Shown one piece after another: positions 1-64,000 of a stretch of DNA of 64,000 nt; within the stretch, counting starts at the first letter, position 1, and every line of letters begins with the position of its first letter. Below the pieces are notes generated by a model. It made no database searches. It was not told the origin of the DNA and worked only from the letters and a program-made list of their open reading frames with translations. Source of the stretch: Diplolepis rosae (lineage: Eukaryota > Arthropoda > Insecta > Hymenoptera > Diplolepididae); NCBI GenBank assembly GCA_030998225.1, contig JAPYXD010000391.1:248001-312000 (forward strand), given 5' to 3'. Position numbers and translations under genes: made by a program.

Positions 1-695
1 TTTTAAGAAATTAAACAAATTCTTCAAAAGATATAATAATTAACCATGGAGAATAGACATAAGGAGACCAATCTCTTATGCATGAACTTCACAAAAGTTG
101 AGCACGTTTTTGTCGGAAGTACATGGAAAGGTACAAGAACTTCCCGACTGATGACGTAAAAAAATGGCCGCTTCCTTCTGTTCGCTCAAAATATTCTAAC
201 ATAACCGCAAATTAAGGTTAATATTTGTAAATGTTTGTAAACATTCTTATAATAAATATATGTTACCATGACAACCTGCATGCATGCAAAGGTACACGAA
301 GATTTCTTTTTTTTACGCTACTTGCAGGAGCGCCATCTCTTGAGAAGTTCCCATACTCAATCAATGTACTTCCGACAAAAAGATGCTGATTTTCAGTTAC
401 ATTAGTTTGGTCTCCTGATGTCTATTCTCCATGTAATTAACGACGATTTCAGAAATATCAAAACAATTGAATTGTCCATTGAAAAGTATAGTCAAATATC
501 AGTTTATATGACTCGCCGCAGCATTCTCTCCTGTGGAGCAGCAGCTCTCCCGCAATTGTGGGAGAGCAGTTAGTCCACAAAAAAGTAAACCTGCTAACCT
601 ATGAAGAGCGCTGCAGTTGCCCTCCAGTGTAGTGGCGCAGGAGCACCAGAGGTAGAGCAGCATTTCTACCAAATTTTTTTCCGTGTAGTATACGT
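1..695. repeat. CACGG-ended dispersed repeat, interrupted by a MITE
   Basis: Positions 1-36 and 442-470 are the two halves of a sequence found uninterrupted at about 41493-41540, so this repeat was split by the MITE at 45-433. It also carries a GC-rich hairpin module at 510-640 (gagcag...ctcccg...gggagagcag) and finishes near 678-690 in a TTTTTTTCCGTG terminus. The copy at 41052-41540 starts with the reverse of that terminus. No coding capacity is seen; 700-1100 shows nothing recognisable. Confidence 0.6.
45..433. mobile_element. 389-bp MITE with terminal inverted repeats and 8-bp target duplication
   Basis: The ends are inverted copies: CATGGAGAATAGACAT at the left and ATGTCTATTCTCCATG at the right, with further inverted similarity inside (gtcggaagtacat / atgtacttccgac). 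It is flanked by the direct repeat TAATTAAC (37-44 and 434-441). The related locus near 41525 has a single TAATTAAG in the same context, which is an empty site. The 8-bp duplication suggests hAT- or P-type mobilisation. No ORF is present. A partial copy lies at 54328-54546. Confidence 0.85.
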
Positions 696-1104
696 AACTT
701 TGTGCGAATTTCGTTTAAAAATTTATTATTTCGGAATACAATACTCCCATACTATAATCGTGTAGTTTTATCCAAAAATGGTAAATCTTTTATATCAATA
801 TCACATAAAAAGCCGCTTATGAAAATTGTAACGAAACCTCATACGAAATTCGAAAGAGATTTTTTTCGGTGTAGTCATATAAAAAGTCTATGACAATTAA
901 AGAAAGTTAACTTCAATCTATTAGGATCAAATCAATAACTTCCTACTAAAATAAACTGTATATAATTTCGTAGGTTTATACAATAATTGGTTTTGATTAT
1001 TGAATATAATAACATGAAGCATCAGTATGCTAAAAATTCAACACGTTTTTGAACTAAAAAAATGTTTATATGTTACCAAGGCGCAGATTACTTTCATTCG
1101 TTCC

Positions 1105-1894
1105 TGCACGGAAAAAATTTGTTTTTGAGAAATTCCCGAATTTGTTCCGAAATTAAGGATATGAGAAAAATTCCATAGAAATTAGGACTTACTCGTTCAG
1201 AAATATTATAGAACTTTTTATTGAGAATAGTTTAGTAGAAATTCCCGAACTGTGCAGTAATATTCTTAACGAGAATCTATTGAAGTTTTCCAGAATCCAG
1301 CGCAGCACAAATTATAGTAATAGTCTCTGAAACCTTACGGGTTTATGTACGGGGAGAATTCCACTCATAACAACAGTAGAAATTCCGGTGTAGTTCGGAA
1401 AAATTTTTAGAATTCAGTTCAGTAATGATTACAGTGATCGTTATAGATTCTATGGGTCTATACAGTGAGAATCGCACCGAGTTTGGGAAACATTCCAGTC
1501 ATGTTTGCATTCATGCTTATGACGTCGGAAAAAATCTAAGATGAATGCAGTAACCATTAAAAACTTGTGTTTTGTAAATGTTACCTTCCTATTCATCTGA
1601 ACTTTTACATCTAAAAATTATTTTCGTAAATTTTTACCTCATCTTCGAAATTTATTTAAGAAGAACTATAAATTTCCCTGAGGCATCTTGTAAGAAATAT
1701 CGTACTATTTTATATTTTCTCTCAAAGCCATTCGTAATATTCGAATACAAACTTTACTGCACAGTTTAATAACTATATTGGAACCATTCGAGTTACTTCA
1801 CTGAAAAATCATTGAAAATCTGCCGAATTTTTCTCATATCCTCAATTTTTGATCAATTCGGGAATTCTTAAAGAATACATTTTTTCCATGTGCA
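1105..1894. mobile_element. Non-autonomous element, about 790 bp, with ~70-bp inverted ends
   Basis: The left end (TGCACGGAAAAAA, then a block with AAATTCCCGAA and GAGGATATGAGAAAA-like sequence) is repeated inverted at 1825-1894 (TTTTCTCATATCCTC ... TTTTTTCCATGTGCA). The interior has AT-rich blocks with GAATTCC motifs and no convincing ORF; short ORFs inside (for example 1578-1769) have no recognisable similarity. The CACGG-A-rich terminus is shared with several other repeats in the window. Confidence 0.6.
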
Positions 1895-2235
1895 TGAATA
1901 GATATAGTTGGTGAAACGAGTCTTGCGATTCACGGTTTACTCAACTCTTAATTGAAGCTTAGAGCAGAATAAACGGAAAGCTCTAATATTTTTGTGATTG
2001 AATAAAAGATTGATTTTTTATAATTATACTATGAGTAATAATATATATTTTTAGAAATCTTTAATGCACGCTTTTATACTTCACCCTACACTTCTGAATT
2101 TCACTCACCTTTGATTCATTCTTGAACATTTAATACACCACAAATAATTACAGTGATACTAAATAACTTCTAACTTGTCTACCATATAAGTCCCAAAGTT
2201 GATCGGAAGTTGAGTAAAATTACTTCAACTATTTT

Positions 2236-3620
2236 TCTCCGTGCATGGGAGAAGAATGAATATGTCACTCGGAATGAAGAATCAGAGTTATGGACTAAAA
2301 ATCGACTGGCAGAAACTAATTGATCTTTGTGGAATAAAATATGAGGAATCGATTGAAGTTAGTCCAGAAACTGAACAATTCAAAAAGGCAAGATACTTTT
2401 TGTCAAATTCGAAGCTGCGAAAACCAGCCACTACGCTCCACTTAAAAGAACAAAGTTTTTCTTGATCATCTGTTTCGGTCCGTAACACTGATTCTTCATT
2501 CCGTCTCACATTGGCAGTATACATAGCGAAATATTTAATTATGACAAAATATCTTCTAGTGAAAAGTCGGGTATACTGGAACACTTAACTTTGAATAATT
2601 ATATTTAATTCCAAGAACAGTTTTAAAAACTTCAATCCGAAACCAAAAAAAAAAATTTCAAAGCAAATCAATCAAGAAGTCAAATATTTTTTCAAAAGTT
2701 TTAAATATTTCAAAAAGGGTGGAAGATACACAAAAACTGACAAAATTCTGGGAGCGTACGTAATATTAAGTACCTCTTAATTCCCTAACTTATTCCGTCA
2801 TTAAAAATTTTTCAAATCAAGAAAATTAAAAAAAAAATATTTAAAGAATTTGAAAATCGTTCTGTGAAAAAAAAGACGCTTTCGACTGCGCTGGGATACG
2901 AGCCCAGGTTTTTCGATTGCTCGAAAGCGTCTTTTTTTCCACAGAAAGATTTTCAAATTCTTTAAATATTTGAATTCAATTGCATTATTTGCGATATAAG
3001 AGTTTGAAATTATCTACGAGGACACCTGTCGACAACGTATCCTATCTGATACGCGACTAGTGAACCTCCGATAATGTAGGTAGTGACGAAAATTTCAAAC
3101 TCACCTAATTAATTTGAAATATTTAAAACATTAAATTTTCTTTCAAAACTTTGGAATATCCAAAAAACGGTGAAAAGATACATAAAAATTCACAAATTTA
3201 AAGGGTTCTAAATAAGGGAGGTTTCATAGAAAAAATTCCCAAAAATGAGAGGAAATTTAAAATCTTTCTCAAAAACTGAAACTGTCTTGATTGGATTGAT
3301 TTGGTTTAAACTTCATCGGACTGCACGGATTGATTGAGTTTGAAAAATTAATTTGGGTTGAAATTCTTCGATATTCACGGATAGATTTGATTTTATATGT
3401 TGGTTCGAAATATCGAGAAATAACAGGGATTGGTTCAGAAAAAGATTTCGGAATCGCACGGACTCAAAGGAAATGAAATCTAATCCGGCACTTGCACCAG
3501 AGCTATTTCCATTAAATTTTATACTGTCTTAAAGAAGACCAATCTAGTAAACAAAAACAGTTTGTGATAAAATTTAATTTTACCCTTTTGTAGAGTGATC
3601 GGAAAAAAGGTCGCATTTGA
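2236..3620. repeat. Dispersed repeat, longer copy
   Basis: The segment starting gcatgggagaagaatgaatatg is repeated at 36508-37345 in the same order: the block ending ctggaacacttaa, the block near 2640-2800 (atccgaaaccaa), the block at 3115-3260 and the block at 3540-3615. This copy has an extra ~280 bp (2836-3115) that includes the SINE hairpin. Short ORFs inside run through on both strands but are not conserved between the copies, so they are not called genes. Confidence 0.7.
2836..2972. repeat. tRNA-derived SINE fragments in head-to-head hairpin
   Basis: On the - strand, 2880-2925 reads the T-arm/B-box part of the SINE at 58700-58825 (gggctcgtatccc). Its tail (cgaaagcgtctttttttccacagaaagatttt...) is present twice, as 2836-2895 on the - strand and 2922-2972 on the + strand, making a near-perfect ~55-bp-arm palindrome. 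It sits inside the extra segment of the dispersed repeat at 2236-3620. Confidence 0.7.
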
Positions 3621-3659
3621 ATTTTATCAAACGATTTTCTACAGAGTACTGCAAAACGA

Positions 3660-4640
3660 TTTTTGTTGGGCGCCAGACCAACAGACCTTCAGTTCGATAA
3701 ATCCAAAAGGAACAAAAGGGGTTAAGCGTAAGCGACAGATTCGAAATTAATGTGGGAGGTGGGGTGTCGTGGTGGAAACTGGGTGTACCGGACTTTCGGC
3801 TAACTCAGCTCAAAGTCAGTAGAGTGGGGGAGTTCCTGGGGCGGAATGGGCCAAAGAAAAGGTTTTTTAACACACAAATGAAGCGACTTTGCCAGTTTAA
3901 GTTGATATAAAACAAATTTTATTTCAAATTAACACTTTTGTTTACCCGACAATAATTCGTGTCAACTAATTCATAACACAATACTTTTTAAAAGTCACTT
4001 AAATAGAGGCTCAAGCCGGGAATCCGCCCTTATACGTGCCAAATACTCATCTAAAAACCAAGTGTAACTAAAACTGTGGCCACGTGTCGGTAGGGTTCCT
4101 GGAGAGGATAAAATGACACGACCTCACCTTACAAAAAGGCAACGATGCCAGAACCGAAGGTTGGTAACGACGGCTTCATTGTCTCCCAGTCGAAAAGTCT
4201 TCAAAAGTACAAGAAAACACTTATAAATACAAAAAATATTAAAAGACTGGAATGCGTTGTGGCGAAGGAATAGGTGTCCTCAAAGTATGCTGACGAAATA
4301 GAACCACGCTGTCGATTGTCGGTCGCTCGTACCCTCCGGATGCTTCCCCTACCGCTGGTCCGGCGCGCTGATTGGCTGGCGGCCCACTTCTGCTACGACC
4401 TAGTGCAGAGGTATCGCAGGAGCATATTAACAAGGAGCCTGCAGTACCCCAACGTTCACATTCCTGATAAAATTCCAAGACTTAATTCGTCGGCAGATGT
4501 TGCTCCAGTCTCCTTTCCCTCCGTTGACATCCATATTGTAATCAAAATTATTGGGACTCCCTTGCTCATCATAAAAGGGGGGTGGCATGTCACGGGCCTG
4601 GGATATAGGGGCCTCTCTAGTGAAATTAACGGTTAAAGAC
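3660..4640. other. Unassigned stretch with GC-rich patch
   Basis: Composition switches sharply here: 3740-3860 is G-rich and 4300-4460 is GC-rich, against a strongly AT-rich background. Open frames exist on both strands (120 codons on + at 4274-4636, 79 codons on - at 4239-4478), but neither shows a motif I recognise. It may be part of an old retroelement. No gene is called. Confidence 0.3.
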
Positions 4641-4964
4641 TTTCTTTAAAGAAGACTACCAGTGTCGAATCAACTTTGTACAAACACTGGTATTATACAG
4701 TGTTAATTATCAGAGTCGATTAGACATTGAGTGGACCTTGTAGATTTACTGTCGGAAAATTACATTTTCCACAGTCGGAATAAGGATGGGCCAATTGTTT
4801 CCCACATTGTACCAACGTTGGCAATCAACAGTCGATCTCCTACATTGGACCAACATTTAAACGATCGTCACAGTCGGCAGAGTGTCATTATATTTGCTTG
4901 GACTCCGTCAGGATTGATTATTTGTTAGAGTGCGACGAAAGTAGTTGTGTCTCACTCCAACCAA

Positions 4965-5055
4965 TGGACAACTCTAACGGTGGAGACGTTCCGCAAATGG
5001 TGAACCACTGCACTGCCTTCAATGACAGGTATTATGTTTTGCTAGTTTTTAAGGG
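4965..5055 (+). repeat. Half copy of the fold-back element at 5601-6146
   Basis: The run ggtggagacgttccgc...gaaccactgcactgccttca...gacaggtattatgttttgctagttttt matches the inner right arm of the palindrome at about 5877-5950. Only the central part of one arm is present, so this is a solitary truncated copy. Confidence 0.7.
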
Positions 5056-5600
5056 GGTAGACCTGTGTGCACTTTCGAAAAATCGATTTTTTTTATTGCT
5101 TATTTCTAATCTAAAACATGTTAAAAAGACTTTTCTAAAAGGGTTTCTTTGAAACCAGCTTAGTTTTTGAACTCCAGAATGAATGTGAGGATCAAAACTT
5201 GATAATGAATTAATCTTATTTATGTTCCGTTTCGCCCGACTTTTTACTATATTCAGTTATTATATTTACTCGTATTTATTCAGTTTTCATATCTATTACA
5301 TAAGATACTAATATCTCTATATTTCAATACATTTAGATTTTATAACTGTTTATATAAAATAATTGGCCTATAGTTCAATAACCACTTTTCTTCGTACATG
5401 CACTGTTCTTGCATATGCGTATATAAGGATAAAATTTGCATCGATTAGTTAATAAATTGAAATAGATAAATAGGCAGACACCATTATTAAGATATTTGTG
5501 GCATCAGAGGGTCTAAATGAGAAGATTCATCGGGCTAGCCGGGGGTTGAACGTTAAGTAAACTTCAAATTGAAAATTGCAGAATAGGAATATAGTGTCGA

Positions 5601-6146
5601 CCTTAGCGGACCCGTGTGAGAGAACGGTCATAGAATACTCTGACCGTTCTCTGACTGTTCTATGACCTCGCATTATTACGGCTAAGATCGGTGAAAAAGA
5701 CATTAAAAGCTTTGCAATTATGATTCTGTCGCGAAATTTGGATTAGAAGGTGAAGCAATAAATACAATTATCTTATTTTTCAGCGATAAAAACTAGGAAT
5801 ACATCATGTACCTGCCATTGAAGGCAGTGCAGTGGTTCACCATTTGCGGAACGTGTCCACCAATAGTAAACCTTCACGGTGGAGAAGTTCCGCCAATTGT
5901 GAACCACTGCACTGCCTTCATTGACAGGTATTATGTTTTTCTAGTTTTTTCGCTGAAAAATAAGATAATTGTATTTATTGCTTCACCTTCTAATCCAAAT
6001 TTCGCGACAGAATCATAATTGCAAAGCTTTTAATGTCTTTTTTACCGTTCTTAGCCGTAATAATGCGAGGTCATAGAACGGTCATAGAACAGTCAGAGAA
6101 CGGTCAGAGTATTCTATGACCGTTCTCTCACACGGGTCCGCTAGGG
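5601..6146. mobile_element. Fold-back element (near-perfect 546-bp palindrome)
   Basis: The left arm from CCTTAGCGGACCCGTG is repeated inverted up to CACGGGTCCGCTAGGG. Arms of about 260 bp meet at about 5870. They match almost base for base except that the right arm has one more copy of an 11-bp subrepeat (ggtcatagaac type) near the tip. The paralogous locus at about 38917-38935 lacks the whole element (gtgtcaaaactctag), so this is an insertion into an already duplicated region upstream of SPH-A1. No ORF. Confidence 0.85.
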
Positions 6147-6514
6147 AAGACTCTAGTATACCGTAAAAAACCGTTTTACCGCCTGAGAAAATTGTAATGT
6201 ATGCTTAAGTCTTATATACAACATAATTCTTATTTTGCAACCCGCTCGTGGCCAATCTGTGGCTAATATGATTTAATGTCTAAAAATAAATTCTACATTT
6301 CCGTCACAAAAGTGTAATAGATGCAGATATTCATACAATTCCTCTCGTTTTTCACTTATTCATACGTTTGGGGTTTCCATAAAGACAAATATAGTTCTTT
6401 ATATGCAGTGGTGTTTGTATATTTGTCTGTCGGCCTATTTTTTGACAAAAAAAGCTACAATTAACAATTTATACGTCTTTTTTAAATTTATTAATAAAAT
6501 AGCTATACGTGCAG

Positions 6515-6789
6515 AAAACAAAAGAAAAACAGAGATAAAGCCTGAAGATTACACCAATATCCTTGTTTCGTTGTGGAAAATTATCTCTAAAAAAGTATAT
6601 TACATATTATGCCTTGGAGCCTTGATTAAGTCAAATTTGATCTTTACTACTACTCAATGTTCTAACAAGCTGGGGTCACTTAATGAGGTTGGCGTTTTGA
6701 CTGGAATAAATAACATCACAGATTTTCCAGAACAAATTTTGCACAGTACACAACCACTTCGTGAAAACTCGGAATTTTCTATCCTAATT
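6515..6789 (+). CDS. SPH-A1 exon 1: chymotrypsin-fold pseudoprotease, N-terminal half
   Basis: First recognisable exon of a serine-protease homologue; the others lie at 6907-7011, 13020-13106 and 13176-13359. The exon follows an acceptor (gtgcag) in phase 1 and ends before GTAAGT in phase 0. Its 91 codons contain ILVSLWK (S1 'VSL' strand), then C-LGALI-S and FTTTQC, matching the S1 core CGGSLI-S...LTAAHC. The catalytic His position is Gln. The end, FSILI, joined to LDREI, matches the DIALL-LD strand with the catalytic Asp replaced by Ser. An enzyme is therefore unlikely; a binding, decoy or regulatory role is an inference. An upstream in-frame ATG (6403) is not conserved in SPH-A2, so the true start and signal peptide are probably on an upstream exon I could not find. 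Confidence 0.75.
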
Positions 6790-6906
6790 GTAAGTATTCC
6801 AATATAACACTGAAGAATTTGATATTAAATTAATTTTATCTTATTATTTTTTATAATAAGACATTTGTTAGATACTTATAATATAAGAGATTTCATTTTC
6901 CTTTAG

Positions 6907-7011
6907 TTGGATAGAGAGATTAATCTACCATCGTCTATAAGAATAGGTGTCGTGACTACGGGCATCAATGATATAGATATAAAAGAAGTATTCTTAGGTT
7001 GGAACAAAAAG
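6907..7011 (+). CDS. SPH-A1 exon 2: 'GW' segment of S1 domain
   Basis: 35 codons in phase 0/0 between CTTTAG and GTAAAA. It starts LDREINLP, like the strand after the catalytic Asp in S1 proteases (L-RPI-L), and ends FLGWNKK, matching the conserved (V)-GWG. SPH-A2 has the same length with about eight changes. The 6.0-kb intron that follows is filled by a mariner, a 757-bp Tc1/mariner derivative and degenerate repeats. Confidence 0.75.
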
Positions 7012-8000
7012 GTAAAAATATACGACTGCATAAAAAAAGATAAGCTTGTCATAACAGCGAATATCATGTTGTTTTCTCTGAGTTAGTTCTTGTTACAGTA
7101 TATTGTATATTATTGTACATACCGGTGTCATTGTAAAATTTAGTATTATTATATTTATTTTTACTGAAATCAACAGTAACAAGGATATAACGTCAGTTTT
7201 TTAGAAATTACTATTTTGAATATTAAACTATGGAGTTACTAATAATATTGGTGAAAATGGTGAAATAATTGTATTTATGCCTGAAAACAGAAGCAAGTGT
7301 TATTTTCTGGAATAGCAAAATCGTGATCGACACATCAAACGAATTTTATTGAAGTAAACACAATAAATGTTTCATTAAATACCATTAATTACCAAAGTCT
7401 TTTAGGGATAGTATAACCATATTTATAACTTTTTCTATCAAAAATAGAGAATAATTGCACCTCCATAATAAAAAAATGCAGTCATTCATAAATTTCACCA
7501 TTGTTCTCATTCAAATTTGTGAGCTACATAGAGATAGTATTTCATAAACAAAGTTACATACTTATATACACGTATATGTATTAACCTATCAATATAAATA
7601 GTAAACATACCCAATACACGCACAAATACTAATTTAACACAACTCAACCTAACCCCACGCATTCATAAACGTATCGCAGTGATATGACACTTGGAATGTA
7701 GCAACTTCGTTATATACTGACCTGTGAAAACTTTTACGATTTGTGAGAAGAAGCTCGGTAGTACCTCTGCTAACAAAACTCGTAAGTTAGAAAGCCGCCA
7801 CATTCAAATGTAAAAAATTATATTATTATATGTATGTTATACTTTTTGTATTTATTTTTTCTTTGAATCCTCCTTATTACCAAATTTAAAAAATAGATAA
7901 ACAAAAGGCACGCAATGAAAACCAAATTGCAATCCAATGCATTAATTGCACAGAACCTTTAAAGACGTTTTTATCATTGCCTCCAGGTCAATAATTAGAT
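7012..8000. other. AT-rich intron 2 sequence of SPH-A1
   Basis: 7012-7110 is clearly similar to 40785-40890 after exon 2 of SPH-A2, as expected for duplicated introns. From about 7130 to 8000 I see no ORF, RNA or repeat that I can name. Confidence 0.6.
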
Positions 8001-8002
8001 TC

Positions 8003-8625
8003 ACACGGAGAAAAATGGATATTCGAAGAGAATAGATGATTAAAGCGGGAATATATAATTACTGAAACAGAAAAAAGAGTTTTAATTGAATTCTTGTTAT
8101 TTAGGCATACCCAAGTGCGAAGTTAGATACGGCCCAACACTGGCCCAGCTTCGCCAAAACTTTGCCGAAGATCGGCTGCCAATATTGTGCCGTTGTTAGA
8201 ATGATAACTCCGGTACGCACTTGGCGGCCAATTCTGGCCCAAACACTGGCCTTCAGCACTTGTTTTCGGCACAGCAACGGTCCAATGCTGTGCCGAACTC
8301 TAGTTTTCTCACTTCCAGATTGGTTTGCCGTGGTAAAAGTGACACACGGCCCAGTAATGTGCCGTCCATGAGTCCAACTCTGGCTCTTCTACTTTCTGAA
8401 CTGGATGCCATAGTAAAAATGACAATCGGCTTGGTATAGGGTCCATACTGGGCCAAGTTTCGGCTGAAGGTCGGTAAATTTAAAGAGTCGAAAAGGCCGC
8501 CATCGTCGGCCCAGCACTTGACCGATGCAAACAGTGACACTGGCCCAATAACAATAGCCGACTCTTGGCTGCCGAGATTGGGCCAATATTGTGCCGTATT
8601 ATCACCAAACAAAAGAAGTGGTTGT
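8003..8625. repeat. Degenerate GGCCCA/TGGGCC tandem repeat
   Basis: From about 8110 to 8600 the motif (c)GGCCCA-(a/g)-(c/t)-(a/c)-TTGGCC and its inverse recur many times, with TGCCGA variants, in an otherwise AT-rich region. Long ORFs on both strands are by-products of the repeat. A CACACGGAGAAAAATGG terminus at 8001-8017 may be the left end of the host element. A similar motif class recurs at 42330-43010. Confidence 0.55.
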
Positions 8626-9114
8626 TACAACAAAATTATTTCGTAAACAGAAAAAAAACGTTTAAATCTCCTGTCTTAAAAGAAGGCTGACGTGGGATTC
8701 GAACTATATCGCAGAGGCAGGTGTACAAACTCCAATACTTATTGTCTTTCGGTATTTTATGTCCTACCAATAAACCAAAATACTCTAGAAATGTAAGTTG
8801 TTCAGAAGCTGAAAATCCAAATTTGTCTTTTTTTAGCTTTTTCCTACTGAGGAATTTAGGTCACAATACTCTTCGTTGGTCCACAACAATAACATTACAA
8901 GTTGAGAACAACATTAACTTAAGTCAAAGAACTTTTTAAAGCAAATAAATTGCGTAAATTACGCATCTAAAACATAAAGCTTTAAAATATAGATATAGTA
9001 AAAAGGACACGTACCAATTGTATCGCTTTGAAACGTTGTTGAAAATTTGGACGCAGCCTTCTGACACCATTAATTTTCTTATCTTCTGCACTTTCATACT
9101 TGTAACATATCACT

Positions 9115-10378
9115 CAATAAGTTTCCGGTCTAAGAAAAACACAGTTTTTTCGAGAACTTCGTCTTTATTCTTCAACATAGTTCCCTTCAAGCGTAGTACA
9201 TTCATTCCAACGCTTCCCTAACTTTTTAATGCCTTTCTTGTAGAAAGATTCATCTTTGCTCTCAAAATTGACCTCAGTTTCGGCAATCACTTGTTCATTG
9301 GAGCCAAGTCTCTTTGCCTGGAGCATTTTTTTCAGGTCAGCAAAGAGCAAGTAGTCGCTGGGGGCCAGATCTGGATAATATTGTGGGTTAGGAAGCAATT
9401 AGAAGCTTAATTCATTTAATTTGACCATGGTTCTGAAGGACTTATGGCACGGTACATTGTCTTGATGGAACAGCACTTTTTTCTTCTGCATGTGAGACCG
9501 CTTTTTCTTGATTTCTCGGCTCAATCGATCCAGTAATGCCATGTAATAGTCGCTGTTAATGGTTTTACCTTTCTCAAGATAGTCGATAAACAAAATACTA
9601 TGCGCATTCCAAAATACGGATGCCATAACCTTGCCATCCCATTGTTGAGTTTTTGGTTACTTTGGATGGCTTTTACCTTCTGCTGCCCACTCAGCTGACG
9701 ATATTTTTGTTTCAGGTGTATAGGGGTGGATCCATGCTTCATCCATTGTCACATACTGATGCAGAAAATTCTTTTTAACTCGCTTGAACAGCTTTAAACA
9801 GCGCTCTGAATCCTCGACCCGTTGTTGTCTTTGGCCGGATGTTAGCAAGCGCGGCACCCACTTCGAAAACAACTTGCGCATCTCTAAAGATTCGTGTAAA
9901 ATTATAAAAACACTACCTTCTGATATCTTTAAGCTGTCAACTGTCTCATGCAATTTTAATTTACGATCGCCCAAAACTATTTTGTGGACTTTCGTTATGT
10001 TTTTCGAAATAACTGCTGATTTTGGGCGACCAGAGCACTCAGCGTCATCGGTGTTTGTACGACCACGTTTAAATTTGGCATACCAGTAGATGATTGATGA
10101 TTTCCCTGGTGCAGAGTCCCCATAAAGCTTATCAAGTCACTGCATTCCTTTAACAGTATTTTTGCCCATTAAAGAGCAATTTGATTAACACTTGAAACTC
10201 TTTTTTATCCATTGTTTTGAAAATGACAAAAGTTGCTTCACAAAAACCTTTATAACTTCTGAACTAAACGTCATATTGTCATGAATTTTTTACACTTAAC
10301 GTTTGAAGGTTAGTACTATCCAGAAATCATATGGATTTGACAGCAATGTTGCCATCTATATGTCAGGCCGGAATAATA
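9115..10378 (-). mobile_element. mariner element, near full length but broken
   Basis: The ends are inverted and similar (AATAAGTTTCCGGTCT left; GGCCGGAATAATAAT right). On the - strand a mariner transposase of about 349 codons can be followed from the ATG at 10212 to the stop at 9165, across an early in-frame stop and frameshifts near 9660 and 9620 and a stop near 9400. Catalytic-region residues are visible: TMDEAWIH (first D), HQDNVPCH (second D) and LAPSDYLLF (third D), the D,D34D mariner pattern. It lies in intron 2 of SPH-A1. Confidence 0.85.
9165..10212 (-). pseudogene. mariner transposase (D,D34D), frameshifted
   Basis: Would have cut and pasted its element at TA sites. Order on the - strand: start MDKKEFQVLIKLL, HTH region with GRTNTDD and GRPKS, then TMDEAWIH, HQDNVPCH and YYPDLAPSDYLLF, ending KRWNECTTLEGNYVEE. 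The length equals a complete mariner transposase, so decay is by point and small indel mutation, not deletion. At least one premature stop and two frame changes make it inactive. Confidence 0.85.
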
Positions 10379-10489
10379 ATAAATTAATAAATAAATAAAT
10401 TAAATATTGCTGCAGTAACAGCCAAATCTGTTCGCTTCCGGGAGGATATTTTGCGTTTAGAACATGAAAAACTTTTGATGTGTACCCCC

Positions 10490-11060
10490 ATGGCCGGTAT
10501 TCGGCAGGAGCAGGCGCCCAGCGTCAGGTGCCCCTGACTGGGCGTGGCTCAGGTTAATTCTAGGTCCACTAGGCGTACGTACAGACTGTACACGATCGTT
10601 ACCGAACGACACCGATCATTACCGAATGTTACCAAATGTAACAAAATGTTGTCCGAACGTTACCGAAAGGCATCGAAACGTAACTAAACATAACCGAACG
10701 TTTCCAAGTGTTACCGGACGTTATTAAATGATCCTGTATGATACCAAGTGATACAAGGCATTTTTTTACAACAGAAAAATGTTAAAATGACGGCGAACCA
10801 GCTCACCCCTTGACCAAGGGCGATTGCAATTGGCCATGGTGCGAGAAGGCGGTGTATGGCGTCAGGCGCTCCTGATCACACCCCGCCCCGGTTCTCTCCA
10901 GTGGCATCATGGCCCAGCCGTCTCATTGGACAAATTTACCGACCGACCGACAAGGTCCGGACGAGATTTTAGGTTGAACGCACCCACCGAGGGGAACCAT
11001 GCTACGACACCAATTGCAAACCGACGTTTCATTAACGCAACGATCTTTATGTTCTTGTTC
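10490..11060. repeat. Degenerate GTTACCGAA minisatellite and GC-rich patch
   Basis: 10590-10770 is built of imperfect ~10-11-bp units of the form (c)gttaccgaa(c/t), roughly 15 in a row (ttaccgaacg, ttaccgaatg, ttaccaaatg, ttaccggacg). The flanks at 10490-10560 and 10820-11050 are GC-rich (aggcgcccagcgtcag, ggcgtcaggcgctcctg) and look related to each other. No coding sequence is recognised; 11130-11215 is rich in CACA. Confidence 0.5.
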
Positions 11061-11361
11061 TACAGAAATAATTTAATGATGACAAGAACCGGTCCAAAAC
11101 CCGACCAGCTAAGCCTGTGTCCACGCACCCGCTTCGACATACACACACATAGATACACATTAAATTCGCACACGGACACCAGCACACAATCTTTTTTATT
11201 CATACACACACATATATAATATAATAGTAGACATGTTGTCAAATATGTCACATTATGACAGAAGAGAGTATTGGGCATTTTGGAAACCATTACTAACCCT
11301 GCAGTAAATTCCCTTGTAGGAACCCATATAGGAACCTACCTTGGATTCTATATCGAAACTT

Positions 11362-11526
11362 AACACATCGTTCAATAAGTCCCGGGACTAACTAAGAAAA
11401 CAAAATTTGTTTTGCAAAATTCATTTTTATTCATCAATATAATCACCTTCAAGTCTCTTGAAATCATCGAAAAACTCAAATTTCGTATCTGGTGCTGTTA
11501 GCCGGGTTTCTTCGTTCCACGCCACA
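11362..11526 (-). mobile_element. Terminal fragment of a mariner
   Basis: Begins with an AATAAGTCCCGGGACT mariner-type terminus and continues into sequence like the 3' end of a mariner on the - strand. It stops at the 757-bp element that starts at 11529. A related terminus opens the mini-mariner at 16289. No transposase is left. Confidence 0.5.
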
Positions 11527-11528
11527 TA

Positions 11529-12285
11529 AAGGGTTTCCCAATAGGGGTGATATGATTTTGAATGTCCCTATCGGGCTCATTTGAACTGAAATTTTTGACG
11601 TCTGCTGTCAGTTGTCATCAGTAAGGTTTGCCATTTAATTATGAGTAGTTTCACGCTTCCACAACGTTTGGAAATTGTCCAATTATTTTATCAAAATTCG
11701 AGAAGTTTTGTCGGTGTTCAAAGAGCATATCGTGCAAAATATGGTCGTCATTCTGCTCCATCCGCGCTCTCAATTCGTCGAATAATCGATAAGTTGGAGA
11801 GTGAATTTACTCTATTGGATACTAAGCCTAAAAATCGTATGCGTACCGCACGTTCTACACAGAATATAGCCGCCGTACAGGCCAGTATCGAGGAAAACCG
11901 TGAATTGTCCGTGCCACGCCGATCTCAGGAATTGGGCCTGTCCAGGATGACTACCTGGCGTATTTTGCGATTGGATCTTGGCCTGCATCCCTATAAGATG
12001 ATTCTGGCCCAAGAACTGAAGCCTAATGACCATCGTTTGCGTCGGGAGTTCGCGGATTGGGCTCTGGAATCAATTGAAAATGATCCCAATTTTCATCAAA
12101 AAATCATCTTTTCTGATGAGGCGCATTTTTGGCTCAAGTCTCGGGGGACATTTGGCCGATATATTGTTTAAATCATAAATGGCATAGAATATCCAATATA
12201 ATAAAAAAGATTTCGATCAATTCCGAATGAATATTCAGTGTTTTTTTTCAATTTCAAAACATATCACCCTTATTGGGAAACCCTT
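11529..12285 (+). mobile_element. 757-bp Tc1/mariner derivative, copy 1
   Basis: The inverted ends AAGGGTTTCCCAATA and TATTGGGAAACCCTT are flanked by the TA target duplication (11527-11528 and 12286-12287). It contains one intact ORF (11641-12171). A second copy of exactly the same length lies inverted at 15333-16089, and a 3' fragment lies at 19459-19548. Near-identity of the two copies indicates recent mobility. Confidence 0.92.
11641..12171 (+). CDS. Truncated Tc1/mariner transposase (DNA-binding half)
   Basis: 176 codons, intact. It starts MSSFTLPQRLEIVQLF with a helix-turn-helix (RSFVGVQRAYR...), a second HTH (VPRRSQELGLSRMTTWRIL) and continues to the first catalytic Asp (IIFSDEAHFWL), after which it stops. 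The second and third acidic residues are missing, so it cannot catalyse transposition but could still bind element ends. Identical ORF structure in copy 2 with one residue different (K/T in YRAxYGRH). Such a product could act as a repressor (inference). Confidence 0.85.
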   Translation: MSSFTLPQRLEIVQLFYQNSRSFVGVQRAYRAKYGRHSAPSALSIRRIIDKLESEFTLLDTKPKNRMRTARSTQNIAAVQASIEENRELSVPRRSQELGLSRMTTWRILRLDLGLHPYKMILAQELKPNDHRLRREFADWALESIENDPNFHQKIIFSDEAHFWLKSRGTFGRYIV

Positions 12286-12287
12286 TA

Positions 12288-13019
12288 TATAGTAATCCAG
12301 GCAGATTCCTGTCTTATATTATAATAAAATTCATATCTCAAATCCCTTTAGTCAGTTAAATAGGTTTCTATGTAGATTTACAGTAGGGAACTTCGTGACA
12401 TTTTCTTTTCTTGTTGATTAATCATTCTTACTTTTCTGATTTCCATCTTTCGCAATGTAGCAGATGGAACAATTACGCTTTCTTCCCAAAACAATTTCAA
12501 TTTGTGAGATAAGTAATCCGTATATTACGTGAACAGGCCTACAACATTTTTTTTGTTTTAGTGCCAAACTATTATGTTACTTCAATATTTCTTAAAAAAA
12601 TTGGGACCTGGGCTGCCATCATTTGCCAACAATTATTTTTTCTCCGTGCAGTTAAATATTGTTTCAGTACTGCCTGTCAGTAGTTGATTGATCGGCCCCC
12701 ACTATGGTGTTGCGAAGCTCTTGGCTTGACTTCGTATTTTTTGAACTAAGAATAATAATAACTATTTTAAGCATATTCAGTTGACATTTACATTGGCATT
12801 TTAAGGGAATTTTCGACACTTCCTATCATAATTTTCCATGACCTAGTTCTGATTCCAATACTAATTTAATCTCTGTTGTTACTGGATTAACTACGATGTG
12901 ACAGTAGTACTAAAAAGTATTGATAGACTAGTACAACGCAATCGGTGAATTATAACCATTCGTAGAAATATTAATCTTCTAAATTTTAAAAATTTTATAT
13001 GCTTGATATGTTTGAATAG
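12288..13019. other. Intron 2 of SPH-A1, 3' part
   Basis: 12292-12420 and 12895-13019 align with 47219-47400 and 47385-47496 of SPH-A2 (shared aacttcgtgacattttct and gcttgatatgttt blocks), so this is duplicated intron. 12540-12890, which contains a TTTTTTCTCCGTGCAG terminus near 12640, has no match in SPH-A2 that I see and may be an insertion. No gene. Confidence 0.55.
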
Positions 13020-13106
13020 GACGGTCTGAAGAAAATATCATTCAGTTTCGAAAATAACGAAAGATTTTTGACACTTGTCAGAGCTACATGCTATAAGGAT
13101 GAGGAC
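13020..13106 (+). CDS. SPH-A1 exon 3: variable segment between GW and GDSGG regions
   Basis: 29 codons between ..GAATAG and GTGAGT, phase 0/0: starts DGLKKISFSFE and ends CYKDED. In the S1 fold this is the part between GWG (about residue 142) and GDSGGP (about 193), including the autolysis loop and pocket wall. SPH-A2 and SPH-C have exons of exactly 29 codons here; SPH-B has 31. Compared with SPH-A2, about 18 of 29 residues differ although the flanking introns are well conserved. Confidence 0.7.
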
Positions 13107-13175
13107 GTGAGTATTATTTTATCTTTTTTTGTTACTTGTAAGGTATTCAATAACTAACAGCTCTTAATATTTTAG

Positions 13176-13359
13176 TTTCCCCTAAGCAGTCTTGCAATAA
13201 AGGGTAGGAACATTATAGGATTTACTTATTTGGATGAAGAAAATGATGTCAATGGAAATAGTATTGTCGGAGGAATAAGAACTATTCATAAAAGGAAAGT
13301 TGTGTTTTCTAAAATTTTCTACGCAGATTTCACGGCAGTTAATTCATTGCTTCGCAAAG
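13176..13359 (+). CDS. SPH-A1 exon 4: GDSGG-equivalent region and C-terminal helix
   Basis: 61 codons plus one base, phase 0 in and phase 1 out (..CGC AAA G, then GTAAAT). FPLSSLAIKGRNIIGF aligns with the S1 GDSGGPLV--G-LVGI strand; the catalytic Ser position is Pro. VVFSKIFYADFTAVNSLL corresponds to the VFTRV--Y--WI helix. A short final exon should follow but was not found. A 1.07-kb fold-back element begins about ten bases into the next intron. Confidence 0.75.
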
Positions 13360-13368
13360 GTAAATATA

Positions 13369-14442
13369 TGGGTCATTCCATATTAGACTAACAGTCGATG
13401 TCACAGATTTGAACAAGATAATTTTTTTCGGTCTTTATCAACAATAAATAGACACGTATTTTTGTGGTTGGTCAAAAAAAATTTTTTTACAAGTATACGA
13501 TTTTTCGAATTTTCTGAGAAATCATATTTTCGATATAGCAAGCGCACTTTCAAGCCTGTTTATCCTGAAAACAATTGTTCGCACAAAAAATTTTCCAAAT
13601 TACGAAAATTAGGGTTTTGACTCTTCTTTACAGAGATTGTTGCGAAAAAATTGTTTAAACATTTTTTAACATACAAAAGTAAAGAAATAAACGCAAAATC
13701 GTTTTTTTCCTAATTTGGCACCTTTCGAAATTTTTTTTTTCGTGGATTTAGATTCTTTGAAGTCTGTTATAAAATATGACAATCGAATCAAAATGGCTGG
13801 ATCATTGATTCGGAAGTTATGGAGTTTTGAAGAGCCTGGCGCGGTCTCGCGCGCAATCCGGGCGCCTCCACGCGCGGCGAGCGTTTACCTTTACTTTTAG
13901 CACTAATAACTTACGCCCGGTAAAATGCTCGCCGCGTTTGAAAGCGCCCGGATTGCGCGCAAGACTATGCGAGGCTCTTCAAAATTACATAACCTCCGAA
14001 TCCATGATCCAGCCATTTTTATTCAATCGTCATATTTTATAACAGACTTCAAATAATCTAAATCCACTAAAAAAAAAATTTCGAAAGGTTCCAAATTAGG
14101 AAAAAAACGATTTTGCGTTTATTTCTTTACTTTTGTATGTTAAAAAATGTTTAAACAAATTTTTCGCAACAATCTCTGTAAAGAAGAGTCAAAACCCTAA
14201 TTTTCGTAATTTGGAAAATTTTTTGTGCGAACAATTTTTTTCAAGATAAACAGGCTTGAAAGTGCGCTTGTTATATCGAAAATATCATTTCTCAGAAAAT
14301 TCGAAAAATCGTATACTTGTAAAAAAAATTTTTTTGGCCAAACAAAAAAATACGTGTCTATTTATTGTTGATAAAGAACCGAAAAAAAATTATCTTGTTC
14401 AAATCTGTGACATCGACTGTCAATCTAATATGGAATGACCCA
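13369..14442. mobile_element. Fold-back element (1.07-kb palindrome with GC-rich centre)
   Basis: ATGGGTCATTCCATATTAGA at the left recurs inverted at the right end (CTAATATGGAATGACCCAT). Arms of about 530 bp match closely throughout, meeting at about 13905 with a GC-rich core (gcgcgcaatccgggcgc / gcgcccggattgcgcgc). SPH-A2 lacks it at the same intron position (47819-47840), giving an empty site; ATAT-like bases flank both ends. The ORFs inside are palindrome by-products. Confidence 0.88.
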
Positions 14443-14446
14443 TATA

Positions 14447-15212
14447 TAAGTATAACGCTTTGAGAATGAACTGGATGACATTTACACTGTTGGTCGTTGG
14501 TAGCTAAAAAAAAGCAATCCACAGACGAGATAAATTTACACAAAAAAACGTGAAATTTAATTTACAATTTAATTTTCACATTCATTCTTCATTTTGAACA
14601 TTTTTTTCAATTCATCTATTCCGATAAGGTTTTTCCTATAAAAACTTTTCGTAGGGAGTTATTGACAGATTGTTATATCAGCTATTGATAAAACGTTCCA
14701 CTCATCTGTAAAAAGATGCCTGATATGAGCGAATCAATTTCCAGCCCACAATTTCTATTCGATTTTCCTTCTAACTCCCACAACTCCCATAAAAATGATT
14801 CATTAGATATAATTTTTTGGAAAATTTATTTTTACATCAATGCCAACTTATTGTGAAAATCTTGACCAGATCCGAGCGGGTAAGTACATACATGCTTATC
14901 CTGCTAAGCCCTTTGTTTCAATAATAAAAGATTGTTAATGAAATGCACAATATCTATAGTGTATTACCATCAGTGACAAATGCATACTCAATTTTGATGA
15001 TGAAACAAAGCTCATCTACTAAACAGATGGCTGAATAATGCATTTGTTTATTGAATTTGTTTACATAATACAAAACTTTTGTCTAATAACGCATTATTTT
15101 CGACAGTTCTGACATTGAAAGGATATAGCACTTGATTTTGCTAAAAACAACCGGAATATTCCTCTTAAAAAATGGCCCAATTAGAGATTTGTTTCTTATT
15201 TTTATTATGGTC
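14447..15212. other. Intergenic/intron sequence duplicated after SPH-A2
   Basis: 14447-14490, 14540-14640 and 14790-14870 align in order with 47835-47870, 47950-48030 and 48550-48630 downstream of SPH-A2 exon 4. No exon with a phase-1 acceptor continuing SPH-A1 could be recognised. Confidence 0.5.
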
Positions 15213-15214
15213 AG

Positions 15215-15332
15215 CATTCGTGGGACTGGTTTGATGCAGCTCTCCACCCCTTTCTATCCTAAGCAGGTCTCTTTATATCGCAGTGTCTGCTACAACCTAC
15301 GTCATCTATAATTTGTTCCACGTACTCTAATA
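15215..15332. repeat. Widespread insect repeat, left part (continues at 16092-16190)
   Basis: The string cgtgggactggtttgatgca and the following ctctccacccc...cctaagcaggtctc is a repeat type I know from many insect genomes, probably non-LTR derived. It is interrupted by the 757-bp element at 15333-16089 and resumes with ttggcgtccttctactgc. A small related piece is near 48635. Confidence 0.5.
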
Positions 15333-16089
15333 AAGGGTTTCCCAATAAGGGTGATATGTTTTGAAATTGAAAAAAAACACTGAATATTCATTCGGAATTG
15401 ATCGAAATCTTTTTTATTATATTGGATATTCTATGCCATTTATGATTTAAACAATATATCGGCCAAATGTCCCCCGAGACTTGAGCCAAAAATGCGCCTC
15501 ATCAGAAAAGATGATTTTTTGATGAAAATTGGGATCATTTTCAATTGATTCCAGAGCCCAATCCGCGAACTCCCGACGCAAACGATGGTCATTAGGCTTC
15601 AGTTCTTGGGCCAGAATCATCTTATAGGGATGCAGGCCAAGATCCAATCGCAAAATACGCCAGGTAGTCATCCTGGACAGGCCCAATTCCTGAGATCGGC
15701 GTGGCACGGACAATTCACGGTTTTCCTCGATACTGGCCTGTACGGCGGCTATATTCTGTGTAGAACGTGCGGTACGCATACGATTTTTAGGCTTAGTATC
15801 CAATAGAGTAAATTCACTCTCCAACTTATCGATTATTCGACGAATTGAGAGCGCGGATGGAGCAGAATGACGACCATATGTTGCACGATATGCTCTTTGA
15901 ACACCGACAAAACTTCTCGAATTTTGATAAAATAATTGGACAATTTCCAAACGTTGTGGAAGCGTGAAACTACTCATGATTAAATGGCAAACCTTACTGA
16001 TGACAACTGACAGCAGACGTCAAAAATTTCAGTTCAAATGAGCCCGATAGGGACATTCAAAATCATATCACCCCTATTGGGAAACCCTT
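15333..16089 (-). mobile_element. 757-bp Tc1/mariner derivative, copy 2
   Basis: Same ends (AAGGGTTTCCCAATA / TATTGGGAAACCCTT), same length and the same ORF as copy 1 at 11529-12285, in opposite orientation. TA duplications at 15331-15332 and 16090-16091. It is inserted into the insect repeat at 15215-16190. Confidence 0.92.
15447..15977 (-). CDS. Truncated Tc1/mariner transposase, copy 2
   Basis: 176 codons, intact, differing from the copy-1 product by one residue (YRATYGRH instead of YRAKYGRH). It ends after the first catalytic Asp motif FSDEAHFWL and lacks the other two acidic residues. Preservation of two identical truncated ORFs suggests both come from one mobilised internally deleted master copy. 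Confidence 0.85.
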   Translation of the reverse strand: MSSFTLPQRLEIVQLFYQNSRSFVGVQRAYRATYGRHSAPSALSIRRIIDKLESEFTLLDTKPKNRMRTARSTQNIAAVQASIEENRELSVPRRSQELGLSRMTTWRILRLDLGLHPYKMILAQELKPNDHRLRREFADWALESIENDPNFHQKIIFSDEAHFWLKSRGTFGRYIV

Positions 16090-16288
16090 TATTTGTCTCC
16101 CCATATTTTGGCGTCCTTCTACTGCACCTTCCAAAATTATTGCAACTATTCTCTCATGTCTTTTTGCCTGCCTGCTTGTTATGGTACAAGAAAGGGATCC
16201 AAGTTGTAAAAAATAATTTATGTAAAGAACCCATGAAATATGCGACTTTACATTACAATGGTAAAAGTTCCTTGCAATTATATTTGAC

Positions 16289-16540
16289 ACGTGGATCAAT
16301 AAGTCCCGGGACTGACACATAGATGGCGTTGCCAACAAAAGTTCTGTATGATTTTTCATGAGTACCAACCTTCAAAAGATACCTGTCAAAATTTCATAAC
16401 ATTCTGATGTTTGGTCCACGAGTTGCAGTGATTTAAGTGACGCTAGTCTTGATATTCTCAAAACAATGGATTCGAAACAATTTTGTGTGTGCCAAAGATA
16501 AATCGGTCTACAAGAAAGGTATTGAAATGTTAGAGAAGCG
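16289..16540 (+). mobile_element. Internally deleted mini-mariner
   Basis: Starts with an AATAAGTCCCGGGACT terminus and a 5' leader to an ATG (about 16466, MDSKQF), then jumps to codons like the mariner C-terminus (YKKGIEMLEKR). The flanks align with 50715-50830 upstream of SPH-C, which lacks it. It is therefore an insertion in the duplicated segment. Confidence 0.6.
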
Positions 16541-16789
16541 TCCCATCTTTTGTAATTTCACCATTAAATAGATTGTAAGCTGTGAGCCACTGAAAGAACA
16601 GTTTCTTTTTACCAAACGAAAATATCTTTGATACGTGGCCAAACAAGAAATTTGTTTGAATAAAACAGTTTTTTTGATTCAAGCAAATTTACATTTACAA
16701 GATAATACTAAACCCTCCTACAAACAGGACTTATACCATTTCGTGTGAAATTCATAAGTACTTGAGAAATTAATCTTTACTTAAATTAT

Positions 16790-19447
16790 TCTTCACATTG
16801 TTCACATTTTTATATTCTCACATGTATCACAGTTGCGTGAATGCTTATACGACAAATGGCATGTTTCTCTCTACAATGACATCTGTAGAGAGGACAATGG
16901 CTAAACACTCCTACATCTGGCTGATCCGAATCGCCCAAACATCAGGCATCCTACTTCAGAGTAACTTGCTTTTAGAGTGGCGAAAAAAGTCTCTACGAAC
17001 AGCACCCTTTGATCCAAGATCAACCAAACGTGGATAAAGAGGCTTCCAACTTGTGGCTGCGTAGAACCGAACTATTTCTGGAAACGAAAGGGTTTGTCGT
17101 GGTCATCCAGAACAAAGTAATCGGTACTAGGAACTACGCAAAATACATCCTTCGTCACAAAGTTGACAAATAGTGAGCATTATATGGAAATCCTGATGAA
17201 AACATCGAACACATCATTGATGGGTGCAAAATATTGGCTCTAATAGTATACACACGCAAGAATAGTGATGTGTGTGGGATAGTCTACCAACAAAGTGCCT
17301 TAAACCTGGGACTGCTACAAGTTTCCGAGAATAAACATCATTTCTTGTACTGAAACAGGACCATTCAGACAAACCATCTCGTCATGCATAATTGAAGGGC
17401 GTCGGATCTAAAGGGCCTAACTGACATTTACCAAATTTTACAGGACGTCGAAAAAACGCTCCTATTTAAAGAGTTTTTGATAAAAAGGATTCATCTTTGA
17501 AATTTACGTTGTTGACACTAAAAAACATTAGTTTCTGCAGTATCAATTGATTCTATTCAAAACTCACCAAGAAATGAGCCGTCAAAATAACAAAGGGCCT
17601 AAGTAGAGGGGTATCGTCGGATCAAAAGGGCCTAACTGCACGATCGCGCTATACTTTCACTTTGCTTCACGCACGATTGTTCATTTCGTCAATTTCCTGT
17701 GCAGTGATGGATATGAGTATTAAATTATGAATATTTAGTGACTGTTCATCATGTTAATATATGCTTCTCCAATTATTTTTTGTAATTGTCATTTAATTTT
17801 TATTGTTGTAAGTGGAATGTTGTGAATTAATATTTTCAACTCCCTGTTTTTACTTTTTTGACTTGAAGAATTTCACTCGCGTACTTTTCCAACTGTAACA
17901 TTTGTGAAAAGTTTAAAAATAAAAAAATGCCGAAAAGTACTTATTATTGCCAAAAACACTTTAAGTAAGCAAGAAATAATCGAACTTTAGAAAAATGGGG
18001 AAATTTTGAAAATATCTCGGAATATTTGAATAAAATACCGGAAAGTCAGGAAATTTTTCGATGCGAATACAAATTTTGAAATTGGAAAGAATTCCTATCT
18101 TTGAAAAATCTGCAAATTCAGAAAACATTCAGAAATTAGTGAGAAATAATAAACTTTGATCACTTTCGAAAAATTTAGACAAAATCTCTAAACTTCAAAA
18201 TTCATATCATTTTTTTCATCAATTTTTATCATCTCTTTGAGCTCCACTCTGCTCCGTTTTTTTAAGTACTCAAAGTCATGAAATTCTCATGACATGAGCT
18301 TCTGAAAATTTTTGAGTTGCACTTATAATAAAATTAATTTATTATGCACTCATGACGAATTCATGGCGTGAAAATAATAAACTATTTATATTGCAATTAT
18401 TTATCAGGTTTTGTTTTCGATTAGTTACAAAATTGTTCATCTCCATAAAATCTATATTCCACCGGTAAAGATTGTAATTTAACTTACTTGGGCGGGTGGA
18501 GGATTTCGGGCGGGAACTGTTTTGTTGCTCCGGGTCGTGTACTCCTCGCTTTAGCTTTTGGCGTCATACTCCGCCAATTCTCGTCCTAGAATGGAAACGA
18601 AAATACCGAAATACTCGTCAGGCTTTGCTCTATCACGTCTCGTTTGCACTTTTTAAAAATTAATACTTACTCTCTTATAATGTCGAGCAATCGCCGGAGC
18701 AATGTACGAAATGAATGTTGTTTACATTAACCTCGCAACAAGTGGACGAAGAAAAAAAAAATTACCGATCGTAGGTAACTGCCGAAATCCCTACGTTACC
18801 GCCTGGACACACTGACATAATTCTATCTTTGTCACCGAGTTCTAAAACCTCGTCAATTCATTCAAGAAACACGTTTCTTCATAAGAGCCTATAAGCAGTT
18901 AGGCCCTTTTGATCCAACGATATCCCTTCACTTAGGACCTTAGCGCTTTTCAACCATTTTTTTTTTTACAGTTAAAAATTTTTTTTTATTTTTTCGCACC
19001 ATACCTCGTAATGAGCATTTCTTTGGAGAATACGAAAATGCAAAAAACTCAATTTCGGAAAAAATGTCAGTTAGGCCCTTTTGATCCGACGGCCTTCAAC
19101 TGTCCGAACATTTTATTGTGGGGTAAAAGTTGGCAGCGTGTCAGAATCACAGACATTGCTATATCTTGTAACAAAAACATCTAGCTGACCTATACAACCA
19201 AAATCCAAAAGTATGGTCAGCTAAAGCGCGAAATCACAGAAATGTGGAAAGTGAAACCAACCACCGTTAAACCCATTGTAATTTCGGCTACGAGAAACGT
19301 GCAAGGTGCGTGAATCAACTGAAAGATCTAGGCGTGAAAAGAGTACCTGCGGCCGTCCAGGAAGCGGTTTTATTGGATACCTGCCGCACAGCCCGTTCCT
19401 TTCTTGATCATGAGGTAGAAGGCGACCAAACGGTTTTGGGCTTCTAG
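16790..19447 (+). pseudogene. C-terminal fragment of a non-LTR retrotransposon ORF, split by an insertion
   Basis: 16797-17390 and 19100-19447 read as two parts of one decayed reading frame. Recognisable pieces are GNPDENIEHIIDGCK (zinc-finger-like), VYTRKNSDVCGIVYQQ, then after the insertion LKREITEMWKVK and VKPIVISATRNVQ, the hallmark tail of many insect non-LTR elements (EMW...VPIVIS.TG). Multiple stops and frameshifts are present. It replaces the position where a gene homologous to SPH-C might be expected in the left copy of the duplication. Confidence 0.65.
17392..19099. mobile_element. 1.7-kb TIR element with nested inverted repeats
   Basis: The outer ends TTGAAGGGCGTCGGATC and GATCCGACGGCCTTCAA are inverted. 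A second inverted pair of the same motif (GTCGGATCAAAAGGGCC near 17608; GGCCCTTTTGATCC near 18905) lies inside, so the motif AAAGGGCCTAACTG occurs four times as two nested pairs. The interior is AT-rich and has no transposase. It interrupts the non-LTR frame at 16790-19447. Confidence 0.75.
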
Positions 19448-19458
19448 TAGGAAAATGT

Positions 19459-19548
19459 ATATAATAAAAAAGATTTCGATCAATTCCGAATGAATATTTA
19501 GTGTTTTTTTTCAATTTCAAAACATATCACCCTTATTGGGAAACCCTT
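19459..19548 (+). mobile_element. 3' end fragment of the 757-bp Tc1/mariner family
   Basis: Matches the last ~90 bp of copy 1 (ataataaaaaagatttcgat ... cattggg-type end AAACCCTT followed by TA). The rest of the element is missing; it abuts the LINE fragment directly. Confidence 0.85.
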
Positions 19549-19759
19549 TAGTTAGGGTTGTCTCTTGTCTTCTTTTTCGAATTTTAATTCAAAATTACTG
19601 CTGAACTTGACTTTTTATGTTCAACTAGTCTTGGCAACCAGGTCTATGTGCCTATGAAAAAATTCTTTCTATATAATAATTATAATAATAAGAAGTAATT
19701 TAAACTATAATGAAAGAGAGACTTTCCGAGTCCTTTTCTAAACGCTTGTTCTCAATTCT

Positions 19760-20765
19760 TCTTACAGCACCTTAAAGTTCTGATACTGGTAAAGGCGTCG
19801 GCTTATCTATAACCGTATCTCCTGAACTGTCTTTAGCAAACATCAGACCTTACCAAAACTCAGCGTCTTCCCAATACATTCAGCTGTAACACAAATTCCT
19901 TCCTTAGTTCGACATTGTAACCGAACTTTTTACAGCAACTCAAATTCCTGATAATGAAACAGGCCTCAATGTCTAGAATACAAATTCTAGAATAGCATAA
20001 AATCCTGATACTAGGTCAGCCGTCTGCTGACCTTTAAACGTCTATCTAGAACTGTCTAAAGCAGATTCCGACCTCTGTCTTGTTCCATCTTCTTCTAGAT
20101 GCATTCAGCTCGAACACAAATGTCTTTCTAAGTTGATCAGTCTAACCAAATATTTCTTGCAGAATCTCAAATTCCCAATACTGGAACAGGCTTGGACTGG
20201 ACTATACACGTCTCTCTTCAACTATGTACGCCAGTTCAAACAAATCTTTCATACAGAGCCTCCAAATCCGGATACTAGAGCAGGCTTTAGCGGGCCTATA
20301 CTCCTCTTTCCTCAACTGAGTATAGTAGAGTTCAGTATCCACTAAGTACCATCTTCTTTCCAATAAATTTAGTACGGACAGCAAATGTCGCCATCAATTC
20401 GCCAGTCCAACGGAATATTTCTTAAAGCACATCAAATTTCCAATACTGCGACAGGTGTCGGCTGACCTATAACGGTCTCTCCTAAACTATCCATAACAGA
20501 TATCGACCCATTAAGTCCCATATTTTTTCCAATACATTCAGCCTTGACAAGTATGTATATATCAGTTCCTCAGTCCAACTAAACACATCATACAACAACA
20601 CAGATTTCCGATACTGAGACAGGCATTCAGTATTGACAAAAATATCTCCTTCGTTCATTAGTTTAACTAAGCACATCTTACAGCATTTCAGAATTCCTAT
20701 ACTGGTACAGTCGTAGGCTAGCCTATAACCATTTGTCCTGAACTATGTATAGCAAATGTTGGCAT
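19760..20765. repeat. Degenerate tandem array, about 170 + 90 bp period
   Basis: A core such as attCC-GATACTGG-ACAGGC recurs about eight times (19775, 19943, 20005, 20172, 20265, 20436, 20606, 20694), followed by variants of CTATAACGGTCTCTCCTAAACT and CATTCAGC. Spacing alternates around 170 and 60-95 bp, indicating a higher-order unit of about 260 bp. Short ORFs in it are not conserved between units. Confidence 0.6.
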
Positions 20766-21127
20766 CTATCAAGTCATATGTACTTATTTTTGCAACATGG
20801 CTTTCTAGTATATTTTTGCAAAACACGCACTAAACAGAAGTATTTCGAGTCCCTGTAGAGCGGTAGTAAAACGTCCATTTCTGACCCGCGTTTTCATATT
20901 GTATCTGTTTTCGTTCCTTACGACCAATTTTCGTTCCTTAGATCCTACTTCTGCTCCTCACGTCCGCTGAACAGCTGCGACAATATGGGTTACATTTTCA
21001 ATGTGCGTCCTTGGTACGCAGCCTGAGTTTTTGACATGACTAGTATTCATGTACGCAGTTTCGAATTTGCCAGCGAATAAAAACTATATTCAGACGTATT
21101 ATTAATGTAAAATGTATAAGTATTTAA

Positions 21128-21605
21128 GAATTCGAAACTGATCGAATCCTCAAAACACAAAAAGCACAACCAAATTTGGACCAAAATCACCACTAGAAAA
21201 AACCTTGAGAAGACAAACAAAAAAGGCAACCTTCCATAACCCCTCCCTTCTTCTTCTTTCTTTCCTCCTCTTTTGTCTTTATTACCCACACCATTTACAT
21301 AAATGAAATTTGAACTACTCGCCGACATTTCGGTGCTCTTCCAGCAACCTCTTCAAAGCTGGAATATTACTGGAAGAGTACCGAAACGTCAGCGAGTAGT
21401 TTAAATTTTATTAATGTAAATGGTGGTGGGTAATACAGACAAAAGAGGACGAAAGAAAGAAAAAGAAGGAAGGGGTTTTGAAAGGTTGCCTTCTTGTTTC
21501 TTTTCTCCTTTTTTGTTTGTTTTCTCAAGGTTTTTTCTAGTGATGATTTTGGTCCAAATTTGGTTGTTTTTTGTGTTTTGAGGATTCGATTAGTTTCGAA
21601 TTCTT
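21128..21605. mobile_element. Fold-back element (~480-bp palindrome)
   Basis: ttcgaaactgatcgaatcctc at 21131 returns inverted at 21583-21600. Arms of about 220 bp (including the purine/pyrimidine-rich stretch near 21240 and 21450) meet at a small hairpin around 21345-21365. Each inner arm carries CTGGAAGAG-n(3)-CGAAA(C/T)GTC, which resembles a degraded hammerhead-ribozyme core (see finding). Confidence 0.75.
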
Positions 21606-21624
21606 GAAACTTTTAATTGCGCTT

Positions 21625-21716
21625 TTGTTTGGACGTTGAGAGGAATCCGGGTACAACGTCTAAAAAACATTTTGCCATTTTTCCTCCTCACCAAAAAAAA
21701 AAAAAAAAAAAAAAAC
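21625..21716 (+). mobile_element. 5'-truncated non-LTR 3' end with poly(A) tail
   Basis: acaacgtct..a.a.attttgccatttttcctcctcacca followed by about 23 A. The same 3'-UTR end is found inverted at about 60255-60310 below the R1-clade ORF2, so this is a dead-on-arrival copy of the same or a sister family. Confidence 0.75.
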
Positions 21717-22285
21717 ATTTCTTCAGAACGTATCGCTCGGCCGTTTTAGGACTCGGTCTGAATACATCGGTCCTTGCCTCGAAATGCGTGCCTTAATTCC
21801 TAGCAGTACAATATATTATTTACAAGAAGTTTAGTAGCATCCATGGATTTTCTGTACATTTCAGCTATCTTTCAATTAAACCTGCTAAACTCGGATTCTT
21901 TTGTATTCTATAGACTTTACTGGAAACCATTTGAAATATACAAAAAATTTATTGATTGAACAGAACTTCTCGTAAAATCTACTAGAAAGTCGTGTTGTGA
22001 AGATAAATACGGAACTTCCTGTAAATTTTACGAATCTTTTATGATTGTATTATATTTTGTCATTTTTGGTTAATTTTCTTTAAGATTTTACCATTCTTGC
22101 TTGTTCTTATTACAATTCATCTAAAAATTTATAGATTTATACTTTGTTTTGAGTTTTCCTAAAGCAAGAAAATATTTCTGTCTATGCAATTATGTCTACC
22201 TGTCTCTTAGTCTGTCTATTATTATAAATAGTCCACAGCAAACGATTTTGATCTGCTTCAAAATTTATAAATTTAATGTCTCCAG

Positions 22286-22608
22286 GTAAAGAAATGTCTC
22301 CAGTTGAAGAAATGTCTCGAGGTAAAGACGAGGGTAAGGATCTTGTGGTCAGCGATAACAAATATCTCAATACCATTGTATCCTTCTGGAAAATAATCCC
22401 TGGACAAGGCAAACGAGTACTTTTATGTCTTGGGGCATTAAGTGGATCAAATTTGATTTTTATCATTAAAACATGCTATGATTCCCTGAGAGAAACAAAT
22501 AACATCGTAATTTGTACTGGAAGCAGTTATTTTGATGACTTCGATATGAATTTTATTATTGAAGACTCAAAAGAGTTTTGTCAAGATACACATTTCATTG
22601 TTCTAATT
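22286..22608 (+). CDS. SPH-B exon 1: chymotrypsin-fold pseudoprotease, N-terminal half
   Basis: First recognisable exon of the second paralogue (others: 22790-22891, 24442-24534, 29818-29980). The acceptor ctccag gives the same phase 1 entry as in the other three genes; alternatively an ATG at 22276 could start translation. The first 18 codons are three six-residue repeats (MSPGKE, MSPVEE, MSRGKD). The body has TIVSFWK, then LLCLGALSGSNLIFIIKTC, aligned with CGGSLI...LTAAHC; His is replaced by Thr. It ends FIVLI, where the catalytic Asp strand should be. Intact frame and GTAAGT donor. Confidence 0.72.
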
Positions 22609-22789
22609 GTAAGTAGTTCAAGATATTACTGAAAAGTAAAAACTTAAATTATTTTGCATTTAAGCTTATTAATAATTATGATTTATAACAATTTTTTTAC
22701 AGATAATCACGTTTACTACGATTTTTTTATATTTTAGCGTTTGACTGTTATTAAATACTGAAAACCTAATAAATTTTATTTTTCTCCAG

Positions 22790-22891
22790 TTGAAAGTAAA
22801 TACGGAGCGACCATCTTCTTTAGCAATAGAACACGTGGTATTAAATCAGGATGTGAAGTATCGTGGAGTATTGGTAGGATGGAGCGAAAGG
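22790..22891 (+). CDS. SPH-B exon 2: 'GW' segment
   Basis: 34 codons in phase 0/0 after a TTTTCTCCAG acceptor. LKVNTERPSS fits the S1 L-RP strand; the end GVLVGWSER is the closest of the four copies to S1 VVGWGR. Confidence 0.75.
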
Positions 22892-22986
22892 GTAATAATT
22901 CACGGCTAGTGAAATAATCTATTAGCACTGCTTGTCATTCTGTCCAAAGTTGATCAATGCTCCTCGAGTATTTTCTCGTAAATACA

Positions 22987-24202
22987 CACTGAGAAAAAAT
23001 CCTGGGCATAGTGACGTGATATATGTAGTTGAAAATGTCCTTAACTACTTTTTGTGGTTGAATTCAAGCAATGGTTGACCCGTCAGTGTAGGTACTAAAA
23101 GTGGTCGCCGTGACTAAGTAATGTAGTCACAGCGACTATGTAATGTTGTCACAGTCACTATATGTAAGTGTCAACTATAAAGTTATGTCAAAAAAAATTC
23201 CTAGAATGAAATGCATAAAATCACTACGTGGAACATTGTATTTTTCATAGCACCTCGTTTGAAAATCTGATTTTCGGTAACTGTAGAGCGGGTTGAAACT
23301 TTCAAAGTAGGATTAAAAAGCACAGTTTTGACCCGCTCTACAGTTACATCAAATTATCAAAAGAGTTGCTATCAGTTGCTATGAAATAGTATATTACGTG
23401 CCTGGGCGCACAATGAGGGTTATTGCGTGACGAGCATTGTCGCGAGTCTCCTTATTTCCTGAACTGTGTGCATTGGCACGTATTCTATTTTATGTGACTT
23501 CGGTGCGTATACGAGTTTTTATGCGTACACTCGAATCTAATCTAGTATTGTAGTTGTTTGCGGCGCTAGTCATTACACTTGATATGTCACGACTAGTCCC
23601 GGACATTTTGATTTTATTGATCTTGTGTAGTAGTAATGGATTTTCATAGACGCATGCGCAGTTCAAATGTACTATACAAGGCTTTGCCAGTAAGGTGATA
23701 ACGCTGTACGAAGAAGAAAAAGAATAAAAAAAGAAGAAGACTGTGCTCCGTTGCATGGCTATAGGCGCATGCGCAGTTCAATTTTTACATTTCATTCCTC
23801 TGTAGCGCAATATACTACATTGCGCTACTGTTAACTGTAGCGAAAAAACGAGTTTGCGCGCCGGTGGCACATAAAATAATATGCATTACTCAAACAATAC
23901 ACAGCGGGTTCAACGAGTGTGAAGTTTACTGCCCTGATTATAGCGATTACATTATTCTAGCCATGAGAACTCAACGCTTCAGGTTCTCATAGCGAGGTTT
24001 AAGAGTTAAGGACAATCCCAACGATGTTAACTAGTAAAACTAGCCACGATTAGGTATTCAGAATATGGCTACCATGGCTACAAATCATGTTTCTGTAGTC
24101 GTGGGTCAAGTAGCGACAACAGGTCTCCCTCGTTACAGTTACTTTTTTATATCCAACTACATTATTCCTAGTCATTATGACCAGATGCTATTTTTCTCTG
24201 TG
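22987..24202. mobile_element. 1.2-kb TIR element in SPH-B intron 2
   Basis: CACTGAGAAAAAATCC at the left and TTTTTCTCTGTG at the right are inverted, with a second inverted block (gtagttg / caactac) further in. Inside are GTAATGTNGTCAC direct repeats (23110-23160), a hairpin (gtaactgtagagcgggt / acccgctctacagttac, 23278-23346) and two copies of CGCATGCGCAGTTCAA (about 23650 and 23768). No transposase. Confidence 0.65.
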
Positions 24203-24441
24203 CAGAAATATCACATTTCAATTTCACCCAGATTCCGTTAAAAGTATAAAAAATTGCATTTGTTTGATGCATTAAATTGGCTATTATTCTAATTTCATAT
24301 ATGAGAAATACATTAGTTTTTTATCAGTTTTATTTATTTTTTGTAAATTCAAAGCAAATTTAACGTCCTTGGTCGATTTTTCCGAATGATAAAAAGTTTG
24401 ATCTATACATTATAAATTTATATGCTTTTATGTTCCAATAG

Positions 24442-24534
24442 AAAAATCATCCAATGATAGAGCCGTTTACTTTTGTGATTAGAGGCTATACAATGATGAT
24501 AAGTGAGGACAATATCAAAATAAATGTAAAGGAT
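24442..24534 (+). CDS. SPH-B exon 3: variable segment
   Basis: 31 codons in phase 0/0 between TTCCAATAG and GTAAGT: starts KNHPMIEPFTFVIRG and ends NIKINVKD. Almost no residue is shared with the 29-codon exons of the other paralogues. The 5.3-kb intron after it contains a nested TIR element with a Tc1 transposon and two mariner fragments. Confidence 0.65.
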
Positions 24535-24539
24535 GTAAG

Positions 24540-25520
24540 TGAAATATACACTCAGAAAATAATTGGTTTCTTCAACCGGAATTAAGAGGGGAGTCTGGTT
24601 TAGCGGGTCGAAAGATCTATTGTTTGGAAGTCATCCTAATCAATAGTAAGCATATCCGAAAATATTTCGCTAATTCATATGATTTACAGTTTTAAAAAAA
24701 TTGCCTTATGTCATGCAAATTTTGGCATCCTGGACCAGGCTCTCCCCTTTAAGTTAGATCAAACACAGAATTTTCTTATTAAACGGTTGAGCAAATTTTT
24801 ATGTGATTCTACAAAATTATTTTTTCACACAACCAAACGTGATTTGTTAGTGCGAAATCTTCAATTTGAGACAAAGTTATGTAAAAAGTCGTCTAATCAA
24901 ATTTGAGTAAATGATCTAGTTCTTGAATTTTTCAAATAAATTTAGAAATTTTTTGAAAGAAATCGCAAATTAGAATTCAATTCAAATGATATAGGAAAAT
25001 GATGAAACTCTTTGTTCTTTTTTTCTGCTCCACGCTCTTGCGTTGAAGTCTCGCCTTAAAGATGGCACGCCCACTATGAAACCTTTCACATCATACAATG
25101 TTAATCAAAAATTATTTTTACATGGATACAATGTCAGACTTTAGTAATAATTATCATTAATTTAAGATGCAGGTTATTTAACCTGAACCTGTACTGTGGC
25201 TGAACCCAATAAATTAGTTAATTCATAATAATGAAACCTGAAAATCATTCAAATATTTGCACAAGATATCTTGGTTGACCGCCAGTCACTTTGCTCAAAG
25301 TGACAAAGTTAATGCAAAATTTACTGGGACTTAAAATATAAATCTAGAGAAAACAAGGCAAGGTTATTTTTAGGTCACAACAGTTAAGCGGTTAACAAAT
25401 AAGAAACTAGAATTTAATCATTTAAACAAGCTTGGCAGAACAAAATTTGTATCAAGGAATTCAAGTTACTCGATATAATCCAATTCGTCAAGACAATAAG
25501 ACTCTCAGATTCCGTCGTCT
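24540..25520. other. AT-rich intron sequence without recognised features
   Basis: Part of SPH-B intron 3. A weak CACTCAGAAAATAATT tag is at 24550. The short ORF at 24679-24906 has no recognisable motif and is not called. Confidence 0.5.
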
Positions 25521-25524
25521 TCGT

Positions 25525-27218
25525 AGAATGCATAGAATAGACGGGGCAGGAAGCGTAAGTGTAGGTAGTGCGTAATAAGCATTAAAAGTGCTCTCAGGGG
25601 GCGACGAAGTGCGGTCTCTCATCGTACGACTCTTTTCGCGGTGGTAATAACCCGCCTGTCATGCCAGTGAGTTTACTTTTCAAGTAAAGTTAAATGGGGG
25701 TGCTTGTTCGGAGATTTTTCAGACTAGTGTTTTTAATTTTCTCCTGTTTGATAATGTGAGAAACCTAAACCGATCAATTATAAATCAATTATAAATAAAC
25801 CCGCAGGCTAATAAAGCGTTAGGTACTATTCTATAAATACTTCTGCAATCATTCATGATAATTTCTGGAAAAAAATTAGGGTGCTGGTTCTTAAAGCTTA
25901 ACGGAATGATTCAGGAATATTTACTGGAGTTTATAACTTTTACTTGTCTCTTAAAAAGTATACTTATCGGGATGACAGGTGGGGTTACAGTCTGTTCCAC
26001 AAGAAAAGGTACGCGTTTTCTTAGAAAGTTTCAAAGATTTTTATTCCTTTCTTTTATGCCCTGACTGTACGTTCGAAGGGGTACGGCGCAACCACCGAGT
26101 CGTTTCAGTCTTGTTTGAAGTGTCAGATATTACACAACATTAAGCTACGAGTGCCATCTACGCTAAACGTTACGAAGCGGTTTTTTTGTACACCCATGTA
26201 CGCAGACCACATCTTTCATACTCAGCTGCTGCCAAAGTGCTTAAAAAGTCTAAGCACTTCGTGCAAATGTGGGTAGAGCGGTATAAACACCATAAGACGC
26301 AGATTAGCTGAGGCGAAAGTGCAGTACCGTCCGACGAGTCAGAAACCTCTGCTCTCGGAGGTTCACATGGAAAAACGCTTGGCATGGGCTACGGAAAATG
26401 TTGATCGCGATTGTTCCAATGTACTTTTTTCGGACGAAGCGTCCTTTTAGGCATGGGTTCCCATAAAACGTGCCTGGTCAGTCGCTGTTGAGCATTTCCT
26501 CCAGCGAACTGTTAAACACCCCATAAACATCCATGTTTGAGGATGCTTCTCACAGCGCGGTTTTGGCTGTTTAGAGTTTTTTTACTGAGAACCTCAACAC
26601 TCAAAAAATGCTTCAAATCTACAAACATGGCCTTCTGAGATCTGCAGAGAAGATGTTTGGAGCCAACAATAGGGATTAGATCCTTCAAGAGCACAACGAC
26701 CCCAAACATCGCAGTGACCTCTGCACATCCTGGAAAGCGGAAAATGGCATCACGACCTTGGACTGGCCTTCAGAATCTCATGATGCGAATCCAATAGAAA
26801 ATGTGTGAAGTGTCGTGAAGAGGAAACTGGCAAGAAGGCGTGGATTCGCCCTGAAGCAGCTCTCTCCACGAATTAAGGAAGTATGGCGCTCTCTACCTAC
26901 GGAATATGCCGAAAAACTAGTCGATAGCATGCTCAGAAGGTGCCTGGCCATTATCCAGAACAACGGCGATTGGACGGTTTATTAGGTGAGTGCGCTCTAG
27001 TGATTTATGCGCACTGTTGTGCCAAAAAAGGAAAATGAGGTTTTCTTCAAAACTTCCTGAGTAAACGCGTACTTTTTCTTGTGGAACAGACTGTATGTCC
27101 AACGGGGAAAAAGTCGTTTGGTGAGAGACCGCACTTAGTCGCTCTCCGAGAGCACTTGTAAGACTTATCACGCACTACCCGTACATACGCTTCCTGTCTC
27201 GTCTGTTCTATGCACTCT
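25525..27218. mobile_element. Outer TIR element hosting a Tc1 transposon
   Basis: About 110 bp at 25525-25640 (AGAATGCATAGAATAGACG, aggaagcgta, gtagtgcgt, agtgcggtctctca) recur inverted at 27105-27218. A Tc1-like element (25988-27093) lies between, with its own TIRs and TA duplication. The remaining outer interior is short, so the outer element was probably a MITE of about 590 bp before the Tc1 insertion. Confidence 0.75.
25988..27093 (+). mobile_element. Tc1-like element, full length but decayed
   Basis: Inverted ends CAGTCTGTTCCACAAGAAAA and TTTTCTTGTGGAACAGACTG, with TA on both sides (25986-25987, 27094-27095). On the + strand the decayed transposase reads an HTH part near 26190, RLAWATENVDRD and VLFSDEAS (first D), and later DWP (about 26760) where the Tc1 WPSQSPDLNPIE motif should be (SNPIENVW-like at 26785). 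Many stops interrupt it. Internal TIRs are about 30-45 bp. Confidence 0.8.
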
Positions 27219-27219
27219 G

Positions 27220-27770
27220 CCTATGATGGCTGCATCAGGGAGCAGCGGTGTTGGAGACGCAACAGGACCGGTTTTCGATCAGACAACAAACTGGCAGCCA
27301 TGATACCCAACGATCATCGATTCATCGATGGATCGACTATCCCCACCATCGATCGTTGAAAAGCATCTCACCAGACGATCAGCTCGAACCACGTGACCCA
27401 GAAGATACAGTTTGGGGCACACTTACCCCAGGACTTCACATTTAGCATACTGGACATTGGAGTTTATCCCGTGTTTTTTCCGGAGCTTGGGGACGTAATA
27501 AAAGTAGCTTTAGTTTTCAGTGAACTTATTCTCTTTGTCAGGAGGCTCGGAATATCAAGTATTATTGAACTGGCGTTATCACCTCTTGGCGTTCATCAAA
27601 CCCTGAGACCTCTATGCATCCTCTTAAGTCTTTGGAAGTTTTCTTTCTTTCTCTTGGTAAATAAAAAACCCGCGTGTCTCTCTGCTTAAATCATGATTTA
27701 TTACTATGTTAATATTAGAGTAATGAAACTCCAATTAATTCTAATGAAACCTTTTTACCGAGCTATTTTG
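27220..27770. other. Unassigned moderately GC-rich stretch in SPH-B intron 3
   Basis: 27393-27689 holds a 98-codon open frame on + with hydrophobic runs and ends near a TAAATAAAAAACC poly(A)-signal-like site, but nothing identifies it. It could be part of an LTR or LINE 3' end; I do not call a gene. Confidence 0.35.
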
Positions 27771-27799
27771 AAGCAATCAACTCAATCAATTCGGAGAGT

Positions 27800-28515
27800 C
27801 AAGTCAATCATTCTGCCCTCAAAAACTGCCAGTCTCGACGGGAAGCAAGTCGAAACCTAATTCATTGAATTTTGCTATCGTTTTTATAGATTTGTTTTGT
27901 TGTACTGTCTTCCTAAGAGATGCATTTTTGCTTTAACAAATGAGGCCGCTTCCTTTTGATATCTTCCTTCAGTCGGTCTGACAATGCACAGTTATAGTCG
28001 CTGTTGATTTTTTTTCCTTTCCAAATAGTCCATGAATAATATGCCACTGGAATCTCTAAAAACAGAAGCCATATCCTTTTCAGCCGATTGTTGTGTCTTT
28101 GACCGCTTTGGTGCAGTCGCACCGGGTCCTGCCCACTATTTTGCTTGTAGTTTCAATTTTGGTGTGTAGTTGTGGATCCATGTTTCATCAATGGTCACTA
28201 ATCTACGCGAAAAATCTCTTGAATTACTGTTAAAAAGATCTATACAACTCTCTAAACCACCAACTGGTTTTCGTTTCTGATAGATTGTTAGCAAACGCTG
28301 CATCCAATTTGCAGTTAGCTTTCTCATGCCCAAATCCTCATGTAAAATTTCAACCACTGACCAAATTAATATGCCTGTGCAATCAGCGAACTCCCGCCCT
28401 TTAACTTTTAGATCATCTAGTACCATGGTATGCAATTTTTTGATGATTTCTGGAGTGGTAACGTCTTTTGCGATTCTCGCTCGTTCAGCATCATTTATGC
28501 TCGAACGACTTCGTT
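27800..28515 (-). pseudogene. mariner transposase fragment (- strand)
   Basis: Decayed frame on - with LVTIDETWIHNYTPKLK (first D region), then sequence at 27913-28120 with YNCALSDRLKEDIKRKRPHL, which is the mariner segment before the second D. N-terminal HTH-side residues run from 28515 (EILHEDLGMRKL, SANW-like). The third-D part is missing. It is joined tail to tail with another mariner fragment at 28540. Confidence 0.75.
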
Positions 28516-28539
28516 AAAATTTACCAATACACTTCTCGT

Positions 28540-29205
28540 CCATTTACCTCGTTGGAGAAGATGCCACAAGCTCTTCACAGAAGGTCAAGAAGAGATAAAT
28601 GATGACGCTCGCCCTGGACGGCCCAGCACGTCAACAACCAATGAAAACACTGAAGCAGTGAAGAAAATTATTATGAAGAATCGTCGAATCACTATTAGAG
28701 AAGTTGCTGAGGATGTCAACATATAGGATGGCTCATGCCATGCAATTTTTTCGGATATTTTGTGTCTAAAGCGTGCGGCAGCGAAGTTCGTTCCAAAATT
28801 GCGATAACGCACCTGCTCACTCGTCATTGCTTGTTCGTAATTTGTTGACCAAAACAACACCGTAATCATGCCTCAGCCACCGTATTCACCAGATTTAGCC
28901 CCCTGTGGCTTTTTCCTGTTCCCAAGATTGAAAAGACCCATGAAAGGACGGAGTTTTGCCACGATTGAGGAGATAAAAACTGAATCGTTGAGAGAGATTA
29001 AGGACATACCAAAAAGTGCATATCAGAAGTGCTTCGAGGATTGGAAAAAACGCTGGAACAAGTGTATTATATCTGAGGGGGATAACTGTGAAGGGAACAA
29101 CATACACATTCATGAATAAGTTAATATTTTTCGAAAGAAATGTAAATTCACCTTATTTTTTTAACAGACTTCGTGCTTCATGAGGAAAATATGAAAATGT
29201 AATTC
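28540..29205 (+). pseudogene. mariner transposase, internally deleted (+ strand)
   Basis: RWRRCHKLFTEGQEEINDDA and GRPSTST (N-terminal part), VKKIIMKNRRITIREVAEDV (HTH), then a jump to MPQPPYSPDLAPCGFFLFPR (third catalytic D region) and KRWNKCIISEGDNCEG (C-terminus). The central part with the first two catalytic residues is deleted. It ends near a mariner-type terminus (ggacttattgaa). Confidence 0.8.
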
Positions 29206-29817
29206 GCGGTCTCATCTCTGTGTCATCCTACGGACTTATTGAACTCCCTAGTATATTGGAACCATCACAAAAATGTCATGTAATGAATGTTTCATATCAA
29301 CGCTTAACTTTATGAAATCAAATCGTCATGAGGTTAGCCATTACCCGCGTTTTTATAGAAACTGAATCCTCTTTTTAATTAATTTGCGAAGTTTACTAAG
29401 GTCAAAGATTTACAAGTCTCATTCGCGCACGAATTATAGTAAGAGAAAATGAAATATTCACGTTTCTCAAAGTAATGAATTGGAGCAATTTTACTAAAAA
29501 ATGTGGTTGTTTACTTATTTACAAGTATTATTCAGTTTGAGTAATTTTTACAAATTTCTTGGTAGTGCTTGATAAAAATATATAGTTGTGACGTTTTAGT
29601 CACTACCACTATTGAGAATTCTCTCAATGCAGAAATGATTACCATTGTGTGAAATAAGATGTGGAACGTTAACATACCAACAAATTTTCTGATGGTCTTT
29701 TTGACCGATGTGGTACATGTTCTTCCAGTATATAATTCAGTAATCCAAAACATAATTTTACTACCCGCATTTGCTCTTCACAAGAAAGTTAATAACCAAA
29801 ACTTGTTAAAAAATTAG
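29205..29817. other. AT-rich intron 3 end of SPH-B
   Basis: No ORF, RNA or repeat recognised. It precedes the AAATTAG acceptor of exon 4. Confidence 0.5.
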
Positions 29818-29980
29818 TTTCCCTCAGGCAGTCTTGTAGTAAGGAATGGACAAATTATAGCAGTTTCATATGTGAATATTAATCAGAAGATTCGGTTCAA
29901 CAAAATCCTCGAAAAAGAATCTAAGGGAGTTCAGCAGATCTTATCGGATCCGTCGATAAATAAAAGTGACCCCCACATTG
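29818..29980 (+). CDS. SPH-B exon 4: GDSGG-equivalent region
   Basis: 54 codons plus one base, phase 0 in and phase 1 out (CAC ATT G, then GTAATT), as in SPH-A1 and SPH-A2. FPSGSLVVRNGQIIAVSY is strikingly like S1 GDSGGPLVVNG-L-GIVS, with Asp194 replaced by Phe and Ser195 by Pro. The rest (IRFNKILEKESKGVQQIL) matches the terminal helix. The next exon was not found. Confidence 0.75.
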
Positions 29981-30769
29981 GTAATTTTAATTTGGCAATT
30001 TTTAATCGATTCGTTTGCTAATATTATTTTACCTTCAAAAATAATATTGGAAAACTTGTAACTTGTCTTACATTTAGTAAATAACATACTCGTAGCATAC
30101 TGTTAGATATGTTTATAATTTTAATTTTCTAAGAGAAACTGAAATGTAACTCGAAATTCTGTTAAAGTTTCGCAATTGAGCCCATGGAAAGAAAAACTTG
30201 CTGAGCGCTCGAAAACAAGTAAAATTAGTGTGTACTTTCTAAAATCCAAGTTGGATTAAAAAGTTGTAAAAGCTCAAAATAAAAAATAGAAGCTAATAGA
30301 GCTTGTCAAAATACAACTCTTATTTATTGGGTATTTTCCAATCCGACATGCTGTTTTTGAAAAAATGAATATAAAAGGTCAATTTCGAGTAACATAAAAT
30401 TAATGTTTCAGAAAACATAAATCGCGATTTCTCGGTAAGTTATGCACGCAATAAATTGAATTTTGCGTATTTTTATTCAGTATTCATCGCTGGTGAACAA
30501 TTTATTGTACTATATGTAATACAAGATTCAATGAGGTGAGTTTAAGGTTCTTCATTTCCGTTGTATTTTCGATTCAAGCTAACCTGGCCATTTCTGAAAT
30601 ATCGAAATCGCACAGCTTTACTTATTTGCAAATTCTTCGGAATCTTGATTTTATTTTGCGAAAGAATTTTTAAATTTCGAACCGAGCAATCAACTTCCCT
30701 GACAATTTTGGAAGCTGGACTTCTTGCGCTTTCGATCAGCTTAAGGTTTTATGTAAAAAAATCGTAGAA

Positions 30770-31335
30770 TTTTTTAATAAAGGAGCTTATATTTAAATAA
30801 AATTATTATTTATATGTTGAATTAATTTCAAATCTTCCAGCCGGACCGATGCTGAGATAATTAATGTCAAAGTTCACTATTTTAGCACGTAATTCATGCG
30901 CAATGCACAGGCACTCTCAACATTTTAATTTGAAGTAATTAAACGCTCTGATAGAGAAATTTAAATAATTTCGATATTTGTGCTGCTTGAAAATAAATTT
31001 TTTTGAAAAAAACATCAAATCTCTCCACCGTGTAGTTTTATAGATAATCTAATGAAAAATATTGTAATTTCAGTCATTTTCGAAAATATAAACGTAACAG
31101 TATCGCGATCCGTCAACACATTTTCCTTTCTCCAGCTTGTCTGCTGTAGGTACGCGACACACACACACACACACACATAGCCAGCTTGGAAGCGTACGTG
31201 AAATCAAGTCGGCGGTATAAAACCATGAATGCTATTTATTAAAAATGTTATTAAATCAACAAAGACATTTTTTTAACTTTTAACGATTATTGTTGACATC
31301 AAGCTATTCAAACGCATATCACAATTGGTCAATGA
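30770..31335. repeat. Dispersed repeat, inverted partner at 41660-42300
   Basis: Blocks taaaaaaatcgtagaattttt, cgatgctgagataattaatg, ctgtagg...cacacac...ccagcttgga and gtcaagctattcaaacgcat all recur in reverse order and orientation between 41660 and 42300. Includes an (AC)n microsatellite at 31157-31178; the partner has (GT)n at 41866-41882. Confidence 0.8.
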
Positions 31336-31522
31336 TGGTTAGGTTTAAATTGCAACGTTTCACGATATAGGCACCGTGCGAAGTCATGGTAGGGAGAGTT
31401 AAATCGACGCCAGCGCACGAAGTGGATAATTTAGGCGTTAAAGGAGGCTGTTTTATATTTCCGAGCAATCAAAATACATGTGCAAATCTAAATTTTGTTT
31501 TAATTTAAAAAATATAGCTGAA

Positions 31523-31706
31523 ATGAGCCACCGAAGTTGTTGTGTTGTGAATTGTAAAAATACAAGCAGCAAAAGTGAGTGTAAATTTTATAAATTTCCA
31601 ACGTCTAAATGGAAAATAAATCAAAGGAATAAGTGGGTATAGCTGCAGTAAGGAAGGCAAAAGTTATTATTTCTACGGAACTCTTGGACATCTCGTACAT
31701 GTTCTG
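31523..31706 (+). pseudogene. THAP-domain N-terminus, frameshifted
   Basis: Starts MSHRSCCVVNCKN and continues CKFYKFPTSKWKINQRNKW, matching the first half of a THAP zinc finger (Cys-x4-Cys, then F-x-FP). A one-base frame change near 31637 continues it as GIAAVRKAKV, then a stop. The later Cys-x2-His part is absent. THAP domains head P-element-like transposases and some host proteins; lying in a repeat block, a transposase origin is likelier. Confidence 0.65.
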
Positions 31707-31976
31707 ATAGAACAAGATTTTTACCTTTAATTTTCGTTTGTGTTTGAAATTCTATTGTATGTTTAATTGATTGAAAACTTGTTTTAATAATTATATCCAT
31801 GATGAATTTGAATCTGAAAATAAACAATTAATATTTATTCACTCAACAAGTGCCTAAAACTGTCATCATGAAATTACAATTTAATTCTTTATTATTTTTC
31901 TAGTCTGTTTTGATCTGTCATTAACTTAAAGTAGTCGTCATGACAAAAAACAGTCTCTGGAAAAAGAAGTTTTTCT

Positions 31977-32548
31977 ATGATTTCAAGACTGAGAATTATA
32001 TCATCAGCCGTGTCATATGTAAGAAAAGACACTATTTTTAATGAAAAAATTTAAAAATTACGAAAAATAATATTTTAACAATGTTTTTTATAATAGGATA
32101 TTTCTTTACTATCGCTTCTTACCAATTTTTTGAAAATGATTGAAGTTTCTTAAATCATAGCTTATTTTTTCGGGGAAATATTCTCTACAACTAAACCGTT
32201 TTCAATTTTTGTAAATGAATCAATTATTCTCAAATACAGCAATTTGTTTATAAAAATTTTGGTTTGGAAAATTGATTTTTAATTATTTCAGCCATTAAAG
32301 AATTTATTTTCAAAAATTGGAAACGGTCAAGTTGTAGAGAATATTTTCGCCGAAAAAATAAGCAATGATTTAAGAAACTTCAATCATTTTTTAAAAATTG
32401 GTAAGAAGCGATTGTAAGGAAAAATCCTATTACAAAAAACATTATTAAAAAATTATTTTTCGTAATTTTCACATTTTTTTCATTAAAAAGAGTGTCTTTC
32501 CTTACATATGACACGGCTGATGATATAATTTCCAGTCTTGAAATCATT
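31977..32548. mobile_element. Fold-back element (~570-bp palindrome)
   Basis: Left arm from atgatttcaagactgagaat (about 31977) returns inverted at 32530-32548. Arms of about 260 bp include tatatcatcagccgtgtcat, ggtaagaagcg and cgaaaaaataag blocks in mirrored order, centre about 32262. No ORF of its own. Confidence 0.82.
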
Positions 32549-32699
32549 TTTTTTTTACTGCTGATTTCACACAAATACTTCACAAGGAAAAACAATCGAA
32601 TTTTAAAGTGAATCAAATTGTTTTTTTGTTTGCTTTTTTATTGATAATAAACATTTTTATAACTAAGTCCCATTACAATACATTATAAAAGTTCTCAAC

Positions 32700-35600
32700 A
32701 GCCTCCTTTATTTCACTCATGCTATGGCGCTGCAGTCACGCACGGTGCCTATACGAGTTTCCCGCTGGTATAGCATTGATGACTATATGTATACACGCAT
32801 ACTACGAATTCTAAGCCAGTTGCGCACTAAAATTTTCAACATGCGGGCCCTTGAAATTTTTTCAAAACAGTATAGCTCGACGGTGCCCCAAGGGACTTCA
32901 CAATTTGTACGAGGATCTCTAACTCAGGTAGTTCTTGATAAAAGCGAAAAGATTGTCGTATGTTCCCTCTTTTCGTGAGGTTCGTAGAATTTTGTATCGC
33001 CATGCTATCTCGTAGGTCTTTTCGATGTCAAGGCAAACGAATATTAGATCTTGTTTATTCTGGAAGACTTTAGTTATATTGATCGGAAGATTAATTAATA
33101 AGTGGATCGAACGTTGATCTTCTATGCCTGAATTCGTTTTATTTGTGAGGCAAAGAACTGTTTTTTCTCGAGAATCCAACGTAAGCAGCTGTTGGCTATT
33201 TTTTCAAGCAGTTTGCACATTGCACATGTGAAAGAGATTGGCCGATAGTTAACTGGATCAGAAGGATCCTTTCCTGGTTTGGGGTAGGAAAGACAACGGA
33301 TTCCTTCTCAATCGTGAGAAACGTTTGATTTTTCCAAATATGGTTAAATATTAGTAATAAATATTCTGTATCCAACGGAGGTAAGTTTTGAAAAAAGAGT
33401 AAGAAATAACGTCGGTGCCAGGACCTTTAACTTTTGCTTCTTCAATTGCAGCCTTGAGTTCTTCCATTGTCAGGTCGTTATCGCTGTCTGAGTTTCTATC
33501 GCTTTCATTGTTGTTTGCAGATAATGTTCTTTGATCTTCTGCTTCCTTGACTCTTCGAAAACTAAGGTATAAATTGTCATCACTGGAGTTTTTTGCAAAT
33601 CCTGCTTCTATAAGATTAGACATCTCATTAGAGTTGGTCGTGATTGTTTAGTTAGATTTTTTAAAGCCAATTATCATAGATACTGTTTTAGAGGCAATAA
33701 CTTTTTCAAATTTGTTCCAGATGGTTGATAATGATACGTGATTACTTAGGGATGAATCATGATTAATCCAAGATTCTCTACAGGTTTGGAGATAGGTACG
33801 TCTGGCTGCTGCTCTTAGCTTTTTAAATTCGAATTTGATATCTTAGTTATTTAGCTTTTTAATTTGGTTAAGTGTATGGTTTTTGTCTGATCTGGCTTTA
33901 TGACATGTATCATTCCACCATGCTGTATATGACTTCTCAGATGTGGATGTTGTTTTTCCAATGGTTGTTTCTGCAGCACAATTAACTAAAGATATGAAGT
34001 TTAACACTATTACGTCTATCAGGTTGTTAAAAAACTGAAAGTTATTTTGGCGTTGGTTCAATTCATGGTCAATTATTCCTTGAAATAGTTCCCAATTTAC
34101 TTTTTTAAAATTCTACTTCGGTATAATAGTTATTTGAGGATTTGAATTTGTTATCGAAATTTTGATTGGGTAGTCATCACTATCATTTAATTCTAGTAAT
34201 GTTTCCTATAAGAATTTTGGAGCAATTTGAAGGCTACATGTGGTGAGATCTATTGCACTGAAAGATCCGTTTGCAATGCTGAAATGGATACGTGATCCGT
34301 TATTAAGGAGGAATAAGTCCGAATTGTCTATGATTTTGTTGATTCTTTTTCCTCTACCACAACCTGTGTTTGATTTCCCCACAAGTAGGAAAGGTGTTGG
34401 TAGTTTCAGATCAGGTTTCCATTTCATTTGTTTCAAAGTTATAACTGTTCGGTATGTATATGTTGCATATGCATAATTGGAAGGGGATATTCATTCGAAC
34501 AGCGAGAACCTTCAAGTTACTTCACAGCTGAACCTCTGTTCCAGTTATGTCATTTCTAATATACGTGGCTACTCCTCTGCTGGCACGTATTGCGTCATTT
34601 CTATTCTCAATGAGTTTTTGGTATCCCTTAGTATTACCGTATTCGTTATCCTTAAAGTTGATTTCTTGGAGTGTGATAATGTTAGGGTCTTTTTCCTTAA
34701 TTATTAGTTGGAGTTCTTTATAATGGGTGCGAAACCCATTTAGATTCCATTGAAATATATTCATAAATTAAACTAATTTTCTTCATATTTTTCATCTGAG
34801 TCGATTACTGACTTGATGTCTTCACCCTGGAAATTGATTTCTGACAAATTGAAGTCAGAAATTACATTATACATTATCTTCACTTTTTTCGATGATTTTT
34901 GTGAATCTGATTTTAATTTTACGTTCCTGTCATCGGGGGTAGAGGTTTTGCAAGGTAGCAATTAAAACTTCGATGTCATCAGTATAGTCATTTACTATTG
35001 TGGGGAGATCAGTAGCTCCATGGCAGCTTTCAATTAGTAATTTTAGTTGCTTGACGTTAAGAGCGTAATTAGTGGGATTGTCATCTAAATTTTCCTTTGT
35101 AGGAAGAAGCATATCTCCGACCGAGGGTTGGTTGGTTTGTCTTCGTTGACTTAGGATTTTTTCTAGGTCTAGCAGTTGCTCTCTTTGATGGGATTTCTTT
35201 GCTGCCTGAGATTGGTTTTATTTGGGTCTGTCCCTTCCGTTTCGTCAGTTCAATTGGGATTTGGTTCGCAGTATTTGACGAGATAACTGTCTTGTTCACA
35301 TAAAAAGCAAATTGTATTTTCCAGAGCGATGAGATTCGGTATTATGTGCCCTCGATAAATATTAGCATTGATTCCGATAGTATTTGGGCATCATCTGGTT
35401 GAATAAACACATGGCATCGAAGACTTAACACGTGGGAAAATCTTTTTATTGTTACCTAGAATATTCGTCGCTACTGCTTTGAAACTTTCCGAAGCTTCCT
35501 TTTCAATTTCAGTCATTTGAGTGATAAAATTCATGTCCTTGAATAATGTCTGAACCTGTGGTCCATCGAATACCCCTTGTTTCAATTTAGCATCAGAAAT

Positions 35601-35760
35601 TATTGAGAATTTTTGCCTTGTATACTCTCTCATCAGGCCAATGTTTTCTACTGTAATGGTTGGCTCGATATCTGCTATTCCACAGGCATAAGAAGCATGG
35701 CTCTCTCGTTGAACCTGATTTTTGTCCTTGTATCATAGTTATAATATTGAGATCACCACA
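32700..35760 (-). pseudogene. Decayed non-LTR retrotransposon (ORF1 and ORF2)
   Basis: Reading right to left: an ORF1 gag-like region (35640-34780) with a knuckle-like C-x2-C run (CFLCEQ...VKYC) and a basic tract rich in K/R and P; then ORF2 starting MNIFQWNLNGFRTHYKELQ (apurinic endonuclease start, 34764) with ITLQEINFK; endonuclease pieces at 34206-34436; a segment before the RT (AAIEEAKVKGPGTDVISY, 33480-33400); and an RT piece FVCLDIEKTYEIAWR (33050-33000; the DxxxAFD motif A). Frameshifts and stops occur throughout; the 3' half of the RT is lost. I- or Jockey-group affinity is an inference. Confidence 0.75.
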
Positions 35761-36060
35761 GATTTACCATTTATAATGTGGGTACTTCACTTCATCCAGA
35801 AGCATTTCCACATCGTTATATTCCTCTTTGATCACTGTTGGGTGAACTATCAAAATGGGGGCGTGGGCATTTGTATTATGTAGTAGAACGACTTTTATTT
35901 TACGTTCCGATAAATTGATAAAAAGTCTTCATCTCAATACTCTTAAATGTAGTCTATTAAATAAATAATTTAAAAAAAAAATTAAATCTAGAGGTTTCTT
36001 CCATATGGTTGGTATAGGATATTAATTTATTATTGAATATTGTTACATATTGAAAATAAT
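35760..36060. other. AT-rich stretch, possible 5' UTR of the non-LTR element
   Basis: Nothing recognisable beyond its position upstream (on the - strand) of the gag-like frame. Confidence 0.3.
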
Positions 36061-36507
36061 TCTTACTTTATAATCATTTTTCGGAATCGGTGATAAATAC
36101 TGAATAAAAATACGCAAAATTTAATCTATTGCATGCAGTTTTTACCAAGAAATCGCGATTTATGTTTTTAGAAACATTGATTTTAGGTTATTCAAAATTG
36201 ACCTTTTATACTTATTTTTTCGAAAACAACATGTCGGAGTGGAAAAAACCTAATAAATAAAAGGTGTATTTTGACAAGTTCAGTACAGTTTCATGATTTA
36301 GAGAAAAATTTTATAATTTTCAGTTAATCTTTAGTCGATTTTACGTTACATTTCTTTAAAGCATTGTATATTTATTATAATTCTCCATGACATTTGTGAG
36401 TTAAAAATTTTGAATCTTTCAGAACATTTCTAACAGTTTTCATTTTAAACATATATATTTCAAAATTCTCATACTACAATAAATCAAATATTGCTTTAAT
36501 TACAAGT

Positions 36508-37345
36508 TGTGCATGGGAGAAGAATGAATATGTGACTCGAAATGAAAAATCAGGATTACGAACCGAAAAATCGATTTGCAGATATTAATTAATCTTTGTG
36601 AAAAAAGATATGAGGAATCGATTGAAGTTAGTCCCAATACTCAACATTTTTAAAATTGGCAAGATACTCTTTTTCAAACTCGAATAAGCTGTGGAAATCA
36701 GCCGCTACTTTTCACTTACAACTACAAAGTTTTTCTCGACCATCTTTTTCGGTCCGTAACTCTGATTCTTCATTCTGGGTCACATTTTCAGTATTCATAG
36801 CCAAATATTTGAATATGGGAAAAATATCTTTTAGTGGAAAGTCGGGTATACTGGAACACTTAATTTTGAATAATTATATTTAATTCTATGAATAGTTTTA
36901 ACATCTTCAATCCGAAACCAACAGAAAAAATTTCAAACCAAATCAATCCAGAAGTCAAATATTTTTTCGGAAATTCTCAATATTTCGAAAAGTGTGGAGA
37001 ATACATAAAAACTGATAAAATTTCGGGTATTTCCCTTCAGGGAAATACCTTGTAATTCCTTAACTAATTCCGTCAGTAAAAATTCAAAAAAAGCAACAAA
37101 ATTTTCAAACATTAAATTTTCTTTCATAAATTTGAAATATCTCAAAAGCGGTGAAAAACAAATAAAAGATATCAAATTTTGGGGTTTCTAAATAAAGGAA
37201 GTTCCACAAACAAAATCCCTAAAAGTTAGAGGAAATTTAAATCTTTCTCAAAAATTGAACAGAAATCTAGTAAACAAAAAGAGTTTTTGATTAAAGTTCA
37301 TTTCACCCGTTTGTGAAGTGATCGGGAAAAAGGTCGCATTTGACT
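36508..37345. repeat. Dispersed repeat, shorter copy
   Basis: Second copy of the repeat at 2236-3620, same orientation, lacking the ~280-bp SINE-containing insert and the 3260-3540 part. Order of shared blocks is preserved (gcatgggagaagaatgaata ... gtcgggtatactggaacact ... aaattttctttca ... gaaaaaggtcgcatttga). Confidence 0.7.
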
Positions 37346-37349
37346 TTTA

Positions 37350-37940
37350 TCACACGTTAGAGATTATTTAATAATTCATAAATAGCTGGCTCACATCGAC
37401 CCTCAATATTTTTAAGTTTTGACTTATGTTTTTTAAAGTTCACGCTATTAGAATTCAATTATTATTTTCAAGAATTTTAATTTGTTTTGTGGGTGTTTCC
37501 GGCACAATTTCATGTAAATGTGTTCCATTTTTTTTATCTTTACATACTCCAAAATAGGGATCACATGTGGAATATTTTATATTTTTTTTATATTTTAGAA
37601 ACAAAGATCACTAATCAGGACTCCTACTAAAGACGAAACGTCTGAAGGAAAAAATAAAATCCTGAGTTACATTATTTTTGGACCCTAGAGCCAAAATAAA
37701 AACCAACTACTATTATTATATTATGATATTAAAATAATATGTGACGTACCAAATATTGAAGAATGCATCACAGTCCGGTAAACTTTAAGTATGCAAAGTA
37801 AAATTTCGGAATGTGCGTCATAGATTATTGCAATAGTATTAAATAATCTCCAACTTGTTCATGTGTCCCAATTTTTCTCAAAAGTTGAGTAAACTTTCTC
37901 GAACTATTCGTCTCCACGTGTCGCCTGCACAGATAATATC
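37350..37940. other. AT-rich stretch with GACGAAACGTC motif
   Basis: 37635-37650 reads CTACTAAAGACGAAACGTC, which resembles the core of a minimal hammerhead ribozyme as carried by Penelope-like elements, but the first core box is imperfect. 37840-37915 is weakly like 2150-2236 upstream of the first dispersed repeat. No gene. Confidence 0.35.
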
Positions 37941-38007
37941 GTCTTCATATTTTTCTCGTCAATGACTTGAAAAGGATATATCCTAACAATGCAACAACTG
38001 AGAAGCA

Positions 38008-38345
38008 AATATGTGACGCGATCTGAAGAAATGTCCCTAGGAAGTCAAAAATCGATTTTCCGATATTCGACGTTTTGCATAGATTTAAACCTGCTAAACA
38101 AGATGGTGTAGTTGAAAAAATTCTATCATTAATAGTTTGTTCGTTACGAGATACTCTGTCTTTCTTTCCGAAGACGGCTGAATTGGACGAACTGACACAG
38201 ACCATAAACCTGTACAAGTATGCGTATTGAAAGAAGAGAGAAATGTCGGAAGAGCTCTATCGGCTCGTCGCCACTTCTCCTGCTTCTTCCCGAAAATCTA
38301 CGCTTGGCTTCTTAGGGCTCTTTCTTCAGATCGTGTCACATATAA
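38008..38345. mobile_element. Short fold-back/TIR element
   Basis: atatgtgacgcgatctgaag...ccctaggaag at 38009-38046 returns inverted at 38303-38343 (cttagggctc...ctt cagatcgtgtcacatat). Arms of about 55 bp with weaker matching beyond. The ORF on each strand is a shadow of the other. Confidence 0.6.
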
Positions 38346-39213
38346 TGATGTTTCACGGAACGCGCATAGGAAAAAAATGTATTTAGATGAATTTATTCAA
38401 ATTAATTACTATATGAAACAATTATTTTTATGATTTAGATTTACCCTTGATGCCTACTACATTTTTTAATTTTAGCAAAGTTTTCAACCACTTAACTATT
38501 AAATCAAATAACTTGATAATTAATTAATCTTATTCATGTCCAGTTGTGCCCGACTTTTTCCTATATTCAGTTCTTGTATGTACTCGTATTTATATTCAGT
38601 TGTCATTTCTATTACCATACATAAGATACTAATATCTCTATATTTTAATAAATTTAGATTTTACAACTGATTATATAAAATAATTGGCCTATTGTTAGAT
38701 AACTATTTTTCTTCTTATATGCATTGTTCTTACATACACGTATGTAAGGATAAAATTTTTTATTGATTAGTTAATAAATTGAAATAGATAAATAGGCAGA
38801 CACCACTATCAAAACATTTTTGGCACCAAGGGGTCTAAATGGGATGATTTATTAGGCAAACCTGGAGCTAAACGTTGAGTAAACTTCACATTGAAAATTA
38901 CAGTATAGGAATATAGTGTCAAAACTCTAGTATACCGTGGAGAACCGTTTTACCGCCTGAGAAAATTGTATTGTATGCTGAAGTTTTATATACTACATAA
39001 TCAGAAAAGTGTAATGGATGCAGATTTCCATACAACTCCTCCGATTTTTCACCTGGTTCATACCTTTTGACTTTCTATAAAGACAAAAAATAGTTTTTTC
39101 TATGTAGCGGTGTTTGTATATTTGTCTGTCGGCCTATCTTTGACAAAAAATATCTACAATTAACAATTTACACCTTATCTTTAAATTTATTAATCAAATG
39201 GCTATATGCGCAG

Positions 39214-39488
39214 AAAACAAAAGAAAAACAGCGATAGTGCCTAAAGATTACACTAATATTCTTGTTTCGTTATGGAAAATGATCACTGAAAAAGAATATA
39301 ATATATTATGCCTTGGAGCCTTAATTACCTCATATGTGGTCTTTACTACTAATCAATGTTCTAAAAAGCTGGAGTCACTTAGTGAGGTTGGCATTTTGAC
39401 TGGAATAAATAATATCACAGATTGTCCAGAAAGAATTCTGAACAGTAAACAACGACTTCGTCAATTATCGAAATTTTCTATTCTAATT
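39214..39488 (+). CDS. SPH-A2 exon 1: chymotrypsin-fold pseudoprotease, N-terminal half
   Basis: Duplicate of SPH-A1 (other exons: 40680-40784, 47497-47583, 47653-47818). Same length (275 bp), same phase 1 acceptor (gcgcag) and same GTAAGT donor. Contains ILVSLWK, ILCLGALITS and FTTNQC (His replaced by Gln), and FSILI (Asp replaced by Ser). By my count about 25 of 91 residues differ from SPH-A1, with about 33 amino-acid-changing and 7 silent base changes, while the next intron differs by roughly 10%. The frame is open and the splice sites are intact. Upstream sequence 38500-39213 matches 5180-6514, minus the fold-back. Confidence 0.75.
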
Positions 39489-39505
39489 GTAAGTATTCCT
39501 ATATA

Positions 39506-40573
39506 CAGGCCTCACAGACCGGTCCCTATATCCCCTATTGTCCTTTATATTCAGTTGAGGTCCCTAAAGTCCCCTATTTTCACGATTTGGTCCCTAAAGT
39601 ACTTTATTTTCAGCCATTAGTGTGCATTTTTTAAAATTTGTATAAAATCGATGTATACAAGCGTTGCATTCTTCTAATGACCTCACTATTTTGAAACTGT
39701 CATTAAATAATATTTAAATTACGAGCGCTTTTATTCAAGAAATTATGATTGGTCGATGTACGCACTGCCTCAGCCAATAACATCAGCGACGAACGACATG
39801 TTAATGTTAGGTGTAATAGGTAAAACCATCGCAATAATGATATAAATATCATTCGGAATTTAAAAGACTTAAGAATTTAAAAAGAAGTCTATAGATGTAA
39901 CCGATACAGTAGTATTGTATTAGTAATTTATTTAAACTTAAAATTAAGTCAAGAAAACTCATATTGTGTTATTAGAAGTATACTTATTAATGAAAAAACT
40001 GAAATTTAAAGAAATAACATTCATTCCTTAACCAAAGTATAAAACATATAAAAAAAAAGGAAATTTTGTTGAGAGTTAATTGAAATTCAATTCAATTAGT
40101 CTTACATACTCTATAACTCTGAATCAGTCAAAATCAGTGAAAATTAGACTCTGATTCAGATTTAGAGAGTACAAGTCGTGGTATGTAGGTAATTTCCTAT
40201 TTAATACTCACGTCCGAAAATTTGTGAAGTACAGTTGTGTACAAAAATATGAATATATTTATTGAATTTGAAAATCTTTCTGTGGAAAAAAGACGCCTTC
40301 GATTGCGCTGGGATTCGAGCCCAAGTCTTTTGATTACCGGTCGACTGCTCTTTCAAACTCAACTAATTAATTTGAATATATTTATTACTTATTAAAATAA
40401 AAAGTATCACGTCTTTATTTACCTTTTATCAAGAGTTTATTCTTTTCAATAACTTTCTTTCATACCTAATTTTTGTTAAAAATGTACCCTATAAGCGTAA
40501 AAAAGGTCCCTATGGGCAAGAAAAAAGGTCCCTATACACCTTATTTTTTATCCCAAAGGGACTGTGAGGCCTG
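39506..40573. mobile_element. 1.07-kb TIR element in SPH-A2 intron 1
   Basis: The ends CAGGCCTCACAG and CTGTGAGGCCTG are perfect inverted repeats, flanked by TATATA on both sides (39500-39505 and 40574-40579). SPH-A1 intron 1 has the uninterrupted site (attccaatataacactg), so the insertion is directly shown. Subterminal AGGTCCCTA-type repeats occur at both ends (39540-39600; 40500-40545). It contains a SINE fragment (40265-40355). No transposase. Confidence 0.88.
40265..40355 (-). repeat. tRNA-derived SINE fragment
   Basis: On the - strand it matches the SINE at 58700-58825: tail (gaaaatctttctgtgg...aaagacg) and the B-box region (gggctcgaatccc). Flanked by ctaattaatttgaa, which also follows the copy at 2836-3115, so these two share more than the SINE. 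Confidence 0.7.
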
Positions 40574-40679
40574 TATATAGCACTGAAGAATTTGATCTTG
40601 AATTACTTTTATCTTATTATTTTTTATAATAAGACATTTGTTAGATACTTATAACATGAAAAATTTTATTTTTGTTTAG

Positions 40680-40784
40680 TTGGATAGGGAGATTAATCTA
40701 CCATCGTCTGTAAGAATAGGTGTCGTGACTACGGGCATTGATGAGACAGATAAAAGTGGAGTATTCTTAGGTTGGAACAAAATG
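40680..40784 (+). CDS. SPH-A2 exon 2: 'GW' segment
   Basis: 35 codons in phase 0/0, LDREINLPSSVRIGVV to FLGWNKM. Two silent and about nine replacement changes relative to SPH-A1. The 6.7-kb intron that follows holds the nest at 40901-43310, two fold-backs and two mariners. Confidence 0.75.
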
Positions 40785-41051
40785 GTAACAATATTCGGCT
40801 GCATAGAGAAAGATAAGCTTGTCATAATAGCAAATATCATATGTTGTTCTCTCTGAATTTGTTCTTATTACAGTATATATGGTATTGTTTTGAACACACA
40901 TGAGGGCCCTCTTCAGTGTCATAAATTTAAAGATTATTTCAAAATTTCAATAAATGATTCAAATATTGAAAATAATGAAAACCATACAGCTCAAAAAACT
41001 TATCTCATGGGTTGCAAATCACAATAAAGCAGTCCAGTATGCAAATCACGT

Positions 41052-41540
41052 ACACGGAAAAAAATTTAGCGCAGATGCTGCCCATAGCAGTGGAGCTGTT
41101 ACGTTTAGCGGAGAAGAGTTGTGCGACTAAGCAATTGGGTATGCTGCGTTCCCTCTGTCGGTGAGCAGCTGCCCCTTTTTGGGGGAGCAGTTGACTCACG
41201 TCAAAGGAACACAGCGCTCCTTTCGGTAGGGAGTGTAGTTGCACCGCATCGTTAGGCAAATGCGAAAGCAGGCGAAAGTACAACTTTTAAGTTTTTTATG
41301 ATTTACATGAAAGCGCCCAAGGAAATGATGTTTCCTGTATATATATGAAACATCATTTGGGTATGCTGCGTTCCCTCTGTGGGTGAGCAGCTGCCCCTTT
41401 TTGGGGGAGCAGTTGACTCTCGTCAACAATCTGTTTACAAATAACCTAACCTCAATGTTGAGATTTTAAATAATTTCACATCATTTTGAGAAATTAAACA
41501 AATTCTTCGAAAGATATAATAATTAAGGACGATTTCAGAA
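41052..41540. repeat. CACGG-ended repeat with duplicated hairpin module
   Basis: Starts CACGGAAAAAAATTT and contains two direct copies (41147-41203, 41356-41425) of a module gggtatgctgcgttccctct...gagcagctgcccctttttgg, each with hairpin potential. Its right part (41493-41540) is the empty-site counterpart of the MITE insertion at the start of the window. Confidence 0.65.
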
Positions 41541-41659
41541 ATAAATATAAATAAAAGTATAATATAAATAAATAAATATAAATATTCGTAGTATGTTTGT
41601 ATACGTATAGTCACCAATGCTATGCCAGCGGCCGACTCGTAGATCGTGCAAAACTGCAA

Positions 41660-42300
41660 TTTAAACCTAACTGTGATATGCGTTTGAATAGCTAGATGTC
41701 AAAGGTTATTGTTAACAGTTAACAAAATGTCAGGTCTAGTGAGATGGAAAAGAACATTTATAAAGAACAAAACTTTAGACTTTGAAGTGCATCGAAATTC
41801 GAGACTGGTTGAAGCGATGAAAAGAAAATATTCTGCCGGAAATTTCACGCATGCTTCCAAGCTGGTTGTGTGTGTGTGTGTGTATGTGTGAGTGCGTCGA
41901 GGCCTACAGCAGACTAGATGAAGAAAGGGAACAGTGTTGCCGGGTCACGATACTGTTACGTTTATCTGTTTCAAAGTGACTGAAATTTAAATGTTCTAAA
42001 TTAGATTATCTATAAATCTGCACGGAGAGATTTGATTTTTTTTCAAAAATTTATATTTTCAAGCAGCACAAATACCGACATTTCTTAAATTTCTCTACCA
42101 GAGCGTTTAATTACTACAAATTAAAATGAAGAGAGTACCTATGCATTGCCCATGAATTACGTGTTAAAATAGTCAACTTTGACATTAATTATCTCTGCAT
42201 CGGTATGGTTGAAAAATTTGAAATTGATTTGGCTTATAAATAATTATTCTATTTAAATATCAGCTCCTTTTTTGAAAAATTCTACCAGAGATCGATTTTT
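41660..42300. repeat. Inverted partner of the repeat at 30770-31335
   Basis: Mirrors 30770-31335 block by block, with (GT)n in place of (AC)n. A 60-codon frame at 41709-41891 is not conserved in the partner. 41583-41650 also matches 32740-32820 inverted. Confidence 0.75.
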
Positions 42301-42329
42301 TTACATACTACCTTAAGGCCTTTATTGCC

Positions 42330-43010
42330 GGAGTCTCTTACCGCGCGAGCTCGTTAGGTCCTTCTCTACCCAGGCAGAAAAGTCGGTGTACTGCCAATCC
42401 TTACAACCGACGTGGTACCATTCCGGTTGTAACTCGAGAGTGATGCCAGCGCTGCCGAACAGCAATGGGCCAAGCGTTGGAACAGCACTGGGGCAGCGAT
42501 CGCTAAACACCGGCGCACTACTGCTTTTCAGTGTTAGCAAACTACCGACATTTGTGTAATGTCAAGCATTGGCGCAGCACTGGCGCAGAACTGGCTCAGC
42601 ACCGGTGTAGTACCGCAGCTCAATGTTAGCAAACAACCACACGGAAAAAAATAGTTCAATAAAGTTTATAGAATTATGCAAGAGTTTGGGATACAAGCAT
42701 TCACGGAACAGAGCTTTGGAAAATGTACAAAACTTTTCAGAATAAAATGCGGAACATTCAGGAAAAATTATTGAAAGTTCCACATTTTATTCTGAAAAGT
42801 TCTCTAAATTTTCTAGAACTCTGTTCGGTTAATTTGTGTATCCTCTACTCTTCAACAGTTTTATAAACTTTACTGAACTATTTTTTGCCATGCAACATTT
42901 CACTGGTTCGGCACCAGCGCAGTAGCGCCGTTCAGTGTTGGCAAACAACCTACTTCTGAGTATTAGCAAGCGTCAGCGCAGCTCCGGCGCAGTACCGCTG
43001 CTGTAAATTT
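42330..43010. repeat. GC-rich degenerate repeat (GGCGCAGCACTGG type) with fold-back insert
   Basis: Units such as cagcactggcgcagaactgg and cagtgttagcaaacaacc recur before and after a fold-back MITE at 42638-42895. The interrupted unit continues on the other side, so the MITE is the younger insertion. Confidence 0.6.
42638..42895. mobile_element. Fold-back MITE (~258 bp)
   Basis: CACGGAAAAAAATAGTTCA at the left; the right end reads the inverse with small changes (TGAACTATTTTTTGCCATG). Arms of about 120 bp, centre near 42767 (ggaacattcagg/ttccacattttattctg). Confidence 0.75.
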
Positions 43011-43453
43011 CCTCCTGGAATAGAAGAAAACTGTTTTAAAACCTACCCAAGACATGTGGATTTGCTAACTGAGAATTTTTCTTACAAGGTCATGTGAGGT
43101 CCTTTTCCTCTTTGAAGAAGACTATTGTCCTATACCTCGTTGAAAAACTCGAGACGACTGTAGAGATTGCATATTGAACTGCTTCATTGTGATTTGCAAC
43201 CTATGAGATAAGTTTTCTGAGCTTTATAATTTCCTTTATACTTAATATTTTAATCATTTACTGAAATTTTGGAATAATTTTTATGCCAAAGACACTGAAG
43301 AGGGCCCCTATATCTAGCCAAAACGTTTGCCTTTATTTTTGTGTTTCTCAATACATACCATTATCAATTTATAAATAATAAGACAGAAGAATCTGACCTT
43401 ATGCCAAAAGAACAAGAATTCAATAAAAATTTTGTTAATTTTGGGTCAATATA

Positions 43454-43978
43454 TCAGGTGTAGAAATAAGTTTCCGCCGTTTTTTATCAAAAATTGGGCA
43501 TTTATTGTGAAAATACGGAACCTTATATTTTATTCGACGTATTGTCCATCGTATTGTTCTTCTTGATTTTGGCACGAATCTTGATTCAATAATGCTTTCA
43601 ATTCCGCGTCTTCGCACACTTTCGGTCTTCCGCTACTTTCTTTGTCTTCGATGTCAAATTCTTAAACTTTTGAAACCACTCACGACCAATTCTCTCACTC
43701 AAGGCAGCCTCAATTGATATACATCAGCTGCAGATTACTTCAAAATTGAAGAAGTAAATCAAAAGTTTCCGCAAATGACGCTTATGCGGCTCAAAACTCG
43801 ACATTTTCGCACACAAAAGAATATATTATACTAATAAAAATTCACTAATATTTCAAGGTTATCTTGTTGACAGATGTCCAAACTTACGGCAGTGACGTTT
43901 TACATCTATCAATTTCAACCAAAACTTACTGGTGGCACCAACTTTAGTTAAACGGCGGCAACATATTTGTACACCTGA
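43454..43978 (-). mobile_element. Internally deleted mariner-like element (525 bp)
   Basis: The ends TCAGGTGTAGAAAT and ATTTGTACACCTGA are inverted, with TA on both sides. On the - strand the start of a mariner transposase is visible from about 43810 (LRKLLIYFFNFE, AALSERIGREWFQKFKN, then ERKCAKTRN-like remnants); everything after the DNA-binding region is deleted. Flanks continue as duplicated SPH intron sequence (43980-44110 matches 11230-11370). Confidence 0.75.
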
Positions 43979-44242
43979 TAATGTTGTCAAATATGTTACG
44001 TTATAAGAGAAAAGAGTATTGGGCATTTTGAAAATTATTCTCAACCCTGCAGTGAATCCTCTTGTAGGAACCCATATAGGAACCTACCTAGTTTTCCATA
44101 TCGAATCCTACACAGGAACCTATCATAATTCCTATGAAAATTTAAGACCAGAATTTTTATATTAAATAAACTATGGCCCTCCTATAAATACAGGTTACTA
44201 CACTACCGTCGGAAATTGTGCGCACGGTGCTTGTCATCGCTA

Positions 44243-45308
44243 TCAAAAATCACTGCTGACTTTGAACCACGATATCTCGGTGAAAATTTTATTTCTGAAA
44301 ATAATACAGCTCGTGAGGAGTTAAAAAAAAAATTCAAGATTTTTTCAAATTCTCTACCTCAACTTCAACTTTTTGCATGACCTAGGAAAAATTTTTTCAA
44401 TACCTGAAAATTATACCCGAGATACGATTAAAAATGTTCAATCATATCTGAGTTGAATTTTAATCGACGATCACGCTTCTCGGCCGGTTTGTTGCTCCCC
44501 CACTTAGTTGAGGCAGGACCGAATAGGCCACGCACAAAGGTCGCGCTTATGTGGAGCCCTCTTATATGTTCTTTGATCCAAGAACGTGTTTCCTTTATTT
44601 CCTTTCCTTTTATTCTTAGTTGATATTTACAATGACTATTAAAATTTTTATTAATGTTCTAGTTTATAAAAATTTTAAGAAATAACAAATGTTTACATAT
44701 CATTGTTCTATTTGTTAATATGGGGATAATATTGGATTTAAATAATTTTTAATAATCACAAATAACAATAAATATTTTTTTAAATTTAGAATAATTAGAA
44801 ATAAAAATTACTAATGAAAAGAATCAAAAATACATATAATATACTCGGGGCTCCACATAAGCGCCACCTTTGTGCGTGGCCTATTCGGTCCTGCCTCAAC
44901 TAAGTGGGGGAGCAACAAACCGGCCGAGAAGCGTGATTGTCGATTAAAATTCAACTCAGATATGATTGAACATTTTTAATCGTATCTCGGGTACCCATGA
45001 ATATTTTTTAAGTTTTCTTGGCTTAAATTAAAGATGAGATTTTAGACTTTATGTTGTATAATTTTCAGATAATGAAAAAATTTTTCCTAGGTCATGCAAA
45101 AAGTTGAAGTTGAGGTAGAGAATTTAAAAAATCTTGAATTTTTTTTTTTAACTCCTCACGAGCTGTATTATTTTCAGAAAGTCAAAAAAATATTTATTGA
45201 GCACGACTAGACGTGGAATTTCATAAGCTTTCCAACTGTATTTTAAAAAATGCCCTATCTCTTTTTTTCGCCGAGATATCGTGGTTCAAAGTCAGCAGTG
45301 ATTTTTGA
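44243..45308. mobile_element. Fold-back element (1.07 kb, ~350-bp arms)
   Basis: TCAAAAATCACTGCTGACTT at the left returns inverted at 45280-45308. The arms carry ttggttgctcccccacttag-type GC-rich inner parts (44480-44560; 44845-44930) around a non-palindromic AT-rich spacer (44565-44845). No ORF. Confidence 0.85.
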
Positions 45309-45414
45309 ATTCTCTTGAAAACATTATTTTATTGTGACTGGTGTACAATGTTGTACCGTAAACAAATTGAAAGTTTTGTTACTGTTTGTGGAAAAATAAT
45401 TTCTGATGTAGATA

Positions 45415-46171
45415 TAGGGTGCGCCATTTCAATATGGTTAATGGAATATTGAATAACTTTGACAATTCTCAATAGAATTCGGAAAGTTATTTTTTTAATA
45501 AATTTACCCTTTTACAATTGATCTCAACGAGTTTCCAAAAACAATATCGATTAAGTGACCGCCGTTATTGGTGTGACAAAAGCGAGCTCCTTTTTTGGCG
45601 TTCTCCATCACGCTGGCCATCGTCTCGGGCGATATCGCTACCATTTCGAGTCGAATGTTGTTTTTGAGCTCTTATATGGTATTTGGCTTGTTGGTATAAA
45701 CTTTACTCTTCAAAAATCCCTACAAAAGAATTTCTGTGTAATCAAATCTTCATCAAATCAAATCTTGGTGGCCAGCCAATATCGTTTTTTTCAGCACTGC
45801 ACGTCCCGGGATATTGGCTGCCCACCAAAATTTCCAGATTTGATTCCACAGAAATTCCTTTTGTGGAGATTTTTAAAGTGTAAAATTTATGCCAATAAGC
45901 CAAAGACCATAGAAGAGCTCAAAAACTACATTCGAGGCGATGTGGCAGAGATATCGCCCGAGACGCTGGTCAATGTGATGGAAAATGCCAAAAAGAGAGC
46001 TCGCTTTTGTCTCTCCAATGACGGCGGCCACTTGATCGATGCTGTTTTCAAAAATTAGTTGACATAAATTGTAAAAGGGTAAGCTTAATAAAAAAATAAA
46101 CTTTCTGAAATATATTGAGAATTATCAGTTATTCAATATTTCCATTGACCATACTGAGATGGTGCACCCTG
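45415..46171. mobile_element. Fold-back built from two inverted Tc1/mariner 3' halves
   Basis: TAGGGTGCGCCATTTCA at the left and the inverse ending GGTGCACCCTG at the right, with TA on both sides. The right arm (+) encodes a transposase C-terminus; the left arm encodes the same region on the - strand, with stops. Centre at about 45790. It follows the previous fold-back by 107 bp. Confidence 0.82.
45835..46058 (+). pseudogene. Transposase C-terminal fragment in fold-back right arm
   Basis: FPDLIPQKFLLWRFLKCKIY corresponds to the third-acidic-residue region SPDLTPCDFFLWG-LK--VY of an insect Tc1/mariner lineage (the Asp is replaced by Gln), followed by NKPKTIEELKNYIRGDV and the terminal MENAKKRARFCLSNDGGHL. 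The N-terminal two-thirds is absent; the long upstream frame (from 45555) runs through the opposite arm and is not real coding. Confidence 0.75.
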
Positions 46172-46217
46172 TATTAATACAGAAAGTTACATAAGAACCT
46201 ACATAGGAAGATTTATA

Positions 46218-47216
46218 TTGGGTTGTTCCAGAAATAATTGTCGATTTTTTCATACAAATTAAACACATTTTTTAAATATAAGGAATGAATTTTAATCAAT
46301 GATATATTTTCCATTTTCTTTTGCCATCTTTCTGGTAACTTCATGATTCCACGCTCATAGAACTTCTGGACTTTATATGTTGGATAGAACATCACTTCCC
46401 AATCAAGACTCAATCATTTTTGGCGAGTGGCTAAAGATGTGTGTGGTGTAGCGTTGTCATGCTGAAAAATTACACCTTTACGATTGACCAATTCTGGTCG
46501 TTTTTCTTTGACCACCGCGTTCAACTTGTTCATCTGACGTCAGTAGACATTCGAATTGATCGTTTGGTTCCCTGAAAGCAGCTCAAAAAATACCACACCT
46601 TTCCAATCCCACCAAACAAACATCATAATCTTTTTTTGATGCCATTCAGCTTTCGATATTGTTTGTGGTGGTTCATCACGCTTGTGAATATCAAGTTTTT
46701 TAACGACTCCAAGACGTTGTATAAGACGGTCAATTGTTTATTTTGGTATTTTTAACATTTCTTCAAACTCTCGCAAAGTAACATGACGATCCGATTCTAT
46801 TATGGCTTTGATTTGGTCATCATCAACTTCATTTGGCCGACCAGAACGTTGCTCATCTTTGAATGAAAAATCCCCAAATCGGAATTCATCAAACCAATTT
46901 TGACACTGTCTGTCTTTTGAGGCTTCCTCACCATACACATCACGTAACTTTATAGCAACCTGTGCTGCGTTACTTTCCTTTACGGAAATAAAAAAGCAAA
47001 ATTTGACGAAAATGCTCGATTTTACACTCCACCTTAAAGTTGGTGCCAAACTAACAACTGTAAACGAAATCACGCGCAATTTGTTTGTAAAGCAAACTAT
47101 GAGTGACAGCTAACAAATGCAAGATGAAAAAAATCATGACATTGAAAGAAGCCATTCAAATAGATGGTCAAAGACATCTATATGTAAAATCGGCAATTAC
47201 TTCTAGAACAACCCAA
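46218..47216 (-). mobile_element. mariner element, internally deleted (999 bp)
   Basis: TTGGGTTGTTCCAGAAATAA at the left and the inverse ending GAACAACCCAA at the right, TA on both sides (46216-46217, 47217-47218). The decayed transposase on - shows AAQVAIKLRDVYGEEASKDR (HTH), SGRPNEVDDD, then WHQKKIMMFVWWDWKGVVFF and FQHDNATPHTS (second D). The third-D region is lost to a deletion near 46390 and the C-terminus (RWQKKMEN) remains. Flanks match duplicated SPH intron. Confidence 0.82.
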
Positions 47217-47496
47217 TATTAATCCAGAAAGGTTCCTGTTTTATCCCATATTAGAATTGCTGTCTCAAATTCCTTATGTCAATGAGATAGCTTTCTATGT
47301 AGATTGCGATGTGGGTTTCCCTATGGGGATTCACAGTAGGAAACTTCGTGACATTTTCTTTTCTTGTTTACATTGCGACAGTAGTACTTAAAAGTATCAC
47401 TAAACTAGTTCAACGTAATTAATGAATCGCAAAAAATCGTAGAAATATTAATTTTCTGAATTATGAAAAATTTTAATGCTTGATATGTTTTAATAG

Positions 47497-47583
47497 ACTG
47501 GGCGTAAGAATAAACCATTTGTTTACAAAAATGAAAAAAAGTTTTTGTCGCTTAACGGAACTCAAATGTATAGTGATGAGGAC
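47497..47583 (+). CDS. SPH-A2 exon 3: variable segment
   Basis: 29 codons in phase 0/0 between TTTTAATAG and GTGAGT: TGRKNKPFVYKNEKKFLSLN to SDED. Same length as in SPH-A1 and SPH-C. Only about 11 of 29 residues match SPH-A1, and the charge is shifted to basic (six Lys versus three), while both flanking introns remain alignable almost base by base. Confidence 0.72.
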
Positions 47584-47652
47584 GTGAGTATTATTTTGTC
47601 TTCTTGGCTTATTTGGGAGAAAATCAATAACTAAAAGCTTTTAATATTTTAG

Positions 47653-47818
47653 TATCCCTTAGGTAGTATTGCAATAAAGGGTAAAAACATTATAGGATTT
47701 ACTCATTTTAATAAAAAATCTTTTGTGAGAGGATTAAGACCTAATTGTGAAAGGAAAATCCTGTTTACTAAAATTGTCTACGCAGATTTCATGAAAATTA
47801 ATTTTCTGCTTGACGATG
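47653..47818 (+). CDS. SPH-A2 exon 4: GDSGG-equivalent region
   Basis: 55 codons plus one base, phase 0 in and phase 1 out (GAC GAT G, then GTAAAT). YPLGSIAIKGKNIIGFTHF aligns with SPH-A1; Ser195 is again Pro. ILFTKIVYADFMKINFLL is the terminal helix. Six codons shorter than SPH-A1 in the loop between them. Final exon not found. Confidence 0.75.
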
Positions 47819-49155
47819 GTAAATATGTATACTATAATGCTTGGAGAATGAACTGGATGAGCATATGGCTGACTTGCCCATTTAGTTTTTTTTTTTTCAA
47901 ATGAGAACACTGTATGAAAAATCTACGAAATTTTGAAATCATTTTGCAAAGTAAACGTAAAATTCAATTTCCACACTCATTCTTTGATTTAGAACATATT
48001 TTTTAATTCAACTCATTAGTAAAAAAAAATGCCTGATGTGGGCAATTCAATTTTCAGCTTACAATTTTTATTCGATTTGCAATTTTTTCTATTGATAAAA
48101 TTCTATGGAATTATGCATGTTTTCAGGGTTCAACCTTTCAGAAAAAAATTTTGAAATATTTTTTATGAAAAAATAGTATCAAAAAATTTTTTTCCGTAAA
48201 CTAACAATAGAGGTTAAAATTTAAATATTTCTAAACTTTCTCGTCACTAATTTGGAAAAGTACGTTTTGTCACACGGACTCAGCATGGATTGTGCAATCA
48301 ATCATTTTTGTTGTTTAGCGCCAAGACCCCAAAATTGTCTTTCTCGCGTGGGTATCAAAGAAAAATATTTATTTTATTTGTGTGATTGATGTCCTCGCTT
48401 TGATCGGGCATCAAACTTCACACTTAGAAACAAAGCTGCTTTTTCCTAATTTCACAATAGTATTTCCTAGTTGCACAATATACTATTTAGTTTGTTGAAA
48501 TCAGTCCAATCGTTTTCAAGAAATACTAATTTTTTGATTTTTCTTCTGACTCTCATAGAAATTTTCCATTAGATATAACCTCTTGGAAAATTAATGCTTA
48601 TATCAATACCAACTTATTGTAAAAATCTTGACCCTCTACTGCACCTTCCCAAATTGTTCCTACACAGTTTCATAGACTATTATAGAAAAATAAAAATTGC
48701 AAATCAAATAGAAATTTTGGGCTGAAAATTGATTTATCCACAGGCACCTTTTTTGCCCTACTATGCGACGCGTCGATGTAATTTCACGTTGCCGTTGTGA
48801 AATTCCATGCACTGCTATTGCTTACTCGCGTTCCGGTGTAATTTTGCGACGACAGACTATGTAATATCTCGTAGACATTTTTTACAGTGTGCTTTATAAA
48901 ATTATTGACCTCGCAGAAAATTAAACTATGTACTTTGTTGAAAGTGAATTTATTCAAACGAATAAGGTTTTAAACCTTTCACTTCCAGCAGGGTAGAATG
49001 AAACAGAATAAAACACCCTGTCAGCAACAGAACAAATAAACCATTTTTACATTATAACCACACTGAGAAAAATGAATAGTTTTTTTTTTCTTTTTTTTCG
49101 AGGAATAAGAATAATATTAACATTGTATGATAACACATATGCCATACTAGGGTGT
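47819..49155. other. AT-rich sequence after SPH-A2, no gene recognised
   Basis: Parts align with 14450-14870 after SPH-A1. 49060-49080 has a CACACTGAGAAAAATGAAT terminus like that at 22987. No continuing SPH exon was recognised. Confidence 0.45.
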
Positions 49156-49157
49156 TT

Positions 49158-49735
49158 GATATTGACGTAATAAAATGAACAGTAATTTATTTTTTTGGCG
49201 AAAATCGGCTTCATTTCTCAATGCACTCTCCTTTTAGCTCGATATAATGAGTCCAGCGATGTTTAAACTTTTCTATGCCTTCAAATAATACGATTTGTTT
49301 AACCTTCCAAAATAGCCTTCTGTTCCTCATTTAACTGCTTCGTTAGACTCAAAACGCCTACCACACAGCCATCTCTTGAGGTTTGGGAACAGATAATAGT
49401 CGCTGGGGGGCCAGGTCTAGAGGATACAGTGGATGCGGAAGCGATCTGAAACCCAATTCATGCTTTGTTTTCTGTGCAATGTTCAATGTGTAAGATAGTG
49501 CATTGTCATCTTGAAGAAGGATTTTTTTTTTCTTTTAATGTGGCCGTTTCTTTCTGATTTCGTCAACCAATCGATCCAATAATGCAGCATAATATGATCC
49601 AGTAATCGTCCTTCCTTTCTCAAGGTAGTCGTTGAAGATTGCTCCATGTGTATCCCAAAAAACACTAGCTATAACTTTCCCAGCCGATTGTTGCGTTTTC
49701 GTACGCTTTGGTGCACTTTCACCAGGGTTACGTAT
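49158..49735 (-). pseudogene. mariner transposase fragment
   Basis: On the - strand from 49720: KRTKTQQSAGKVIASVFWDT, FNDYLEKGRTITGSYYAALL and DRLVDEIRKKRPH, then a decayed part with the PGPPATI remnant of PDLAPSDYYLF at about 49400 (third D) and KHRWT..IELKGE near the end. The N-terminal part before the first D is missing; the break is near 49735. Confidence 0.75.
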
Positions 49736-49871
49736 ATTTTAATTAATTTAATTAATTTTAACACATTTAGAAACCGCATTGACATACCATTCTTCAAACT
49801 AAACAGTCATTTTATACAAAACATTTAATAAAATATAAACAAATACACGCGTTATTTACAATATTCAATTT

Positions 49872-50371
49872 GTTTGATCCGCCCAGGAAACAAAAAACCA
49901 TTCACTTGCGTTATATTTGAATGGGCTTTGAGGTGTTCTGAATTGCGTATCTGTCACTGGAATTTCAGCATTAACAGATTGAAAACCAATATTTCCGATA
50001 GAAAATAATGTATTTAAAGTGAACAATCGTTTACAATACAATTCGTATTCTGTTTTTATTGTATTTCTCTTATTCAGAGTGACCTTTTAAGACTTCCATT
50101 TCATTTGGAATTTCAACCGATTCATGCGAACATCAATGAATCGTACATTGCCATTAGAAATTATTTGAGGTTAATCAGTCTTATTCAACCCTATTCACTT
50201 AACGATTTAACCAATGTCGAATGGCAGATTTAAAACATTGCGCACAAATGGCAGATTCCAAGTGTCACCATCCGATTGAATTTTTATTTCCTGAATATGC
50301 AAATGACAGATACACAATTCAAAGAGACGCGCGTTCTATCGGTTTTTTTTTCCTGGGCGGTCTTTTTGCCT
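49872..50371. mobile_element. TIR element (~500 bp)
   Basis: CCGCCCAGGAAACAAAAAACC at the left recurs inverted as ...TTTTTTTTTCCTGGGCGG at 50340-50371; tgaattgcgtatctgtc (49938) and gacagatacacaattca (50308) are a second mirrored block. Short ORFs on + (50221-50442, 50276-50521) straddle its right end and are not supported. Confidence 0.6.
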
Positions 50372-50379
50372 GCCGTTCC

Positions 50380-51127
50380 CCTACTGCTCTTGATATTAAA
50401 ATGTTTATATGGACTGGACTACAGCGTTGCCATCCCTACTGATTTACTAGGCGATCTCCTGATTATTTTGATTACATGCAATCTATTCATTTTTCTTAGT
50501 GTGTGCAGGTTTATAAGATGACTTTTCTCCCTTTTCGACCTAATTTGTATGTATTTTACTAACCAAAAGAAGAACCTAGTAAGTTATTATTTGTCATGGA
50601 GGCTATTTCTTGTTACTCATACTCGCAAAAATAACCTCTATGGCAAATGTTACTTACTGAATTCTTCTTTTGGGTGATGTCTGTTTATCCGTTTGCTTGT
50701 TAAAAAAAAAGAGATATAATCTGTGAAAAATAATTTACGTAAAGAGCCCATTAAATATGCAACATTACATTAAAATGGTAAAAATACCTTGCAATTATTT
50801 ACATGAAAATTGTAAGAGTCTCATCTTTTGTAATTTCACCATTAAATAGAATGAAAGCTGTGAACCACTTAGAGAACAGTTTGTGTCAATTTGACAAAAA
50901 TATTTTCGATACGCGGCTAAACAAGACATTTTTTCAAATTAAACAAAGTTTTTTTAATTCAAGAAAATTTACAAGTTAAAACTAAAAGTTCCTACAAAAT
51001 GGACATTTACCATGTCATGTAAAATTTAGTATTTTATAAGTCCTTTACTTAAATTATTTTTTACATTGTACAATTAACCAATTTTACCTCTTTCTAAAAT
51101 ATATTTATTCATTGTCATTATAAACAG
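50380..51127. other. Upstream region of SPH-C, duplicated behind SPH-A1
   Basis: 50715-51040 aligns with 16205-16780 (minus the mini-mariner there), showing that the duplication reaches the region just before SPH-C exon 1. The left copy is cut by a LINE fragment where the corresponding exon would lie. Confidence 0.6.
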
Positions 51128-51441
51128 ATAGCGCTGGTGATGACGGCCTCACCAAAAACGATTACTTCAATTTCGTTGTTTCTTTATGGAAGCACGAGTC
51201 TCCATTTGAAAAAAATTTACAAAGTTTCGAAATTTTATGCCTTGGGGCTATAATTTACTCAAAATGGATCCTTATCAACCATGAATGTTTGCAAAAAGTG
51301 TCCGAGGTCGGTCTGGATAAAGTTGGCGTCTTAACTTATAGCATGTTCCTCAAAAAGCTTCTACCAAAAACAGAGGTCCTCGATCATTCCCGCCGGATTC
51401 GTAAGAATGATTGTAAAGAGACAAAATATTATATTCTATAC
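51128..51441 (+). CDS. SPH-C exon 1: chymotrypsin-fold pseudoprotease, N-terminal half
   Basis: Fourth and most compact paralogue (51128-51441, 51566-51664, 52416-52502, 52570-52815), the only one with an evident stop codon and almost free of TEs. The TAAACAG acceptor enters in phase 1 as in the others. Sequence features: NFVVSLWK, then ILCLGAIIYSKWILINHEC, aligned with CGGSLIS-WVLTAAHC; the His position is Glu. The end, YYILY joined to LNSHF, covers the catalytic Asp strand, with Tyr in place of Asp. About 248 codons in total, the size of one S1 domain. The start and signal peptide are not seen. Confidence 0.75.
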
Positions 51442-51565
51442 GTAAGCAGTTTTACACAGCATTAAGAAGTTCAAACTTGAACTACTTGAATCTCAATATA
51501 TTTTATATAATAACGTTTAAAGTTTGTTAAATACTTGATGTATAAAAAATTGATTATCTTTTTAG

Positions 51566-51664
51566 TTGAACAGTCACTTCGACGTATCATCGCGTATAAA
51601 AGTAGATTGGATGAAGTGGGAGGATAAAGAAAATTACGGAATTTTGGTAGGATGGGATAAAGAG
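51566..51664 (+). CDS. SPH-C exon 2: 'GW' segment
   Basis: 33 codons in phase 0/0 between TTTTTAG and GTAAAA. Ends YGILVGWDKE, matching S1 V-GWG. The acceptor and intron length resemble those in SPH-A1 and SPH-B. Confidence 0.75.
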
Positions 51665-52415
51665 GTAAAAATACACGATTCTTAAAATACTATCCCGGTA
51701 CAACCTGTCGGACTATCAGAACTTGATCAATGCCCTCCCACTATTTCCCATTAAGCTTTTGGCTTAACTTCTCACTATTAAAACTAGAAATAATGGCATT
51801 TTTGCTATGCAGCAAAACTATTATCCTAATTTATTGCGAGAAATGCATTTGATTCATAAACTCTTATTTGTGCATCGAAAATAATGTTTAATCTGTGATA
51901 GACAATAAAAATGGTCAGTGACGTTAAAAATTTACGGGATCAGTTGAAGAATTTCTTTCTAATATTAATCAATTATCTGGTTCTAAATCTTCCAGTAAAA
52001 AAGTGCGCATTAAATGTCATTGAAATGTTAACATCTGAAAAGAAACGAAAACCAGTATGAAACTTCCAAATGCATTTTCATGCCTGGGTAGATGTTGTAC
52101 TGGCTCGAAACTACTTCCCAGTACTAGATCTTCGTAATTGTTTTAATCATAATTGAATCAACCATGACAAATGGGTAATAGTTATTACTTCCTTAACATT
52201 TCGAATGGATTTTTACTCTAATGGTAATTTCTGCTCAAAAAAATGTCAGAACACTGATTTAATTTTTTATCATGATGGCATCATCTAATCAATACAAAAG
52301 TGTCAGTAGTGGCTAGTAATACTTGTCCAGTACAATATTACTCCTGAATTTCAACATATCATAGAAATTTCAAGCTTCTAGACTATTAAAATTATATTAT
52401 AATCTGTTTCAATAG

Positions 52416-52502
52416 AAAGGTCCAGTAAAACAAAGCTTTCATATGTTGTGTAAACATAAACTATGTATTCCTTTAAGAGATCTAAATCGTCCTGTATCAT
52501 GC
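52416..52502 (+). CDS. SPH-C exon 3: variable segment
   Basis: 29 codons in phase 0/0 between TTTCAATAG and GTAAGT: KGPVKQSFHMLCKHKLCIPL to PVSC. It has three Cys, including one at the end where S1 proteases have the Cys191 region. Otherwise unlike exon 3 of the paralogues. Confidence 0.7.
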
Positions 52503-52569
52503 GTAAGTATTATTATCTGCCTATACTATTTACGAGAAAATCAAAAACTAACAGCTGTTAATATTTTAG

Positions 52570-52815
52570 TACCCCCTGGGCAGTCTCATAATAATAGACC
52601 AGAAATTAAGAGCCAGTGTTTATTTTGAAAAACAAACGGGGGCTACAAAGGATAATGGGTGTGCTAATAAAGAAAAAAAAATAAGTGATTACTGTATACC
52701 GACGTATAAATTAATTGATAGAGACTCCTCAGCATTAAATACGATGTTTTTGGAAGAAAATGAACCTGAAATAACATGTGAAATGGGTTCGTCCTCAAAA
52801 AAACCTCGCTTGTAG
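52570..52815 (+). CDS. SPH-C exon 4: GDSGG-equivalent region, C-terminus and stop
   Basis: 82 codons including TAG. YPLGSLIII matches the GDSGGPLVI region with Ser195 replaced by Pro. IPTYKLIDRDSSALNTM corresponds to the C-terminal helix, followed by a 26-residue polar tail ending SSSKKPRL. Unlike the other three genes it has no phase 1 donor after the helix. An AATAAA lies 100 bases after the stop. Confidence 0.75.
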   Translation, partial: YPLGSLIIIDQKLRASVYFEKQTGATKDNGCANKEKKISDYCIPTYKLIDRDSSALNTMFLEENEPEITCEMGSSSKKPRL

Positions 52816-52914
52816 TAGGCATCAAAATAAGAGTACTAGTGTTTACTCCAACTTTAATTTCATTTGGACAATTTGCTAAATTATCTAATTTTATTTGAGT
52901 AAACAGTTTCTTTG

Positions 52915-52920
52915 AATAAA
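52915..52920 (+). promoter_or_regulatory. Putative poly(A) signal of SPH-C
   Basis: AATAAA within tttgaataaaaaaag, about 100 bases downstream of the SPH-C stop, in the expected place for a terminal exon. In AT-rich DNA this hexamer can occur by chance. Confidence 0.45.
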
Positions 52921-53342
52921 AAAAGTCATTTTTTGATTCTTTTATTTAATTTATATAGCACAATATTATGCATTATCAGGTAGATCACAAGATGATTGTA
53001 ATATTAGTTCCGATTCTGATTGTAGTCTTCGTTCTTGATAAAAACTTTCAAAATTTCAATGTTTTATCATCTGGAATTTATAAAATAATAAATATGATAC
53101 AATAAAATTGAAATATATGAGATACATTAATAGCTGCATGGTAATGGTACACCGGATGTAAACGTTAGCATAAGTAGTCTAGTCAATTTGGGAGAATGTG
53201 TTAAAAAATATATGAGTCTGCAGATTTCTTTCTAAAGTGAAAGGAGGATATGAGTAGCGTCTAAACCAAAAAGTCGGAACTGTACCTACTGGCTATTGGT
53301 CGCCAAGAAACGCGAATGGTGCTGTACTTCCGTTTCTGTTCT

Positions 53343-54326
53343 TTTTTTTCGCAAAATCTATCTTATTTTAAGTGTTAGATAAACATTAAATCCTTCACTT
53401 TTTATTGGACTTTTTTCCCATAGAACCAATATTGTAAAAATTACAGCTGTTTGAATTTTTTTTCTATTTTTTACCTGCTTAATGTAACTTCCGGATGTAA
53501 AAGGCATATTCTAATTTTAGAAATTATTTATTTACATTCAAAATTATCGTAGACAACGTAATATTTATAATTTGAATTTATTCATACCATTACAGTATAC
53601 TATTTTATTAGATAATTTTCTGACAATTATTTTATAATATTTACATTTCCAGTTATTGAATTAGACAAAATGGTTATTGAAAAATGTGTACTTGGAATTC
53701 ATGTCAAGAATCTCACGCTGACTGGTAACCAGTCGAATTCTACTGAAATTGATTTAAAGAGTACATTTCATACATAAATCATTAAAAATACTAGATACAC
53801 TCATAGAAATCTTGAAATATGTAACATGCTAAACTCCTGACAAAAATTCCAGGTACACATTTTGTAATAACCATTTGGTCTAATTTAATAACTGGAAATG
53901 TAAATATTATAATTGAAATGTCAACAAATTATATAATAAAGTGGCATACTGTAATGGTATAAATCAATTCAAATCATAATTATTACGTAGTTTACGATGA
54001 TTTTAAATGTAAATAAATAATTTCTAAAAGTCAAGTATCAATTATTTCGATTCATCAATAATTATTTATTTATTTGATAGATACATTAATTGATAAAGTA
54101 ATTGATTACATGCGGAGTTCAATAAATCCTGGTCTAGATTACGTCCTCTACATTTCTATGCAACCTTTTACAGCCGGAAGTTGGATTTAAAAAGTTAAAA
54201 ATAAACTAAATATTTTAAACAGCTGTAAGTTTTACAATGTTGGTCGTACAGGCAAAAGTTAGATCATAAGTGAAAGATTTAATGTTTATCTACAACTTTG
54301 ATCTTTATCAATTTTTCGAAAAAAAC
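53343..54326. mobile_element. Fold-back element (~980 bp)
   Basis: Left arm from tttcgcaaaatctatctta and agataaacattaaatcct returns inverted at 54280-54326. Mirrored blocks continue to the centre near 53790 (tacattttc / ...aaatgtaaat, aaaatggttattgaaaaatg / cattttgtaataaccattt). The right arm has ~125 bp (54041-54165) with no partner in the left arm. Arms about 400 bp. No ORF. Confidence 0.8.
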
Positions 54327-54327
54327 A

Positions 54328-54546
54328 TGCAGAATAGACATAAGGAGACCAATCCCTTCTGCATGAACTTTACAAAAGTTGAGCACGTTTGTTGTCGGAA
54401 GCACATGGAAAAGGTACAAGAACTTCCTAATTGATGGCACGAATGCAAGTGGCGTAAAAAAATGGGCGCTTCCTTCTGTTCGCTCAAAATATTCTAACGT
54501 AACCGCAAATTAAACTCAATATTTGTAAATGTTTGTAAACATTCTT
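54328..54546 (+). mobile_element. Truncated copy of the MITE at 45-433
   Basis: CATGCAGAATAGACATAAGG through ...aatgtttgtaaacattctt matches 45-246 with few changes; the right half, including the second TIR, is missing. It directly abuts the fold-back element. Confidence 0.85.
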
Positions 54547-54692
54547 CATTTGAAACTATTATTTGAAGTATAAAATTGAAAGCGTTGGTGCATTTTTTAC
54601 AAAGATAGTATGTTTGAAGTTGTTTGAAAAAAGTGTATAATGAGAGTGTAAAATAATGTGCCGACTACGTGAATCAACTATTGTATTTTATA

Positions 54693-55607
54693 TTAGGTTG
54701 GCAAAAAAGTAATTTCGCTTCTTCCGCTAGATGACTTTAGTCGCTCGAAGTCGTTCTTCTCTATTGCAAACTTCAGAACGTATATGGTATTTGACAGCTG
54801 ACGTTTCATAGATTATTCAGTAAAAAAAAATTTTAAGTTTTTTTGTTTATTTATTGTTTTGCATTGGTTTGAAATGGAGATTCCAGACGATCATTTTCGT
54901 CACATTTTACTTTATTACTTCAGAAAAGGTAAAAACGCAGTGCAAGTTCGGCAAAAGTTATATGATGATTATAGTGTAATGATATTTGGGTTCCTCACAA
55001 ATTGAACGAAATTCAACTCACCAAACGAATTTCCATTTGCGATTCACTGCTGAAACGTAACGGAACCGATCCATGCTTAAAGCGAATCATAACGGGCTAT
55101 GAAAAATGGGTTGTTCTTGAAAACGTCGTTTGAGAAAGATCATGGAGCATGCAAGATGACCCTGCACAATCTACATCAAAAGCCGATATACATCAAAAGA
55201 AGGTTATGCTGAGTGTTTGGTGGGATTTTAAAGGTATTGTTTATTTTGAACTGCTCCCAAGGTACCAAAATATCAATTCGAATGTCTACTGTCGCCGGCT
55301 AATGAAATTGGACAAAAAAATCAAGGAAAAGCGTCCAGAACTGGCAACTCTTCCATCAAGATAACGCCAGACCACATACATATTTGGTCACTCACAAAAA
55401 ATTATTGGAGTCAGGCTGGGAAGTGATGCCTCATCCACCGTATAGTCCTAACGTTGCACCATCCGATTATCATTTATTCCGTTCACTTCAAAACCATTTG
55501 AATGGAAAAACAATCAATTCAAATGAGGCTGTCAAAAATGCGTTGATTCAGTTTTTTGCATCTAAGAACGAAACTTTCTACGAAAGCGGAATTATTACTG
55601 TGTACAT
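54693..55607 (+). pseudogene. mariner, 5' end and decayed transposase, 3'-truncated
   Basis: Starts TTAGGTTGGCAAAAAAGTAA, a terminus typical of an insect mariner lineage. The transposase begins at the ATG at 54874 (MEIPDDHFRHILLYYFRKGK). After a deletion it continues as ITGYEKWVVLENVV (first D region mutated), DIHQKKVMLSVWWDFKGIVY, and after frameshifts SPNVAPSDYHLFRSLQNHLN (third D) to NETFYESGI. It lacks a 3' terminus and is fused at about 55607 to unrelated coding sequence, giving one chimeric open frame (55384-55938). Confidence 0.85.
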
Positions 55608-56530
55608 GATAATTGGAAACTTGCCACCTCACTTAAGATCAACAACTACTAATGCACAGCTTGTTTTGCTATGTCTCGAAAAACATGTCATTGAATTCGG
55701 CTGGGATGTTGTTCTCAAAAGACTTATCGAACATCTGAACATTTTGGCAAATTTTGGAATTACCCTATCATTCTCAGGAAAAACGGTAAGATTTAAGGAA
55801 ACTGTAGTCTTTATGTTAGAAGATAATTTAGGTAGCCATCAGATAGGAGGTCTCACTGAAAATTTCAGTAAGTCAATTTTCTTTTGCCGCTTTTGCGAAA
55901 TACTTCGTTCTCAATTACAAACGAATGGTTATTCGTAAATAAAATTAAGAACCATCGAGAGAGTCACAATACGTGCGCCCTTCAGGCACATCTAGTCGGT
56001 AAGATGGTTCAGGGAATTAAGAAAAACTCACCATTGAATGTAATAGAATCTTTTCATCTTTGTAACTCTAGTTTGCCACCTTGTCTAGCTTATGATTTAT
56101 TTGAAGGATTCATACAGAAAGATCTCTTGTATGCTATAAAGTACTTCATTAGCAGACAGTGGTTTCAGATTGGTTTCCTGAATTATAGACCTGCAAATTT
56201 AAAGTTATCGACTGACAGTTCTTCAACTAATTGCATGCCATTTATTAAAGAAAAATATGAAAAACCATGCGGCATAGCAAGTCAAATTAGATGCTTAATT
56301 CATGTATTGCCTGTTAAGATATACAATAAAATACGAGATGCCGATGATCCAATTTGACGAATGATTTTGCGTTTAAGAGAAATTTGTGAATTAGTTTGCG
56401 CTCCAGTTGTTTCTCCTGGAAAAGTAATGTTGTTTCACAACAAGATCGAAGATTATTTGCAAATGAGAATAAAGTGTTTTCCACACAAACCCTTGTTACC
56501 GAAGCATCACTACTTGTTATTTTTATGAGC
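55608..56530 (+). pseudogene. Fragment of a multicopy TE-like gene (NLPPHLRS ... LPPCLAYDLFEG family)
   Basis: Reads IIGNLPPHLRS, then LVLLCLEKHVIEFGWDVVLK, FMLEDNLGSHQIGGLTENFS and FCRFCEI (two Cys, zinc-binding-like), a frame change near 55900, then SFHLCNSSLPPCLAYDLFEG, CGIASQIRCLIHVLPVKIYN, a stop at 56357 and further ILRLREICELVCAPVVSPGK and PLLPKHHYLLF. I know this protein type from multicopy, unnamed genes of many animals, probably transposon-derived; its biochemical role is not known to me. The N-terminus was lost at the mariner junction. Confidence 0.65.
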
Positions 56531-57041
56531 ATTAAATACGTAAATAATGATATATATATGATTATATTATTATTATTATGAATCAGGAGTTCACGAACGA
56601 TCTTAAATTAATGAAAACTTGACGAAAACTTTGTCTATCTTTTCACATTCCTCTCTGCTGTCACCCGACCCTTTCCTCGAACTTATTTACAGGTCCTCAA
56701 CAATATACTTGCCGAAATATACGCCTTTCGATCCAGATTTATAAGCATCACAGGTGTAAGTAAAATCAGATGAACTTCATTTCTTTATGTTATCTCCCGA
56801 TTTCTCATTGATGAAAAAAAGCAACTAGTAGAGAGGAAATTTTTATTGTACACTTTTTTCTGTATTGGTACATGTAATTATAATTTTTATTATCTTGAAA
56901 ATTCCTTACCATTGCAAATTATGTTTTTCGAATTTAGTCAATTTTGAGTTCACTCCTGATTACTGCAAATAAATAAATCTTCAATTTTAAGAGCTTTAAT
57001 TTATGGTATTCATTATAATATTTCTAACTAATTTGTTTCAG

Positions 57042-59204
57042 ATGGCGCAGTTATTTAGAATCTGGTCATGCAACAGAGAAACCAAATTTTTCATTGTCCT
57101 TTGAGAAGCTACGATCCCCGAGGCAATTTTTAAGTGCAGCGAGAAGATGGGTATCAGAAGCCCGAAATTAGTATTGAAACGTGATGGAACTCTGGTAGAT
57201 GACGACTTGCTTTTACAGATCTTCCATCATGAAACCTTGATGCTTTTAGAAGGTGGCGAAATATGGCGACGAGAAGATTCTCAAGCCACTAATAATATCA
57301 ATGACGAAATAGAGCAGCCAAACGAGCAAAACTTGATGCATGAGCAAATGGGCTTGAAAAACAGCAAGACGTACCGAAGAATAAGTATGCACTACCATTG
57401 AATGCACAAGCTAATGCAGGGCAAGTTAATCATTTTTCTCCAGGCGCCATAATTTTGCCACAAAATGATGGTGACATGGAAGACGTGGCAGTGATAAACG
57501 GAAATCTCGAATTGCGTGGGCCTATCGTGAACCCATGGTCGACCTATGAATTTAACTGGAGTCAGGTCGAACAGTTCATCATAAATCGATTGGCGACTGG
57601 TGAAAGAACTTGCAGAATACGGAAATTACTGGTGCATCGAATAATTTTACAAATGCGTGATATTTGTACCAAGATCCCCATACGTGTTTTGCGGAATGTC
57701 GCTAAATAAATTATCGAAACGTACCCGGATTCTCTGGAAGATCGACTCCGTGATAAAAAAATACTCTAAGGGCATCATGACTTTTCTGAATGCTTTGAGG
57801 GAACACAACAACTATCTGAACTGATCAGAAACTCAACTACTCCTTCAAATAGTAAAAAGACACCAGCACACATTGTCAGGCTGATTATGTTATCAAGAAT
57901 GGATATAGTGAATTGGCAGCCAAACGTGTTCCCGGGTGGAAAAACCGAAGATACCCTAAAAGTAAAAACAAATATTCTGAAGGATATTTTCATATCTTTG
58001 GAAGTCGGGGAAGCAGCGCGTGAACTTCAGAATTTAGAAATACTGCCAGGGCTTCAATCTAAATTTTAAATTCAACATGGATTTTTCAACAATTTCGATG
58101 AACCACCTACGACTGAAGACCTGTGGGATATTTGGCCAATCCTTCTTCGTAGAGAGTACCTTCTTTACCACTATGAATTGCTGATGGGACACTCTGCAAT
58201 ATTATTGCAACAAAACTTCCTGGAAGAGAAAGGAAGAATATTTAAGTATGGCCGCCAAGCTTATTTAACTGCAGCGGAGGAACCTGAAGATTACGAAGTG
58301 CTCAAAATAATTTTCAATCACTTTAAAGAAGATACAAAACATTTTCTTCTTAACGTACCTGTAAGTTTTCGTTAAAATAAAATTTATTTCAAAAACTGCA
58401 ATAATAATTGATGAACTTATATAAGATGAAGCATAATAATGGCTTTTGCAGGCAGGACGATCGTAGACGGATCTTTAATGTTCGCTGAAAGGTCCTTTCA
58501 TTGCGAGAGAAGGTAAGGCCTCAATTTACGATTTTATACAAATATTGAAAATTAATACTACTTCGAAATTTTTTTTTCAAATTATATTGAATCATATATA
58601 TATATATTATATAATCGACTGAAATAGTTTGGAAAAATTAGTAAATAGTTCATGATACATCCGTAGCCGAATAGGCGTAAATAGATTCTGTGAGAAAAGT
58701 TGTGTGGAACCTCCGTAGCTCAGATGATAAAGCATTCGACCGGCAATCGAAAGACCTGGGCTCGTATCCCAGTGCGGTCGAAAGCGTCTTTTTTCCACAG
58801 AAAGATTTTCAAATTCTTTAAATATTATATTGAAAATTCCATCTAGTCTTAAATGACGTTAAATTAATTCTAAATCACAGGTTGATAAGGTCGACATAGT
58901 AGAACTCCGTTGTCACGATGAGTGATACACTCTTCTAATGATCGACATAATCGACAAAAATTATTTGGGAAAATTAGTAAATACTACTTTGCATTCTTGA
59001 AATTTCAATTTTAATTTCAGCTCTTGATGATGGTTCAATTTATCATCTCGCCGTTGACGTAACAAACTTCGATGTATGCAGTACTATTCTAGACGCTTTG
59101 GATTGGGTCCTTGCAACATACTTTGTATGGAACATGTGTTACCCAACATGTTATGCCCGTATTCTCCAATTTCTTCAAGAAGTTATTCTACAATTGAAAG
59201 CATA
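57042..59204 (+). pseudogene. CIDE-N plus SAMD3-like multicopy gene, broken
   Basis: Starts at an ATG after a TTTGTTTCAG acceptor: MAQLFRIWSCNRETKFFIV, a TGA at 57102, then EATIPEAIFKCSEKMGIRSP, KLVLKRDGTLVDDDLLL and LMLLEGGEIW, which is a CIDE-N (DFF-type) domain. Next, PWSTYEFNWSQVEQFI (57540), IETYPDSLEDRL, IVNWQPNVFPGGKTEDTLKV (57905), TEDLWDIWPILLRREYLLYH (58110) and a C-terminal exon at about 59021 (SIYHLAVDVTNFDVC to LDWVLATYFVWNM), the layout of SAMD3-like multicopy proteins. An intron donor is at 58361 (GTAAGT). Several stops and frameshifts make it a pseudogene. Confidence 0.6.
58700..58825 (+). repeat. tRNA-derived SINE, best copy
   Basis: Contains an A-box-like tagctcagatgataaagc and B-box gggctcgtatccc. 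It folds as tRNA-like arms: anticodon stem TTCGA/TCGAA around loop CCGGCAA (anticodon position GGC) and T stem CTGGG/CCCAG. The D stem is weak and the acceptor stem imperfect, so it is a SINE head, not a functional tRNA. The tail cgaaagcgtcttttttccac ... attctttaaatatt is shared with 2836-2972 and 40265-40355. It lies in the last intron of the CIDE-N/SAMD3-like pseudogene. Confidence 0.75.
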
Positions 59205-59344
59205 GAAGATAGTTGCAAAGCACCAGATGGCAAGAAGGTGAGGAAAAGGGTTCAGACGCTATATAGAAAATTGAATAAGATAGTCATTCCGCAGAATGTA
59301 GATAACGTTACCCAAGAATAGTTTGATTGCATAATAAAGGAATT

Positions 59345-59720
59345 CTCTGCTAAAGAGTAAATTATTTAGAGGAAAAGACAAATATTTAACCTCATAAAGT
59401 TAAAGCAAAAAATTTTTTACCAATAGAGTGTTCAAAACTTAATATTATAGTTAATTACGAAAAAATGTATTATTATTTTAATGTTATTCCGAGGGAAAAT
59501 TCTGATATTTAACCTCACAAAGTTAAACCAAAAAAGTTCCTACCAATATTCCTACCAGAGTATTCGAAAGTTGTAGTCAATTATAAAAAAATGTACTATT
59601 ATTTAAATGGTATTTTAAAAGAAAAGTCTGATATTTAAACTCGTGAAGTTAAACCAAAAAATTCATATTATAGTTAATAACGAAACATGTATTATTATTT
59701 TAATGGTATTTTAAATGTGT
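59345..59720. repeat. Tandem repeat, ~125-bp unit, about three copies
   Basis: The unit tga-atatttaacctca-aaagttaaaccaaaaaa...atgtattattattttaatg starts near 59377, 59500 and 59627. Copies differ at many positions, and the third lacks an internal part. No coding. Confidence 0.75.
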
Positions 59721-60250
59721 ACGACTTAATTTAAATGTTTTTTATTCTTATTGCAATTATTCTTGTATGTCAATTAACTTTTATATTTCATTAAAAAATA
59801 CCCGGGACTTAGAGCGCATGCCCGATATTTATATGTGCATTTTACACTGAAACCGGAACTTTACAGCAGCATTGGAAAAGTACATTTAGTCCAAGGTACT
59901 AATCCGGAATTTTCCCATCTGCGTGCAATTTTACACAATCATTATATTTTTACCTTACTTGCGATCGGGAGCGCTTCGCATGGCTCACGGAGTCGATTAA
60001 TTTTCAGTGATGCACTTTTTACACCGCTGCTAATTCCGCAATAACAAACAAATATTTCTGAAAATTTCCATAACTGCAATTAAAACTGCAGTTTGTAAGA
60101 TTATTCAAAAATTAATAAATTAAATAAATTTTAGGTGCGGGGAAAGGATTAATCACTTAAAATTGAAATTGCGACCAGACTCTCAGACATAGCGTTTTAT
60201 AAGACTCAGCCGTAGAAAAGTTTAGTGACTTTCATTAAAGTGTTTAATTT
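59720..60250. other. AT-rich stretch, no feature recognised
   Basis: An open frame of 69 codons at 59835-60044 has no recognisable motif. Nothing else is seen before the R1-type 3' UTR. Confidence 0.4.
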
Positions 60251-60254
60251 TCTT

Positions 60255-60613
60255 CTACCATCCTTGGTGAGGAGGAAAAATGGCAAAATCTTTTATAGAC
60301 GTTGTACAGGACTCTCCTAGGACGGGTCTAGGCATACCTGTTAAAACCAAAAAACCCCCTCTCTCGAACCAATACACCACCCGCGGAACCGCCTTTCGGC
60401 TTTAAACTTCACGGGTGGTTGGTTCCATTAAAGTCGCGTACGACTCTTCCGTCATCCGTTCGCTCGGAACTTCCACCCGCGGCCACACGCCCACTAGGAA
60501 AACCGTAAGCCGCGCCACCCAGGGGAGAAACAAACAGATTCCTCCCCCGAACGACAAGGACAGTCAAGTCTACCCGAGACGCAGGACCGCGGGTGCCGGC
60601 CCCGATGCGATTT
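60255..60613 (-). other. 3' UTR of the R1-clade retrotransposon
   Basis: Reads on the - strand from the ORF2 stop to cctcctcaccaa at about 60262. The last ~55 bases match the 3' end of the poly(A)-tailed fragment at 21625-21716. No poly(A) run is present here, so the terminus is either truncated or followed by a divergent junction. Confidence 0.65.
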
Positions 60614-63600
60614 CTACTGGCCCTCCCCGTTGTTTCGCTCCCGACGCCCATCAAGTTCTCTCGTCTTCATCACAAGTGTGACGAATGACTCGATGAGCGT
60701 CCAGAACCGCTCAGACTGGAGCATGAGGGGGACCATCGTGTCAGGAGTAAGTTCGGAACCCACCGCCTGACCGAGGACCCCCCTAGCCACACCCCATTTT
60801 GCGCAGACGAAGAGTGCGTGCTCTGCGTTATCCACCGGGGAATCGCAGTAGCAACACGTCTCCTCGTCTCTCTTCTTAAAGCGCCTCAGGTACGCGTTAA
60901 AACAGCCATGGCCCGAGAGCGCTTGTGCCAAGTAAAAGCCGACTTCCCCGTGCTTTCTGTTCAGCCAGGTGGCGAGCTCCGGGATCAGGCGGTAGGTCCA
61001 TCTCCCTGTCTGCTCATCATGCCATCTCATCTGCCATTTCTCGACGAGTCTGCGCCTTCCATCCTTGCGGATGGCCTCCTTCGCGCGAGCGATTTCCTGC
61101 AGGTCGGCGCAGGTAAGCTCCTTGCGAAGCTGAAAGGTTTCCTGCCTTTCCTCCGCCAATAAATCTATTGGCGGGACGCTCGCCAGGACCAGCACAGCGC
61201 TCGTCGAGATAGTTCTATATGCCGAAACTAGTGTCAGCGCGACAAGTCTCTGCGCCGAGAACAGCTTCTTCTGGATAGCATGGTTTTGCAAGGCATTGGC
61301 CCAGACCAGAGCTGCATAAAGCAGCTTCGAATGGACCATGCTCGCCACCAATCTTCTTTTCGCTTCCCTGGGTCCACCAATGTTTGGCATAAGCCGGGCC
61401 AAGTTTGCTCCACATTGGATGGCTTTGGCGGCTGCGATATTTAGGTGTTCGCCAAAGCTAAGCCTACGATCCAGCTGCACCCCCAGGTACTTAATGCTTG
61501 TTTTCCACTCCGTAACGAGCAAAGCCTCCGTTTTCTCAGGGGCCAACCAGCGCTTCGCTCGCCACAGACTTTCGTTGATCCTCAGCTCTAGGATTCCGAC
61601 GTCGTCAGCGGCGCACACGACAAGTACGTCATCCGCGAAGCCGACGATGCTCGTTCCAGCAGGCAGGTCCATGCGCAGGAAATCGTCGTACATGACGTTC
61701 CAAACGAGTGGACCCACCCGCGACCCTTGAGGGGCGCCACATGTCATCTCCTTGAGAGACCATTTGTCGCCCTCATATATCACCCACCTGTCGCTCAGAT
61801 AGTCATCTATCATTTGCAACAGGTAGTCTGGAACCTTTTTCCGCACCATCGCCTCGATGCAGATGTTCCATCTCGCGGTATTGAACGCATTGCGTATGTC
61901 AATGCTAATCAACGCACAGAATCCCTTACGCTTACCAGTTCCTTTTCTTGTATTTGTGGCGATGTTAACCACAGCTTGGATGGCGTCCACGGTGGACCTG
62001 CCTTTCCTGAATCCGAACTGGTTTTCCGAGAGCCCGTTCTCCCCGACCAAGAGAGCCTGAAGCCGTTGTAGAATCAACTCCTCCAGAAGCTTCCCCATCA
62101 TATCCAATAAGCATATTGGTCTATACGACGAGGCAACCCCTAGAGGTTTGTTGCCCTTCCTCAGCAGGACCAACCTCTGCTTCTTCCAATCTGCGAAGAA
62201 CCTCCCCTCCCGAAGACAGGAGTTAAAGGCTTCTAGGAGGATCTCTGGGTACGCCCCGATCACCTCTTTGAGGATCTCGTTCGGCACCCCGTCGATACCC
62301 GGCGCTGTATTTGCCTTAAGCCTTCCACCCGCTCTCTTTAGTTCTTCGAGAGTGAAGAGTTCTTCGCGCCGGACACGCAGGAACTTCGGTCCTGTCTTTG
62401 GAACGGCTCCACGTGTGGAAAAAAGCTACGCACAATGTACTGGACTCGATCGGGATTATCCAGGCCCGGGGTCTTTCTTCTAGCCACCAATCTCTTGGTG
62501 ACTATTTTGAAGGCGAGACTCCATGGGTTCTTCTCGACCTCACCGATCAAGTCTTTCCAGCATTGAAGTCGGCTTTTCTTTATGCCTCGCCTCAAAGCTG
62601 TTTTTGCCCCTTTCCATGCCTCGTGCAGCGTAGCATCCCCCTTTGAACGGGTGAATTTTCGCCGCGCTGCGAGGCATTCTCGACGTAGGGCTGTCAACTG
62701 GTCGTTCCACCAGTACATCGAACCCTTGGCTTGCCTGCGCTCGCGGCGAGGCATCGAGTAGTCGCAAGACGCGACCACCTTCTGCCTCACCGAGCGCACA
62801 GCAGCTTCAAACGACCCAGCAGGGCAGACCCAACCAAGCTCATCGATGAGCCTGGTTTCTTCGAGGTGTTCGCGAAGTCTTTCCCTGCTGAGTCGTCTCG
62901 TGTTCCAGGAGGGGCTCCTTCCTTCGCCGCCCCTACACTTATCTACCGCCTGACACCGTAGTTCTAGTGTGAATTCGATGCACCGGTGGTCACTCAAGGT
63001 TATTAACTCGAGGACCGACCAGTCGCTTATCCTTGAAGCGAGGCGAGGTGCGGCAATTGTGAGATCAATTATTGACCCCCCCACTCCTCGTCTGAACGTA
63101 AATTCCCCGCCCTGATTCAAGACGATCAGTTCGTTCCTAGCGACCATCTCGCCAACCAAGATTCCCCTCCTATCTAGGCGGGCTTCACCCCACTCGGGCG
63201 ACTTACTGTTGAAGTCACCCCCTATGAGGGATCGCCCGATGGCCTCACGGAGGCTTTCCTCAAGGAGGAGGATCTGGGTCTCAGACATCGAAGGGACCGC
63301 CGGGGGAGAAGTAGCAGCTGTACACACGCACATCCGCCACCTCCACCCAGACGAACCCTGCGTCGGTCTCCAGAAAGTCCCCGACGCCCAAATCAGGGTT
63401 ACAAACAAGGATGCCGGCCCTCCTTGATGCATCCTGATACCAATCAGAGTTATCGGACCACTTGTACTGCTCACTAATGAGCAGCACATCAGCCCCCCTC
63501 TCCCTGGCAGTCTGCATCAGGAGGTCCTGGGCATCCTTCCCCCTTCCGAGGTTGAGCTGCAGAAACTTCAATTCCTGCCTCTCAACCTCCGAAGCTCTTC

Positions 63601-63676
63601 CCGGAAGACCGGGCAGGAGCCGCTCCCCGACACATGGGCGACATCTTTTTCGCCCCTGTCTGCGCATGACAGGCAC
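60614..63676 (-). pseudogene. R1-clade non-LTR retrotransposon ORF2 (endonuclease-RT), frameshifted
   Basis: Polyprotein for target-primed reverse transcription. Endonuclease: FLQLNLGRGKDAQDLL start (63560), GGDFNSKSPEWG (63215) and SDHRCIEF (62980). RT: SENQFGFRKGRSTVDAI, ISIDIRNAFNTARW (motif A), GAPQGSRVGPLVWNVMYDDF (motif B), FADDVLVV (61640, motif C) and IKYLGVQLDRRLSFGEHL. C-terminal CCHC-type finger CCYCDSPVDNAEHALFVC (60840). Two frame changes (near 63290 and 62380) and a ~20-residue deletion between RAKRW and LAPEKTEALL show it is inactive. GC-rich, unlike the host DNA. The RT part alone is an uninterrupted 557-codon frame. Confidence 0.92.
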
Positions 63677-64000
63677 CTTGGTGGCGCCTTACAAGTCCTG
63701 GCCAAGTGTCCCGTGGCGCCGCATCTCCAACAGGCGTTTTTCCTGTCGGGGTTGCTGCAGCCCCGGGACCCGTGGCCGTACCCAAGGCACCTGAAGCACC
63801 GGGCAACTTCCAGGTGCTCGCGAATGCGGCACTCTACCCACCCGATCCTCAACTTGCCTAGCTGAAGCAGACGCGCGGCGTCTGCCTCAGCTAGCCGGAT
63901 GACTGCAGTCTTCACCCCACCAAAGCGGGTGAAGAGCCTGCAGGACCCCTCAAAAGCCGGTCTGCCCAATGCCAAGCACAGGGCAGACACAACCTCTTCT
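63568..64000 (-). CDS. R1-clade ORF1 (gag-like), C-terminal part, runs off window
   Basis: Carries the three zinc knuckles typical of R1-clade ORF1: CFRCLGYGHGSRGC, CWRCGATGHLARTC and a longer third C-x2-C...H-x4-C (CLSCADRGEK...GSC). It binds element RNA in this family. The N-terminal part lies beyond base 64000. It overlaps the start of ORF2 in another frame, as is usual in the clade. Intact as far as seen. Confidence 0.88.
   Translation of the reverse strand, partial: EEVVSALCLALGRPAFEGSCRLFTRFGGVKTAVIRLAEADAARLLQLGKLRIGWVECRIREHLEVARCFRCLGYGHGSRGCSNPDRKNACWRCGATGHLARTCKAPPRCLSCADRGEKDVAHVSGSGSCPVFREELRRLRGRN

Follow-up and report, generated by a model that had tools for sequence, protein, structure and literature searches.

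The window, the whole 64,000-nucleotide stretch analysed here, most likely carries domains two to five of a single five-domain gene, judging from its sequence, rather than the four genes that an earlier note had described on it. The gene's signal-peptide exon and its first domain, E, lie upstream of the window. The predicted product would be a secreted chain of five tandem S1 (chymotrypsin-fold) domains, all of them non-catalytic, and domains of this kind recur at least about 200 times in the genome.

Exon anatomy and loss of the catalytic triad

The window contains four sets of four exons, here called domains A to D, all on the plus strand, with GT/AG splice sites, open frames and intron phases of 0-0-0 within each set, in agreement with the shared architecture that the earlier note had reported.

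6515..6789, + strand, domain A exon 1: from the VSL strand to the D102 strand; Q at the H57 position; phase-1 acceptor TGCAG/AA and phase-0 donor
6907..7011, + strand, domain A exon 2: ends in GWNKK; phase 0
13020..13106, + strand, domain A exon 3: 29 codons; phase 0; exon also found in the next gene
13176..13359, + strand, domain A exon 4: ends at the phase-1 donor AAAG/GTAAAT, not at the stop at 13389-13391
13364..14447, no strand assigned, MITE-like insertion: terminal inverted repeats 13364-13428 and 14383-14447, 97% identical; begins a few bases past the donor of domain A exon 4
22286..22608, + strand, domain B exon 1: T at the H57 position; phase-1 acceptor CTCCAG/GT
22790..22891, + strand, domain B exon 2: ends in GWSER; phase 0
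24442..24534, + strand, domain B exon 3: 31 codons; phase 0; confirmed by the second B copy
29818..29980, + strand, domain B exon 4: ends at the phase-1 donor CATTG/GTAATT
39214..39488, + strand, domain C exon 1: A-type; Q at the H57 position; phase-1 acceptor GCGCAG/AA
40680..40784, + strand, domain C exon 2: ends in GWNKM; phase 0
47497..47583, + strand, domain C exon 3: 29 codons; phase 0; copy in the previous gene
47653..47818, + strand, domain C exon 4: ends at the phase-1 donor GATG/GTAAAT
51128..51441, + strand, domain D exon 1: E at the H57 position; phase-1 acceptor AAACAG/AT
51566..51664, + strand, domain D exon 2: ends in GWDKE; phase 0
52416..52502, + strand, domain D exon 3: 29 codons; phase 0; copy in the previous gene
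52570..52815, + strand, domain D exon 4 and last exon of the gene: C-terminus PEITCEMGSSSKKPRL followed by the stop; identical in the previous gene
52915..52920, + strand, AATAAA: possible poly(A) signal about 100 bases past the stop, a motif common in such AT-rich DNA

Profiles of exons 1, 2 and 4 recover copies A to D, the next-best E-values in the window being 0.02, 0.24 and 0.04, respectively. Searched against the window, exon 1 of A matches those of C (4.9e-44), B (5.8e-13) and D (3.2e-8). A and C lie within a segmental duplication, in blocks that are 74-90% identical and spaced 32.7-34.5 kb apart. A fifth exon-1-like stretch at 36211-36318 (E-values 0.005, 0.02 and 0.0085) lacks LCLGA in its three forward frames and was treated as a chance match. 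The codon counts given previously for exon 3 hold (29 in A, C and D, 31 in B, with a second B copy in agreement), and two of the exon borders required correction: exon 2 does not end in GW but runs three residues further in every domain, as listed, and exon 4 begins with (F/Y)-P instead of P-x-(G/S)-S-(L/I).

Matches of the domains to S1 profiles are weak but consistent, and are limited to the N-terminal half. The best 60 of 78 Protein Data Bank (PDB) matches of a four-domain profile are all S1-fold chains by name (best value 0.012), as are the best 60 of 83 matches of a profile of 42 exon-1 sequences (best value 0.0066). The Pfam Trypsin family (PF00089) is matched by 13 of the 42 exon-1 members at E-values up to 1, the best being 4.9e-5. 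As had been proposed, the domains escape ordinary domain finding: none of the four in the window, nor domain E, reaches the Pfam gathering cut-off for S1, and a Pfam search with domain E by itself finds no Trypsin match. The earlier claim of a recognisable S1 core stands for the sequence register of the N-terminal half (the part with profile matches); the C-terminal half would share the fold. Exons 3 and 4 are assigned to it by a short GSL motif and by their place in the order, and exon 3 of A to D looks short for an S1 domain.

C42 and C58, which bond to each other in S1 domains, are kept in 42/42 exon-1 sequences, and H57 is present in none of the 42. The residue preceding C58 is Q, T, Q and E in A, B, C and D, as previously read. 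No Asp occurs in the last seven exon-1 residues of A to D, and GDSGG is absent from 6/6 exon-4 starts. The earlier statement that no copy could be catalytic holds. The further claim that S195 is P in all four copies depends on an ungapped register.

Linkage of the domains and the family's arrays

All four exon 1s have a phase-1 acceptor, which means that each must be joined to some upstream sequence by splicing. The fourth exons of A, B and C each contain a phase-1 donor ahead of the apparent stop; the only real gene end is that of D, whose C-terminus is identical in two genes. Joining A to B, B to C and C to D through these donors and acceptors yields a sense codon at each junction. Across 11 domain copies, exon edges carry AG in 42/42 and GT in 40/40 cases; donor scores at the joins are 3.65 for A, 1.62 for C and low (0.21) for B. 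The signal-peptide exon and domain E sit 20-30 kb upstream of the window in the same genome (757.7 Mb). Spliced as drawn, 21 exons would form one frame of 1,140 codons including a single terminal stop, or 1,139 residues over 82.8 kb, in the order signal peptide-E-A-B-C-D. The leader exon, MSPTAIGLFLILIVSLPKVS, ends in a phase-1 donor about 590 bases ahead of domain E in two genes, and its peptide is called signal-like from hydropathy and eye only. A genome-wide search of its DNA found 15 places, three of them on the window's contig and none within the window.

The order E-A-B-C-D recurs in three consecutive sets on the window's contig, with one leader exon each. These sets and three further places close to where the contig begins, consistent with B, C and D of a cut set, account for the 18 exon-1 places on this contig; for the 22.6-kb place and for domains E and B of the first set, the type was assigned from position only. 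Among relatives, five places have exon 4 and a following exon 1 fused into a single open exon with no intron between them, identified as matches spanning residue 1-2 to 148-150 of the database protein P0004.

With this evidence, we regard a one-gene, multi-domain architecture with every domain dead as highly probable. The arrangement in the earlier note, in which each domain is a separate gene whose exon 4 runs into a local stop and whose first exon is private and upstream, now appears very improbable, despite several observations that are in keeping with it. Each exon-4 frame does reach a stop 3 to 45 codons beyond the donor. The post-donor tail GNFNLAIFNRFVC is common to three B copies (C replaces F in one of them), and two C copies are alike for about 24 residues past the donor (two changed) before diverging; such tails would be seen, too, if the genes ended there. 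Tails differ at once only for A, for E and in comparisons between types. By contrast, the apparent stop of A falls inside the MITE-like insertion, and its tail is transposon sequence that is missing from the other A copy. Single-domain members of the family may exist, as between each of two leaders on another contig, C138 (at 1989520 and 2006453), and the next leader lies a single D-type exon 1; a third (2030451) has two after it (2038375 and 2074052). In a scan for signal-like first exons, three candidates came up before A and seven rows before C (reverse-strand control, zero and three), but none before B or D. The absence of the family's leader exon from the window, the exon 4-exon 1 fusions and the recurrent domain order with a single leader per set all argue against four genes.

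Exon-1 copies number at least about 200, in arrays of up to about 1 Mb on six contigs. This count is the union of three search listings, with rows no more than 450 bases apart merged and with 5/150 rows matching only the exon-4 part left out, and it probably includes too few of the B- and E-type copies. The database proteins P0001-P0039 provide no evidence from other species, because P0026 and P0033 are frames of the window's contig and P0004 is 99% identical to sequence in the same genome; among database proteins the exon-4 profile matched two only. Scans of viral contigs found no relative. A bacterial match, L001 (Oscillospiraceae), has a stop within the matched stretch and was dropped.

Selection and decay

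Pooled over five same-type pairs (1,084 codons), dN/dS is 0.70 (0.52-1.00). A pseudogene repeat array, dead or dying, with exons open by chance, is a reading that the upper limit of this interval would allow, as would the value of 1.10 for A versus C (0.69-1.78), which on its own is compatible with drift; E versus E gives 1.47. The introns are full of transposons, and stops occur in some relatives (five at C284:12238064, and one each at C138:2576753 and C138:1788925), so part of the family is decaying. Frame conservation nevertheless makes us rate this reading as marginally less probable even than four separate genes. Inner stops are absent from 149/149 exon-1 rows among the matches listed. 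The exons of the 11 copies contain no stop apart from D's own last codon, in a check that left out exon 3 of D1 and exons 3-4 of C3, and their splice sites are intact. Non-coding DNA aligned between A and C has 31 gaps per 2,075 bases, 29 of them not multiples of three. About nine frame-breaking gaps would thus be expected in the 648 coding bases, a rough figure based on the same aligner's gap counts in non-coding DNA, yet every exon is in frame. Against 4.5 stops expected in the A and C exons, none is observed (P 0.0125). The nucleotide alignment of A with C has seven small gaps in exon 3 and four in exon 4; these are not read as frameshifts, because the residues can be aligned in frame and the length differences are multiples of three. 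Between A and C, exon 3 has diverged much more than the introns on either side of it.

Proposed function and comparison with known systems

About 200 domains in long arrays suggest a fast-evolving family of binding proteins rather than enzymes. In the preferred one-gene reading, the dead S1 domains would serve as multivalent protein-binding modules, with the old substrate-binding face reused as a recognition surface, and the secreted chain would titrate, bridge or shield its targets, which might be proteases, inhibitors or surface ligands. Freedom from catalysis together with a kept frame would explain the fast amino-acid change (dN/dS 0.70). The models for such a role are the non-catalytic serine protease homologues (SPHs) of insect melanization and the action of scabies mite SMIPP-S on complement. 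We lean towards a binding role of some kind, although with much less assurance than for the architecture. The same chain may instead have another role, as a protease or inhibitor decoy, a structural matrix or cement protein, or a seminal or venom component, a possibility that we hold to be real if doubtful: fast change fits conflict, and in the available text of the sources a venom SPH, Vn50, blocks melanization (PMC4553444) and SMIPP-S inhibit complement (PMC4031079), but the DNA gives no pointer to one tissue or target. More speculative, and in our estimate unlikely, is that the lineage-specific array of about 200 or more dead domains acts as a combinatorial recognition system. Symmetric phase 1-1 cassettes with phase-0 introns inside mean that splicing could recombine domains within or between neighbouring genes; domains skipped, swapped or chained in this way would give many multivalent binders per locus, their diversity kept by conflict with an enemy or mate.

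Dead proteases are common; an all-dead, multi-domain protein at about 200 domains per genome would show the reach of the fold as a pure binding scaffold. Close paralogues within one array form a natural series for following surface change after catalysis is lost. Arrays of this sort may go unnoticed elsewhere, since genes whose open reading frames are exon-sized escape both domain databases and gene finders.

The earlier statement that no family of this form had been described was too strong, because tandem S1/SPH domains and multi-copy families of dead S1 proteins are both published. Scabies mite SMIPP-S are a thirty-three-member family of inactive S1-fold proteins that act by binding and inhibit complement, according to the available text of PMC4031079. 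They are likewise multi-copy and without activity; that text describes a Sarcoptes family of thirty-three and, within it, no tandem domains in one chain. No SMIPP is named among the best 60 of 78 or the best 60 of 83 PDB matches. Non-catalytic clip-domain SPHs such as PPAF-II and Vn50 are cofactors or inhibitors in insect melanization, as the available text of PMC4553444 describes; Vn50, from the venom of the parasitoid Cotesia rubecula, has 43% identity to PPAF-II and Gly in place of the active Ser. The predicted product has the marks of an SPH, being S1-like, without the triad residues and with secretion predicted from its signal-like leader, and so shares with these proteins a secreted, non-catalytic S1 domain. 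Clip-domain SPHs, however, have a single S1 domain with a clip domain, and Vn50 is far closer to ordinary S1 than is the window's family.

Several S1 domains in one chain, some of them dead, are found in human polyserase-1, -2 and -3 and in insect polypeptidases. The available text of PMC1435904 and PMC11172050 describes domains 2 and 3 of polyserase-2 as dead and polyserase-3 as without the activation motif; the insect polypeptidases include those of Tenebrio, the Anopheles SP(H)-SPH-clipE-SPH and Nudel. The gene model, with at least two S1/SPH domains in one frame, has the defining feature of this group. The cases that these sources portray carry two or three peptidase domains, in insects mostly combined with Sushi, LDL or clip modules. 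By contrast, the window's gene has five domains and no recognised accessory domain, and whole genes stand in arrays; none of its domains has H57, so the catalytic domain that is usual in human polyserases, and not part of their definition, is missing. Searches of the open-licence PMC literature did not bring up a family with five dead domains in every protein and about 200-fold amplification. The predicted product is best read as a secreted, multivalent, non-catalytic binder that is polyserase-like, but with no active domain and hugely amplified.

Exon structure and the joins between domains

The four sets of four exons that the earlier note placed on one strand, each encoding an S1-like domain (A to D), are present on the + strand of the window where that note put them, with every frame open and exon 3 of 29, 31, 29 and 29 codons in A, B, C and D, as claimed; all inner introns are in phase 0. 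Similarity among the sets exceeds chance: A's exon 1 matches those of C, B and D at 4.9e-44, 5.8e-13 and 3.2e-8, and profiles built from exons 1, 2 and 4 recover all four sets within the window, with no match there better than E 0.02 outside A to D.

The reading of these sets as four separate genes is most likely wrong. The phase-1 joins, a shared leader exon and the order of the sets point to one multi-domain gene, of which the window exons are most likely domains. Each exon 1 opens at a phase-1 acceptor (TGCAG/AA, CTCCAG/GT, GCGCAG/AA and AAACAG/AT in A to D, slash at the splice site), so that a first exon or a preceding domain must be spliced on, and exon 4 of A, B and C carries a phase-1 donor shortly before its apparent stop, which in A lies inside a MITE-like insertion starting a few bases past the donor. 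The joins after A, B and C form GGT, GAA and GAT, and joining the window exons yields a frame of 903 codons whose single stop is terminal. Among nine domain copies, the tails past the donor are unlike between A copies (GKYMGHSILD and GKYI) and between types (GNF and GNY in E, a fifth domain upstream of the window), and alike among B copies (GNFNLAIFNRFVC in two, GNCNLAIFNRFVC in one); the two C tails (GKYVYYNASGMNWMSIWLTCPFSFLFKRQ..., 45 residues, and GKYVYYNAWRMNWMSIWLTCPFSFFFFK, 28) are alike over most of their length. As the DNA of the compared copies diverges by 5–9%, the likeness among B and C copies is expected of introns too and fits either reading. The C-terminus of D, PEITCEMGSSSKKPRL-stop, is identical in two genes, and exon edges of 11 domain copies have AG in 42/42 and GT in 40/40 cases.

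Independent support for linked domains comes from fused open reading frames. In P0004, a database protein found at C350:9445724 (99%), exon-4 sequence runs directly into exon-1 sequence, and the fusion recurs over the whole query, with no inner stops, at C350:9423578, C350:9477904, C316:2133986 and C316:2080357; two C352 matches start at residue 21–23.

We surveyed exon 1 around the window (C195:148001-412000) in the 757.7 Mb assembly. The contig holds at least 18 exon-1 places, including three E-A-B-C-D sets, and those at 22.6, 40.8 and 57.2 kb fit B, C and D of a set truncated where the contig begins (the 22.6 kb place, like the first set's E and B, is typed from position only).

Exon-1 and leader-exon positions on contig JAPYXD010000391.1 (C195)
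First set: C-type 183.8 kb, D-type 202.3 kb
Window's gene: E 218.6, A 254.5, B 270.3, C 287.2, D 299.1 kb (last four in the window)
Third set: E 330.7, A 350.9, B 389.4, C 407.0 kb, D-type 419.2 kb
Leader exon: 94.2, 218.0, 330.0 kb

The leader exon encodes MSPTAIGLFLILIVSLPKVS, has a good phase-1 donor and lies about 590 bases upstream of E in both the window's gene and the third set. Its DNA occurs at 15 places genome-wide (also ten on C138, one on C350 and one on C408), with no copy in the window. Scanning more loosely for signal-like first exons gave none before B or D (reverse controls 0 and 0), three before A (control 0) and seven rows before C (control 3), with no candidates common to A and C. 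The resulting gene model, C195:217968-300815, has 21 exons over 82,848 bases (exon 3 of E, 32 codons); its predicted 1,139-residue product has six N-glycosylation-like sites and 24 Cys.

On C138 (1989520-2074396), a single D-type exon 1 separates each of the leaders at 1989520 and 2006453 from the leader after it, and two follow the leader at 2030451. Single-domain members may thus exist there, and could show the origin of the five-domain form.

Introns of the window (35.8% G+C) hold many transposon relics.

Other elements of the window and genome
11523-12288 and 15330-16095: inverted repeat, 766 bases, 3 mismatches; arms 3 kb apart, flanking exons 3 and 4 of A; mariner-like ORF in each (DUF4817 in the one arm scanned)
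39505-40575: insertion in the first intron of C, not present in A; terminal inverted repeats of type TATACAGGCCTCACAG / CTGTGAGGCCTGTATA (by eye)
60614-63990, - strand: non-LTR retrotransposon; ORFs for reverse transcriptase and endonuclease identified by Pfam, CCHC-like knuckles by eye; 52–57% G+C against 28–44% in other window bins
C349:12.87-12.91 Mb and C350:17.01-17.04 Mb: clustered PF00089 matches, each full-length and in a single frame; ordinary trypsin-like genes, domain without introns; GDSGG in 8/8 loci inspected (L002-L009), AAHC in 2/8 by strict pattern

S1 identity and catalytic residues

Single-sequence Pfam searches gave no match for A or C, one weak unrelated match and nothing else for B, and Trypsin (0.13) and the trypsin-like DUF1986 (0.01) for D. 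A four-domain profile matched 78 PDB sequences at E ≤10, the best 60 all S1-fold chains by name, including trypsin (0.012), factor XI (0.046) and kallikrein; the alignment sets LCLGAL over LCGGSL and the second Cys over C58. An exon-1 profile of 42 sequences (4 from the window and 38 from the protein database, several being copies from the D. rosae genome itself) found plasma kallikrein first (0.0066), with the best 60 of 83 matches S1-fold by name, and 13/42 members matched Pfam Trypsin at E ≤1 (best 4.9e-5). The proposed S1 kinship is thereby supported at sequence level for the N-terminal half, to which profile matches are limited, whereas the C-terminal half is assigned by order and short motifs.

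That no copy could be catalytic was confirmed: His occupies the H57 position in 0/42 exon-1 sequences (Q 16, T 10, D 9, E 4, R 1, K 1, I 1), and GDSGG opens 0/6 exon-4 starts inspected. C42 and C58 are kept in 42/42; an IVGG-like pattern occurs in one, as IING, deep inside the exon.

Family size and selection

Used as genome queries, exons of the A, D and fused types, with the best 150 of 275, 220 and 358 candidates scored, returned 149, 127 and 150 rows, together at least 200 distinct exon-1 places (at least 33 on C138, 18 on C195, 89 on C284, 4 on C316, 45 on C350 and 11 on C352). Inner stops are absent from 149/149 A-type rows listed; some D-type and fused-type rows carry one or more, in part because the queries include residues past splice sites. 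C284:12238064, with five stops, C138:2576753 and C138:1788925 look like broken copies. The 42-row exon-1 tree groups 16 A/C, 12 B/E, 10 D and 4 fused-type sequences, with all branches but the fused one starred and a long-branch warning applying.

A and C belong to a segmental duplication (74–90% identity, spacing 32.7–34.5 kb), with dN 0.221, dS 0.201 and a ratio of 1.10 (0.69–1.78). Their exon 3 (13020-13106 versus 47497-47583) is by far the most diverged, at ~0.5 differences per site in both site classes against ~0.2 in adjoining introns, perhaps through local diversification or conversion. Neutrality would predict ~9 frame-breaking gaps, a rough figure from the same aligner's counts on non-coding DNA, and 4.5 stops; exon lengths are in frame and stops number 0. 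Same-type pairs in neighbouring genes give dN/dS of 1.47 (E), 0.74 (A), 0.41 (B), 0.65 (C) and 0.54 (D), every interval including 1, and 0.70 (0.52–1.00) when pooled over 1,084 codons, with 26/1,000 resamplings at or above 1. From these ratios and the frames kept without stops, we take constraint to be weak but real and replacement to be fast.

Comparison with known systems

At the level of the gene model, the product is a secretable-looking, all-dead, five-domain S1-like chain. The former substrate-binding face may be reused for binding, which would give each molecule five such surfaces, and with these the protein would compete for, bridge or shield a partner. The available parts of published accounts offer precedents in serine protease homologue (SPH) cofactors of melanization and the venom SPH Vn50, which acts in that process (PMC4553444), and in SMIPP-S, which act against complement (PMC4031079).

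The earlier note knew of no described family of this form. In the literature covered, with subscription journals mostly outside it, we found neither a protein with five all-dead domains nor domain arrays like these described, but the polyserase-like kind is already known. By domain content the predicted protein is an SPH polypeptidase with every domain inactive, and it probably works like one. Polyserases and polypeptidases, in the portions of the reports available, have two or three domains (PMC11172050, PMC1435904), whereas the D. rosae gene model has five, all inactive.
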